The notes under the pieces are model-generated. The model was not told where the DNA came from. It saw only the letters and a list, made by a program, of their open reading frames with translations, and did not search any database. A stretch of 64,000 nt of DNA from NCBI GenBank assembly GCA_013368325.1, contig JAACJK010000164.1:868001-932000 (forward strand). The letters run 5' to 3'. Source of the DNA: Ephemerocybe angulata (lineage: Eukaryota > Basidiomycota > Agaricomycetes > Agaricales > Psathyrellaceae). A program made the position numbers and the translations under genes. Below, in pieces: positions 1-64,000 of this stretch (its first letter is position 1; every line of letters starts with the position of its first letter).

Positions 1-379
1 GAGAGACCGCCAGTGGCGGGCGAGAAGTTGATGCTGAAGGCCTGAAGCCTATCTCAGGCACTGGAGTCGGTAGGGAGATAGCCCGGTTGAAGGTTTAACC
101 CCAGAGAGTACGGTGGATACTCCTGTTGCATAGCATGTAAAGTCGAGCTGAAGGTATTCGAGGACATTCAGCTACATTCAGTCAGTTCGAGAGTCGCGTC
201 TATAAATAGCGCGCCTCATTAAAGTGCTGTGCCAAGCCTTCTCGAAGTCTGCTCTTGACCATCACCACGAACAGAATTGCATTCTAGCTCACATACTTGA
301 ACCATAACCTGTCCTGAAACTCTCCTGAAAGAAGAACATCTCGCTGACCCTCCCTACTGACCGGAGTCCCTGTCACAGA
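1..379. other. left edge, no gene supported
   Basis: No open frame here has a convincing start, splice pattern or recognisable product. The last 150 bases, upstream of the ATG at 380, probably hold the promoter and 5' leader of the Atg38-like gene. The 3' end of a gene lying mostly outside the window cannot be ruled out. Confidence 0.4.
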
Positions 380-2153
380 ATGCCGCCTCCCATAGAAATG
401 CCGATGAATACAGTAAGCTTACATTCAGGACGCCTTTATAGCAGTCACTTGATACCCCTGTTTTCAAGGCTAACCAACATGCAGCCTCTGCTGAGGAGTA
501 TGTCAGTCGAGGGTTGATAGTTCTCGCTGCAGAAGAACACAGCAAGGCGTCAGAGGCCCTTCTAGCTGCCATTGAACGCAGCCATGATGAATCAGTGCAT
601 ATTCAAATTCCTTCCCCGCATTTCGTGAACCGGCTAATGGTTTCCTGTGTAGGCAAAACGAACTTTACGCCTGCTATACAATAAGCACTGCAAAGAGCGA
701 GACGACCTATACAGGAGGATAGAAAAACTGAAGAGCGACGGGAAAGACCCGAACCTGCCCCAAAAGTCTGAACGCCCTTCGACATATTCAAATTCAAGAC
801 CGAACTCCCAGCCAGCCCCACCATCGAGCTTCCAGGGGAACCCCCACACTCCCCAATTTACTCAACCTCAATCCCGGCTGATGTCTGACTCGTCAAATAC
901 TGTGGATGAGTCCTTCATGGTCCTTGGAGGGCAACGCGTAAGCCTTCATCCAGCTTAAATTACACAAACCTGATGGCTTCAATACGACACTAGTCAGATC
1001 CAGGGGATGCATTCAACCAATTCTGGAGTGCTATGCAGGGAATGCTGGATAACCTATCTCAGCCAGTCGCATTTGCGACAGCACCCCTTGGTCCTGAGGT
1101 CATACCTTCAGAAAATAATGCCTCGGGCTCGCAGACGCCACCCCTGGTCCATGGCAGAAGGGATTCGAGTCTCAGTAGCGATACCGACAATGATGAACAC
1201 ATGTTGTCCGGGTGGGCACGAAGGATTGGCATTACTAGCAGTCGTGAACGCACGAAATCTAAGTCGTCTGCAGTCAAACCGAAGGCGGTGTCACAGGCGC
1301 CTAAATCTGGGTCTTCCTCCATGGAAGAATTTGGGGACGGAGATGATTTCCTTGAAGAGGGTCTGTTACTCTCATGCCTGTCTGTGCAAATGACTGTGAA
1401 CTAACCTGTCTTAGTCGACGATCTTTCAGGCTCATTCTGTCTCATCCCCTCTGGCTCGGAGCCTGCCGCCCTTCGAAAAGAGAACGCGCAGCTCAAGGCC
1501 GAAGCAGCCGCCATGGCGGAGCGCTTATCAGCGACAGAGAAGTTGCTGCGGTTACGAAAAGACCAGGACATGCAACTCCGCAACAGCATCTTCGAGGTAT
1601 GCGACAATCCTGGACCCTGCTGACACCAGGGGAAAATTAGTCACTGACAATTGTACCCACAGGCTCAGCGGGCTATAAGCGCTTCGGGAATCCTGCCTCG
1701 CGTTCCACCAGGTGGAGACATCAATTTCCTCAACTTCAATAAAGCAGCGGTCCCTGTTCCCATACCCTCGCTGAATGCAGGTCGCGAAGCGCAGTATAGC
1801 AGGAGGATACAAGAGCTTGAGGCCGAGCTACGGGCTGTTCGAGCCGAAAACGAGAAAAATGTCCGTTCGAGTCTCTCTTATGATTATCATCTGTGGCATA
1901 ACGTGCTTACTGACGTTTCTGAACCTGCTTCTTCTCGGTCCCCTTTTTTGCTTTGTCTCGTCCAAACTGACTCGACGATATGACACAGAAACTGATGATC
2001 ACGAAATTCCGTGAGCGTTGGGAAAAGCTCAAGGAGTCTGCGAAACGAAAGAAAGAAGCCAAGGCTGTCGCCGATGGGTCTGCCCCTGGAGTCAAAGATA
2101 GGATCGTCGAGGAGCCCGAGGCGGAGGAAGAGCTGGACGGCACGGGTGGGTAA
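380..2153 (+). CDS. Atg38/NRBF2-like MIT-domain protein
   Basis: Probable regulatory subunit of the class III PI3-kinase complex in autophagy, by analogy with Atg38/NRBF2. The spliced product starts MPPPIEMPMNT. An N-terminal helical hairpin follows (ANQHAASAEEYVSRGLIVLAAEEH, then KRTLRLLYNKHCKERDDLYRRIEKL), which looks like an MIT domain. Next come a Pro/Ser linker, a conserved-looking block DAFNQFWSAMQGMLDNLSQP and a C-terminal coiled coil rich in Lys, Glu and Arg (RKENAQLKAEAAAMAERLSATEK, later KFRERWEKLKESAKRKKEAK). Exons are 380-412, 469-594, 653-936, then from about 993 to 1360, 1415-1596, 1663-1860 and 1989-2153. Every junction keeps frame; the donor at 1361 (gtctgt) is weak. The stop TAA ends at 2153. 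The family call rests on domain order and motif memory. A plain MIT/coiled-coil trafficking protein is the alternative. Confidence 0.72.
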
Positions 2154-2671
2154 ATGCCTTGTGCCTCGGGACCTGAGTTCCCGGGTGTGTGGGCAAAGTC
2201 GCTGTTTCTCTGCCCCTCCTTTGCTCTGTATATTGCTCTCCTTTTGTGTTTTGTGTTTTGTGTTTTGCTTTCGACCTTTCTTGTATCCTATCTTCCCTCG
2301 CGGTGCTTTCGTATATCTTATTTTGCTTACGCACAGAAGGACACTCAGGCCCTCGGCGCTGACTAAAGGGCATCGAGGCTGATGTACTTAATCTCGTTAG
2401 GCACGAAATTGGAAGACACGGCCCTTCATCTGCAAATCCTTTCAATCTGACCCAAAGAATCGGACAGGAGACAATCAGGAGGAAGCTTCTTCTCTCCTAC
2501 TTATGTATCTGGGTCTGTGAGACGTTTCAGAAATCTGTCCAGATCCTGAGGCTCGAAATCCTCTGCAATCCTACGAGAATCTGAGGTCATAAATATTTGA
2601 CTGGAGAAGGAGTTTGTCATAACTTTACTTGGGTTTACAGAAGCTTCTCGCAAAACGGTGAGAATACAGGA
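2154..2671. other. intergenic, convergent 3' ends
   Basis: This stretch lies between the 3' ends of the Atg38-like gene (plus) and the Mog1 gene (minus). It has T-rich tracts around 2220-2300, in keeping with 3' untranslated sequence. I see no gene. Confidence 0.5.
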
Positions 2672-3318
2672 TCATGCGAAAAGGTCGAAGTCCACTATCT
2701 GGAAGGACTTGACGAATGAGTTGAAATCGGTCTCCATCTTCGACGGATCTGCCCTTTGAAGAGCATCGGCTGATTCGAGAGGTACATTGAAGGTTACCAC
2801 GACATCCACGTTTTTATGTTCCACTCTGAAGACGGCCATGAGGATCAAGACGCGATCTAACGCTGTCTTGTTGAACTTGGAGACTACTTGTTGTCCTTTG
2901 AGAACAATAGCAGACGGAGTCTCGTCCTCTCTGTCATTTTGCACGACCGAGATGCTCGACACCGATGAATTTTGGGCATCGTTATCGTGGGCAAGGGAGT
3001 CGAAGTGAAACCTAAATTGCGGGATGTGAGAACGGAGATGTAGAGTGGATGAAAGATAAGTGTACTTTATGATGTCCTGGTGCTTTGTCTTGTCTACTTT
3101 CTCCAGAATCTCCACGACGATGCTGGCATTTGTATTGGGATACAGGAAGACTTCTTGAGTGTCAGGGACTTGACGGAGGTCGCTGGAAGTTATTCTATGA
3201 GGACTTGGAGCGAACTTTGGAAAAGGTCGGGTGGCGCCTACGAGACATCGACGAGCTCCTTCGCTGCAGATGATGTGATTGCTCCGCCAAAGAGGTCGCG
3301 TTTGTTGAGTGAGGACAT
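2672..3318 (-). CDS. MOG1: Mog1-type Ran-binding nuclear import factor
   Basis: Mog1 binds Ran GTPase and helps nucleotide release in the nuclear transport cycle. Three exons give about 177 residues: 3318-3242, 3182-3066 and 3011-2672. The start MSSLNKRDLFGGAITSS is the family signature (RxLFGGAI). It is followed by VSDLRQVPDTQEVFLYPNTNASIVVEILEKV, the conserved core, and then by the FHFDSLAHDNDA segment after the second splice. The C-terminal half carries the beta-rich part (VVSKFNKTALDRVLILMAVFRVEHKNVDVVVTFNVPL). The second intron would be read through in the raw frame but joins AA to G as lysine, which restores the family pattern. It diverges from NDC80, which starts 344 bases away on the other strand. 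Confidence 0.9.
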
Positions 3319-3662
3319 CGCGATCGCGGCGGATTGCTGTTAAGTGAAGAACAAGACTGAGGAGTGCGGGTGAACCTGTCGGTGATCCTATGCCAGTTAT
3401 TAGGTGAGTTTATCGGGTTTCGACGGGTTCTGGGAACCTCTGCTGTGCAGGTAAATGCCCTAAGCTAGGATTCAACTGTGGATGATGACTGAAGTTGACT
3501 GAAGCGGCGGGGCCCTTGCCCAACTCCAAAGATATTTTGCCCCTATCTTGTGACGATCAGACGGCGAGTTTGTCACGCGTCGCGTCTGTCACAACGGGAG
3601 ACGCGACTGTTGATCCCAAACTACCACCTCCCCATTCCTCCTCGGGCCGATATCTTGGCGCC
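3319..3662. promoter_or_regulatory. divergent promoter, MOG1 / NDC80
   Basis: A 344-base spacer lies between the minus-strand MOG1 start and the plus-strand NDC80 start and must hold both promoters. No TATA box stands out. An upstream in-frame reading of NDC80 is open from 3495, but the ATG at 3663 gives the family-like basic, Ser/Pro-rich N-terminus. Confidence 0.45.
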
Positions 3663-5949
3663 ATGGACAACCACCGGCGCTCAATGCTGCCACCGCCAAT
3701 GTTTGGCGCCTCTGGGCACTCGAATATTCCCCTACCATCGACAATGAAGAAGCAGTCAACGCGATCTCGAATGTCATTAGCAGGACCAGCAATACGAGCA
3801 CCGCAGCTAGCGCCTCCAAGTACCAACCCAAGGCAGTCGATGGCTCGGTCCTCGAACATGAACCCTTTGCTTATGAGCACCAGCAAACAAAGTGTTGGGC
3901 GAACACCGATGCACAAGTACGTTGATAAAGCTGCCAAAACCTTTCCACGAATATATTATTGACTTTCATTGTAGCAGCGTTCGTCGAGGTTCAACATGGG
4001 GTGGAGCTGGCGGGTTAGCGGCGCCGTCAGGAAGCCAAACTGTGAAGGATCCACGCCCACTTCGAGACCGGCAATACCAAGGAAGGATGCGACAGGACAT
4101 TCTTGCGTACCTCCAGAACAACGATTTCGACATTACTATGTCAACACTTACCAACATCCAGGGGAAGGATTACCGGGCAATCTTTGAATTCCTGATTCTC
4201 ACTCTGGATCCCTACCACATGTTCCAGTCTAGACTCGAGGATGAATTCGTACCCGCCTTGAAAGCACTGAGATACCCGTTCGCCCACCAAATCGACAACA
4301 AGTGGCTGGCGGCACCGGCAAGCATGCATTCGTGGCCGTCGCTACTGGGAGTACTTCACTGGCTAGTTGAGATGTGTAAGGTGCGTTACTTTCAGTGCTC
4401 TAAGCAACTTTGGGCTGACCCTCAGTTAGCTGCGTGGGGACTACATAAACAGCGAACACCCGACTCTCCAGGACCCAGAACGGGTACCTGAAGAGTTTGA
4501 TGACCCATGGGATCATGCCGCCTTGGCCTTCAACTACTTCGAAGAGACGTATACCCTTTGGCTGGATCTACACGATGAGTTTGATGAACCAAACCAAAGC
4601 CTTGAGGACCGTTATGGTAAGATCGTAAGCCATATACATGACAGAGTAAACGTTAACGCATTACATATAGCGAAGCGGAATGCAAGGGTACAGTCCGAGC
4701 TTGACGAACAGACAAGTCGGCTGAACGAAGCGAAATCACGACTGAAGAAGCTAGAAGCCTCTGCAGTACGTCTTTCGGTCAAGGTACCCGATAGAGATAG
4801 ATGCTGATTGCGCCTAGCCACCGATTAACAAACTCGTCCGTGATAACGGTCTGTTAAAAGGTGATAGTGAAAAGTTCCAGAAAATCCTTCAGCAATATGA
4901 GAGTCGGAAGCGAAAGCTTAACGATTCGATTGCCGTCGAAGGCGCTGATTTGCAACGCGAATGTACGTGCCTCGATATATTTAACAACAGCAGATCTTTT
5001 TATCCGTCACCTAGTGGTCCGTCTCGATCAACTAAAGGCAGAGCAGGAGAGACTACAGGATATCGTCAAGGTTCAAAACCTGAGCCCGGAGGAGGTCCTC
5101 GAAATGAACCAAACCCACGAAAGTCTGGCCAAAACTCTAGAAGACCTTAAGCAGAAGATTGCTGATACCCACAAGACAATCATGGCGCTTGAAGTCAGCG
5201 TTACGAATCGGGTGTCCGCGACAGAAGAAGCCCTCGATCTATATACTAACCTCCTTTCAAGTTTAGAGCTCTTCCCACCGCTTCAAGAGCCGTTTGAGCA
5301 CATCGACCTGACCCTGGAACTGAATCCCGCGGCTTCAAACCCACAGCAACTGCTAATTGGCAGCGACATCCGGCGGACCATCAAATCAACCCTTAGTGCT
5401 GTCGCGGAATCGAAACGCACAGAACGAAGTAACGTCGAGACTGAGAGGATCAAAGTTGATAACGAGCTTGATCAGCTGTCGTTAGAGTGCGAAAATGTCG
5501 AAGAAGATACCTCTGAAGTCGAGAAAAAGGTGGCTGCATTAAACGACCAAGCAGACGATCTCCGAGATGTACGTGCTGTAATTGTTTGGGATGTCAGTCC
5601 ATTGATCCTCTATCACATCTCCAGGCCGCGCAGCAGGAAGCGCAGGTTGCCAGTGCAGAGGCGAATCGGCTGGAAAGGGATCTCGCAGCAGCTCGAACGG
5701 CCGCACTTGCCAATGGAATGGGTGTTAAATCTCGCCTTCAAGCTCTGCAATTTGAGTGAGTTGTTTCATTCACCGGACATTTCGATTTGTTGACCTTCCT
5801 TCAGTTACCAGGAGCAAATTGCCAAGGTCTCCCGATTGAAGGACGAAACCGTCCGGGCTATCATTAAAAATAGCCACGAGATTACAATGTTCAAGGAAGA
5901 GGTTTCTCGACATCTGAGGGAGTTACGAGAGTTCGCCGCGAATGAGTAA
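3663..5949 (+). CDS. NDC80: kinetochore protein Ndc80/Hec1
   Basis: Ndc80 is the microtubule-binding subunit of the outer-kinetochore NDC80 complex. The N-terminal tail (MDNHRRSMLPPPMFGASG, then many Ser/Arg and SMAR-type sites) is disordered and suits Aurora regulation. It is followed by the calponin-homology domain: TVKDPRPLRDRQYQGRMRQDILAYLQ, FEFLILTLDPYHMF, VPALKALRYPF and SWPSLLGVLHWLVEMCK. The rest is a long coiled coil (SELDEQTSRLNEAKSRLKKLEA; LRDQLKAEQERLQDIVKV region; C-terminal KLARV-type helices). Introns at about 3919-3974 and 4381-4430 restore the reading frame exactly (CAC-AAC-AGC; TGT-AAG-CTG), and more lie in the coiled-coil part near 4760-4860, 4963-5013, 5568-5623 and 5755-5805. 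The stop TAA is 5947-5949, after REFAANE. Confidence 0.93.
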
Positions 5950-7611
5950 ACGCGGCGTGCGTTACCCATAATCCGATCCTATCGTCGGTGGACACCGGCG
6001 GTGGCTTGTACAATTTAATCATCTTTGTAGTACTACCTATGTATGGATCTTATCACTTTAGTTCAATTTTCAATGAAGATCTCATCTATATACGAGCGCA
6101 CTTTACGCCTCTGCAAATGCAGAGACTGAGGTACACATCGCAGTGGGCAATCTCGTGATCCGCGATGATGGCTGATGGGCATGTCAATGTTACCCACGAT
6201 TGCAGCTGTCCTCCTTCCACTTTCACTTCCACCATCGCAAGTAAACCCCAACTAGAAGTAACTCGACTTATCGGTCATTTAGACCCGCACTACCTGCATG
6301 ATAAGCTAATGTATGAAATATGTATCAAGAGGCTTCAGGTGTTAGTAGGCATGTCCTGAGGATGAGCAAACGGTGAGCTTCTTCCTCAACGTCCCTGACA
6401 GTTGTGTTACTCAACTGAAAGCCCGGACGCGGTCTATCAAGGAAACTCCCATGCTTATCGCAGATGTTACAGCACTTGGAGCACGATTGCGGTGCCAGCT
6501 GCGCAGGAAGGCGAATCCTGCCGATCCTTGAACCTCTCAACGGCAAGTACGCCGGCTAGGCGCATGAGTCGAAACGCTTTTCCGTCAGAGGCGCTTCTCA
6601 CATCATCGCCGACTTACGCGATAGACTCGAGTAATAGTAAGTCTCGCAGCTGGGTGAACGGCGTGAGCATGGGGGCCACGCCGTTGATAGCACCGTGACG
6701 GGTGAGCGGAAAGCAGTGTCTCGTCGTGTCGAGAGCTTGGAGGTCGCCATACTCGGGCTGCTCGGCTGAAACCCCCTTGGGTCAAAGCCACAACACCTTG
6801 ATATTTTTCCTTTTCTTTGAAGCAAACCCCTCCTTACCCGTTCATCCAGATTCTTGATTCGGATTCTAGCAAGGGTTACGGCAATGACGAACCGATCCTG
6901 ATTATTACCTCTGCCAGATTATCTGGTCCGTTCATCCGCCTCGAGCAGGTGCATTCACGCAGTTTCATCCCATTCTGGCGATATGTTTGGTAGGTTAATG
7001 AATGACATATGGTGCTGTTCAAGCCAAAAGGGCAACAGTCAGAGCCTCCAGATTACCCCGGAAGACTTCCGCAGTATAGAAACATGGCCTTTCTTCTGAA
7101 CCGACTTGAACTCGTATCCGGTGAGCGCGAATTGTACACCATTACTTACACTGCGAGTTTCACGATGGTTGATCAAGGCACCCCCAGGTTACGGTTTCGA
7201 AGCTGTGTGGTAGGAATCGCGGATGGGCTGCTAAACGCAATGCTTCTCGACCCGCCGCAGGCACTTGGTGCGTTCAAGTGATATCTCGTACTGCTCTGTC
7301 GTTTCGTTTGGTCCAATGCAATTTGTTTCCTAATCCGCGCATGCAATAAGGAGTCCCATATCTCCGGCATGACGTTCGGAGGAAGTATGGCACTGTCTCT
7401 TGAAGTTCGCAGCTTCTCTGGATCAGTGGAATACTATCTCGATCTCGGGGATGGATTTCCTAGGTTCAATCTGCGGGCCTGGCTTCTTCACTCCGTATTT
7501 TTCCAGATATAAGGCGAGGAATCACAATGCCTCTGCCGTTCCCCGCCAACCCCTCCCTCCTAACTCAGTACCGCTCGCTGTTGTCTCTCGTGTCCTGGCT
7601 CGAACCTGACC
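5950..7611. other. long gene-poor spacer with unassigned coding-like fragments
   Basis: No complete gene can be built here. On the minus strand two open stretches look protein-like: about 6765-6615 (ending TRHGAINGVAPMLTPFTQLRDLLLLESIA) and about 6546-6325 (with CSKCCNICDKHGSFLDRPRPG). On the plus strand a stretch near 6830-6990 reads PFIQILDSDSSKGYGNDEPILIITSARLSGPFIRLEQ. These could be decayed exons. The 200 bases before 7612 should hold the promoter of the TmpA-like gene. Confidence 0.4.
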
Positions 7612-9900
7612 ATGTCTGACGAGTTCAAGAAGCACCCTATACCCCCGCAAGACCCTGAGAAGGGCGAGGTCGATGTAGCGCACCAGGCCATCGTTACACC
7701 CGACCTCAACGAAACTGCGATCTCCAATGACCAGAACAAGAATGCTCCCTCCAAGGAAGTCACTGTCGCCATCCCCGCTGTGAAGCCTCCTCCAAAGCCG
7801 ACGCACAAGGTCTCCAGATGGATACGGTGGCGATTGTGGTTCAACATGTACAGGTAAGGAGTACGCTTCTGTCCGTTATACATTTATGTCTTATACTTCG
7901 AGCAGGAGATTCTTCGTCCTCTCCTTCGGGCTCAACATGATCGGCCTGGTCCTCGCAGCCAGCGGACACTGGCCATATGCAGTTACATACACCGGCGCTA
8001 TCGTCGTCGCAAATTTCAACGTCGCTATCCTTATGCGAAACGAGGTCTTTGGTCGCTTCCTGTACTGGATCATCAATGCCTGTTTTGCAAAGGTAAAGCA
8101 CTTTCTTGGTACACCGTTCCATTCTCGGTTCTCATATCGGATTACAGTGGCCGCCCCTTTGGTTCAGGTTGGGCTGCACCTCCGTTTTACAGGTGATTGA
8201 TCATATTGCCCACTTCTGCTTCTCCGAGGGACTCATGTGTTTTGCAAAGCATCTCGGTGGGATCCATAGTGGCTGCGCGCTCTCTGGAGTGGCCTGGCTC
8301 CTCTTCAAAGTTGTTTGGAATTTCAGGCATATGAAAGTCAGCCATGACGCGGTCCTCGTTATGGGTGTCTTCACAAATATTGCTGTCATGGTGAGCGCAC
8401 TGAGCGCATTCCCCTGGGTCAGGAACAACCACCATAAGTGAGTACCATGACGAATGGGAAGCTCCATGAAGTCATCGAGCTGATATCCTCTCCAGCGTCT
8501 TCGAGCGTCACCATCGGTTTGTCGGGTGGATTGGATTGATCTTCACCTGTAAGACTTTTACCTCGGAGTATCTATCTTTCTTCCGAGGCCCCGCTCACTT
8601 TAGTCTCCAGGGGTCTTCGTTATTCTTGGCAATACCTACGAGCCCTCGACAAGGACCTGGAATCTGAACGGTCTTGATCTTATCCGATCGCAAGACTTCT
8701 GGTTTACAGTGGGCATGACTGTGTTGTATGTTATTATCCATAGTTATCCCGAGGAAGGTGTCGACTAACGGATTCGGATCCAGTGTCGCCCTACCATGGT
8801 TCTTCGTCAGAGAAGTCCCCGTCGACATCGAATTGGTATGCGCCCGTCCCTTCGCTATTTTTCTCAACGGAACACAAAATATTAAATTAATCTCACAGCC
8901 ATCTAACAAAGTGGCCATTATCCGGTTCAAGAGAGGAATGCAGCAAGGCCTTCTTGCCCGTATCAGCCGGTCTTCGATTATGGAGTATCATGCCTTCGGT
9001 ATCGTCTCGTGAGTGTTTTCTCCGATTCTATTGTAGATGCTGGAAGACTGAAGTCTCTCGTAGTGAAGGGCCGCACGCGAAATACCATTACCTGATCGCC
9101 GGTGTTCAAGGTACTTCCGTCAGAGTGCCTCCTTCAACACTTTAGCGCTGACAATTACCAAGGCGATTTTACGCGGAGTCTTGTCGAGAATCCTCCGAAA
9201 ACCCTTTGGACTCGAGAGCTGAAGGTTCGTGGGCTATTGTTACCGTTGATCTTGCCTATTCTGATCAGAGCCGACCACCGGTCTTTAGTTCGCTGGAGTA
9301 TCGAATACTTCAACGCTGTACAAGCGGGGTATCCGAGTTTGCACGGGGACGGGTATTGGTGCAGCTCTGTCGACATGCCTGCAATCACCTTATTGGTACG
9401 TGTCTCCTGCGCCACCGTGTTTACCTGATTCCGGTCTGATGGGAAGCGAATCGATTCTACAGGTACTTGATATGGATTGGTGAGCACTTTATGACATCTA
9501 GAACTGTGGGGTTGAGGTTCTGAACCAGCTTCTTCAGGGTCAAACCAGGAAAAAACCTTCGGACCGACTATTAGTGGACTCATCAAGAAGCATATTGAGC
9601 CTGAACGTCTTATGCTATGGGATAGTAAGGCTAGAGGTGGTCGCCCAGATACCATGAAAATCGTCAAAGAAGCATACGAATACTGGAACGCTGAAGGTTG
9701 GTGATACTTCTCTATGTTTGATCCTCGCCATCTGACTAGAAGGGTACCAGTCGTATTCTTAACTTCCAATTATATTGGAAACACCGAAATCATGCAAGGC
9801 TGCACAGAGGCGGGGATCCCATGCTTCGGTACTCTGTGGGACTTCGTAAGTAACTCCACCTAACGCCTACTCTAGACCTTTCTAACGGCCTCATTAGTAA
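7612..9900 (+). CDS. TmpA-like integral membrane protein
   Basis: The product matches the TmpA family of fungal membrane proteins, which resemble ferredoxin-reductase-type flavoproteins and, in Aspergillus, influence conidiation. After a soluble Pro/Lys-rich N-terminus (MSDEFKKHPIPPQDPEKGE), hydrophobic segments follow: FFVLSFGLNMIGLVLAASGHWPYAVTYTGAIVVANFNVAIL, SGVAWLLFKVVWNF, AVLVMGVFTNIAVMVSALSAF and WIGLIFTWVFVILGN. The soluble C-terminal half has a FAD-type block (MEYHAFGIVSEGPHAKYHYLIAGVQGDFTRSLVENPPKTLWTREL), a nucleotide-binding-type glycine loop (RVCTGTGIGAALSTCLQSPYW) and the end VVFLTSNYIGNTEIMQGCTEAGIPCFGTLWDF. At least eight introns are needed. The stop is TAA 9898-9900 if a last intron is removed, or TAA 9861-9863 if it is kept. 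Homologues are sometimes misnamed NRPS-like; no adenylation domain is present here. Confidence 0.8.
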
Positions 9901-10312
9901 CGAACACGTTGGATGATGAGACTTTCGATTACATTTCTTGTGTATTTAAATCATCCACATGAATGGATAGTATCAAGGCCCATGGACCGAAATTATAATT
10001 AGACTAATAAGTAATACCCTCTAGATAGCCCCTCCCGTACTGTATTATTATGCACGGACATCGTAACCAAAGTGACCTTTATAGCTTCCTCTAGACCCTG
10101 CCTTAGTTCCCATTCCCCTTTCACCTCCATCCTTCCCAGCGGTGTTTTCTCAAGGGACTGCGAGCTGTTCTTTACGCAGCATCATAGTCCCCGCCATTTA
10201 TTTAACCTTCCGCGATGCTGCGATCTGCTCATCTTGTTTCGGTGCGAGTGAATTCGCCTCGGTGTGGCCGTAAATCCTTGGTCGGTCCTTTGCAGTTTGC
10301 CGACACCACGCG
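9901..10312. other. intergenic, convergent 3' ends
   Basis: This lies between the 3' ends of the TmpA-like gene (plus) and the exonuclease gene (minus). It is AT-richer than its flanks, with no supported gene. Confidence 0.5.
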
Positions 10313-11773
10313 TTATATGATTAGGTTTTCCTCCAAAATCTCACCTCGACGAGGCCCCATCCATGGCCATCGCCGATGGGGTTGTATGGGAGTGTTCGGT
10401 TGGAGGGGCGTGCCCTTTCGTGCTAGGGCAGCAAGAACACGAGTAATATTTCTAGCATCCTAGCATGTGCAAAATAAGCGAGTGAGTGAGTGTTACGTTG
10501 TTGGGTGGGAAAGGTGAACGAGGTAGATATACGCACATCAATCCCACTGTGCTCCCTCCCGGCGAACTCTGAGAGGTCTAGCGCCTTCAACTGAGCTGCG
10601 ATGTTCATCGTTCTTCGGGTCGCACTCGCCCAGGGCTGCGTAACGAGGCCCATAAATACCACGAAAGTTCGCAAGACAGCTGCCGCGGAGAAAACACCCA
10701 CCCGTTTGGAATTTTGTTTTTTCGTTTTAGATTTGTCTGGCGGATGTAGGAGGGTCAGGTGCTTCAAAACAAGCGTCCTTACGTCCAGAATATCACCCTG
10801 AAGCCAACTGGGAACGCGGACCTAGCGAATTTGGATTGAGTTGGACGGATGAAGTACACAGCGACGGTACCGACCTTAGAGATGAAACATTGTTTCACCA
10901 CGAAATCTCTCACGTCGAATGGTCCGTCGCTGCACCAGCAAAAGCGAACCAGCGACTGGCCGTGCTCGTCCAGTAGCTCGTTTTTCATTAGGAACTGGTG
11001 CAGCTGGGCGAGCATCTCAGGGAATAGAGGCGCTGAATCCACTTGGGCCTACGGTGAGAGGTAAGCACGGTTAGACATGGGTTAGGCATAATGTAGTGCC
11101 CGCTATTTACAAACCTGCGTGATTCCGGTTAATTCGGTGCAGAACTCTGAAAGAGTCGGTCGCCACGTCGGCCTGACGAAAGTCCTGAACTCGTCGACGA
11201 CTTCGAGCTCGCTGGCCAAGCCATCCTCCCTCTTATCTTTCCACCGCATTAGACATACAGGGAACTCCTACTCGTTATGTCAGTTGGAAAGGCAGTGCAT
11301 AGGAAGACTGTAGATCTTACGATGATTTCGTTGGGATAATCAAATCCCGTGTCCCTATTGCAGGTGCCTTCGATGTCAAGGACCAGGAAGGCCTCGACGG
11401 TCTGCTTGGTGGGCTTGGGAGGCTCTGCTGCGTCTCCAGAGTCATCCTTTTTCTTGGGGAAGCGGCGGGGATGGGTTGGGTAACGCATTGCAGCTGAGAT
11501 CCCTGAAGCAAGAAACCCCGGAATCTTATAGAAAAGATTGAAGGGCGTGGAGCCAAGCCCGGATGACCAAAGTACGTTCCGCTGAGTGAGAGTTCCAATG
11601 GGTTTCTGAAGGTCCACGCCCCTTGATGGCTTCGCTAAGCGACGGTACAGTCTGACGCAGAGCAGAACAGCGAGCAGAGAAGATGCAAGACCCAGAACAG
11701 AGAGAGAGCGAAGATTCGTAATCCACGTCCAGCAGGTATTTAAAGGACTGCCCATGTCCCAAGCCGCCAGCAT
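10313..11773 (-). CDS. membrane-anchored DEDDh 3'-5' exonuclease, ERI1-like
   Basis: A predicted RNase/DNase of the DEDDh (ERI1-type) family. All catalytic motifs are visible after splicing: AFLVLDIEGTC with the Asp-x-Glu pair, then NEIIEFPVCLMRWKD, VDEFRTFVRPTWRPTLSEFCTELTGITQAQVDSAPLFPEML, FCWCSDGPFDVRDFVVKQCFIS with the third Asp, and EHSGIDDARNITRVL with the His and last Asp. The C-terminus reads LQPNTPIQPHRRWPWMGPRRGEILEENLII, stop at 10313-10315. The N-terminus holds a hydrophobic stretch (LSVLGLASSLLAVLLCVRLYRRL) that could anchor the enzyme in a membrane. I took ATG 11773; an in-frame ATG also lies at 11890. The segment DKSKTKKQNSKRVGVFSAAAVLRTFVVFMG, inside the domain, may be an unspliced intron. 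Confidence 0.82.
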
Positions 11774-12019
11774 AGTGGGCGTAATGGGCGGTCTATTCTG
11801 CGACGGGTTATGATGGAAGGGCCTGCAGGGACAAACCGTAAGATCTACTGAGATGGTTTCGAGATTCCGAATCGACCGACGCGGCCACATTGCACAAGCA
11901 ACCACAAGCACATGTTTGCCATAATTAGCGACACCGAGCGACAGCGACGAAGTTAAACTGAAGCCGCACTGATCTGCACGTGCCCTTGCTTTTCTTCCGC
12001 GTCTTCAACCACTTCATAA
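11774..12019. promoter_or_regulatory. divergent promoter, exonuclease / CMS1
   Basis: About 250 bases separate the minus-strand exonuclease start from the plus-strand CMS1 start, and both promoters must lie here. Part of the stretch is also open in the exonuclease frame, so the spacer may be shorter. Confidence 0.4.
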
Positions 12020-13168
12020 ATGGCACACCGTGGCGACGACCTTGAGGACGACTTCGTCCTCGATGAGCTCGTTGAGCTCTCAGAAGAGGAAGGTTCCATA
12101 CACGAAATCGATGATGATTCAAACCACGAAGACGAGGAGGAGGCAGCTCCTTCCGCACCAGCAGCCTCGACGACTTCAGACCCCTCGGTACTTTTGAAGA
12201 AACGTAAAAGAAGGGAAAAAGAGAAGGAGAAAAAGCTCAAGGTGCGCCTTGGATAGCGCGTCTAAACCTGGCGCTATGGAACCGACCAGCCCTCCCCATG
12301 TAGAAGCGGAAGATCGCCGAAGCAACCGCGCCGCAGCAACAGGGATCCGTCGCTGCGCAGAGTCCAGACGCCCTCTCAGAATACCTTTCGACGATGCAGA
12401 AAAAGACATACAAGGATATGTCAGATTTTGAACTCGACGACATACGGATACCTGGTAAGCCTCTCCGTTAAACGCCACTGTTAGACGCTGAATTGAATGA
12501 CTGAAGCCCCTCATCACTAGCCTCCGCGATTGCGGACACTACATCATGGACCGGCGAAAGGACTCTTGATAACCTGACTGAGTTCATCATGAAAGGTACC
12601 GTCACTATGTTTTCAAATTCATCAAGTTTCAAATGTCCTAAATAAACTGCATCCATCAGCTCTCCCCACCCTCCACACGCGAATGGGTCAACGACCGAAA
12701 AACAATGGCGCCCCGACGATGCTGTTCATTACGAGTGCCGCACTTCGTGTCGCAGACGTAACACGTATCCTTCGAGATAAGCGCCTGCGAGGAGAGAAGG
12801 GTGGCGAGATCGCAAAGCTTTTCGCAAAACACTTTAAGCTCTCCGAGCATGTCGATTACCTTCGAAGAACCAAGATTGGAGCGGCTGCAGGTACACCGGG
12901 GAGAATTGGCAAACTTCTGACTGAGACAGGCGAGCATCCCATTCTCAAAATTCCTGAGATACGAGACTAACGGATCTCCTCGGAGACAGGATCACTCGCC
13001 GTTTCTGCTCTTACGCACATCATCCTCGACGTTACATTCCACGACGCCAAGAACAGAAATGTCCTTGAAATTCCAGAAACTCGGGATGAAGTCTTCAAGA
13101 CTGTTCTTGGGGCACCTACAGTGATGAAAGGCGTCAAAGAAGGGAAAATTCAAGTCATTCTGTTTTGA
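12020..13168 (+). CDS. CMS1: Cms1-type small-subunit ribosome biogenesis protein
   Basis: Cms1 belongs to the 90S pre-ribosomal complex. The acidic N-terminus (MAHRGDDLEDDFVLDELVELSEEEGS) leads into a Lys/Arg/Glu helix (LLKKRKRREKEKEKKLKKRK). After introns come ALSEYLSTMQKKTYKDMSDFELDDIRIP and TSWTGERTLDNLTEFI. The helicase-like core then follows: GAPTMLFITSAALRVADVTRILRD, VAKLFAKH-type AKLFAKHFKLSEHVDYLRRTKIGAAAGTPGRIGKLL, and after a last intron GSLAVSALTHIILDVTFHDAKNRNVLEIPETRDEVFKTVLGAPTVMKGVKEGKIQVILF. Introns follow KEKKLK, DIRIP, FIMK and TETG. The last one has GC-AG ends (12930-12989). The stop TGA is 13166-13168. Confidence 0.88.
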
Positions 13169-13534
13169 ACTCAACTACATCAGCTGTACTATTTGATTGA
13201 TAACCTGAGTGGGTGCAAGAAACCTCCAACTACTGCGTCTTCTATCATAATCCATGGGTCTGTAGATGCCCACATAGTAGTTCTTGTGCCGGAGATCTCG
13301 GTGCTAAGCTGGGCGCTTATCGGCGCCGATCAATTTTAGACTAGCGCTGGCGGTTCACTCGTTGGTCCTATAGGCTATAGATGCCTCGAAGACTAACCAT
13401 AAAGTCCAGCGTTAGCCCTTGTTCCCTGTGTACTGGAACTCGCGATATAATTTGTAGAAAGTGTGAGAAGTACAACAGTGATATAGAAATACAAGCAGGG
13501 AGTGGAGGATGTGATGACCATTGGCGAGGCAGTT
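13169..13534. other. intergenic, convergent 3' ends
   Basis: A 366-base spacer lies between the 3' ends of CMS1 (plus) and NYN gene A (minus). It contains the palindrome TCGGCGCCGA near 13321. I see no coding signal. Confidence 0.45.
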
Positions 13535-14045
13535 TTAGCGATAGCTAGGATGAAGAGAAACATATGCACGGGAAATTCGAATCAAGAGACCGATCTCGAT
13601 TGCCCCACCTAAATACTTTTCAAGCTGATCACTGTCGCTCCCTAACCCAGCTTGAGCATACAAATTTGCTTGTCGTTTCGGCAACTCTTCGCCTAATGTC
13701 TTCCGTGTTACTTTCCACCTCCCAGTTGCTTGAACCTCCTTCATGAAAGTGACCAGTACGCGGTAGTGAGTCGGAACCCCAGATGGAACGAACGATGGTG
13801 CCATGTTTGGATGAAGGGAAAAGAATCGCCCTGAGTCTTTCAACAAGATCCCAGCCTTGATAGCAGCCTTGAGGTACCTCTTTACCGGGTCGCGCGCAGT
13901 GTCGCAACCAGCTTCAGAAAAAACGTTTGGTTGTCGCTTGGGAAGCTGTGACGCGAGCCTTGCAGCATGAATGCTTTTCTCCCCAGCTTTGTTATAGTGC
14001 TTCATGAGACTGAGCAGGACTTTGAAATGGGGAGCGACTGTCGGG
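13535..14045 (-). repeat. two tandem LOTUS-like protein units in gene A
   Basis: The unit at 14045-13802 (VAPHFKVLLSLMKHY to RFFSLHPNM) and the unit at about 13785-13535 (PTHYRVLVTFMKEV to AYVSLHPSYR) align along their length: hydrophobic helix, L-x-x-x-LPKRQ, F/Y-x-x-AG, Y-L-x-x-A-I, then SLHP. They are diverged at DNA level. Confidence 0.7.
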
Positions 14046-15337
14046 CGATCTAAAATTGCTGCAATGGAGGAGGACCCTTGAGCTTTAGAGCTTGGGGATT
14101 GGTAGTTGACTGGAAACTCCTCGATACTCTCTGGTTGCCCTACAGATTCGGTATCGGACTGTGATGATAAGGATTGTTCATCGTCCTGAGGGCCACCGCT
14201 TACAACGGGGGCCGATGAACTCGGTCGCTGTACATGGTCCAAACCATTGCCTTGCGCAGAGAATGCCGATTGTCCTACCAATTTGTTGAAGGGAAAGGCG
14301 TCGTCGAGCTGGGTTTGCTGGTAGGGCATTGTCATTTCGCTCGGAGATAATGAAGTCTGCTCGGGGGTCGCAGGTGGCAAAGCGTTACCCACGTATGCAG
14401 TGTGGCGCTCCGCAGGAATGTCATGGAACGGATCCTCCATCGCAGAAGTGGATGCGCCTCGTTTGCGAAGCAAGTAGTCCTCAATGTTCACTTCCTTCTC
14501 TGTCGTCACCGAATCTGACACAGGGAAGTTGGATGTTTCCGATATGTGCTTGTGGGTGGGCTGTGGGAAAGGCTGTTTAATGGGAGTGTTGTTTGTAGGG
14601 TCCACGAGGTCCGCTTCATAGCGCACATCTCCACACTCGTTAGTGGTGTCTCTTCGTAGCTGATGGGTGCTTCTCGACTGTGTAGGCTCTTTGGACCTCT
14701 GTGGTTGTGGAGGAGAACTTTCCTCCTTCACGACACCAGGGGACCAAGCAAACCATATCGGCACTTGTGCGATAAGACTTGAGGTCGACATTTGCTCTGG
14801 AGTCAGGAGAACAACACGGTATTCCCGCATACGCAGTACGGAGAGGCAGTAAGCAAATGCGGTCTCCGCGGTGATCAGGATAAGGGTGGTGGTGGACGGC
14901 GGCCTTTCAAAGGCGTAAGCTAGCATGTCGACTGGACATGAATAGCGAGCGCTGTAAGCCAACACTGATTATATCGATCGAGGAGTCGTTACGAACCTAT
15001 GAGCATCCTGTCTGCCACATCTTTTCTCCCAGGAACATCGGTCAAAGACACTCCAGACGACTGCATCTCTGAGCGAAGAGGGAGCGCCCGCCCATTCGAA
15101 ACGGCGGCATTGTAGTCCGATACAGCGAGGTAGGCCTTGAAAGACTTTATGGCGCCAAACTGCAGTGAAAACGACCGAATCCTGTCTACAAGTGCGAACC
15201 CCGAAGACTCTGCTTCGGCGGGGCAACTGTCTATCGGATGGTGATGAGCACTGGCTGCCCATTCAGTGGGGTGATTAATATTTAGAAGCCTCACCGAAGT
15301 CCCAGAATATGGCTGTCTCTTTGAGTGAGTGGCCCAT
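13535..15337 (-). CDS. NYN-domain protein with two C-terminal LOTUS-like units (gene A)
   Basis: Three exons (15337-15295, 15230-14997, 14931-13535) give 557 residues from ATG 15337. The N-terminus (MGHSLKETAIFWDFDSCPAEAE to about residue 145) is an NYN domain of the MARF1/limkain type, a PIN-like RNase fold. Visible acidic positions are Asp13 (FWDF), Asp88 (KDVADRM) and Asp94 (VDMLAYAF). The fourth, usually Asp in an S-x-D motif, is Glu115 (ITAETAF). A Ser/Pro-rich linker follows. Two units of about 80 residues (about 388-469 and 475-557) share LVxxMK, LPKRQ, AG and a final SLHP, and resemble LOTUS/OST-HTH winged helices. RNA binding and cleavage are inferred from this layout. The protein is nearly identical to gene B through the NYN domain. 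It ends YVSLHPSYR. Confidence 0.85.
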
Positions 15338-15884
15338 AGCAGAGTGTTCAGGGAGGACAGGTGCAAAGTATAAGAATGGCCAGCCATGTGTGCCCCTGAA
15401 GGCAATGTTGCGAGGTGGCTGTACTGTGCTTAACCAGGTAATCGATACAGCGCCAAAAATAGGCGCTTACGACGTTAGGTATGTCCTGATAGGTTATGCA
15501 GCATGGACTGTGGTGGTCATACATACTAGCTGCGTAATGGGGTGCTTGAGATGAGGAGGAACGCATGCATCATCCGCGACGATGGCTCGTACCCTTGTCA
15601 ACTGCCCTGCTCAAGGTATTTATTGAGTACTTTGAATGTGCTTCTGAAAGATGGCCCACGAGTTCACTGAGATATAAAGATGTCGGATTTATGTAAAAAC
15701 CGTGCAAAACCTGCTATCCTTGTACCTACCGTCCTACTTATACGGTGTTACAACGATATATATGTCACAAGATAAATACGAACAAGTCCCGGAAACTGAA
15801 ACTGGAGGCCCCTTCAGGTTGCATCCGATGAGGGGTCCTTGAAAGATATGTAATGAAGTTGGTATCTCTCGCGATCAAATGCCG
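15338..15884. promoter_or_regulatory. promoter of NYN gene A and 3' flank of gene B
   Basis: This stretch holds the upstream region of gene A and the 3' flank of gene B. The first 130 bases upstream of the ATG can be aligned with the upstream region of gene B, so the A/B duplication took in the promoter. The shared hairpin element is listed separately. I see no gene in the rest. Confidence 0.5.
15450..15468. promoter_or_regulatory. hairpin-like palindrome upstream of gene A
   Basis: AGCGCCAAAAATAGGCGCT has perfect 6-base inverted arms around a 7-base centre, about 112 bases upstream of the gene A start. The same 19 bases occur at 19296-19314 upstream of gene B. A transcription-factor dyad site is the likely meaning; this is inferred. 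Confidence 0.5.
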
Positions 15885-17399
15885 CTACCAATATGTGGGA
15901 TGAAGAGAAACATAATCAGCGTTGTCACGAACCAGTATGCCAGACTGTATCGCAGTATCTGCGTACATTTTGAAAGGTTTACTGTTGGCCGACAACCCAG
16001 CTTGGGCGTAAACGTCGGGCTGCCTCTGGGGCAGCTGCATGCCTAGGTCAGACCTCCACACAGTTGTTCTTCCTGCGGCTCTCGCCTTTTTCATATATTG
16101 GACGAGCACCTCGTATTGCGGGGCGACGGTGGGCTGTGGAGTGCTGAGGGGAAGGGAAACTAATTCGTCCGAGTCCCTGATCAGCACTCCAGCAGCAATC
16201 GCAGCATCGATGTAGTTCCGCAGCGGCTTAGATGAACTACCATAGCCAGCCGTAGCATATACGTCTGCTTTCCTCTTGGGCAGGTCTACTCCAAGCTTCG
16301 CCCGATTAACGCTTGTCTCCCCTTTCCTGCGGTAGTCCTCCATCACAGCTATAACGACATTAAACTGAAGAAGGGCCGCTTCGTGGCTGGAGATGCTCGG
16401 TGTGGGTGTAGACGAGGGTAGCGCTGGAGGTAACACAGAAGGCCCTGGCGCTGGTACTGGAGGCGGTGATGATAAGGGTGGAGCTGGAGGTGGATCTCTG
16501 GGAACTGAGCCCTTGGACTTTTGCAAAAGTCTAGGATGAAGGACAACTGTGAATGCTGAGTCCCTCACTAGGATATCAGCGCCGACTGCGGCCTCGATGT
16601 ATAACCGGATTGCGTCGGAAGTCCCCGGTGGAGAGAAGTCGAATGGACGCCGATTGAGCAGCTGCTCTGCAAGGGACGAGAGAAAGACGCTCGGCTGACC
16701 ATAATACTTGGCATAATAATGCATTACCGCGAGGATTGCGTCAAAAGTTGGAGCGACTAGACCATTTGATTTGGTTGAAGACGGTATGTGTGGCGTTGGT
16801 GGAGTGGTAGTCTGCTCAGAAGATTTCGACGATAGCATGTTGGGATGAAGGGAGAAGCATTCTGTCGAGTCCTTGACAATAACTCCAGCCCCAATCGCAG
16901 CTTCGAGGTACATGAGAAGTGTGCCACAGCCAGCTTGGGTATAAACGTCAGGCTTCCGTTTGGGCAGCTGAGCTCCAAGCTGTGAGATCTTCACGCTCGC
17001 TTGCCCAATCTTGAGGTAGAACTCCATCACACTGACGAGTATTTCGAAATGGGGTGCAACTACCGGACGAGGAGAGGGACCTGCTACTGCTTTGGGTGTA
17101 GACGGCGAAGGGATACTGGTAATCGGAGATTTTGGCAGGAGCATGTGTGGATGAAGAGATACGTAGAACTTCGAATCATTGACCAAGATATTGGCCTCGA
17201 TCGCGGCGTCGATGTACTTCACCAATGGCGCAACGCCGTCGATGATGGTGGGCCCGGTTTGACTGTAGACATCGGGGTCCCGTCTTGGCAAGCGAACACC
17301 CAGCTCAGCGCGGTTTACACTAGCCTCTCTGTTGAGCTTCTGGAACTCCTCCATCACCTCTACGAGTACTTCGAAGTGAGGGGCTATCGCCGGACGGAC
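15885..17399 (-). repeat. five tandem LOTUS-like protein units in gene B
   Basis: Units lie at about 17399-17142, 17075-16835, 16765-16528, 16385-16147 and 16135-15885. Pro/Ser-rich spacers separate the first four; the last two nearly abut. Shared features are the opening VAPHFEVLV-like helix, the LGxxLPKRxPDVY core followed by AG, the YIDAAIxAGILVxDS helix-turn and the SLHP ending. Divergence between units exceeds that between genes A and B in the NYN part, so the array is older than the A/B split or evolves faster. Confidence 0.75.
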
Positions 17400-19175
17400 A
17401 GAGGGGCCTGAAATTGAAGTAGTGGCTCCTGGGGCTTCAAGACCCAAGTCAGAGGGCAAGCATTCCGCGCACATATCTTGGGCCGCATTCGCGGTGGATA
17501 GCGTAGAGGACTGTGACGATGTGTCCGCAAGGAGAAGCGGCGGAGTGGGTGAGGGAGGTGCCTGAGGCTCGAAAGTCGGAGGTCTCTGAGAGAATGAAGG
17601 CACTTCTAAGTCTTCATGGGCTGGTGAAGGCGACCTATGGCAGCGATCGTCGCCCTCTGGCTGCGGAGGAAGTGTCGGTGTATTTGGCGGAGGGTAGGGC
17701 ATTGACGGGAGGAAAGCGTTTGGGACAGAATCGTGTGAAAGTGGGTATTCTCGATTGTCACTGTCGATAAGGACAACGGGTTGCAGAGACAAGGAAGCCT
17801 CGCCCGCTGCTGCCAGTGAGTCTTCGATTTCCAATTCGGGGGACCATCGCTCGGCTGGTTGCGATAGTCGCCCTGGTGAGTGAACATGCTGCGGTGGGGA
17901 GTGCGAGTAGACTGGAGGGCTGTCTAAATCGTGTTCCTGCTTTATTGGCAAAGCATCGGGTGGGCATGATGAAGCGCGTGTTGACTCGTTTTGTCTTCCA
18001 TCGCCTAGATCTGTAGTGCATGATGCTTCGGAACTTGTATAGTGGTAAGCGCTTATCTCCTGAAGTCGCTTAACATGATCATGGTGGTCGCTCTCTGACG
18101 ATGGAGAACTTGAAGGTGGGGAATCCGAGTCCAGGCTTGACCTGTCGACAGAACCTATGCTGTCAAATTGGGTCTTTTGCTTGGGTAATTCCTCCGGCGT
18201 AGTAGGTATAGCGGTTGATAAAGCGTTACCCGCCTCCCTAGTGTGGCGCTCCGCGACAGTGGGGAGAACATGGAAGAGATCCTCTGCTGCAGAAGTCGCT
18301 GTGTCTTGTTGGCGAGGTAGGTAGTCCTCAATATCCACTTCCTCCTCTCTCGTTGCCGAATATGACACTGGAAAGGTGGAAGCTGCTGATAAGTGTGTGT
18401 CGGTGGGGTTAAGGAGAGGCTGTTTCGAAGTACTGTTTGTAGGCCCCACGAGGTCCACCGCACGGGGCACAGCTGTGGGCTCCTTGGTAGCATCTCCTCG
18501 TGGCTGAGGCGTGCTATACGTTTGGGTAGGTTTCTTGGGCCTCTGAGGTTGTGGAGGAAGATCCTCCTCATCCACGACGTCAGGGGCCCAGTCAAAACAT
18601 ATCGGCACCTGGGCGATAAGACTGGAGGTCGACATCTGCTCTGGAGTCAAGAGAGCCACACGGTATTCACGCATGCGCAGCACCGATAGGCAGTAGGCAA
18701 ATGCGGTCTCCGCGGTGATCAGAATGAGGGTGGTGGTTGAAGGTGGCCTTTCAAAGGCGTAAGCCAACATGTCGACTGGACATGAATGGCGAGCGCTGTG
18801 AGCCATTACCGCATATATCGAGCGAGAACACATTACTAACCTATGAGCATCCTGTCTGCTACATCCTTCCTCCCAGGAACATCGGTCAAAGACACTCCAG
18901 AGGACTGCATCTCTGAACGAAGAGGCAGCGCCCGCCCATTCGCGACGGCGGCATTATGGTCCGTAACAGTGAGGTAGGCCTTGAAGGTCTTTATAGCGCC
19001 AAACTGGAGCGCAAATGACCGAATCCTGTCTACAAGTGTGAACCCGGAAGACTCTGCTCCGGCGGGGCAACTGCCTATCGGATGGTGATGAGCACTGAAC
19101 TTTCAGGGGTGCGCTTAGGCAAGCCATCTCACCAAAATCCCAGAATACGGCCGTCTCTTTGAGGGAGTGGCCCAT
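15885..19175 (-). CDS. NYN-domain protein with five C-terminal LOTUS-like units (gene B)
   Basis: The largest of the five NYN paralogues: three exons (19175-19133, 19074-18841, 18775-15885) and 1055 residues from ATG 19175. The NYN domain (MGHSLKETAVFWDFGSCPAGAES to about residue 145) has Asp13, Asp88 and Asp94; as in gene A the fourth acidic position is Glu115. Residues 150-545 form a disordered Pro/Ser/Glu-rich linker. It keeps a motif also seen in gene A (VDIEDYL, then EDLFHVLP and AERHT). Five tandem units of about 80 residues follow, at about 551-637, 659-739, 763-842, 889-969 and 973-1055, each with a leading hydrophobic helix, LPKRxPDVY-AG and a closing SLHP-type strand. Units 3 and 4 are the most altered (VVLHPRL; VSLPLS). 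The extra units could widen RNA binding or act in self-association. Intron sites match all other family members. Confidence 0.85.
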
Positions 19176-19410
19176 AGCAGAGTGTTCAAGGGAGACAACA
19201 AGAATGAAGAGGCATGTGTGCCCCTGAAGTCGTGGTAATCATGCGACCGCTGCTGATCGAGGTGGCGGTACTGCGCCTGATCAGGTAATCACTTCAGCGC
19301 CAAAAATAGGCGCTTAGTCTCCTTTTTCCACGTATCGAAGCGTTCTTCTGGGGAGTCTACTGTCTCGATACGTTATAGTAGCATATATTGTAGTGATAGT
19401 ACATAAATGT
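19176..19410. promoter_or_regulatory. promoter of NYN gene B
   Basis: This short spacer lies between the gene B start and the gene C stop. It is partly homologous to the gene A upstream region and carries the same hairpin palindrome at 19296-19314. Confidence 0.5.
19296..19314. promoter_or_regulatory. hairpin-like palindrome upstream of gene B
   Basis: This is an identical copy of the 19-base inverted repeat seen upstream of gene A (arms AGCGCC / GGCGCT), about 121 bases upstream of the gene B start. Flanking bases differ more than the element does, which hints at constraint. Confidence 0.5.
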
Positions 19411-21513
19411 TCAGTGGTACTTGGGGTGAAGAGAGACGTATGTGCTATTCGCGGTGATGATTCCCTCGTTAACTGCCTGCTCAATGTATTTCTTGAATGC
19501 TTTGGTCCCGGAGACCCCGGCTTGAATATAGATGTCTGGTTGGCGCTTCACCAGGACTGCACCCAAGTGCATTCGGTTCACTTGCTCATTCCCTTGGCCG
19601 CGGGATTCCCTCATGTAATCCACGAGGGTGACGAAATGCGATGCGACAGCGACAACGGGCGTCGGCTTGATTATGCCTGTGGGTCCTGCTGTCGAACTAA
19701 CAGATGTGGACGGGGTAGGGAAGGAAGGTGCGCTCGCCCTCAACGTCGACGGTTTGAAGGCGAGGGCAGGGTTAGACTAGGAGACCTTTGTCAGAGGACA
19801 GAATATGGCACATAAGGGGCTTCAGGACTCACTGGTTCCTTTAACTGAGGTAAGACGAGCTTCGGTGGCGGTGGGCTCATTCGCGAGGAAGTCTGAGGAA
19901 GAGGCTTGCTGCCTGCAGCAGGGGTAGCAGTAGCACCAAAACTAAAGCTAGTTGGTGCAGGACCACCTTTCCCGCTGGGAGTGCTTGAGTCTTGAAACGC
20001 TGTGCTGGTGGTCGAAGCCGCGATACTCGCTGGGGGCGTGAGTGGGAAATCTGGTGCCGACATACTCCTCGTCCTGGCCGGCGATAGTGGAGGGGGAGGA
20101 GAGAACGATAATGGCGTAGGCTCCAGCAACTTCTTCGTAGAGATTGGAACAGGGACAGGGCCGTTGGATGTCGTCGCTGAAGGTTTTACTGTGATATTCG
20201 ACGCCGTGCTGGGGACTTTCTCCAAACCAATTGGTTGCGGGGTTCCTGGGGGTATCCCTGCGTTTCGGCCAAGGACACTTGAGCTCCTGCTATTCGTAAA
20301 GCTAATTCTATCCCCTGGATGAGGGCTCAGTAAGGATGGCATAGCACCCAAGGAGCTGGGTGCAACGAAGGGGAGCGTTGCATTCCGGCCGAGGACGCTC
20401 GCGCTCCTGGAATTCGTGAAGCCACTCCTATCTCCTGGGCGAGGACTCGGCACAGATGGCGCAGTGCCCAAGGAGTTGGGGATAAAGTAGAACCCAGGAG
20501 GAGTTGAGAACGTCATCGACCTGGCACGCGACCTGGGACCATCGAAACTATCCCTGTCCACTCCCTTGCCTTTGTCCTTCGGCGGCGTCACGGCCACATA
20601 GTCCTCCTCCTCCTCTTCAACGCGTGCCTTCGGCGTCTGGTAGACTTGGTCGTCGCCCGAAGTCGACGATAAAGATGACTGGGATCGAGGGCTTCCAGGT
20701 GAGGGCGTCCGAGTCGTGGGAGACAGGGAAGCACCTTTTGGAGCGCCTGCAGCTCCAGGTCCTACCAGGCTGACGTTCGCAGCAAACTCGTCGCGAAAGG
20801 CTTGAATTGTGGAAGATGGGAGAGCGTCACTAGGTGCGGTGGGACTGCGATCGTCGCAGTACTGTCTTGGCGAGGGCGCCCTGAATGATGCACGCCGACT
20901 CCGGGCGATTGGGTGAGGTACTTCGCTTCGCCACTGGTCGGCTTCATCCTGAAGCATGGTCGTATCGACTTCTCCGTCGAGATGGAACTCGAACAGACTA
21001 CAGTGACTATTTCCTGGAGAGAGAATATACGTCTGGAACCCTCGCGCCCTGAGGAGGGATACCCCATAGCAAATGTCAGGGTCGGCGGAGATAATGAGCA
21101 TCGCGTGGTGTGTTGATGTTTCGTCGAACGCATGACAGAAGGCGTCGACTGCAATATGTGTTAATACACGCAGATCAGCACGGTTTCACGACCTACCTAG
21201 GATCATCTTGGTTGCCGATCCAATACGGCCACTAGACGCTGTGTCGACCAGGGTAACGCCAGCGCACTGTAATTGAAAGCGGAAAGCTGGAGAAGGCGCA
21301 TCGTCGCCACTAATATCCAGGTATAATTTGAGGCTCTTCACGGTGCCCATGCGGTCAGCACCAGCTCTGATAGCGTTGACAACCTCGAAGCCAGACAAGC
21401 CTGGTTCTGGTTTGGCAGAGGCTAAGGAGGCCAATTAAGCGAGGGAATTACACTGCAGTCAAATGCCACTCACCGTCCCATAGGACAGAAACAGAACAGT
21501 GTTCGTCTTCCAT
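19411..21513 (-). CDS. NYN-domain protein with one LOTUS-like unit (gene C)
   Basis: Four exons (21513-21474, 21421-21197, 21148-19833, 19776-19411) give 648 residues from ATG 21513, starting MEDEHCSVSVLWDASAKPEPG. The NYN domain has Asp13 in the LWD motif and Asp111 in the ISADPD motif. At the middle acidic site of types A, B and E (KDVAD) it has Thr84 (SATKMI); Asp90 (VDAF) is kept. The linker is long and Pro/Ser-rich, with an acidic run EEEEED and a short tandem duplication (two copies of a block containing GDR-FTNSRS-SVLGRNA). One LOTUS-like unit sits at about 566-648 and ends YVSLHPKYH. It is closest to gene D, not to its neighbours A and B. Introns 1 and 2 match the other paralogues; intron 3 is unique to C. 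Confidence 0.83.
20255..20450 (-). repeat. short tandem duplication in the gene C linker
   Basis: Two adjacent copies of about 40 codons read PSPRPGDRSGFTNSRSASVL and then SPHPGDRISFTNSRSSSVLG, each followed by GRNA. They lie in the disordered linker, so this is a local in-frame duplication rather than a domain. Confidence 0.6.
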
Positions 21514-21921
21514 TGGAAGCTTGAGAGGAATGTTGAGGGAGAAAGAGACCCACAATATCCAATTTTTATACTGCTTCGCACATCCCATACGTTTTCCACA
21601 TGCCTATGGTGGGCACCTGCTCACAGCGTGCTCTTGCTTCAAACACGCCTCCTACTGCCATTACACATATCACGTTTTGGAAACAGTGCAGGATGCTTCT
21701 ACAAGATAGGGCGATCCATTGTCGAGGAACTTGTGTCGGGCTTCGTTGACACACGATCGAAGAAAATTCTTGCAGTCGAGCGACCTGTGAGAGCCATGAA
21801 CAAGGGTCGAGTAAGCCAGGAAAGCGCGTGTCCGTAGCCGAGTCAATTTGCGAGATGAAATAGTGCTGGATTAGATGATGCGAAAGCTATAGGTACAGTA
21901 AATAGGAAAGAAAGCAATGAA
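21514..21921. other. upstream region of gene C and 3' flank of MRPL31
   Basis: A 408-base spacer. A plus-strand frame runs through most of it but starts inside gene C and has no family features. The hairpin palindrome of genes A and B is absent. Confidence 0.45.
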
Positions 21922-22409
21922 TCAGAAACCCTTGGGATTTGTCCGCAGAGTCAACTGCAGGAGACAGCGGAACGGAATGAGTGCGTTTGAACCGCGGAGA
22001 AGGGATGACACACGCACCCTTGTCCATTTTGGCACCTTATGAATACCCTTCCTGTATCCCTTTGCCGTTGCTGAGAAGACTGTGTACTTGTCCTTCGCAG
22101 GCATCTCGTGTTCCTTCGGAAGTTCGAGGGCGCGTTCCTGTCGGCAGAACTGGGGTTGAAGATAGGAACTAGGACATGAGACTGAACACGCACCAGCGAA
22201 CCACACTGCACACCACTTGCTCTAACTGCCTCGATCACAGCGTCCACCTTCTTCAGTCGTGACCGAGCATTGGCCTTGCGCGTAACCGAAAGCTTCCAGG
22301 GGGTTTTCCTGAGAGTGACATCAGAACGCCGTTGAACACGAATAACGAGGAGGACTGACCAAAGAAGACCACCAGACGCTACGCTCGTAGCTCGGAAGGC
22401 ACCAAACAT
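21922..22409 (-). CDS. MRPL31: mitochondrial ribosomal protein L31 (MRPL31 type)
   Basis: A large-subunit mitoribosome protein. Four exons join as [17 protein letters not shown] / [38 protein letters not shown] / [44 protein letters not shown] / [10 protein letters not shown]. The motifs PW-LS-TRKAN, LPKEHEM-DKYT-FS and [21 protein letters not shown] are typical of fungal L31. Each intron has GT-AG ends and conserved frame. The ATG is at 22409 and the stop at 21922-21924. It diverges from SF3A1, which starts 166 bases away, so the two probably share a promoter. Confidence 0.9.
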
Positions 22410-22574
22410 GTTGCAGACAGTGGAGGAGGTCGGGGGTTGAGCGCAAGTTCGCCGCCAGCGCGCCTGCTCGGCAAATATTTACCGTGGGAAGCGCTAGTAT
22501 AATCCCGCGTCAACTCAGCACTCTAACGACTTCCTGTCTCGTCTAGCTTTAGCTTCAACCACCACCACCGAATC

Positions 22575-25339
22575 ATGTTAGAAGTCGCTGTAATTCCAAA
22601 CGGCGGTGCCCTCCTGAATGGGGCCGCTGACCACGCGATGGGCGATGATACCAGGTCAATCTCCCTGCGGTTCTCGACGGGTCTCATTCTCCCTCCCCCA
22701 GAGATAAAAAGTGAGTGTCGTCAGACCCCGTTTCATGCAGGACACTCAATTCCGCGTTCTTTCTAGCCGTAATCGACAGAACGGCCACCTTTGTTGCCCG
22801 CTCTGCCGACCCCCCATCGTTTGAGAACAAAATCCGAGAGGGGCAGAGGAACGACCCCAAATTCGCATTCTTGAACCCCGTCGACCCATACCATGCCTAT
22901 TATCGCCACAAGCTTGACAAGGTGGCCGCTGGAGAGACGGAAGAGGAAGCTGCGCCCAAGACTGCTCAGGAGAGTGAGTCGGTTACTCCTCAGGAGCCGC
23001 AGGACCTCGGTGTTGAGCCCCCGACACCTGAATTCATCCTCGACCTCCCGAATATCAGTGCTATTGACCTGTACGTGTTCTTCTCATCTCATCTTGATTT
23101 ACATTTACACTTCTACGTTAGTGACATTATGAAACTCACTGCCCTCTTTACCGCTCGCCGCGGTCGCCAATTCCTTGCTGCACTGTCAGAAAAGGAAGGC
23201 CGCAACTACCAATTCGACTTCCTCCGCCCCACCCACTCTCTCTTTGTTTACTTCAATCGGTTTGTGGAGCAATATACCAAGGTTCTCTACCCCAACAAGG
23301 AGGCGCTGGCAGAGTTGAAAGAACGAACGAAGAAGGCTGCACGATGGGAGCTGCTGGAGAAGGCGCGCAATCATGCTAAGTGGGAGAAGCACAGGCGGGA
23401 GAAAGAGAAGAAGCGGGCGGATGATCAAGAAGCTGAACGAAGTGCGTTCCTACCTCCTCTTTCCTGGATATTACCTCTAACCGACTTCCTTTCTCTCAGT
23501 TGCGTTTGCTGAAATTGATTGGCATGACTATGCCATCGTTCAGACCATTGAGTTCACTGCCGCAGACGCCAATGCTGAACTTCCTGCGCCAATGAGCGTA
23601 CAAGAAGTTGAATCCATGACACTGGCTCAGAAGAGAATGGCAGCTATGATTATGGAGAACACTGCTGAGGATGTTGAAGCTCACAAAGCGCGCCAGGCAG
23701 CGGCTGAAGCTGTAGCGGCGGCCGCTGTTGGGAACGCAGGCGGTGCACAAGACCAGGATGACACGGTCATGGAGGAGAGTGATGATGAGGAGGACCAGGC
23801 TGCCAAGCAAAAGCAGGATGAGACAAACCGACTACGCGAACTCGCTCGCGCTCAAGCTATGCAAGCTATGCCATCATCGTCAGCGGGACCTATGAAGATT
23901 CGTACGGATTATGTGCCAAAACGTGGGTTTATTACTATACTCCACCTCGCATTAATTAAAACTGACGTCGAACCTGTTCTTATCACAAGTGGGCTCGAAG
24001 AATGCGAAGTCCAATCTGGCTACGTGTTCGATCTGTCAACAGCAGATCCCCGTCGACGAGCTTCAGGAACACATGCGTATCGAGCTGCTCGATCCCAAGT
24101 GGAAGGAGCAACGAGACGCCCTCGAGGCACGGAAAGCCCAGGCATCCGAATTGCAGCGTGGGGCCAACGTTGTTTCATCGCTCAAGAATCTCGCCAGGAC
24201 TCGTGTGGATATCTTCGGTACCGAGACAGACGAGGAGCGGAGGAAGAGAGAGGAGGAGGAAGAGCGCCAGCGTCGTCGGGAGCGCGAGAAGGTTGTCTGG
24301 GATGGACACACCGCTTCGAAAGCAGGCACGCTCGACAAGTTCTCCAACAATGTCAACTTCGATGAGCAGATTGCTGCCATTCATCGTGCAAAGGGTCTCG
24401 GACCGTACGTTTCCCTTACGTTCCCTAATATGCAAACACTAATCACTTTCCTTACAGACAAGACTCCAATGCCATCGGTCCTGGAATCGGGCCCGCGGCA
24501 GTCCCTGCACCTCTCACTTCCCTCCCCCAGCCCCATCCTCGCTCCCCGCCCCGCCCCATTCCGCCGGCTCAGGTGCCTTTGCCGCGGCCACTGTCTCCTC
24601 TGGCCCGCAGCCCGCGTCGGCCTACACACCGCCGCCGGTCATGCTTCCGCCGTTGCACTACCAAGGCCTCAATGCCGGACAGCCGTTTGGGTACCAGACA
24701 CCGGGGTCGTCTGGGCCGATGGCAGCGCTTGCCGCGGCCAACAGCACGCTCCAAGCGCAGGCAGGAATGGTGCGGTCGGCGGAAGAGATGGAGGGTGGAG
24801 CCGGGAGCGATATGCCACCTGCCAAGCGCCAGCGCGTCGCGAAACTACCTGGTGGGGCGCTCTACCCCGAGGAAGATTGGATCAGCATGCACCCTGTAAG
24901 TTTTTCTCAATGTGTTCCTGGGTTGTGGCACATCGCTAACGAAAGCGTTTCCATTTCATTTCCTTATCCGTCCGGCGAACCCTCTTTTCTTGAATTTGGG
25001 CGTTTGATCCCCGTTCCCGACTTGCAACGATATGCGACTATTATTGGGGTGCTCGAATTATAGCATACGATCTCATTGCAGGTGCAGCTTCCGAGCGAGC
25101 CCTCGAAACCGGAGTGGAAGCTGGAAGGGCAGACGGTCACTATCCCGGACCTGCCTATGAACCTCCTCGTGTCGACGCTGCGCGATCGCATCTTGCTCCA
25201 CACAGGTAGCGCCGTGCCCGTGTCGCGCATCAGGATCATGTATATGGGCAAGCTACTCACCAACTCGAGCACGATTGCGAGCTATAATCTTGAGGACGAG
25301 GATTTAGTGGTCCTTAGCGTTAACGCGAGGAAGAAGTAG
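22575..25339 (+). CDS. splicing factor 3A subunit 1 (SF3A1/Prp21)
   Basis: This U2 snRNP component is needed for pre-spliceosome formation. The N-terminal part has two SURP modules: VIDRTATFVARSADPPSFENKIREGQRNDPKFAFLNPVDPYHAYYRHKL and DIMKLTALFTARRGRQFLAALSEKEGRNYQFDFLRPTHSLFVYFNRFVEQYTKVL. Charged helices follow, then the conserved block CSICQQQIPVDELQEHMRIELLDPKWKEQRDAL and FSNNVNFDEQIAAIHRAKGLG. A Pro-rich stretch comes next, then PAKRQRVAKLPGGALYPEEDWISMHP. The end is a ubiquitin-like domain (VTIPDLPMNLLVSTLRDRILLHTGSAVPVSRIRIMYMGKLLTNSSTIASYNLEDEDLVVLSVNARKK). The first intron (about 22711-22767) joins EIK-T-VIDRT; others interrupt both SURP modules, the middle and the part before the ubiquitin-like domain. 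The stop is TAG 25337-25339. Confidence 0.93.
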
Positions 25340-25677
25340 ATGTCGACGAGTCGGAGGTTACTCCCTTCTGTAGTCACGTCTTTGTACTGATAGATAGGTG
25401 GTTTGGTGAATGGCTTTTTGTTCTCTGTTAATGTTACAGGTGATGATAGTACATGGGAGAATAAGTACGGTGGATAATTTACTTCGTACGGCGAGCAGTC
25501 TAGGCCCGACCTGAATAGTGTGAAGTGTAACGATGACTACTACTACAGAGGCCCGAAGAATATAATACGAAGGTCCGTGTATGCATAAAAGTAGGGCTGG
25601 ACTGCGATATGGATACTATGAACGAACGCGGACAGGGAGGTGGAAGCGGAAGCGTGGATGGATGGAAGGGAGGGCGT
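25340..25677. other. intergenic, convergent 3' ends
   Basis: This lies between SF3A1 (plus) and the unknown membrane-protein gene (minus). It contains probable 3' untranslated sequence and no supported gene. Confidence 0.45.
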
Positions 25678-27231
25678 CTATGCTTGCGCCATTGAAGCGA
25701 TAAATAGGATAAAATAGAGAGCCCCAAGACCGACGAATGCAACGTAGAAAATGTTTGAACGAAACGAGACGAGACAGGAATAGCCTGAGAACCCCGGGCG
25801 CAAACCTAAAACCCAAGAAGGCAGAAGTACGAAGGCGAGGTGAAGCGTAATATGCGAAGCTTCAATGACACTATGCAAGAAAGTGGATGTGAGAGAGGCG
25901 AATAATGACTCGGAATATGAATGCAGCGCTTTCCCGAAAGCCGGCAAGAGGGATCAGAGAAAAGGTTAAGCCCCCAAAATGTTCAAGTGGCGGCAACAAG
26001 CGATAGAAAATGGTCAAGTGGTTGATGGGGTCTGCAACCAGAGTGGAGTAGATTGTGTGAGAGCCCGCCGTGGGGTTGGGTGGTCCCCGTTTCCCGTTTC
26101 GCCGATATGGACGTTCGTCCAGGGTTGGAAGGGGGCTTTGGACAGCCTTGCTGGAAGGAAGGAAAAGGGGGACGCCTTCCATAGATAGACAGATGATAGC
26201 TATCCATCTCTGGGGACGCGATCGAGCATCGAAGCTGAACTTTGCTTGCCTAGAGACCCCGTAGAGGTGGTGACGGCAACGCGAGGAGAACGCGAAACAC
26301 GATCTTTTCGGGGGAGAGTGTGGGGGAAGGAAGTTGAATGGAAGAGAAGATGTTTGCTGGTCGGACGAGCGAAAGTCAGATTGAGTTTGAGTGGGCGAGG
26401 AAAGGGGAAGGGAGGGCAAGCGCGGAGGATTCTACTGGATCGAGTTGTAGTCGGTGAAATAGCCTGCTGTTACCGGGAGCCCAGAGATTGTGTGTCTCTG
26501 TTCAGATCGCCCCGCCAGTGGTGGTCGGCCGGTATAGTTGGCGGACTTGCGCAAGGTGTGTGCCGCAGAAGGAGAAGGAAAGGGGTATGGATAATCTGCA
26601 TAGAAGGACGAGTCAGTCATCGTGGGTCGACCAGACAGCGCGGCGGGCCCAGCCTCGGCGAGGCCGCCTCTTGCTGCTCAGAGCAATGGTTGGGAACTCA
26701 CTCACCAAGTGTTGACGGTCCCGCCTGCTGGACGCGGTAATCGCCGATGGGCGAGAGCCCTGTATTTCCCGAGCCTGTGAGCACCGACGTCGGGCGCACG
26801 GGGGGCGTCAGCGGCAGCGACTGGTGCGTTATCATCGACCTGGTGTGGTTAGGCGGTGGCAGGTTTGTGCGACTACCGGACGGTAGCGGCACCGTGTCCT
26901 GCAGCCAGTAATCCTCCTCCTCGCTGGGCACATGAGTTGCTGGGGTTGGCGTGGTTGTGGCGGGCTCCTTGTGGGCTTTGGGGGTGTTGATATACGGGCT
27001 GTGGAGGAGCGATGGGGGTATGGGGATGTTGGGCGGGTGGTTCGCCAGGCGCAGCGAGTTTCGCCTAGCAGATGTCGCTTTGATCGCCGAGGACGAGGGC
27101 TTTGGACTGGTCGAGGCGAGAGGCATGGGGTCCTGAGGGAGTTGCGGCTGCGAGGAGGACGAAGAAGCGTGATGAGAGTCTGGTTTAATACTCAGCGAGG
27201 CGCACTTGGACATGGCCATCCCTGGTTGCAT
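25678..27231 (-). CDS. unknown protein with Ser/Pro-rich N-terminus and C-terminal membrane segments
   Basis: I do not recognise this gene. From ATG 27231 the first exon encodes a disordered Ser/Pro/His-rich region (MQPGMAMSKCASLSIKPDSHHASSSSS, later EEEDYWLQDTVPLPSGSRTNLPPPNHTRSM). It splices after GPSTL into DYPYPFPSPSAAHTLRKSANYTGRPPLAGRSEQRHTISGLPVTAGYFTDYNSI. A middle exon probably follows (RKDRVSRSPRVAVTTSTGSLGKQSSASMLDRVPRDG). The last exon has two strong hydrophobic stretches (HITLHLAFVLLPSWVLGL and SNIFYVAFVGLGALYFILFIASMAQA) and stops at 25678. Exon borders between 26430 and 25950 are uncertain, and the 5' and 3' parts could be two genes. The sharp shift from disordered to membrane sequence suggests a membrane protein with a cytosolic tail. 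Confidence 0.5.
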
Positions 27232-27404
27232 GGAGAGAGCTTAAAATCCATATTTAACTACCGCAGCAACCCAGTTGTCTCGACCCCATGCCTATCATTT
27301 GCTTCCGCGTCCCAAAAGGAAATAACCAGTCACCTTCCAAACGGTTATTAATATACCCGCTAAATATTGTACATACATGAATGAGACAGAATACATGGGA
27401 CCCT

Positions 27405-28690
27405 CTAGGACATCCGACGGCAGATGATAACGAAGACGATCAGGAGGAGGAAACCGATGGCTGCGTCCAGCAGCAGGGGTGGTTTGTGACTGCTTCTCCG
27501 TAGGGCGAGCGGGGCAGGACTGCGGGCGGGTGCAGCCGCCCTGCCGAGCCCTCCGCTCGCCGCCTCCGGTTGGGTTGGCAATGCAGTGGGTATCGTTGTC
27601 CGATCAGTGCCCTTCTTGTCTGCCTTCTCGGAATCAGGTTTGCCCGGTTCCAGTGGGAGTGAATTGGCCTCCAAACGAGGGTCCGAGTCTTGAGACTCTC
27701 GTTCTGAAACCGGGGTTTGACTTGTTGACTGTGATTCTGATCGAGGCTGCGCTGCTTCATTACTGGAATCCGGTTTCGAAGAGGATGGCGAGGAAGTGTT
27801 CGGATCGGGAAGAATGTCTTTATTCGCAACTTTACATGTTGGGCATGTCCAATCTCTAGACCTGCGGAAGGTCAATGACGGAAGGATGCCGGTTGCTTGG
27901 GGAATAGGGCTTACAATGCTGCGAGACGCTTCCGTTCGGTTGGGTGGGATTCGACCGAGCCAACTCCGGCGGCTAGCTGCCCCTTTAAAGGAAAGAAGCC
28001 TTGAAGCCCGACAAGCGCTGTTCCAGTATTTGTGAGCCAAGTAATTGGTATTGCGCAGGGTTGAACTCACCTGTGCGTACTCCCCATGCAGGTTGCCATA
28101 GCTCTTCGTGGTCTGGAGGACCCAATGTAAGTCAAGACACCCTGAGGATCGATACGCGGAAACCCACAATTGGTGAAGCTAATGCAAATCTGTAAATGAA
28201 AGTGAGATGAAGAAGGGCAGCTCTAGAAGGGAAACGCGTACCTTTGTGTTCAGCTCAAACCTTCCACTGGGTGTAAGCATCATGATAGAGGGTGGTCGGA
28301 AGGGGTACTCCGCCGGGAGAAGGATTCGGAAATGATAGAGTCCACCCTCAAATTCAGTCCCTGGCGACCCTCGGAGTGTGCAGTGCCATTCCTACGTCAA
28401 TGGTCAGAAATGAGCAGGGAGGATACAGAGGTTGCTGCAATTCACAAATATGTCATCCTAGGGGTGGCTTGCGATAAGCCAATGAGCGCCGGGGGATTGG
28501 CATAAAAGCTCTGACCTCTAGCGGTGCGGCGTGGTAGTCTGTACATGGGTCATTTGCAAGTTCTCTCGCTTCTTGCATGATTCGCTTCACGGCTACGTTG
28601 GAGCGGCGGAAAGTCAATACCCCACTCGGAGCTCTGGCATCCTAGCGGCCACCCACCAGAGTTGTTCTTGTTCAGAGACTTGGCTGCCAT
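27405..28690 (-). CDS. tail-anchored ubiquitin-conjugating enzyme E2, UBC6/UBE2J type
   Basis: An E2 of the ER-associated degradation pathway. Spliced from ATG 28690 it reads MAAKSLNKNNSAVKRIMQEARELANDPCTDYHAAPLE, then EWHCTLRGSPGTEFEGGLYHFRILLPAEYPFRPPSIMMLTPSGRFELNTK, then ICISFTNYHEELWQPAWGVRTALVGLQGFFPLKGQLAAGVGSVESHPTERKRLA, which is the E2 fold. The Cys in KICIS is the expected active-site residue. After SRDWTCPTCKV comes a charged linker of about 130 residues, then a C-terminal membrane anchor (LLLDAAIGFLLLIVFVIICRRMS). The intron junctions rebuild the motifs exactly (NSA-VKR; TNY-HEE; RTA-LVG). It diverges from the mS37 gene with 299 bases between starts. Confidence 0.92.
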
Positions 28691-28989
28691 GCTGCTTATT
28701 TGCTGGACGTTGAGTGTGGGTGTACTCGATGAGCTAGTTCCGATGCGCTGGATAGACTGGCTGAAAGGTGAAATGCAGAACGAAGGTATATTCGGAGTCC
28801 GGACATGGACTGGGGAAGCAACGTGGAGGTGCGTGCGCTTAGATTGCCGAATCCGTCATGTGACTAAATAGGAAATTCGGAAATATTACTGTAGCGGCTT
28901 CCAAGTTTTCAACAACTCCCTCCTCCGTATCTTCTCCTTCTGGGCGCAGGGGCGGGTCTCTGGCTTTACGCGACAATATCTGACCAGAC
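28691..28989. promoter_or_regulatory. divergent promoter, UBC6-type E2 / mS37
   Basis: A 299-base spacer lies between two divergent starts. Both promoters must lie here. I could not pick out a specific element. Confidence 0.45.
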
Positions 28990-29462
28990 ATGTCGATTCA
29001 CATAAAGAACCTCAAGGTTCGCCAGCGCAAGGGTGCGTGTCGGGTCGTCACATAGCTTTGCCTCGTCACATCTGACCGAGTCCTGGAACCGCATTTATAG
29101 CTGCTGCCACTGTCATGTGTGCACCCCAGCTGCAAGCCATGCTTGGTTGCTGGGCCGCGACAGGCGACCTGCACTCTCTTGAAAAGTGCAAGGGAACGGC
29201 AGAGACCCTCTTTCAGTGTATGAGGACAGCGGTGCGTTGCGTTCTTGCCTTCTACAGCCAGTAAACCACGAACTTACAGCATGTTTCTCGCTTTTGTTCT
29301 CCATCCTCGCGTCCCGAATCCGTTGGCCATTCTCCACTATCACGTCACCCCTTCCTCGCCGGCTCACCCACAATCGACACGCTTCTCCAGCCCATGCCCA
29401 AGAAAATGCACAAGCCTACTATTAATTATCATCTCGCTAGATTGGGAAAGACCATCCAATAG
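28990..29462 (+). CDS. MRP10: mitochondrial ribosomal protein mS37 (Mrp10/CHCHD1 type)
   Basis: A small-subunit mitoribosome protein with a twin CX9C fold, imported by the Mia40 pathway. Three exons are needed; the raw frames hide the gene. Exon 1 (28990-29032) reads MSIHIKNLKVRQRK. Exon 2, after the acceptor at about 29099, reads AAATVMCAPQLQAMLGCWAATGDLHSLEKCKGTAETLFQCMRTA. It holds both CX9C motifs (C-APQLQAMLG-C and C-KGTAETLFQ-C). Exon 3, after the acceptor ctccag at about 29391, reads PMPKKMHKPTINYHLARLGKTIQ, matching the family ending TINYHLARLGK. The stop TAG is 29460-29462. The product is about 80 residues, usual for Mrp10. Confidence 0.9.
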
Positions 29463-29937
29463 ACGCACTATGGATCACTATCGCTTATGAGCTGCTAATT
29501 TACACGGATATCATAATGCTACAAACGGACGGATGCTCTAAAGCAAGAACTTGGTCGTACCTTGGGAAGCCAAGGAAAGGCTAACTGGAAACGTGCGTCT
29601 CATTTCCCAAGAATAACCCTCAACAGGAGTCAGGACCGTCATCCCGCAGTCGCCTTGCGAGTATTCGTTCAGTCTTTCCGGCGTCGAGCCTCTGCCAAAA
29701 GGCAATTCTATTTCAATGCCTCGGAAAAGTGCTGAAATGCGTCTGTCGCGAGATGTGCTGAATTATTGGCTTCTGTGACGCTGAACTGCGAGAGGCAAAC
29801 CGCGTCTGCGGGCCTGCATCCTCACCCACAGCGTGCTGCGAGGACGAACACGCGGAAAAGGTATGTACTGATCTCCGCACTGCTCATATAGCATTACTCC
29901 AGTCTGGGGATGGCTTCCTCAAGGTTGCTGTTGTGCG
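29463..29937. other. upstream region of NYN gene D
   Basis: A 475-base spacer between mS37 and gene D. No frame in it has family features. The hairpin palindrome of genes A and B is not present. It should hold the gene D promoter. Confidence 0.45.
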
Positions 29938-31884
29938 ATGGGTGCAGAGCCTCCGGTCGTAGTGTTTTGGGATGGTCGGTGCTCCACTTCCATCGTCTCA
30001 TTCGAGCGAGATTGCTCATCGGACATTTATCTCGACAGCCAGCGCAACAGTTGCTCATACCAATTCGGGATTCGACGCTGCGAGGGCCGTTTATGGCGCC
30101 GCCGGGAGTTTGGGCGAGGTCAGATCCGTCAAGTATTACACAGATGTGGCGCATGGAGGACAACCCTCGTCGTTCAAGCTTCGTTCCGAACTCAAATGTG
30201 CAGGAGTCACCGTCATAGACACGGCCTCCTGCAGTTCCATTGGGGGGTCGCCAACTAAGATGGCCATGAGTGAGTGCTGCTTCTCTTTTTCGGTGGTCCG
30301 GGAACACTTGAGCTCAGCAGATGGCGCCTGTTTTTACTTTGATCTTTGGCAGCCGACGCCTTCATCTATGCATTGGACAATCCGGCGCCCCGAACGATCG
30401 TTTTCGTTTCCGCCGATCCAGACTTGTGCTACGGAATCTCGCTCCTGAGATTGCGAGGGTATCATGTCTACCTGCTTTCCCCTCGCAATTGCGGGATCGA
30501 TCCACAAGAATTCGGCCTCCCGGGAGACTTCGACGGGTCAACACTCGAATATGGCCCTGGGTCTAACCATCCATGGAATGGGCCTTCGCATGGATCTTCT
30601 CCCCCTCATCCCCAACGCCACCCTTCTCCTCCAAGTGGCCCACACAGCTTCTCCCCCGATAAACAGCCACTTAGGCGAGCGTCGGTGAACGGCCGCACCA
30701 ACACTGAAGGAACCCCGAATGTGCTGCCATCCCACGAAATCGACGAGTTCCGACAGAGGTTCACGAGCTCAAGGCCGTCGCTCGACACGGCGTTCACCAG
30801 CTCCTTCCGACCATACCACCGCCAATCCATCTCCAGCTCAGGCTACCCGAAGACAGGTCCAAACAGCCTTCCCCCTACTGTATCCCAGGACCAACCACAC
30901 CCGGACAAGGGCAAATCCAAAGCCCACACCACTTCCGACCGCACGCCTCATGGATTGAACTGCGTTGGAAGCCCAGCCCTTTACTCCGCGACGACGATAA
31001 GCTCGCGCTCCAACTCATACGGGCATGACTCCAACTCGTATATGCTCCCGAGCGTCTCGACGGCACCGACGTCCGCCGTGCCCTTCTACCGCTCGGACGA
31101 TTCGAAATTCGGTGGCGACGCGAAGTACCAGAGTATACTCCACTCTGCTCTGGTCGCTTCACCCCGGCAACTCGGTGCGACGCCTGGGTTGGGCGCACGG
31201 ACGCCCTCGGTTGCCAGCTCGAATGGGTCGCAGGGCGGAACAGTCATTGCGGCGCCCACGCCAGTGAGGGCTGCGAATTTCGAGTTGCCTCCGGTGCGCG
31301 ATGAGACGTCGACGTCGCCGGAATTTGATGACCCAGGGCTGGCGGGCGTGGGGGTGAGGCCACCGACGTTGTCGCCCGAAAGGATTCAAGTGAGGCCCAG
31401 TCGCCCCGCAACGCCTCAGGCTCAAGGGCGGTCGCCACCCTCGAGGAACTCTGGATCGGCGAACGTGGTCACCAGTCCTCATCGGTCTGGGTCTGCGGCG
31501 GCAGGAGGTATGGGTTATGCGCGGACTGCGGCGCCAGTGCCGTCGAGGGCCATAAGCACTCCTGTCGCTTCGACGAGCGCTCCACCCGCTGTGGCAGCGC
31601 CCACTATTAGTGCCTACACACCGCCTTACCCGCCTCTTCCGGGCGTAGCGCCGCACTTTCTCGCCCTCGTGTATATCCTGAGGCAGAGGCACAATAGGGG
31701 CGCCAAGGCATATGCGCGCACTGCGCTGTGTAATGACCTGCTCAAGCAGGACCCGGAGGTGCTTGTGGCAGCGGGTACGGCAGGGTACAAGAACCCGTTT
31801 GTAGCATATTTTGAGGAGGCGTTTAAAGAGGGGATTATCTTGAACGAGAAGGGGGCTGTGGCCCTTGGTTGGAAGTACAGGTAG
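29938..31884 (+). CDS. NYN-domain protein with one LOTUS-like unit (gene D)
   Basis: Three exons (29938-29974, 30039-30269, 30353-31884) give 599 residues, starting MGAEPPVVVFWDASATVAHTN. The NYN domain keeps Asp12 (FWD), Asp91 (TDAF) and Asp111 (VSADPD). At the KDVAD site of types A, B and E it has Thr85 (SPTKMA), the same change as gene C. The segments CAGVTVIDTAS and SADPDLCYGISLLRLRGYHVYLLSPRN are very close to gene C (CAGVTLVDTAS; SADPDICYGVSLLRARGF), which makes C and D sisters. A Ser/Pro/Gly-rich linker of about 390 residues follows. The C-terminal unit (about 522-599, APHFLALVYILRQRHNRGA to LGWKYR) has lost the SLHP ending. Both introns are phase 1, at the sites used in A, B, C and E. 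Confidence 0.84.
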
Positions 31885-32234
31885 GCTTTCTTCTTTTCCT
31901 GACTTGTTTTGACTCTCTGTGTGTGTTCTTGTTGTTTCGAAGATCGCCTCGTGTGTGCGCAAACATGTATTGCCTGAATAGTTCCTGTACATCTACTCGA
32001 CATTTACTCTACCCTCTCGCTCGAATTGATGCCCCGAATAAGGGTGCGCTGATGATAACGACCCCTGACTCTTCTTTAGACCCTGCTTTCCTGATAATGA
32101 TGGGCGCCTAAGGGCTAAAAGGTGTATATTAGACGCCCGTGTTGCTTTGCCACGCCACATCGTGTGCGCTCACGTTTGCAACGTGTGGCCAAGCCTTCTT
32201 CCCTTCTTAAACAGTAACCTCCACCATCTCCAGC
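31885..32234. promoter_or_regulatory. promoter of NYN gene E
   Basis: A 350-base spacer between genes D and E. It includes the inverted repeat at 32171-32185 and a T-rich part after the gene D stop. I see no gene. Confidence 0.45.
32171..32185. promoter_or_regulatory. inverted repeat upstream of gene E
   Basis: CACGTTTGCAACGTG has perfect 6-base arms (CACGTT / AACGTG) around TGC and ends 50 bases before the gene E start. It could be a dyad site for a dimeric regulator. It is unlike the hairpin upstream of genes A and B. Confidence 0.35.
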
Positions 32235-33695
32235 ATGTCCGCCAACACCGTAGACGTCTTCTGGGACTTCGGTGAGTTTCCACTCGGCTATTACGTCTCA
32301 ACGTGTCTGAACGTTCAACTGTGTCGCTTTTTTCGCCTTTGCCTTGTTCTTAGGGAGCTGCCCTGCGCCTGCGGAAGCCTCAGGATATGCTATAGCAAGC
32401 AGGCTTAGGACTCTCGCGCTGCGATTGGGCGCAGTCAGATCGTTCAGGGCTTATCTCGCCGTGTCGAGCCACAGCGACGCCACTTCGAACGGCCGGGCGC
32501 TTGCACTGCGCTCTGAGCTACAGTCGTCTGGGGTGTCGTTGATAGACTCTCCGGGTGGAAAGGACGTGGCTGATAAGATGCTCATAGGTTCGCCTTACCC
32601 TGTCTCCTGCTCGCGCTCGTGTACTGACCGAAAATCTTGTGTATGGTAGCCGACATGTTCACCCATGTGTTCGAAAAGGCGGCCCTGGCTCCTTCAAACG
32701 TTATCATGCTTATCTCAAGCGATCCAAGCTACGCATACGTACTGTCTGTCCTCCAAATGCGGAGCCAGCGCATCGTCCTGCTTGGCAGTGGGTTGGATGG
32801 CGTTGCCGCCGGGTTGGCGTCGCAAGCGACGGCGTTCTTGGACTGGGATACCGAAATCCTAGCCGACATATCCCAAGGCAAGGTTCCTTGGCAGCAGCCT
32901 GGAGAGGCCAACAATACCGGCCCTTTCAGTGAGGAGGACAGAGTGGTACATACACCCATCGACAGGACTGGCGAAGAGCGCCACACAGACATCCCCACCC
33001 GCCCCACTTCAAGTGTGCATGGCTTAGACGCTGGCACCCAAGTCCTTGCATCCCTCCAGCCGCCCGACTACGAATCAAGGGCCGCAGAGGACTCTGTTCA
33101 AGATACGTCTTCCAATCGAGAGGAAGAAGATGGACCAGCCCTGCCAAAGGTCAACTACTCCTTCATGGGCTCCTCATACCTCACGGGCACGAGGGATGAT
33201 GTGTCCCCACCCCCTGTTCAAGCTAGCAGCTCGTTCCGCCGGGACGACGCTGACGAGATCGTTTCTCCTTCGCCTAAAAGGTTGAACACCGTCCAACCTA
33301 TAGCCTGGGCTGCGGGTCCTAGCTGGGCCCAAGTTGCTCAGAAGAGTGCACAGGATGTCTGGTGGCCATCGGATCCGGAAGGGTCTTATACTGCTGAAGA
33401 TTGGCAGCCTGCAAACAGTGCCAAGCGTAAGGCAGCGTCAGGGAAAACCGACGTTCCGCCCGAATTCAAGCCTCTCGTGGAGGTCCTGAAGGCGTCGAGG
33501 GGTAACGGAATTCCGAGGCCGCTGTGGGGAGTGGTTGCGTTTGAGTTGATCAAGTTGGACAAGAGGATCTATGAGAAAGCGGGGGTGGCGAAGTTCATTC
33601 AGTATGCTACTATGGCGGTTGAGAAGAAGATTGCGCAGGTTGGTGGCGAGTCGGGGTCGCAGTGGATAAAGCTGCACTCTAGCTTTAAGGGGTAG
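32235..33695 (+). CDS. NYN-domain protein with one diverged LOTUS-like unit (gene E)
   Basis: Three exons (32235-32271, 32354-32587, 32650-33695) give 438 residues, the shortest member. It starts MSANTVDVFWDFGSCPAPAEASGYAIASRLR. All four acidic NYN positions are present: Asp11 (FWDF), Asp86 (KDVADKM), Asp92 (ADMF) and Asp115 (LISSDPS). It is the only one of the five copies with the full set. The motifs SCPAPAE and SSGVSLIDSPGGKDVAD link it to genes A and B; exon 2 has the same 234-base length as theirs. After a linker with Trp-rich motifs (GPSWAQVAQKSAQDVWWPSD, EDWQPAN) the C-terminal unit (about 358-438, FKPLVEVLKASRG to WIKLHSSFKG) keeps the shape but few repeat residues. Confidence 0.84.
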
Positions 33696-34625
33696 TGGGT
33701 CTACCAGTCTCTTTGTCTTGTTTGTTAAGGACTCCAGCCTATAGTCACTCTATGCTTCAGTCTTAGCCTTCATATTGGACAGTGCTAACAGTAGTATGGA
33801 TTGTACATGTACTTTACCGTGGTCGAAGGCTCATATTATGACTTGAAATTCTTGATCAGCGTACAATAAGCAGCCTTGTTCTTCGATTTGAGCAGTAAAC
33901 TCCCTGTGGTACCCTTTTCCATGGGTCAACTAGGTCGGGCGCTTATTTAATGATCGGCCCAGGGCCAATTTTCGTGGGATTAGTTGACTAATCAATTTGA
34001 GCAGAGCACTCTGGGGAAAACCTCTCTTGTCACCGACATTCACCGCGCCATTAAACGACTGAGATGTAGTGCTTCACACTGGGTTCATTACTCCGGAATC
34101 CCAGTCTTATGGATTGCTAGTAACATCCTCGCTGTTCCCTCGAGATCAAAGCTTCGTTCAAGTTGGGATTCCAAGGTGACTGCAGGGTATGTGAGACGGC
34201 TACCCCAGGGAATGGCTCGAGAACCCCTGGCGTTCAAAGGGTATGCTCTTCAGACTGCTTCACGGTCTCATTGCATAGACTGCATGACTGGGAAATATCT
34301 TCGAGGACTCAAATTATGTGCCGCTTGGTTTGATGGAGAAGCGGTGGAAGGTCTCCATGTTTCCCCTTAACATCGGAAACAGCCCTCCAGGTCATTGGTG
34401 CGGAGAAATTGGCTGATCATAATCTGACTCTTAGAGGAAATCGAAGGGAGGATTGCAGGTCGGACCCAAATCGAAGGGTTCGTTGAGGCTGCTTCTGGGC
34501 TCCCGCTTGATCCCTCGCTGTGGGCATAAGGAAGTCAGTTTTAGTCCTTTGTCGAAGGCTGATATATGAGGAGAAGGCCCTGGGAAAGAAGTGGATCTGC
34601 ATATTCATCCTAACCACCAAACAGG
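33696..34625. other. intergenic, no gene supported
   Basis: A 930-base spacer between gene E and the DUF1996 gene. A frame at 33984-34370 reads STLGKTSLVTDI, which weakly recalls a P-loop, but no NTPase context follows. The stretch may contain a gene relic. The last 150 bases should carry the promoter of the next gene. Confidence 0.4.
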
Positions 34626-36176
34626 ATGTTCTGGTATGCCTTGGTCGTTGGCGCTTTGACGTCGCAAAGCTATGCAATGCTTCGCTTTCCCTGCTCTCAG
34701 CTCGTCACAGAGCGTTTCGACCCGTACGTTAAGACGCTTTTCATCAGGGTTTCTTTTCACATATTTTCTCACAGACTCGTAACGCCAGGGCAAGTCTCGC
34801 CTCACGTCCATCAAATAGTTGGCGGGGTAGGCACTCCACTGGGCTCATACCATATCAGGGGCACTCAAAACAACTCTAGAATGCCTTCAACCTCACCATG
34901 GACCCTAGTATTGACCTCCCAAACCTCGCAACTTGCACCACTTGCCGCTTCAAAGAAGACAAGTCTAACTACTGGACGGCAGTGATGTACTTCAAGCACG
35001 AGAATGGCAGCTTCATGAGGGTTCCCCAGATTCCAAATCATTTCACGGGGAGCCCTAATGGCGGGATGACTGTGTACTACATCCAGCCTCCGGTCTACGA
35101 AAAAGTGACTGCTTTCACCAAGGTGCGGGAAAAGCAGCTGTTCGACTCACCTCCACTCCATACACACTGAAGCTTGCGTTTGCAGGGCTTCCGAATGATC
35201 ACTGGTGAACCCATGATACGCTCTGAGAAGTACGGCTACTATGATATCCGCTCGTGGGCCCTGACATTCCGATGCTGGGACACTTTTGGTCCTTATGATC
35301 CGTCGAACCTGCCATTCGCTGGGCCAGGATCGCCAGTAGATTCATTCGCGTTGCCCAATCGCGCCTGCAACGGTGGTATCAGGAGCAATATCTTCTTCCC
35401 TTCGTGAGTCATTTTCGTTAAAAGGACATACGATAAGTTACGAGGTTTTGGGTTTATTCGATAGATGCTGGGATGGGAAGAACCTTGATTCGCCTGATCA
35501 TAAGGTAAGTAGGGCACATCGATATACTAGCACGAGGGATTCACAAAGTAAACCTGGAAATAAAGAGCCATATGGCCTTCATGGAGGGCGACGTTGGACC
35601 TGACGGAATCTTCTTCCGAAATAGCACTTGTCCCTCGACCCACCCAGTTCGGGTACCCATGGTGTTCTACGAGATCGTCTGGGACACGAAGATCTTCAAC
35701 CATATGTGGCCAAAGGATGGGAGCCAGCCTTTCGTACTCAGTATGGGCGATCCGTGAGCTCTTTCCTCCTCATTAGTCTGCTCAGCTGACGGAGCTGAAT
35801 GTATGTTATGAAGAACTGGCTTGGGACACCACGGCGACTACTTGTTTGGGTGGGAAGGCGACTCCCTGCAGCGAGCGATGGATGTTTGTACTGATGTCTC
35901 TGGCCGACCCGCGGATTGCGCTTCCGAGTTGACTGTCCTAACCGACGAAGAAATAAACAGCTGCAAGTTGCCTCCCATGGTCAACGAGAACGTTGAGGGC
36001 GAATGTGAGCATCTCTTAGCTGAAGCCTTGACCCGGTTTTATTTATATGCTCAGATCTATCGGCCCTTCCTGGATGCAACCCACTTCAAGAGGGACCGCA
36101 ATCTGCTACGATGGTTGCAAATTGCAATGCAGTGTCCACCACTGAAATCAGGCCAACACCCACACCGTCTGCTTAA
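34626..36176 (+). CDS. secreted DUF1996-domain protein
   Basis: A secreted fungal protein of the DUF1996 family; its biochemical role is unknown. A signal peptide (MFWYALVVGALTSQSYA) precedes MLRFPCSQLVTERFDPLVTPGQVSPHVHQIVGGNAFNLTMDPSIDLPNLATCTTC, the standard family opening. The core continues FKEDKSNYWTAVMYFKHENGSFMRVPQIPN, GGMTVYYIQPP, GFRMITGEP, NGGIRSNIFFPSCWDGKNLDSPDHKSHMAF, CPSTHPVRVPMVFYEIVWDT and [35 protein letters not shown]. The end (NSCKLPPMVNENVEGEYLSALPGCNPLQEGPQSATM) matches the family close. Introns fall after RFDP, IVGG, AFTK, FFPS, DHK, GDP and VEGE, each restoring frame. The stop is TAA 36174-36176. It is full length, with a Thr/Pro-rich tail. Confidence 0.92.
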
Positions 36177-36418
36177 ATTGCCTGTTACATCGAACCGATT
36201 AGTAGATGTACACTCAAGTGTGCTTGCCTTAAGCATTCATTTCGGTTGAATAAGAGACTGCGGGTCAGATATAGATCTCTATCCACATGACATGGGATCT
36301 CCACGAGGCCAAGTGCAGAGTCAGAACCTGCCCGGAGTGGCATGAGGTACGCAGGAGCACTCATCCTGATACCTGACCACCCACCCGGCATAGTACCCCC
36401 TTCTAATCCTTCATCGCC
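36177..36418. other. intergenic
   Basis: A 242-base spacer between two plus-strand genes. I see nothing in it beyond the likely promoter of the coiled-coil gene. Confidence 0.45.
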
Positions 36419-37212
36419 ATGACTTCGACTGGCCAGGCGGGAAAAGCATCGATCACAGCCACGATGTTAGTTACGGGTGAGCTGGGAGGCACTCTATCTG
36501 AGCCATCTTGGGCGCTTAATAAACTCTGGACAGGACTTGCCTTCTTTGTTGTTAGATGGTCCATCCAAAAGGGCTCGCTTCTTCTTACTGGTACTTGGAT
36601 TTCAATCTTATGTGCGGGTATCCATATCCTGCACTTGAAAAAGATTTGTGTTGAAGCAACCCGCCAATTGGTATGGAGTATTCCAATTCAATGTCTATGT
36701 CTAACGAGAATCGCACTCGAAGGAGACCTCTGTCCATCAGGTCCAAGCATTGCTGGATTTATGCAAGCGCAAAGATGCGAGGCTTCAACAGGAGGAGTTA
36801 GAGCAACTAGACCTCCAAGGTACGATTGTGGATCTCAGCCGCAAATTGGTTAGTCACACCTTCACTGGCCCAGTACTCCAGGATCCTGGATTCACCTGGA
36901 CTATGCAATTTTTAGATCGCTATGCAGACTGAGATGATCACAAAGGATTCAACAATCGCTCAGCTAAGCTCCGTATTGCAGAGTCGCGACGCACGAGAGA
37001 AGGCCTTAACACAGCGATTCCGCCAAGCGAGGAAGAATATCGTGAGGGAGTGGAAGGCTCGCGTCGATTCCCTGGAACATCTGAACGACGAGGTCACTCT
37101 CAAAAGCCGCGTACTTGAAGACGAACTCGTGGACTGCCGAGGGCAATTGGCTGCGCTGAGGGGCCATGGGCTTAGTGGTATTCCCGACGGTGGCCCTATC
37201 GGCTTCTCTTGA
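36419..37212 (+). CDS. small coiled-coil protein of unknown function
   Basis: I do not recognise the family. Four exons (36419-36476, 36556-36590, 36723-36848, 36916-37212) sum to 171 residues in one frame: MTSTGQAGKASITATMLVTDGPSKRARFFLL, then ETSVHQVQALLDLCKRKDARLQQEELEQLDLQGTIVDLSRKL, then IAMQTEMITKDSTIAQLSSVLQSRDAREKALTQRFRQARKNIVREWKARVDSLEHLNDEVTLKSRVLEDELVDCRGQLAALRGHG. Residues 32-160 form an almost unbroken coiled coil. The end GLSGIPDGGPIGFS is Gly-rich. The last exon is firm; the first two are less so, because the splice between exons 2 and 3 crosses a stretch where another frame has an ATG (MSMSNENRTRR). It could be a subunit of a filament, kinetochore or tethering complex; the sequence does not say which. 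Confidence 0.62.
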
Positions 37213-37335
37213 CGGTATCGTTGCAACTCTTGAGCCCGGCATAGGGCCAGCGGGGCCGTTCCCTTCTGAAGCGTTCCGAATGTCATTGTCGTCGACAAAT
37301 CTAATTAAAGATAAAGATGGGGATACATGGTCTGT

Positions 37336-38348
37336 CTATTGGAATTCCGGTTGGCAGAATTCACCAGGGCCATATGGCTGCAAAGGAAACATTAAAACGA
37401 AGTGTAGTGGGGTTTGAAACGCAGCACTCACCTTGGTCGTGAGGTTGGTAAGTCCAGCAGAGTTCTCGCTCGTTTGTCTGCCGCTCTGGGGTCCAGGCTT
37501 AGGCTTCTCGCCCTTGGCAAAGGCATCCAGCACCTTCTTTGTCGACTCGGGCGTGAGATCCTCCTGCATAGAAATGAGAAACAATGTAGGAATAGTCCGG
37601 AGGGAAGGTGCGCACATAGAAGTCGTCCCCGACAGCCATCATAGGCGCATTGCTGCAGGCACCCTGGCACTCGACCTCAACAACGGTAAACTTGCCGTCC
37701 TTGGTGGTCTGACCGGGGTGGATACCGCCGAGCTGACTGCACACGGTGTTCAAGATCTCTGTCGACCCTCGGAGCATACACGGTGTTGTCGTGCAAACCT
37801 GGACAAAGTGTGTACCGATAGGCTCACTAGAAAGAGTAAGAAAACAAACACGGAAGAAATGTTAACGGGCGACTCGCGAGGGACGTACCGGTTGAACATG
37901 GTGTAGAAGGTCGCGACCTCGTATACGCGCATAGCTGGCATCTCCAACAGCTTCGCGACGTAGTTCATGACGCTAATACTCGTCCAGCCCTTGTTCTGGC
38001 GCTGGCCGAGGTCGAGCAGGGGAATGACGGCGGCTTTCTTGTATTGGGGAGGGTACCGTGCAATGATCTCCTGGGCACGCTTCATGTTTTCGGTGTTGAA
38101 TTCAAAGGGGATCTGTGTTCGCAGTTTGAGCATTCGTCTTTATTCTCAGAGCGAGTATATGACCTTGGGATTGTTGTACTTCGTGTCCCGGTGCTACAAG
38201 AAGTGTCAGTTGGCAGAATTGAGTCCCGGGACCTGCTTTAACCTACCACGAAGAGAGCATCGGACCGCCGGGCAGGGGTGGTCGACAAGAACCGTCTCTG
38301 CGCCAGAGAGGCCCTGGGGATGGCGCGCCTTGCAATGGAGGAGAACAT
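37336..38348 (-). CDS. NADH:ubiquinone oxidoreductase 24-kDa subunit (NDUFV2 type)
   Basis: A matrix-arm subunit of respiratory complex I that carries a [2Fe-2S] cluster. From ATG 38348 the product starts with a mitochondrial presequence ([34 protein letters not shown]). It continues [106 protein letters not shown]. The four cluster ligands are the Cys pairs in VCTTTPC and [10 protein letters not shown]. The end [14 protein letters not shown] is the family signature and comes from a final short exon. Introns with GT-AG ends lie after DALFV, NNPK, MFN-R, DDFY and LTTK. The stop is at 37336-37338. Confidence 0.95.
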
Positions 38349-38513
38349 TGTAGAGGGTGGGGAGACTTGGTGGACGTTGCAAACTGTGAGCAACCTTCGC
38401 CGCCGTCGTTGGCGAGCGTCGCCGAAATTCCCACGTATTTCCCCACCAATCAGAATGCCCAAATTGAAATTTCCGGCGACTTCTGATTTCCGGCTCTTGC
38501 TACTTTACAGTGA

Positions 38514-41500
38514 CTACATATAATCCAGCATCGACCGCCGCCATTTTGTAGTGATCTCGTCGACTTTGAGCAACACCCCGGCAGTGACACTCCTCAGGCG
38601 AACCTCGTGAACTCCACCTTCTCCCTCCACTTTCAAGCCTTTCTCCAAGTTGCTAAAGATCTTTGCTGCCCACTCGCTTGTACCAAGAAGCAAATGAGTA
38701 TGGTCCAAGCTCAATGACCGCCCTCCGTCGACGGATATGGCACCATCCAACACACACAGTGCCAGTTCCAATGCCCCTCCCAATACTGAGGCTTCCTTTC
38801 CTCCAGCTCCTCCATCTTCGTCCATTCCTTCCGTGTGCGACACTGGCCTTGTCCCAATCGTGACGGCCAACTCCAAAGCGTCTGGAGCTATAATCGCCAG
38901 CCATTCCGGCGCATTCTGCGACGCGTTCACCAGGATGCCCAACGTCTTTAGGAAATGCGACAACACAAGCGGGTTCAATATCAGACCTGTTCCCGTTCCA
39001 TGGTATCTCGACCGTCCCTCCAGATGCGCCGTGCGTTCTTCACGCATTTGCTCCTCCCTCAGGAATAACCAGAACCGATTGGTCAAAGGCGCTATGAAAT
39101 ATTCTGCTGCAACCTCTGTAAAGGTCGTGCGCTTGGGAGGCGCTTGTGCACCCAGCTTGTTCGGCTTAGAGATCTCTGATATCCCAGAAGCCTTCTTGAT
39201 ACGGAGGACCTTCTCTCGAGCCAAGACCGGGTTCTCTGGGGGTTTCTGCTGGTCAAGAGCGTTCCGACTGATATTTTCCATCAGCAATGGTACGAGCTCT
39301 GAACTCTCGTTGCCTGCTGTCAGGTACTTGTTATGCAGAGACGGAGGGAGAGTTTTGCTTGGGAACGCAATGCGGTGGGCAGGCACGCGAGATTCCGGGA
39401 CGGGAAGGGAGGCCAGTTCCCGAGCACCGAGTGCCAGCGCGTTGAGGATGACATACCGCTGCTCAACGGAATACTGGTTCTTGAAGAACTCTTCAATCAG
39501 GGCACTGAGAGCAACATCAGTCAGAATGTGTTCCGTTCTTCAGAAGGAAGACTTACAGTGCAGCTTGACGCGGTGCGCAGGAGACCAGAGCAGTCATAGC
39601 ACCTTGCCTCTTTGCCGAGAAGCCCTCTATTTCGTAGTTGTCATTCAGAGAAAGGAGCGAATACTCGAGATTGACCGCGTTTTCGGCTGTTACACAGATA
39701 TCAGCCGCCATGTGCAAAGGGGAGACTAGGAAGACAATACCTAGTTCTGTCCCATAGTCCTTTTTCTTTCGAATGAGCTCTTCGGCAGTGTTAAGAGCCA
39801 TCTCTATTCTGTCCGCCTCGTGCGCATCTTCCGTGCTGGTCTTCTTCCCGCCCTTCAATAAATCTCCCAACTGTTTCAGGTATACCGGGCGAGGGACCTT
39901 CTTGACGTTCACGTTCAGCGATGGGTCCTTCTCAATCTCAGCAAGCTCAGAAGGCGTTGGAGAGGCAGATCGCGAAGAAGGTGGCGACTCATATCCCGCA
40001 AGGGAGTCGTCCGAATCGTACCCTGCGGCCGTATCCTTGAACTGCACCTTGGGCGGTTCAGGCTCATCCTCCACCTCCTCCATTGCCGCTCTCATGGCAG
40101 CTGGGGAGACCAGTTCCTCCAACGCAGCATCCGACTCGTCTGGAGGAGGGGCACCCATGTCTGCCTTTTCAACGTCGGCGTCGACGTCCCTGCCCCGGAG
40201 GAGTTTACGAAGTGCCCGTGCCCATGGTTTGCCAGACTCCTCTCCGTCCCAACCGCCGAATTCCAACTTCTTGCCGCTCATTCGAGCAATCTCCTCGCCA
40301 ACGAGCATCCCGCAGAGTCGGACGGACTTGTCTTGGTGCCCAAGATATCGACCTACGCCTTGGATAAAGCCTGTGTTGAAGGAGAGATCCCGCATTGGAG
40401 GAGAATCCTCTGAGAAGTAAGATGCTGAAAGCAGTAGTAATGAGGTAACAACTACGTCGAGCGTTAGCCTGGTCCTGTCCTATACGGAAATTATAGTCTT
40501 ACAATGGTGTTGAGACAGGAGAGAGTGCTTCACATGCTCTGGGTCAGCCCACCGCTCGAGAACGTTCTTCATCAGGGCTTCAAGCGCTATAATATCAATC
40601 CAATCAACGAGGATCGAGCAATGTTTAAATGACGAGGGACTCACCAGCCAAGTTAATATCCCCTCCACGCGAAGCTCCAGAGATCCAACATACGAACACT
40701 CGAGCATGCGACAGAGGCCAGCTTCGCTTCAAGATGATACTCGACACGGTCTCCCACAACTCCTCGGTATCCGGTTGAGGCGCCCCAACAAAATCGGTCA
40801 AAGTGATGGCCTCTTCCCGGACTAGTGCCCGTTGAGAAGGCGAATCGTCTAGGGGCGGCTCGAGGGTACGCAAGGAGCCGAAAAGTGAGATCAGAATCGA
40901 CTGGAGAGAAAGGACGGACGGCAGGTTCGCGAGGAGCTCGTTCCAGTGCGCAAAGTATGCCTGTCGATTCGGGGAGTATACTTTGGATTGGATTGTGGGG
41001 AGTGTGGCTTGGAAAAAGGATGGCTGGGTTCTTGTCGTTGGAGGGCTTGGAGGGAACGCGCCTTGCGCTACTAGTCTCCCAAGAAGATATGCTAAATAGG
41101 GGACGGACTCTTCATATGCGTCCTCTCAGATTCAACTCGGTCTCCTTTTTTAAGTTGGAAGAATTCACACCTTGTTTATCCTTTCCCGCCGACAAAGACG
41201 AAACCAAGTTCTCAACCCTCACAGCCAACCGGTTGAAGAAGGTCGCATTCTCCAGAACTCTCGGAATCATGCCCTCCAACCCCACTGAGTTCGCAACTTT
41301 AGCAGGAACATTGACCAGATTCGACACGCAATCCCCCCACACCCGCTCCTTCTCCGGACCATCAAGATCGTCCCTCGAAACCACAACCGCAGTATACAGC
41401 CTATCCACAGGGTACTGGATAGACAGCTCCCCCAACACGCGCAGAGCGTAGGGCGATAGAGGCGACGTCGAGACCAGGGTCGAATACGCCGCGACAGCCA

Positions 41501-41837
41501 CCTCTCCCGCAGCTCTAGACGCATTCGACATCGAATCTGGACAGAAATATTGATCCAGCAGAGGAAGGGCCCTCTTCTCTAGCAGAATCACATCCCATGT
41601 CGGTGCGATGTGCTGCAGGATGGCGCGCTGGAACTGCGAGATATGTCGAGAGATCTTGACAGAGGACGCGGTTCCAGATGGTAGTGGGTGTACATTGAAT
41701 CTCCTATACACAGGCGGCAGCAGTCCGATGCTGTCGAGCGGCGCGCTGAGATACGCTAGGAGGGTGTCGACGTTCTCGATAGGCGCCTGTAATTTGCTCA
41801 GAAGATCTTGGACCTCGTCCTGGGTGTTCGAGCTCAT
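38514..41837 (-). CDS. TEL2: Tel2/TELO2, telomere length regulation and TTT complex subunit
   Basis: Tel2 is the scaffold of the TTT (Tel2-Tti1-Tti2) co-chaperone that matures PIKK kinases such as ATM, ATR and TOR. From ATG 41837 the helical-repeat N-terminus reads MSSNTQDEVQDLLSKLQAPIENVDTLLAYLSAPLD. Later come VPYLAYLLGRLVAQGAF, AYFAHWNELLANLPSVLSLQSIL and FNTGFIQGVGRYLGHQDKSVRLCGMLVGEEIARM. An acidic loop (GYDSDDSLAGYESPPSSRSASPTPSELAEIE) carries possible CK2 sites. The conserved Tel2 domain follows (RPVYLKQLGDLLKGGKK to NLEYSLLSLNDNYEIEGFSAKRQGAMTALVSCAPRQAALALIEEFFKNQYSVEQRYVILNALALGARELA). The last part is again helical and ends at 38514. At least five introns are needed, including ones near 41190-41110, 40640-40480, 40440-40400, 39740-39690 and 39550-39490. 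It is full length for the family. Confidence 0.9.
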
Positions 41838-42184
41838 GATGGTGGATCATTTCTAAGCAGCAAGCGTTGATTCGACCGCGAATTCCGCAACGGTGAAGTC
41901 AAAATCAGAGGGCGACTACAATATATTCATCCACAGATACTATATAACATGTATACAACACACAGATCCAACAAGCCAGTGGGCGCAAAGCATCGAGAAT
42001 AATAAGTGAAACGAAGAAATGACATAGACACGCCTGGAACGCGATGATGAGCATCTACGTGAGGCGGTCGACGATACAAGTACAAAGATTGCGGGAGGGA
42101 GCGCCAAAAGGAGAGCTAGACACGAGGAAAAACGAGGCTTCCGGGAGGGAAGTGGTATGCTTTCATAGAATTGAAATTGACTTA
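41838..42184. other. promoter of TEL2 and 3' flank of histone H1 gene 1
   Basis: A 347-base spacer. AT-rich sequence at 41930-42010 suits the 3' flank of the H1 gene. I see no gene. Confidence 0.45.
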
Positions 42185-43322
42185 TTAGGCAGCAGTTGAG
42201 GCAGGTTTCTCAGTCTTGGACGCGGGCTTCGCCTTGGAGGCAAGTTTCGCTTTTGCGGATGCAGGCTTTGCTTTAGCAGCAGGAGCTTTGGCCTTTGACG
42301 CGGGCTTCGCCTTTGCAGAGGCGGGCTTGGCCCTGGCCGGGGCTGAAGCAGGTTTAGCCTTGGGCTTAGTCGCCGGTTTCTTGGCTTCGCCTGTAACGGC
42401 CTATGAGAATTAAGATTAGAAACTTCATGACAGAGCAAGACTTAGTATATGCATACCTTCTTCACAGCACCCTTCTTGCTGGAGGGTTTTTTCGCAGTGG
42501 CCGCAGCAGCCGGCTTCTTCGTGGTGGCTGCTGCCTTCTTAGGAGCAGCCGCTTTGGCCGCTGGAGCTTTCTTGGGCACAGTAGGCTTCTTGACAGGCTT
42601 TGCAGCAGGGGCCTTAGCCTTGTATGTGTCGGCCTTTACCTTCGCAGCGGCGGGTTTCTTGGCTGGGATGGCTGTGGCTTTAGCCTTGACGGGAGTCTTA
42701 CCCGTCCCGGCGGGTTTCTTGACGGCGGGCTTCGTGTTCTGGAAAAGCGTTAGCAATGAGAACATGTACAATGCAGGGGGAAGCATAATTTACCTCTTTC
42801 GCGGCGTCTGTCCTAGCCTTGGGGGCGAGTTTAACCTTGCCAGAGGGACCTTGGGAACATATGTTAGGCTGTGGATGCCGCCCCGCTGACTCATGGCAAC
42901 GACTTACCCTTGGGAAGGACGAAGACCCCCTTGTCGAAGCCAGAGGCGATAGCCCTGTTGAGCTGGCTAGCCGCAGTGGCGTTGAGTTCGATGTGGTACT
43001 TGTTCTCGACGAACTGTGGCAAAAGCGTGAGTTGGATGCGGAGAGGCTCCAACGTGTGCACGGACGCACCTTCTTGATCGTTGGTCGAGATACCCCGGTA
43101 CGGGCATCCTCTGGGTGGGCAGTGATGCATTCCTACGGTGGATAAGGATCAGGGACGTCCTGGAGCATTTTTCGGGGGAGCGCTTCCCCGAGGCTGGCGA
43201 GAACTGCGACGTACCTTGATCATGTCGACCCAAGAGGGGTGCGTGGCACCATGAGACTTGGAGGCGGCACCAGAGGCCTTGGAAGGAGCCTTGGCCGTCG
43301 CTTGCTTGGTTGCAGTGGTCAT
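42185..43322 (-). CDS. linker histone H1, gene 1
   Basis: Linker histone that binds nucleosomes at the DNA entry and exit site. From ATG 43322 it reads MTTATKQATAKAPSKASGAASKSHGATHPSWVDMIKECITAHPEDARTGVSRPTIKKFVENKYHIELNATAASQLNRAIASGFDKGVFVLPKGPSGKVKLAPKARTDAAKE, a winged-helix globular domain. The tail is almost all Lys, Ala and Pro (TKPAVKKPAGTGKTPVKAKATAIPAKKPAAAK and so on) and ends KPASTAA. Introns follow MIK, IKK, LPKG, AAKE and KKGAVKK. The positions after I-K, I-K-K and K-E are shared with H1 gene 2 at 46326, so the two are duplicates. The stop TAA is 42185-42187. Confidence 0.93.
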
Positions 43323-43976
43323 ATCGGGCGGGAGCAGAGAGGACGGGGTGTCGTGGAGGTAATGAACAGAGAGCGAGTGCGGGGGAAGGGGCGAGAAACG
43401 GGCATTTGTTCATACAAGACCCCCCAACCGCCAGCATCACGTGTCGAAACACCTTGCGCACGGACGCACATCTTCAAAGGTCCTAGCCCACAGTGGCCCG
43501 AAAGAGGCGAGAAACCAGAGCAGCATAGGCCCCTTGCCCACATGGCCTTCTCGGTGTAGGGAGTTTTCCAAGAGAGATAGCAGGCAAACGGCGAAGAAAT
43601 CGGCCAAGAAGAAGATGATGGCCAAGTCAGAGGATTTGCGAGTAAAGTTGGCGCGTCTGGAGCGCGATACGATATTTATTCTGGCGACATCCCGTAGCCA
43701 TGATAGTGCAGATGCCGAGGCAACAGGTTTGGCAGTAGAATTCGCGTCGAGGGGCGTTGGCGGCGGTGTGCACGGCGAGGAGGAAGGAGGACAAGGACGA
43801 GAATCGCTCCTGGCAACTTTTGCGCATCGGCAATTCCCATTCTCGCTTAAGTGTTCTGATCACGTAAGCCATTTGTTCCCATTCCACAGCGGGCGCCAGC
43901 AACGGCCGTCTTCAGTCTACTCCGAGTCGTATTCCTCGTACTTGGGTGCTGTCGCTCCCAGCGACGATAAAGAACC
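43323..43976. promoter_or_regulatory. divergent promoter region, H1 gene 1 / synthetase-like gene
   Basis: A 654-base spacer between divergent starts. Frames in it (for example 43441-44061 plus) overlap the next gene out of frame and have no family features. Histone promoters probably occupy the half nearest 43322. Confidence 0.4.
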
Positions 43977-46010
43977 ATGGCCTTCAATATTGCAGAGTAT
44001 CTGGTCACAGATGACCTCACAATCCTACTTGGTCTCATCGCAGCCACTGTCTTCCTCGTGAACAACCTCTACAAACCCCAACCCCTCGTACATCCCATCC
44101 TCCTTGGGCGCCAGAGCGATGTGGGCCGAGCTCGCAATCCAGGGGAGAGTGCTGTGTACAGAAACTACACGACAGGTCTTATGGGAAGGGTGAGTGAATC
44201 CCCCCGTCAGACGTTATTCAGCGCTAATTCAGCCTGCACAGTTCCCTCTTCGCCCCAGCAAGGATGTAGCCATTCTGGCAGACTTGGTTCGACCGGAAAC
44301 AGAGGGACCGCGCACACTATGGTCGACAAAGGTTACCGCTCTTCTGTGTGTCCCCTGATCGAACCGCCTAATGTATATTTGTCCCTGCAGATCTCCAACC
44401 ATGGATTCCAGGATCGTGTTGCATCAGTGGGCACTGGGCTTATTCGCCTCGCTTCTTTGAAGCCTCATGAGTCTACCGTTCTCCTTCTTTTGAACGACTG
44501 CGTTGGTTCGTGCCTCCAACGTGTAATAAACCCGTCCAAGTGCTTATCCTCTAGCAGAGTTCCTACTGAGCGACCTCGCGCTTGCTTCACATTCCATCCT
44601 GACATATACCCTGTCGTCATCCACCCTGCTCACACCTGTACTGGAGTCTCATCATCCGACCGCTGTCATCACTCATGCGTTTATGCTCCCCAGTCTCCTG
44701 GAACTCATCTACGACCATTGCGATGTGAGCGTTCAGCATACCATCATTGTGGTCGGAGAGCCTTCCGCCAGTGCACTGTCCAGCGTCGCAAGCAATGTCA
44801 CTGTTCTTAACTTTGCTGACGTGGAGAGGGAAGGAACCCGCACCCAAAAGATTCTTAGCCCAGTCCCGAGTACGTCTTCTTTAGTCATCGACGTGTACTA
44901 ACGCAATCGCTAACTGCGCATAGCGCCTAGCGACGTGTTCACCGTTTCGTTCTACGAAGCAGAGAATGGCCTTATCCAAGGCGCACAGCTGACGCACGCC
45001 AATATCACTGCTGGAGTAGCGGCTCTTCATGCCTTGCTTCCTGCCGCAAACGCGTTCACTCCTCTTGATACCATCACTTCGGCACATTCCCTCAGCACCA
45101 CTTACGGCAGGACGGTTGCTTACACTGCTCTCTACGAAGGAACAAGCTTCGCCACATTGGCAACATCTGCAGCATATCATATCGGCGATAGTACGTTCAT
45201 TACTGGAAAATTGACTACACGCGCCGCAACTGACTATACTAGAACCGGAGGTCTTGGATTCGAAAGATGCTATTTCTGGAACTCAGTACCCCATTCCCTC
45301 TCCGACTATCCTTTTCGTCAAGCCTGAGCACCTCAAGGCGATTGCGACAGACGTTATCAAGCAGGCTGCCCGGTCTTGGCTCCTATACCCGTTCGCCTGG
45401 AGGCACAAAATCTCGGGAGCGACAGAAGGCTTCATCACAAAAGAAAGCTTATGGGATCGTGTGGTGTTTGATGGTGCTCGTACCAAGATTCTGGGACCGA
45501 CTGCTGCCACCCTTAGAGCTGTTATTGTGAGCGGAGGTAAGAAATACTTTTTCGATTCATCAGAGGGATTTTGAGTTGACCGAATTCGATCCAGGGCCCG
45601 TGGAAGCTTCGCTGATGACTCCTGCCCGGATTGCCCTATCCGTGCCTATTGTGAACGTTCTCTCACACTCACTGGTATCGGGGCCTCTTCTTGCCTCCCA
45701 TGCCTTTGACCTGCAAGACTTCCCACCAGCCAGCACCAAATCCGGGATTGAGTTGCCCGCGCACACTGGGCCCCCCGGTGTCAATGTCGAGGTCAAATTG
45801 GTCGATGTGGACGACGAAGCTGTGGAGAATGGAGCCGACCCCGTGGGGGTGGTGTTTGTGCGGGGACCGCCCGTTGGGAAGTTGGTTAATGTCGATTCGG
45901 GTTATGTCGATGTCCCAGCCCAGAATTCTGAAGAAGATGAAGGATGGACTGGGCTCGGGCTGCGTGCCAAAGTCCATACCAATGGAGCGTTCGTTGTAAT
46001 GACCGATTAA
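43977..46010 (+). CDS. degenerate acyl-CoA synthetase-like (ANL superfamily) membrane protein
   Basis: The N-terminal anchor (MAFNIAEYLVTDDLTILLGLIAATVFLVNNLYKPQPLVHPILLGRQSDVG) and the order of later segments match fungal long-chain acyl-CoA synthetase-like proteins: VAILADLVRPETEGPRTLWSTK, VASVGTGLIRLASLKPHESTVLLLLNDCVAEFLLSDLALASHSI and TYTLSSSTLLTPVLESHHPTAVITHAFM. The adenylate-forming signature is damaged: where the Gly-rich TSGTTG-PKG loop should be, it reads SFYEAENGLIQGAQLTHANITAG. The helix after it is intact. The later VIVSGGPVEASLMTP and GVVFVRGPPVG blocks are present. The YGxTE block is not recognisable, and the protein ends at VVMTD without the C-terminal subdomain and its catalytic lysine. 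It therefore looks like a pseudoenzyme. At least six introns restore frame, e.g. MGR-FPLRPSKD, STK-ISNHGF, CV-AEFLL and GG-PVEAS. The stop is TAA 46008-46010. Confidence 0.8.
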
Positions 46011-46325
46011 TGATGTATCTCACATGTAAGCCATTCTATACTACAAATCTTGGAGTACAATGAGGCGCAGTCAAAGCCACTTGAGGAGAGGTCGACACAA
46101 TGGAATATCCCTTGCACGTGCTTTGCGACGCGTCGTCGCGTCACGCGTCTGGAGTGTGATCAACAATGTAAATCAGCACAGCCACGGGCGCGGTCACCAC
46201 GTGAAAGGGGAATGTGGACGCGACAGACCCATAAATAGAAGTGGACCTTCACTCGTTTAGAGCTTTTCCAACCTTTCCCCCAACTCCAATCTCTGCCCCT
46301 CGATACCACCTGCTCTCTATACCCA
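46011..46325. promoter_or_regulatory. promoter of histone H1 gene 2
   Basis: A 315-base spacer with the promoter and leader of H1 gene 2. Several CACGTG/CGCGTC-type words lie at 46120-46210. It has no coding content. Confidence 0.45.
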
Positions 46326-47517
46326 ATGTCTGCCGTCGTTGCTGCTGCTGCTGCTCCTGTCGTTGAGGACGCGACTACCACCAAGCCTGCTGAGGCTAAG
46401 AAGTCTGGAAGGGTTATGCAGACTGCGAAGAAGTCTACTGGTGGTCCCAAGGCTAAGGCTAAGGCCACCAAGCCCAAGGCCGCTGCTGCCTCTAAGAGCG
46501 CCTCTCACCCTGCCTGGAAGGACATTGTCAAGGTATGCATCTACGTGTCGTGGCCATGGCGTCCTGTTTATTCAAGTGTACTGTAGGAGTGCATTCTCTT
46601 GCACAAGGAGGAAGTCCGCCAGGGTGTCTCTCGTGCGATCATTAAGAAGGTATGTTGGGTATATGTGCCATGTTTTCCCTTTTCTAACTTTGTATGCTCT
46701 TTAGTTCGCAGAGGAGAAGTATCACCTCGACCCCGAAGCTGGGGCCAACACCTATCAGTTGAACCGCGCTATCTCCAATGGCGTCGAGAACGGCATCTTC
46801 GTTCTGCCAAAGGGTCCGTCGGGTAAAGTTAAGCTCGCTCCCAAGGCCAAGTCGGGTGAATCGAAAGAGGTATGTTGTCTAACGACTCGGCATTGTTCCG
46901 TTTCTCATTGTCTCTTATTAGAACTCCAAGCCCCCCTCCAAGGCCGCGTCCAAGCCTGCTGCTGCGACCAAGAAGCCCGCAGCCAAGGCCGCCCCTGCAA
47001 AGGCCGCTGCGACTAAGAAGGCCGCCGCACCGAAGAAGGCCCTCGCCGGAAAGCCCAAAGCCTCGACCTCCACAAAGAAAACTACGGCAACAACCAAGCG
47101 CGGAGCCGCCAAAAAGGTGTGTATTGTTACATGTCATGGAGAGTTTGTGTGTGCTGACCGAGTCCGCTGCTTCTCCGTTTGTCTTCTTTAGGCTGTCACT
47201 GGAGCCACGCCAGCGGCCAAGGCAAAGACTGCTGCGACTAAGAAGGCTGCCCCTGCGAAGAAGGCCGCTGCTGCTGCCCCCAAGGCCTCGACAACCAAGA
47301 AGGTCAGTTTCGTTCTGGGTGTCTGAATGCTGTATTCCTGACTGACGACTGCGACACACGTCAGGCCCCGACTAGCGCTGCCAAGCCACGATCAAAGCCT
47401 GCATCATCAAAGCCGGTGTCGAAGCCGGCCTCAAAAGCCAAGAAGGTCAGTTTTGATGATTTCATAGCAGCGTGGTTATTGAATTGACACGCCACTTCCC
47501 TCCAGGCGAGCGCTTGA
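46326..47517 (+). CDS. linker histone H1, gene 2
   Basis: A second linker histone. From ATG 46326 it starts MSAVVAAAAAPVVEDATTTKPAEAKKSGRVMQ. The globular domain is SASHPAWKDIVKECILLHKEEVRQGVSRAIIKKFAEEKYHLDPEAGANTYQLNRAISNGVENGIFVLPKGPSGKVKLAPKAKSGESKE. A Lys/Ala/Pro tail is split over several exons (SKPPSKAASKPAAATKKP; AVTGATPAAKAKTAATKKA; APTSAAKPRSKPASSK) and ends KKASA, stop TGA 47515-47517. The block LPKGPSGKVKLAPKA is identical to H1 gene 1. The N-terminal tail is longer and more acidic than in gene 1. Both lie within 6 kb, with the synthetase-like gene between them. Confidence 0.93.
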
Positions 47518-47919
47518 AATAGCGTTGTCATGTTTTCTGGATTCTAGTCTGTGTCTGTAGCTGTCGTGTTATCTGTTTCTCTCTGTACATCGCGCATGGG
47601 TCTCTTGCTGTATACTACCTATTTTACTCTCTCATAGTGGACGAACGAAAGACTTTGTTGGACGAAAGAACAGGCAGAAAAAGGAACATTGAGAGTGCCC
47701 GATTGGGAAGCGGAGTTTGTCAGATAACTGCAATATCATGTGCCGAGAATGCGGGATCTCGATTTGCAGCCGAGATCAACGGGGACCCCGGACATCGCGT
47801 GGAATAAAGGGGACGCACGGGTGTCAGGAGTCCTGGTTGGTGTGGTGGGTGTATTCCTGCATTTCGGATTTTCCCATTCCTTTCTTTCACTCCTCGATCT
47901 TCCTCCTCCTCCCAAGTAC
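47518..47919. other. 3' flank of H1 gene 2 and promoter of the GDS1-type gene
   Basis: A 402-base spacer between two plus-strand genes. A frame is open upstream of the GDS1-type start, but the ATG at 47920 gives the most sensible N-terminus. I see no gene. Confidence 0.45.
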
Positions 47920-50900
47920 ATGGACACACCACAACCACAGAATGCCACTAGAATTCGCAACAGCATCACCATAAAGCACTCTGCTCGTCGTCGACACTCG
48001 CCCCAGCCGTCCCCAAGCACCTCCGCCCTGCCGCCCGCCCCGCCGTCGCGCCAGACACATTCCATATCGCCCTGTTTGCCAGCAGACATTCCAGACTTTC
48101 CACCGCCAGAGGTCATTCTCCACAAGGATGACGCTGGTAGCAAGGTCTTCCTGGCCATTGCGCGCTCGCTGCTCTCAGTCGTATGTCCCCATCATTCATA
48201 CCTGCTTTTTTGGTTCAATTCCGATCATTCTTACAGGACAACCGTGCCACCACTGTCAAGGACCTAGCCGATCTCGCGGTCCGCAACGGACTGGGGTCCC
48301 AAAAGTGTGTGGCGTCTTTCCTTTGTTGCCGTGCCCAGTGCTCATCTTCCAGTAGCTCCTCAGCGGCCACACAGGCCATTACCACTTATCTGCGCCAGCA
48401 TAACGACCGATGCGAAGCCGACCATGACCAGCCACTCCTCCTTTCGCACAGTCTCTCAGGTACCGACGCCGACGACGATCTCATTCCAGCCCTCTATTCC
48501 CTCCAAGGCGGCAATCCTCGCAAAGTCTCTCCCCTCCGACGCACCAACTTCCGCAAGAACACCGCAGTCTGGTATCTCAGTCGCGCCACTGGTGCACCGT
48601 GCCCGTTCGCTCGTGCAGGCATTCGACTGTGCGACTACACACACCACTCTGCCGAGGATGTAGATGAGCGGTCCAGCAAACGGCGGCGGTCCAAACACCG
48701 GGACGAGAGTGTGCCACTCGGACAGAAACGAAAACGCCCACTTAGAAGCTGTGTCGCAAAGGATTCTTCAGACGACGACTCGTCTTCCGAAAACGACCCC
48801 GACAACCGCCCTCAGAAGAAGCTGACCCTCCGAATTAGACTCAACTGCCCGTCTCTCAGTGCGAATCGGCGCGTTGAAGAACAACCCCAAAACATGTCAG
48901 AAGAAGAAGAGAGTGACTCATCGGACGAGGAGATGGAAATGGAAATTGGTGCAGAGGAAGAGGCTCGAGAGTCCAGTCCGGAAAAGGAAGAGGAGGAGGA
49001 ACCTTGGAGATTGCCGCCTTACCCCAGACGTTCAATATCCATCCCGCTCTACACCCCTTCCTACGACGGCCCTTATCCAGTATTCCTTCCCAACGACACC
49101 ACCGATCCCTTCCGCAGGTCGCCTTCCATCGCCAACAGTGTTGGTTCCCTCCCACCCGATTCCGAAGACGACGATGACTATCACATCTCGATGACTCGCA
49201 CGCATGTATTCTCTGGAGATCGCACCAGTGAGTCCGAGCTAGAAAGCGAGGATGCGGAAACGCAGTTTGAAAGCCCGGGGCCTAGATCGCCTTCAGCACC
49301 CTTGATCCCGCCACCTACCCATGTCAAGGTGAAAGAGGAGCCTAGGGATCTTCAAGGCATGCTTGACGCCTGGGACGACATCGACTCGAGCTTTGCAGAC
49401 ACTAGGTTAACACCCGACCCTAGCCAGGTGAAGGTGCTTAAACCCGAGGCCATCGACGTCTGGGACTGGGATTCCCGCGAGCAGTGGGCAGAGTCTCCGA
49501 GTATCAAACAAGAAGACGTCAGCCTCGATTCGCTCTTCCTTGATTCGTCACTCCTTTCCTCGCCTTCACCACCTACCTCAAGCAGCGCCTCAGATTCATC
49601 ACCATTGCATCATGACAAAGTGTTGCTGGATGAAGAATGGAAACACGAACGGAATTACGGCACCATCCGTCCGCGTTTCAAGACAGAACCTGCGCTCGCG
49701 TCCTCTTTGACCTCCCACCCTGCTGGACCATCCTCCCTCTCCGCCCCACCACCCACTTCTCGCACAACTCGCGATGATAGCATATCGGGCACTAATACTG
49801 AATCAGCCTACCCAGAACCAGAACCCTATCCGACTTCTTCAACTAATCTGGCGCAGTCACCTGCGTCCCTAATTCTTTCTATGAATGCTGTTTGTTCTGG
49901 CGTATCGCCATCTTCCCTCATTTTACCCCCAATCAACCTTTCGCCTGACGTAGTTATCGTCAACACGTGCCAACCCTGCAATCCTCCGGTAACTGCCACT
50001 CAAATCGAGGGTGAGTGTCTGTTTGGCTGCCCACTATATTGGATCCATGACTTACTCCTCGATCTAGACATCTCTGTGTACCAGATGGTCCTCGGCAACT
50101 TCCATTTCTTGAGGCGTATAGACACCGATTTTGTCAACCTTTCGCCGATCGTCCACTACCTCGAGACACCATTCCCGTTCCCGAGCGCAGAGCTCAATGC
50201 TACGGTGATCGACAAGGGGTCGACTGCGGCGGTCGGTGTCTGGGTTCCCCTCTCTGTGGCGCAGGTGTACCTCAGAGATCACCCAGCAAAGGCCAACGAA
50301 TTTGACATCTTCTTGTCGGATGAGCTGTTTGAGCGCTTCCCGTCCGCCCTCCAAGACTTCCACCGTACGAATGCGCCCACTCGATTGTTGAACCAATTCG
50401 GGCGGCCGTTCGGAAGCACGTTGCAGACGCAGCAGGAGCCGAACGTGTTGCCGTTTGTGTCAGCAGCAGAAGTGCTTGCGAGGCAACAGGCACCGCCAGC
50501 GATCGCCATTTCCTCGTCGACGTCGGACGCGTATGCGCTTGCTGCTTCATTGGCGAGACAGCACGAGGAGCTGGAGGTGCCGTTGAGTGCGACGGAGCGC
50601 GAGATCTTTGACCTTTGCGTTGTGCCGGATTGGGACGGAGACTCTGCCCCTTCGACCGCCACCCTCCCTGCTGCTTCAAGTCAAGAAGATGATAGCATGG
50701 AGAAGGAGGAGCTTGAGGAGGAGCTTGAAGGCACAGGAGGTGATGGAGACGTGTCTGATACCTCGTCGCTCAGCTCCCTCGAGTCTATAAGTCCGTCGCC
50801 ACCCCCCTCTGTGGGAAAGCTTACTTTGTCGAAGGAGGCGCCGGCGCCGCCGCAAGCTTCAACAAGCTCTTCATCTCGCAGGATGGAAGGGTCAGTTCCG

Positions 50901-51152
50901 ACGCCAATGGAAGGTGTAGTGGAGGTGCAGGCTGACACTCGTTCTGGTCCCACACCTATTCGCGTTTCGCTGGCGAAGGGTGCGCTGGACGCGGGAGACG
51001 CTAAACGGTCGCATTCGAATCTGCCGCTGAGGCGATCAAAGAGGGTTGCTGACTTGACTGCCTCACATCACATACCGGGCTCTCCTTCTGCCGCGAACAA
51101 TGCGCGATCGAGGACTCGAGGAGGACGTGGTTCCCGAAATTCGCTTTCTTGA
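47920..51152 (+). CDS. GDS1-type winged-helix protein with a C-terminal APSES-like domain
   Basis: A likely nuclear regulator. After a basic, Pro/Ser-rich start (MDTPQPQNATRIRNSITIKHSARRRHS), the GDS1 winged-helix region reads DAGSKVFLAIARSLLSVDNRATTVKDLADLAVRNGL, AATQAITTYLRQHNDRCEADHDQPLLLSHSLSGTDADDDLIPALYS and TNFRKNTAVWYLSRATGAPCPFARAGIRLCDY. A long acidic, Ser-rich middle part follows (SDSSDEEMEMEIGAEEEARESSPEKEEEEE; DDDDYHISMTRTHVFSGDRTSESELESEDAETQFESPGP). A second DNA-binding-like domain lies after an intron that ends near 50068: ISVYQMVLGNFHFLRRIDTDFVNLSPIVHYLETPFPF, then TAAVGVWVPLSVAQVYLRDHPAKANEFDIFLSDELFERFP. It resembles the APSES/KilA-N fold. The end is basic (LRRSKRVADLTASHHIPGSPSAANNARSRTRGGRGSRNSLS). 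Only two introns are needed. The stop is TGA 51150-51152. Confidence 0.82.
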
Positions 51153-51826
51153 TGGGTGCTCATGGACATTCTTGCTTGGTATCACGACTTTTCACGACCT
51201 TATACTGTTATCTGTAATTTTCAGGTGATGATGCTCTGTATTATTTGTCGCATGTGTTTTTCTATCAGCATCCCCTGTTTCTCGTAGTACTTGTAGTCAA
51301 TAATTGATATTGGAGCCCCCCCCCCCCTCTTGTGCTTGCAATGTCATTCGGTGCAGCGTGCTTCTCGAAGACGCGCACACGTTTCCGATTCCGAAATTTG
51401 CTCTGCTGTGTGATGATGAGGCTGACCTTTGGCTGCGATAGGCGGCGTGGGAAAGTCGAGCCAGCGAAGAAAGTTGAGGATTGACAGATTTGCAAGGGAT
51501 TTGTGCTTTTTGGCTTTTTACTTTCTCCCATTACTTACTACTTCCTCTATATCCTATACTTGTGGCCATTTCCTCTCTCCCTTCCTTATTGCCCGACCAT
51601 CCTACCTAATTCTTTGCTCTTCTGCCGATTGCTTTGGGGAAATCCATAGCCCGGGACACACCAACCCGGTACACCACCGACGCAAGAATCACTCTCTCCA
51701 CCCGACAGGCCACTTTAATTCGACCAGGAAAATACACCCAAAGCCCCCCGGAAATCCCCCACGATATCCTAAAAGATTCCCCTGCCAACACCAGCACACC
51801 TGTAATCCCTAATCGTATCGTCTATA
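51153..51826. promoter_or_regulatory. 3' flank of GDS1-type gene and promoter of PUF gene
   Basis: A 674-base spacer. It contains a run of 11 C at 51318-51328 and long pyrimidine-rich stretches from 51510 to 51620, usual in fungal promoters and 5' leaders. I see no gene. Confidence 0.45.
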
Positions 51827-54800
51827 ATGTCTTTATCGGCCAACGACGGTCCTGGCGCATTCGCTAGGGGCCCATCCAGCGGCAAGACTCCGCCCCCGGC
51901 ACCCTCTGCGGTCTTTGCGAAGAGGTGAGCTGGCCGCCATTATTTCGCCGCTATTTCCCCCCCTGTTTTTCTCATCGCTCAACATCTTGCGCGTCTGCGC
52001 TCCTCACCCCCTTTCTTCAGATTGGCAGAGACCCAGATGCAGGGACGGTACAGGCCCCCTGCCCTGCGAGCCCTCGCGTCAGGAGGTTCTCCCCCCAACG
52101 ACAATGTATCATCGTCGACGGCTGGGGACGGTTCCACGTTACCCCCTACTAATTACCCACCCGGGTTCAGGAGGCCAAGGGCTGGGACCTTACCTTCTAA
52201 CGTCCATCTCGCTGCCCAGAGATTCGCAGCGACATCCAACACGTCTACGACTCCGGTCCCGACCTCCACCTCGAACGCTGCCCTGGCTGATCAAAGGCAA
52301 CCCCCTGTGGGCTCCTCTGCCAGCTCGAACCCGCTCGCGGCACCCACCCGCCCCACATTGCGCCATGCCACATCGGTAGCCTCCACCGTGGCTACTTCCG
52401 CAGTCACCGAGCGCAACAGTCGACTCAGGTCTGGTTCTCTTACGTTGCCTTCCGGCGGTCTTTCCAACGCGTTCGGGCCCTCCATCTTCTCTTCCTCCTG
52501 GCTCACATCCGCCAACAATGGAAATGGGAACGGGTTCTCGGTCCTCGACGAGCTGCGTTCGGTCACCTCCGCCGATTCGGGTGCAGATGACTTTGGAGTT
52601 CACACCCTCGACTACCTTGGCCTCGACGATGCGCACCACAGGCAACATGCTGCTCCCCCGGCCGCGACCATTTCCGAGCTTCGGACTCAGGCTCAGCAAG
52701 CTATTGCCGGCAATTTGGCGAACCCAAACCGTACGCGTGCCAATACGGTCTCGGTTTACCGTACACGCCCTGGACCGACTGGCTCGCTGCTGCCCACCCC
52801 AGCCGCCGAGGAGGAGGAGGAGTACTTTGACAACTACGATGACTATAACCGCCAGCAGATGGGTGGTTACGACGACAGCTATGGAACCTCGGACTATCTG
52901 GCCAAGGGCTTCAAAACCACCGATCATCTTGCCGCGACCAGGCCTCGCGCTATCTCCGTTGGCATCCTCGACAATCCAGTCCACACTCTCCAGCGACGTG
53001 TTACGACCACCGATGCGCCTTCTTACCTCAATGAATTATCGCACTCCAACTCTAATATGGCCTCATATTCCAGCAATTCCGGGTTGGTCAGAGCTGAGAA
53101 GATGGCTCCCAGCAGGAGTTCTCCGGGCGTGCACTACTCGAACGGGAACAACAGCGACCTTCCCATAGGACGCGGTGCTTCTGCGTACTTGTTGGCACCT
53201 TCCGCTCAACAGAACCGCTCGGTCTCGCCTAAGTCTGAGCATCAGAACAATCAAGCTCAGACACCCACGCGATCACTCTGGATTGGAAACCTCGACAGTT
53301 CGGTTACCAGCGAACAGCTCATCCACATCTTCGCCCCCTATGGTGCCATCGAAAGTCTCCGCCTCTTGCCTGAGAAGGTAACGTAAAATATGCTTCGATT
53401 ATAGACTTCGCTGCTCACTTTTTTGGTCCTTCTTAGGAGTGTGGGTTCGTTAATTTCGTCGACCAGGCTGATGCCATCCGCGCTAAGGAGGATGTTCTCA
53501 ACCGTCTGGGTGGAAATATCGGCATGCCCAACGGGCAGACCGTGCGCATTGGGTTCGGCAAAGCAGATAGTGCACCTGTTGCACCTGCCAAGGGTACCAA
53601 CACTAGCCCAGGCCCCACTTCCCCTAACGCTGGGGCGAAGTCGAACAACAATGCGAATGCTAATAATGGCATGGACGCGCAGCTCCAGTCGACCCCCACA
53701 CGTGCCCTGTGGATCGGATCCATCCCTTCGACCACGACCCCGGCCACGATCCTGAGCGTGTTCAGTCCTTATGGGCCCATCGAGTCTGCACGTGTTCTTA
53801 CTCACAAGAACTGTGGCTTTATTAACTTCGAACGCCTCGACGATGCCGTTCGAGCACGCAAGGCCCTCAACGGTCGCGATGTGCTTGGAAGCGACGTTGG
53901 TGCCATTCGCATTGGTTTTGCCAAGGTTCCGACTAAGAACAGCACTGATGGAAATGGTGGCGAGGAAAATGCCAATGTCGCTGTCCAAGGCGTAGGCGAT
54001 CTGAGCGTCGGAGCAACCATTCACGCTCTTCGCGGAATCAAGGGTGCTGCCACTATCCCCACTGACCAACAGGTCTTGGGAGGCGCGGTCGAGAACTACA
54101 GGTCCAACTTGCTCTTGAGCATGATTGGTTCTGGGCTGCACAACAGTGCCTACAACGCGACTGTCACCGTTACCGAACAGCAGATGATCATGCGCGAGTT
54201 AAGTGGTGGTGCCCCCGATGCTGAGGTCGAGGTTCAAGCTCTTGCCGGTATGTTTCATTTCGGATATTGGCTTTCACCTCGAGGCTGACTTCTTGTGTCT
54301 AGACTTCCGACCACCGACCATGTACTATACCACTATACCCCTGGTCTCTGAGAGGCAGCACAACAGGCGCTGGGACGCTTCGAAGCTCCGTGAACTCAGG
54401 AAGCGAATGGACTCTGGCACTATGACCACGGAAGAGGTCGATCAGGTCGCGGCCGATTTCCTCGACGGCGAGATCGTGGATCTTGCCTCTGACTGGCTTG
54501 GGAATACGGTCGGTTGTTTTTACTGATATAATTTGAGAACTTTATCTGACAAAATGCTGTTACTCATAGGTCGTCCAGAAGTTGTTCGAGAAATGCTCGC
54601 CTGCTCCCAGGCTTGCTATGCTGGAGCGTATCTGCCCCAGCTTGGCGATGATTGGCATCCACAAGAATGGAACCTGGGCCGCGCAGAAAATTATTGACTG
54701 CGCTCAAACTCCGGAAGAGGTCGCGTTGATCGCACAGAACCTGAGGGCCTATGCTCCTCCTCTCTTGCTCGATCAGTTTGGCAATTATGTCGTTCAGTTA

Positions 54801-55994
54801 GTGTTCATCCATTGCCCTTCTAGTTATCAGTTAACTAACCAGATCTACAGGTGCTGTCTGCGCTTTGGATACCCGTCCAACGACTTCATCTTCGATGCCA
54901 TGGTCGACCGTATGTGGGAAGTTGCTCAGGGTCGCTTCGGCGCTCGTAGCATGAGGGCGTGTCTCGAAAGTCCGCATATCACCATCAACCAGCAGAGAAG
55001 GATCGGAACTGCGATTATCCTTAACTCTATCCCGTTGGCCACCAACCCCAATGGCGCTTTGCTCCTGACCTGGCTTCTCGACACTTCCGGTTTCCCTTCC
55101 CGCTACAATCTCCTCGCTCCGCGGTTCACTCCTCACTTGTCGCATCTTTGCACCCACAAGCTGGCGTCTCTGACCGTGCTCAGGATTGTCAACCAGAAGA
55201 TTGAGCCCGAGGCGTCACGCCAGATTGTTGAAGCGCTGTTCTCCTCTCCTGGCGATCATGTTCTGACCGACGTTTTGGGGGATCAAGTCAATGGGGTCGC
55301 TGTTGTTCACAAGATCCTTACTAGCCCCTTCATCGATCCGGTTGACAAGCAGGAGTACATGGAAGCCACCAAGCGGGTCCTCATCGAGTTGAAGGTGATC
55401 GCTACCCAAGCTTACAGGCGCTTGATCGAGGAGGTCGGATTGCCCGTCCCCAACTTCCAGCCTTCGTTCGCCGGCAGCCTGCCTCCCACCGGCAAGCCTG
55501 GCAAGGTTAACCAGAATGCAGGAGTCCCGGGATTGCCTCAAGGATACCCTAATAACGACCAAGGACTTGCGTCGATGATGGCTGCTCTTCAGATGGCTGG
55601 CCAGAACCCCCAGGCTGGACCTCCTCAGCTCCACGTCGATTCTCAGTATACCAATCAAGGCCAACAGCCTCCTCGCCGCGCCGCTGCTGCTCCTCAGATG
55701 AACATGTTGAACAACTATCCGCCTTCGGCCGACCCGTTCAATCCTTTCGCGATGAACTCTCCCCAGGCCAGCAGCCCTCGCCAGCTCGGTCCCCGCCGTG
55801 GATTGCCGCCCGTTGGACCCGCTAACCCCAACTACGGCGGACATTCTCCCAACATGGGACAAGGAATGCCCCTGATGCAGCCTGCGTATGGTCAAATGCC
55901 AGCCCCTCAACAGGCAGTCCCCTCCCACATGTACCAACAGTACATGTACTCACCCTACCAGCAACCCCCCTCCATGGGCAACTACCACGCGTAA
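51827..55994 (+). CDS. RRM-PUF RNA-binding protein (Jsn1/Puf1-Puf2 type)
   Basis: A predicted post-transcriptional regulator that binds mRNA 3' ends. From ATG 51827 the first exon MSLSANDGPGAFARGPSSGKTPPPAPSAVFAKR splices to LAETQMQGRYRPPALRALASGG. A disordered Ser/Thr/Asn-rich part holds RARAxSxS-type phosphosites (TRANTVSVYRTRPG; RPRAISVGILDNP). RRM 1: TPTRSLWIGNLDSSVTSEQLIHIFAPYGAIESLRLLPEKECGFVNFVDQADAIRAKE. RRM 2: TPTRALWIGSIPSTTTPATILSVFSPYGPIESARVLTHKNCGFINFERLDDAVRARKAL. PUF repeats follow: VVQKLFEKCSPAPRLAMLERICPSLAMIGIHKNGTWAAQKIIDCAQ, LLLDQFGNYVVQCCLRFG, GRFGARSMRACLES, THKLASLTVLRIVNQ and DHVLTDVLGDQVNGVAVVHKIL. The tail is Gln/Pro/Asn-rich (MQPAYGQMPAPQQAVPSHMYQQYMYSPYQQPPSMGNYHA), typical of aggregation-prone granule proteins. 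Introns follow AKR, EK, ALA, NT and YVVQ. The stop is TAA 55992-55994. Confidence 0.93.
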
Positions 55995-56904
55995 AGCGTA
56001 ACTAACTGCACGACATGTCACGACCTCTTTATTCATGTTATCTATCCCCCGGCTTCTATCGCTTCATCCGTTTGTTCGCACACTCGTTCTGGTTGTCGAC
56101 CTGCTCCCTCTCTCTCTATCCCTTTGCCAAAAAGCTATCTCGTATGCTTGGTTACGTTTTGTTTGTGGACCTCACTTGCTTTTCGATACCCTCCTCACTC
56201 TATATCTCTATATCTTCATCCATCCAGGTTGCTAAAGCTAAGCCTCCTCGACACTCTCTTTCTTACCGTTCTTGTTTTCTCCTTTCTTCCACGCGAGCTG
56301 GGGTGGCGAGTTGGTGCTGGAACCAATGCGCCGCCGCTGCTCCACTTCGCTTCCATCTTACTCAACTCTGTCTCTCTACTTACTATTCCCAAATTTCTTC
56401 GATTGATCCTCCTCCTACCTAACTACTCATCTGTACAACAATGGATGGCTGTAAAAGAACGGTTCTTAAGACTGATAGAATCTGTGATGTTTTTTACCTT
56501 TTTTTTTCTTGTTCGCGTTCGTCGCCCCGTTCGTTAGCTACCACCCTTTTCGTTGCTTGGATGGGCGTAGATACATAGGTGCTGCTGTTTCAAAGGCTTT
56601 TCGTTTGTCACATCGAAAGTAAACTACTACATAGCAATTCTCAAGAACTTTTCTTTTCCTTTCTCTGTCTCTCTGTCTTCTTAAGCTTCACATCTATATC
56701 TACTGTCTACCTACCGACTCCAACTGCTTGTAGTTTACGACCTCAAGACAATCCAACCATTTTATTTATTCCTCTCTACTTACCAATCAAATCTTGCGCG
56801 TTAGAGCGGGAAGATGACGGATGTCGTCACTCCGACACCGACACTGAATTGACCTTTGATCCCGACCTCCACCACGTCCTTCGACTTAACCTATCTTAAC
56901 CAGC
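55995..56904. other. long pyrimidine-rich spacer
   Basis: A 910-base stretch between two plus-strand genes, strongly T/C-rich on the plus strand. It probably holds a long 3' untranslated region of the PUF gene and the promoter and leader of the next gene. Open frames here are low-complexity (Leu/Ser/Tyr-rich) and I reject them as genes. Pyrimidine-rich 3' ends could carry self-regulatory sites, but I see no clear PUF motif cluster. Confidence 0.45.
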
Positions 56905-57729
56905 ATGGGTAGCGCGTCGTCGAAAGCATCGAGAGTGTTCCCTAAACGCTCCCCGGCGCCGTGGGCTGGCGCGAGAACAGCAGGGCCGTCTGAAACGGCG
57001 CCTATTCCGCCGACACAGGGTACTCCTTCCGGGACGGAAGGCGAACTTAGAGGAAGTGGGAGTGCAAAGGCGAGTGCGCAGAGGACCGCTGGTGAGTAAG
57101 ATTAGTTGGGGTTCAGAAGGGCGGGTGTAGCTCATTCTGTTGTGCTGTGTTGGACGTTGTAGAGATTGAGAAGGACGCGGGTGACCCGGACTTTCTTACT
57201 GCGCTGAATAGACTGGGTCCTGTGAGGGTCGACCATGGCATGGAGACTGTTAGAACGAGACAGGTTAGTCCAGCCTATGATATACTTTATACGCTCTGGA
57301 CACCCGTTGCACACTTCTCAACCGTGGTTCAAGGCAGCTCAGATGAACGAGACGACACGGCTCTTCCAATCTCGCGCCGCCTCCGAAGACGAAGCCTCCT
57401 CCCAACGCCCCTCGCACAACCACCTCTACGCCGGCGCGCTGCACGAGCTTCTCAATGCACGGAAAAGTGCACGTACACGGGCTGATCTTGAAAACCTAGC
57501 GAAGGAGTATGGGATGGACGCGCAGAAGCTCGAAAGCCTGGCACGGGTGGTGAACGCTCCGAGCGTGGACAGTCGGCTAAATGTGAAGGTCGTGGATAAG
57601 AATGCGGATGAACGCACTATTATGACGGTACGTTGCGACCGGGATGTTTGGCCGTTCTGGGGATGTTTACTTACTACTCTCTACGACTAGGCTGTCTGGG
57701 TTAACCCGCCTCTTCAAACTTCAACATGA
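56905..57729 (+). CDS. conserved-looking small protein with N-myristoylation-type start
   Basis: I do not recognise the family with certainty. Four exons from ATG 56905 join as MGSASSKASRVFPKRSPAPWAGARTAGPSETAPIPPTQG and onward, / EIEKDAGDPDFLTALNRLGPVRVDHGMETVRTRQ / AAQMNETTRLFQSRAASEDEASSQRPSHNHLYAGALHELLNARKSARTRADLENLAKEYGMDAQKLESLARVVNAPSVDSRLNVKVVDKNADERTIMT / AVWVNPPLQTST. Gly2 followed by Ser/Lys suits N-myristoylation or a mitochondrial/membrane link. Residues 65-100 (GDPDFLTALNRLGPVRVDHGME) look conserved, and a helical segment follows (LHELLNARKSARTRADLENLAKEYGMD). The spliced product is about 200 residues. The stop TGA is 57727-57729. A small organelle-associated assembly factor is possible, but this is inference. 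Confidence 0.68.
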
Positions 57730-58296
57730 CCCAAATCATACGCAGAACACGATACAGTTTCATTTGGTAGGCTTCCCAGCGACTGGATTTTATTATGTAG
57801 ATGCCAGCATGTCAGATTCATATTATACCAACGTAATAACGAGCTCAAGCGCCCAATAACAGAGAGAATGTATCCACCATCCAGCGCATCCGTACAGAAA
57901 TGATAATGCTACTACTACTCATACAGAATCGCCGCAAAAGAACCACATAGTGCAGACGAGACATGGGACAAAAGAACTCGAAGAAATCAAGCAATGAACG
58001 CGAAGAGGATATCATAAATATAGGGAATTCCGAGAACGACGGTCATGTCATAACAAGAAACAACGCCGAGAAAGAGCGAAACGAGGCTTGGGTGAAGGAA
58101 GGGACAAGCATGTGGGTGCAAGTGTAATAGATATGGAAAAGAAGTGTGTGTAGGTCGTAAAGGAGAGTGGGCCAAGAGAAAGGCATAGCAAACGAGTGGA
58201 ATGATGTCTATTATAAGGATGCGAGGGCAATGCAAGGAGAAGGGATGGAGCGGGCAGGGAGCTGTGGGCAGGTATCGTGCTCGAGCGAGAGCAACC
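57730..58296. other. intergenic, convergent 3' ends
   Basis: A 567-base spacer between the 3' ends of two convergent genes. It contains A-rich sequence near 57890-58020. I see no gene. Confidence 0.5.
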
Positions 58297-59802
58297 TCAA
58301 TTGAAGTCCGCACGGAAATGATCGGCGTCAAACGAGATATCGTCAAAGTGCAGCGAGTCGAGCCTCATTTCGAAGCTGATATCGCCATCCCCAGCGTCGT
58401 CGTCAAGCCCAAGCCCCGATTTTCGCGTCGCAGGAGAAGAGGTGAATGAAAAGGTATCGGTGGTATCGGTGGATATTTTGGACAAAGCCGTCGCCTGGAT
58501 CTTCTGCGAGGTCGATGAAAGGCTTGGAGGCAAGATATCTAGGCCTGCCGTATCGAAGTCCCCGAAGTCAAATTGAGGGCTCCGACCGTCCTCGTCGTAA
58601 ATAATGGTGCTTCGTATGGTAGGCAAACGAGCAGGGGACTCTTCCGTCGACGTAGGTGTCTGAGGCCCAGACGATTCTGAAGAGGTTGAAGGTAAACTTG
58701 ACGATTTACGTTTCAGCGTTGGCGTGGTTCTACCTGAGACCGCGCTCTCGGTGAAAGGTTCTTCGTCGTGGGGGGTTATATTAGAATTGGAGGAGAAGGA
58801 GAACATTTTCTGGATGTTGAGTTTTGAGAATCGTTTCTTTGACTGGGAGTTGGTCGAGAAGCCGGGGGATGCGGCTCGGGAGTGGGTATCGGAAGTCATT
58901 GATTCTTGATAGAGCGATGACCGGCGCCCCTCCGTTTCGAATGAAACGAACGAGGATCGACCGACGGATGATGATGTGGACCGGGAGGGCATGACAGGTT
59001 CAGATGGTGACGGGCCGGCAGGATGTGGCACAGACTGTTCGTCTGATACTGCCAGAGGCTGGGACTTGGCGGACGGGGCAGTGAAGAGCTGGGGGAAGCG
59101 ACGGCCCATCCGAGCGCCTGGGCGGGGCAAAGTTTGCTTATTCTCCTCCTTGCGCACTTGCATGCTCATGCTTGAGGATGGCCGTGGCGGAAGGTTGTCC
59201 TGCACCCTGGATTTTGAAGAGGATGATGATGAGCGGAATGTGCCTGTAAATGAGCGCAGTGCTTTCGTCGCCCGTTCCTTGAATGTTCCAGCACGGTTGA
59301 GCCCGGTCGAGGGCGCTCGGTATTGGTCGAGTTCACCCATATCCCGCTTGCGACGACTGACTTTGACAACCTCGATGACATCCGAATCGTTCCCAACGTC
59401 GGACGTCGACGCTGTCCGTCTGGGCGAATGGGGCTGGTGCTCCCCGCCTGAATGCGGCTGCTGTTCGTTCTCCGAGTCCCATTCCAAATCTGAATCCGAG
59501 TCGATGGCCGCATGGTCGATATTATAGTCGCGGGCCATTAGGGTCTCTACGATAGACCGGGTTTCCATGCTCCTTCGAGCCAGGGCAGCGTCCATCGCGG
59601 TGATGTCGTCGTCATATGCGACGGTCGGGTCGAAAACGTCGATGTCGCGCTCCAGGTCTTCACTTCTCCGAATCTGCTGCTCGAGTGGGAGAGCTGCATT
59701 GAAGCAGCACCAGCTGGGGATGTCGTCCTCCTCGGGGGGGACTACGAAGACGTTGGGCATTTGCGGGCCCTCGGCGGGCTGGGGGTCGTCTGCCTGGCTC
59801 AT
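58297..59802 (-). CDS. intrinsically disordered Ser-rich protein of unknown function
   Basis: A single uninterrupted exon of 501 residues from ATG 59802 (MSQADDPQPAEGPQMPNVFVVPPEEDDIPSWCCFNAALPLEQQIRRSEDLERDIDVFDPTVAYDDDITAMDAALARRSMETRSIVETLMARDYNIDHAAID). The first 100 residues look folded; the rest is Ser/Thr/Pro-rich with many basic-Ser motifs (SSSSKSRVQ; SVGRSSFVSFETEGRRSSLYQ; KKRFSKLNIQKMFSFSS). The acidic C-terminus (LHFDDISFDADHFRADFN) is short and patterned, perhaps a binding motif. No known domain is recognised. The lack of introns is unusual for this window, but the frame is supported by sensible amino-acid composition and by the lack of better frames on either strand. Confidence 0.72.
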   Translation of the reverse strand: MSQADDPQPAEGPQMPNVFVVPPEEDDIPSWCCFNAALPLEQQIRRSEDLERDIDVFDPTVAYDDDITAMDAALARRSMETRSIVETLMARDYNIDHAAIDSDSDLEWDSENEQQPHSGGEHQPHSPRRTASTSDVGNDSDVIEVVKVSRRKRDMGELDQYRAPSTGLNRAGTFKERATKALRSFTGTFRSSSSSSKSRVQDNLPPRPSSSMSMQVRKEENKQTLPRPGARMGRRFPQLFTAPSAKSQPLAVSDEQSVPHPAGPSPSEPVMPSRSTSSSVGRSSFVSFETEGRRSSLYQESMTSDTHSRAASPGFSTNSQSKKRFSKLNIQKMFSFSSNSNITPHDEEPFTESAVSGRTTPTLKRKSSSLPSTSSESSGPQTPTSTEESPARLPTIRSTIIYDEDGRSPQFDFGDFDTAGLDILPPSLSSTSQKIQATALSKISTDTTDTFSFTSSPATRKSGLGLDDDAGDGDISFEMRLDSLHFDDISFDADHFRADFN

Positions 59803-60049
59803 TTTTGGGTGTCAGGACGGTGTAAGGAGCGTTTGTGCAGGATAGACGGGGGGAAGAGGAGAAAAGGAACAAAGGGAGACTAGGAATGGGAGAAAGCGAA
59901 CTGGGTCAGTTTCCAAAGCTAATTTGAACTTGTCAGCCCTGCCATCACGTGTCCGCTCCCCTTTCATGTTCTTCCTGTCATTGAAGCTCTCCCTCAGACG
60001 GCCCATTAACACCCATTTTCGCGGGTACACCTCATTTTCAGGCTCGAAC

Positions 60050-61946
60050 ATGGCACGTCAACAAATGTCGCTAATGTTCCTGGGCACCGCCAGCGGCGGA
60101 GGCCCGTCAGACACGAGAAACTGCTCCTCACTTATCTGTGACTTCGTTGCAAATGGTGACCTATGGTGTACGCGATTTTAAAAGGATACTTAGCTCTCCA
60201 TTCTTATCCAACCTTCTGGCGCAGTGGTAGACTGTGCCGAGGGCACTATACGCCAGTTCGCGAACCAGCCCCAACAGGGCTTTCGCTACAAAGCACACAG
60301 GGTGAACAAGATGTTCATCACCCACTTGCACGGTGCGTAGCGCATCACATTCATAATGCAAAATCAAGCTCGCCGGTTGCTAACGCCGTGCTACCAACAG
60401 CTGACCACATAATGGGCATAGTCCCCTTCCTTCGGGGTGTCCTTGGTATTCCAGAAGCAGGAGCTACTCCCGCGTATTCTTCGATCCCCACAACAGTACG
60501 CATCCTGCGCCCTTTTCTCTTACGTGCTGCGCGCCTTCATGCTGCTATCTCCTCGCCCCCCAACAGCCCAAACTTGAGATCTATGGCCCGGCAGGTCTGC
60601 GTACGTTCGTTCGCCAGATCATGAAAATGACGTTCACCTCGACGGCGGAAACATATGCCGTGCATGAACTGCTTCATACTGGCGACGTCGCGACACCTTG
60701 TGACCTCCCGGAATCTCCCAAATTCGACCAGAATATATCGGACCAGAATGTCATGCATGTCTCCGAGACCCCGGGCACTGACATCTGGGCAGATAAGGAT
60801 GGCTTCTGGAGGGAGATCGCCGGGGACATGGGCAAAAATTCAAATCACTCTGAAAGATCAGAAGTACTCGTTGACGCAGGGCCTATCCAACACCGCGGTA
60901 AGTTTAACTTTGTTGAAGCAAGCATGCGTCGCGGTACTCATCTCCTATAGCACCTTGCCTCGGTTATGTGTTCAGAGAAACAGGGCCATCAACCCGGAAA
61001 GTTGTCATTCTTGGAGACACGCACGACCCATCGGAGATTGCACCCCTGTGCATGAATCCTTCGCCTGTGCTTCTCGTTCATGAAGCCACGGATGCCCCGA
61101 TCCCGAGCAATGCTGACAGTGAGGGGAGGATCTCCAAGCGCGATCCGGCTGAGGTGCAGCGCAAGGCCATTCTGCGGGGACATTCTACCCCAGGCATGGC
61201 AGGTGCCTTCGCTAAGGAAATAGACGCGTCTGCGCTCGTGCTAAACCATATCGGCGGACGGTACGTCCTTCATTTCCACCTCATACTGTGTCAGACAGTC
61301 ACCCACGCGTTCACCCGAAACCTGACGATGATCAACCTTATTTGCGCACCCGTTCACGCCTTTGGACCCTTTTTAACTGCGTTCGAATCATTGTTTTTTG
61401 TGCAACGCAAAAAGGTTCCCGGCTCCAAATTCAAAGAACCCCAATGAACCCCGCGCCACCATCATGCGCGAGATTGAGCGACAGGCGACCGAGGCGTGGG
61501 GCGCAGGCAGGCCCGCGGTCGCTGCCACCGACTTTCTGCGCGTGGATATCCCGGTGCTCGGAATTGCGACCTACTCGCGGATGCAGCAACAGGGCTCCGC
61601 GGGGTATCATGGGCAGCAGAATCGAAGGCCACAGTATGAACCCCGGGCGGCTGATACGAGGCACTCGCAGCAGCCGTACCAGGCTAGTGGGAGCAGACTA
61701 CCGAACAGTTCGAGTGGGAAGGACGCTGGGGTGATGGGGCTGCCAAATCGACCCCCTCAGCAGCAGCAGCAGCAGTCGTCTGGCCGAGGAAGAGGTCAGG
61801 GACCTCCGAGGATGCCGCCGCAGGCTCCTTCAACCGCAATGCATCCTCCAGGAGGGACCGCTCCTCACCATACGGACAGCGCGAATTCTAGCACGTCACA
61901 ACCTAATTCTAATCCTGATAGAAAACGACGGCGTCATGGTGGGTGA
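60050..61946 (+). CDS. tRNase Z-type 3'-tRNA endonuclease (short form)
   Basis: Removes tRNA 3' trailers; a metallo-beta-lactamase-fold enzyme. The start MARQQMSLMFLGTASGGGPSDTRNCSSLICDF is followed after introns by LWLVDCAEGTIRQFANQPQQGFRYKAHRVNKMFITHLHADHIMGIVPFLRGVLGI. It holds the HxHxDH zinc motif, with an intron between the second His and Ala. Later motifs are CLGYVFRETGPSTRKVVILGDTHDPSEIAPL (metal-bridging Asp), LLVHEATDA, GHSTPGMAGAFAKEIDASALVLNHIGGRF (last His) and EIERQATEAWGAGRPAVAATDFLRVDIP. The length up to there suits the short form. A Gln/Pro/Ser-rich extension of about 100 residues ends KRRRHGG, perhaps a nuclear signal. Introns follow DLW-L, HLH-A, IPTT, IQHR and GG-R. The stop is TGA 61944-61946. 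Confidence 0.92.
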
Positions 61947-62281
61947 GGGGGCGGTGATAGAGAGAACTGTGAATCAATGCATAGTTTCTCCTATCCAGGA
62001 TGTGCGGAATCGGCGTTTACTGGCTCGCCCGTATCTTGAAGAACAGTCAGTAAAAAGGGGTGGTCGCCACAGCAGTATTTGGCTGGATTAGCCTCACCGA
62101 ACTACATGTTTTGCATCTGTGATTACTGATAGAAGTTGATTGTTGTATTTCACGTTTATGTAGATATATTAACAGCAATCCGTCCCCCAAGAGGGACATG
62201 CCATTTCAATCGTATAGATTTGGGGTGAAATCATAGCGCAATCGTCTTGAGGTTACGTCGAGAAAGCATGCATCTACCTAG
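61947..62281. other. intergenic, convergent 3' ends
   Basis: A 335-base spacer between convergent genes with AT-rich sequence at 62110-62200. I see no gene. Confidence 0.45.
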
Positions 62282-63331
62282 CTATTTCCTCCGGCCGAAC
62301 CACGTACGCTTTGTCTTCTTCTGAACTGTTGTTTCATGAAGAGTTGAACCGCCCGCTGACGACAAGCTCAAACCTGCGAGTCCCTGCCGCGTATCTTCCA
62401 TGTCCACATCCTCATCCGACTGCCAATCACTCTCCTCGTCCTCTGTTTCCACTGTCGCTCGGTGCTTTCCCTTATTATTATTACCTTTTTCAGCCGGCTG
62501 TGGCTGCGGCGTGTTTCCTGATCTCGCAGCCTGAGGGGGCTCGGGAGTATCGCTCGCGTATGCCTCGTCGAAAGTCATATGCCTCTCAGGGCCTCTCTGG
62601 TGATGCTGCGCATCTGGGGGCGCCGAGTGGCTCTGCGGAGGTGGAGGAGGACGGTTGAACTGCTCCTGATATTGGTTATTGGGAGGCGCGAAATCGTTCC
62701 GAGGCTGCTCCGTCTGCCTTCGCTGCTGCTGGAGTGGCGGAGGGGGAGGCTGGAAGAGGTCCTGTCCGTTGCCGTATGCATAGTCGTGGTTGAGATTCCG
62801 CACGGGAGATGGTGGGCCCTGGGGTGGCAGGGGCCCGTTGGGACGGTAGCGCGGGCCGTTCCAGTAGCCGCCGGGAGGGAAGGGTGGGCCTGTGTGCGGT
62901 TGGGGCTCTTGGTATCGGAAGCCCGAGCCTGGGTGGCTGGGGCGGTTCATGGCTGGGTGCGGGCGGGGGCCCCAGCCCCCGTTCACTGGGGGTGGGGGTA
63001 CCCCGGGCCCTGGGCCTCCGCCTCCTCCGCCTCCTCCTTGGATTATGGTGCCTGTGGGAGATGGGCTGGGAATCAGTAGTGCGATTGGTGGGCGGAGGGT
63101 GTGTACTGTACCGTGGTTGTCTCCGAAGTTACCGTTGGTTACGTGCCCGACGTTGTATGACCTGGATCCTGGGTGATATGTCGTTTGGTGCTCTGGATAT
63201 CAAGGGTGTGCACTGATCAGCGTCCCGACTCCGAGAGTAGCTAGACCTTGCAGATACGCACGATGGTAGTCTCCAGCGACACTATTGAAGGTTCCATTAT
63301 TGATGTTGAAGTCGTGGCTTCCGTTGAACAT
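62282..63331 (-). CDS. Gly/Pro/Gln-rich protein with an N-terminal Asn-rich repeat motif
   Basis: Three exons join from ATG 63331: MFNGSHDFNINNGTFNSVAGDYH / RSRSYNVGHVTNGNFGDNH / GTIIQGGGGGGGGPGPGVPPPPVNGGWGPRPHPAMNRPSHPGSG and onward. The first two exons each hold one copy of an Asn/Gly-rich beta-type motif (F-N-I-x-N-G-x-F). From memory, similar stretches open some agaricomycete NLR-like and other proteins, but no NACHT domain follows here. The rest is low complexity (Pro, Gln, Asn) until a charged C-terminal part (TVETEDEESDWQSDEDVDMEDTRQGLAGLSL; KKTKRTWFGRRK) with a nuclear-signal-like end. The stop is at 62282-62284. I see no catalytic domain. Splices rest on conserved frame plus GT-AG ends. 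Confidence 0.68.
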
Positions 63332-64000
63332 GGTGAAGGGTATAGAGCTGCTGTAAACAAGCTTCCAGCAGAGATGGACTGTTATATCTGTGATTTTAGC
63401 GCCCACTCTGGCTCGTGAGAAGTTAACACGAGGCTTCGGTTCTTTGCCTCATGCCACTCGGAGAAGGCCAGTGTGGCCACTGCCTCGTTGAGGGCAGTGC
63501 TCGGCCGTGGTCTTGTTGCATTCTAGACTGATAAGCGCTGTGGTCCTTCTCTATTGTTCCTCTCTACCTTCCAGGTTGTGGTTACAGTGGCACCCACAGG
63601 AGAGGGATGTGCGGCAGTGTCCAAAGAAGCCGATTAACTGCTTTCAATGCCTTGCATAGGATTCCTAGAAGAGGGAAGGTCGAAAGGCGGCGCAAGCGCC
63701 CATCTTTGGCAAAGATTTTATTGCGATAGTAATATCGAGCACACACTACATACCAGGATGTGCAATACTGCCTTGTATTGTTGACGTTGCTGTTCATCGT
63801 TGTTGTTGAGGTGGTGGCACAGCGGTGTCCACATCACAGCAGTGTACTGGCAGAAATTTAAGCTTTCTGCCCCTAGCATACCACCACCGCAAAGATTCAA
63901 GTTGCATGGCGACAACTCAGATTACCCGCGGCTTATTATGTAGTAACAGATCTACTCAATAGTCACCTACAATACAAGGATAACTGCTATAAGAGATAGT
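63332..64000. other. right edge, no gene supported
   Basis: 669 bases upstream of the Gly/Pro-rich gene. It has short frames on the minus strand without family features. It probably holds that gene's promoter and unassigned sequence. Confidence 0.4.

Follow-up and report, generated by a model that had tools for sequence, protein, structure and literature searches.

A clustered NYN-winged-helix gene family with altered catalytic sites in Ephemerocybe angulata

In the mushroom Ephemerocybe angulata, a window of 64,000 nucleotides of contig JAACJK010000164.1 carries five paralogous genes, A to E, between positions 13535 and 33695, and the catalytic aspartates that typify the MARF1 and DNE1 endoribonucleases are altered in all five. 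These genes belong to a nine-gene NYN-winged-helix family, the window holding most of its altered part, and the three main catalytic aspartates are kept in two further members of the same contig, G and F, whose starts precede gene A by approximately 83-85 kb. The reading that we favor, with a probability of roughly one half, is that the locus combines clustered MARF1/DNE1-like endoribonucleases with pseudonuclease paralogs of the Psathyrellaceae that would serve as their RNA-binding partners or regulators. MARF1-type NYN nucleases have been studied in animals and plants, and the fungal set is worth testing in RNA control; no description of a fungal NYN-winged-helix family was found among the titles and abstract openings listed by searches of open-licence literature.

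Gene models and organization of the cluster

Genes A, B and C lie on the minus strand, and are followed by a block of other genes and then by D and E on the plus strand. Gene A (type I, 557 aa; 13535..15337, with exons 15295-15337, 14997-15230 and 13535-14931) encodes an NYN domain (aa 8-149), a long linker and two winged-helix units, while gene B (type I, 1055 aa; 15885..19175, with exons 19133-19175, 18841-19074 and 15885-18775), its tandem duplicate, encodes an NYN domain, a long linker and five such units. An NYN domain, a linker and a single unit make up the products of gene C (type II, 648 aa; 19411..21513, with exons 21474-21513, 21197-21421, 19833-21148 and 19411-19776), gene D (type II, 599 aa; 29938..31884, with exons 29938-29974, 30039-30269 and 30353-31884) and gene E (type I, 438 aa; 32235..33695, with exons 32235-32271, 32354-32587 and 32650-33695). 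All five models are open across 3-4 exons, and that of D, the one among A-E compared with a public protein, is identical letter for letter to E. angulata P0121. The introns of A-E are all of the GT..AG type, the first two occupying homologous phase-1 positions, and two phase-1 introns at matching places are common to all nine genes of the set. The remaining members, H, G, F and I, are located on the same contig (C22:794-800.5 kb), approximately 81 kb from the window cluster.

The spliced models agree with the order and orientation given in a preliminary description of this DNA, in which types I, I and II face types II and I in mirrored positions on opposite strands. Between C and D, where that description had counted five genes, only four were identified: a gene for mitochondrial L31, a PRP21-like splicing gene that carries Surp modules and that we take to be of the SF3A1 type, a gene with a RanBP zinc finger match below cut-off, and, upstream of D, a CHCH-type gene (28990..29228, plus strand) that was located by tblastn with the N-terminus of P0124 and is presumably MRP10-like. 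The CHCH match of P0124 is itself below cut-off, and two Candolleomyces gene models of D begin with this neighbor. The proposal that the cluster arose by inverted duplication is compatible with the mirror order and gains nothing from the DNA itself, where positions 12500-34200 of the window hold no inverted pair of at least 40 nt, a result that is uninformative at such divergence.

NYN domains and their catalytic positions

The NYN identity of the family is upheld by matches to Pfam NYN (PF01936) above the curated cut-off in five of five window proteins (E-values 6.7e-17, 8.8e-16, 2.5e-6, 1.3e-7 and 3.6e-13), and by the structure prediction for D, which shows a MARF1-type NYN fold with PIN-like alternation of beta strands and alpha helices. 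NYN is the only Pfam domain above cut-off in A-E, where no RRM was detected. NYN matches at two further places, C38:537 kb and C134:597 kb, were rejected as being of a different kind, since they cover no more than the later portion of the profile; they are also absent from the genome matches of the window NYN domains. A weak match was seen on contig C197 (E-value 0.147).

At the equivalents of mouse MARF1 D178, D215, D246 and D272, the proteins read D-A-D-E in A, D-T-D-E in B, D-D-T-D in C and D, D-A-D-D in E, D-E-D-D in G and D-S-D-D in F. The acid at 215 is thus lost in A, B and E, D272 is replaced by glutamate in A and B, and D246 is lost in C and D; in addition, the WDxEN motif becomes WD-x-x-S in the type I proteins A, B and E, and the type II proteins C and D have WDASA in its place. 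The change of D272 to glutamate is conservative and some metal binding may remain, and loss of the 215 acid alone may not abolish activity, because F lacks it and is otherwise canonical. Taken together, the altered sites in the window argue against calling all five proteins nucleases.

It is nevertheless conceivable, if unlikely, that all members, including A-E, are still endoribonucleases, the altered positions being tolerated through glutamate in place of aspartate or through other nearby acids that hold the metal, and the duplicates differing only in target choice. Such tolerance would suit the retention of D178, D246 and D272 in E, of D246 and an acid at 272 in A and B, and of positions 178, 215 and 272 in C and D, as well as the serine of F at position 215, but it must contend with the replacement of WDxEN throughout A-E and with mouse MARF1, for which all four aspartates are reported as required. 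Likewise, a human 426/427 change is reported to strongly reduce activity, and C and D are without the equivalent of 426.

Outside Psathyrellaceae, the three main catalytic aspartates are kept in 108 of the 109 whole domains sampled; the homologue sample stems mainly from the canonical query G, with the best 120 of its 393 matches listed, so altered members from other families may be missed. Twelve of the 143 rows, corresponding to gene models with bad starts or ends, were set aside from the active-site count (P0080, P0063, P0003 twice, the second domain of P0004, P0113, P0093, P0095, P0119, P0120, P0123 and P0124). Canonical fungal members already carry K at the 427 equivalent.

The pairing of C with D, suggested at the outset from shared motifs, is borne out both by NYN domain identity (43% for C-D, and 26-33% for C or D versus A, B and E) and by a clade that unites the two with three Candolleomyces proteins at a support of 100/100. 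The larger tree was built from 114 of 141 rows (the 143 minus P0080 and P0063), polypores and rows with no source name being thinned to every fourth, and P0133 yielded no NYN row. The proposed type I pairing holds in part: A and B group with E, but also with H, and topology tests on 38 rows chosen by hand, from which I and its relative were left out, reject neither A+B+E (p-AU 0.41, or 0.37 with P0129) nor A+B+H (0.14). A clade of A, B and C, apart from D and E, which the preliminary description had named as counting against its reading, is rejected (p-AU 0.00037).

C-terminal winged-helix units

The C-terminal unit, repeated 1-5 times per protein, was mapped with a unit profile that was seeded with the window units, whose recovery is therefore by construction. 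It places two units in A (13805-14038, aa 391-468, and 13541-13777, aa 478-556), five in B (17148-17387, aa 556-635; 16839-17060, aa 665-738; 16533-16757, aa 766-840; 16164-16367, aa 896-963; and 15891-16127, aa 976-1054) and one in C (19417..19647, aa 571-647), all on the minus strand, and one each in D (31645..31845, aa 521-587) and E (33453..33686, aa 359-436) on the plus strand. The AF2 model of the fifth unit of B (pLDDT 95.3) follows the order H-H-h-H-E-E, and the model of the whole D protein shows helices 523-581 with high pLDDT; based on these predictions, we are confident that the unit is a winged helix. The predicted folds are hence those expected, NYN in D and winged helix in the unit.

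The more specific claim of an NYN plus LOTUS layout is sustained for NYN and winged helix, with LOTUS as a candidate identity, the structural likeness being to winged helices at large. PF12872 (OST-HTH/LOTUS) gave no match in the five proteins at an E-value of up to 1, nor in 10 units or 42 units at up to 10, and genome-wide none above cut-off, with one match below it on another contig. The unit has no Pfam match of any kind, and unit profiles searched against PDB sequences found nothing better than an E-value of 0.24; this recurring domain, being outside Pfam, is itself worth describing. Three weak unit matches elsewhere in the genome have E-values of 0.43-0.49. Prokaryote genomes searched with a nine-row NYN alignment gave 55 pattern matches and no confirmed relatives.

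Comparison of the unit model with known structures returns winged helices as best matches, and these are DNA-replication ones, not RNA-binding. The winged helices could bind DNA or proteins instead of RNA, with the set acting in replication or transcription control and not in RNA decay, a reading to which we assign a low probability; the sole LOTUS-linked structure among the 50 matches listed is a LOTUS-like Egl protein, which excludes nothing.

Proposed role and related systems

In the favored arrangement of active enzymes and pseudonuclease partners, G and F would most likely be endoribonucleases in which the C-terminal winged helix grips RNA and the N-terminal NYN domain cuts it. A-E would be duplicates that, within the sample, occur in Psathyrellaceae alone and have kept their folds despite changes at the active site. 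They could act alongside the active enzymes as partners, or against them as competitors, binding RNA through their winged-helix units, pairing through the NYN domain, and thereby raising, redirecting or blocking cleavage. We infer such pairing by analogy with Regnase-1, for which PMC4772114 describes a head-to-tail dimer where an inactive PIN domain supports the active one; the inactive partner there was engineered, and Regnase-1, unlike the fungal set, belongs to a different PIN subfamily and carries a zinc finger instead of winged helices.

Among the systems compared, Arabidopsis DNE1, with an N-terminal NYN domain and two C-terminal LOTUS domains (PMC10226599), resembles the fungal proteins in having winged-helix-type units C-terminal to the NYN domain, A having the same count, and G and F keep three of the four catalytic aspartates, G with glutamate as the fourth. 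Unlike in DNE1, the fungal units are not recognized as OST-HTH/LOTUS, the catalytic sites of window members are altered, and the genes are clustered. Animal MARF1 is presented in PMC6294520 as having an NYN domain, two RRMs and eight LOTUS domains, whereas A-E have no RRM match, fewer winged-helix units, altered active sites and an NYN domain at the very N-terminus. The 'Egl domains' of Egalitarian are characterized in PMC13186709 as LOTUS-like winged helices.

That the window copies are functionless and decaying towards pseudogenes is quite unlikely: the long branches of C and D, the changed catalytic residues and the linker, which is weakly conserved when A is compared with B, would fit decay, but the reading frames are intact, the winged-helix units are kept, the NYN domains of A and B, the one pair for which it was calculated, have a dN/dS of 0.13 and are under purifying selection, and relatives of both D and E occur in Candolleomyces, where the replacement motif of D is kept. 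A more speculative variant, to which we give comparably little weight, is that B beside C and D beside E form heterodimers with complementary losses that jointly rebuild or regulate a nuclease in a fast-evolving, clustered ink-cap system of RNA control or genome defence, one that none of the papers listed by the searches seems to cover; it is prompted by type I keeping D246 and losing the 215 acid (and D272 in A and B), and type II keeping 178, 215 and 272 and losing D246.

The NYN-winged-helix family is spread through many Agaricomycetes (among the best 120 of 393 matches), often with several copies on apparently one contig, as counted among those of the 133 listed proteins that have a named source. 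In one mushroom family, copies keep the fold and change the cutting site; they form a natural series in which to ask which role a nuclease scaffold takes on once catalysis has changed, a question that is tractable in the laboratory relative Coprinopsis cinerea, which has a canonical member (P0006). The E-like Candolleomyces protein P0128, which appears as a fusion with a cap guanine-N7 methyltransferase, is probably two neighboring genes in one model, because the only place found for that methyltransferase family in E. angulata is on the contig of the window, approximately 70 kb beyond gene E.

Two NYN gene clusters on one contig

In the 58.7-Mb genome of Ephemerocybe angulata, assembled in 232 contigs, the window spans C22:868001-932000 (contig JAACJK010000164.1). 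Its five gene models match the order and orientation given in the preliminary description: A, B and C are minus-strand genes, D and E plus-strand ones. All five encode an N-terminal NYN domain above the Pfam cut-off, a long linker and at least one C-terminal unit, predicted to fold as a winged helix; every intron is GT..AG, the first two being of phase 1 and at homologous places. Genome searches using the NYN family, as well as NYN and C-terminal pieces, detected four further NYN genes on this contig. All four are minus-strand genes: H (C22:799116-800460), G (C22:797270-798865), F (C22:795427-796868) and I (C22:794037-795079), the last with an incomplete model and a GC..AG first intron. Two phase-1 intron places are common to all nine genes. 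The clusters are 81 kb apart, and the protein-search matches with E < 0.05, among those listed, all fall within 794-902 kb of C22. D (599 residues) and H (411 residues) equal the public E. angulata proteins P0121 and P0130 letter for letter, while G is identical to P0005 from the same species over the 160 residues compared, though not along its whole length.

Two other Pfam NYN places in the genome, on contigs C38 and C134, look like a different kind. The genes there (C38:535-538 kb, locus L009; C134:596-600 kb, locus L010) appear by eye to carry a series of NYN-like modules, of which one has an intact TGDRDF stretch while others are degenerate, with Pfam matching the intact pieces only; active and altered NYN domains are possibly joined within one protein. 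Directly beside H, tandem near-alike gene copies spaced by ~3.2 kb (C22:800777-808795, locus L008) have a glycine-rich N-terminal half, the first copy being only sub-cut-off in Pfam. Close to A, a minus-strand exon (window 11249-12004) encodes FLVLDIEGTCN and resembles by eye ERI-1-type 3'-5' exonucleases; Pfam gave no match on this exon alone.

Altered active sites in the window genes

The site of human MARF1 comprises D358, D426, D427 and D452, and the D426A/D427A change is reported to lower activity strongly (PMC6294520); in the mouse protein, a requirement is reported for D178, D215, D246 and D272 (PMC10226599). Transfer of these positions by alignment onto 143 NYN rows revealed a commonest fungal pattern of WDxEN, the D of a D/N/E-V-A-D motif and SGDRD, mostly with E at mouse position 215. 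Positions 178, 246 and 272 are all kept in 123 of 131 whole rows: 108/109 outside Psathyrellaceae versus 15/22 inside, rows being taken to belong to this family by their genus. G served as the main query, which biases the sample to canonical members; the best 120 of the 393 matches to G were listed.

At 178/215/246/272, G reads D-E-D-D, F and H D-S-D-D, A D-A-D-E, B D-T-D-E, E D-A-D-D, and both C and D D-D-T-D, while in I position 246 is a gap and position 272 is N. A, B, E and H have S instead of the N of WDxEN, and C and D have A there. At the lost D246 site, C and D, like three relatives of D in Candolleomyces, carry GS(P/A)(A/T)K. With D as query, four proteins were listed, one from E. angulata and three from Candolleomyces. 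This suggests a restriction of type II (C and D) to Psathyrellaceae, although such a search needs shared exact words and did not list C itself.

For the NYN domain, comparison of A with B gives dN 0.058 and dS 0.449, a ratio of 0.13 (NG86) or 0.17 (YN00), so the altered domain is being kept; for the linker, dN/dS is 0.42 (NG86) or 0.70 (YN00).

Proposed function and placement

The best-supported reading is that the family consists of DNE1/MARF1-like endoribonucleases, of which the window genes have turned pseudonucleases; E and A/B might retain some activity. The winged helices would hold RNA, and the window NYN domains could pair with each other or with the active G and F, exerting a regulatory effect. 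Such pairing may be likened to Regnase-1, for which a dead PIN domain is reported to rescue a partner in vitro (PMC4772114). The analysis itself covers the domain make-up, the predicted folds, the clustering, the residue changes and the selection on A/B, while RNA binding, pairing and regulation are inferred. The C-terminal units had initially been likened to LOTUS repeats. None of the five window members matches LOTUS by sequence or has the full set of catalytic residues of the MARF1/DNE1 group, and the set is therefore filed as an NYN-winged-helix variant, which may work like the RNA-binding part of that group. Among the matches listed from openly licensed literature, titles and abstract openings contained no description of a fungal NYN-winged-helix family, and no E. 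angulata genome paper was found in such literature.

Relationships and duplication history

The NYN domains of A and B are 89% identical and those of C and D 43%, while C or D share 26-33% with A, B and E. In a 114-row tree, C and D group with three Candolleomyces proteins (100/100), D being closer to these than C (100/88), while E joins four Candolleomyces proteins (100/96) and H a Coprinellus domain (100/97). One group unites A, B, E and H with their relatives (98/79; 99/100 in a second tree of 38 chosen rows). In the latter, where clade hypotheses were judged by p-AU, an A+B+C clade, the grouping opposed to the mirrored pairing first proposed, is rejected (p-AU 0.00037). A and B may be nearest to E (p-AU 0.41 with its four Candolleomyces relatives, 0.37 with P0129 added) or to H (0.14), both being compatible with the trees.

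Given these trees, the mirror pattern of gene order, orientation and C-D pairing is real, and both duplications seem to predate the split from Candolleomyces; the originally suggested inverted duplication of a two-gene pair, as a single event, is just one of the histories that would fit. The exact placing of C and D is weakened by their long branches.

Gene models of relatives fuse neighbours in the same order as in E. angulata: Coprinellus P0001 has an H-type domain followed by a G-type one, and Candolleomyces P0071 an F-type followed by an I-type. Candolleomyces P0123 and P0124 begin with a CHCH-type gene, which in the window precedes D. In three Candolleomyces species, the locus tags of D-like and E-like genes differ by 2-4 (2811/2814, 7011/7015, 9979/9977), the E-like partner in C. 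eurysporus, P0129, lying just outside the E clade (98/69, 114-row tree). P0128 of Candolleomyces aberdarensis is annotated as an E-like NYN and a cap guanine-N7 methyltransferase in one model; the E. angulata methyltransferase counterpart lies on the same contig, ~70 kb beyond E. Among 133 listed homologues, 19 named species or strains are represented by two or more members; in 18 of them, two or more lie on contigs of equal length, presumed to be one and the same contig.

A and B are tandem duplicates, the duplication having included upstream DNA. Upstream of both lies a 59-nt stretch (window 15411-15469 and 19258-19316; 86% identical) that holds the hairpin-like AGCGCCAAAAATAGGCGCT and is possibly a promoter element retained through the duplication.
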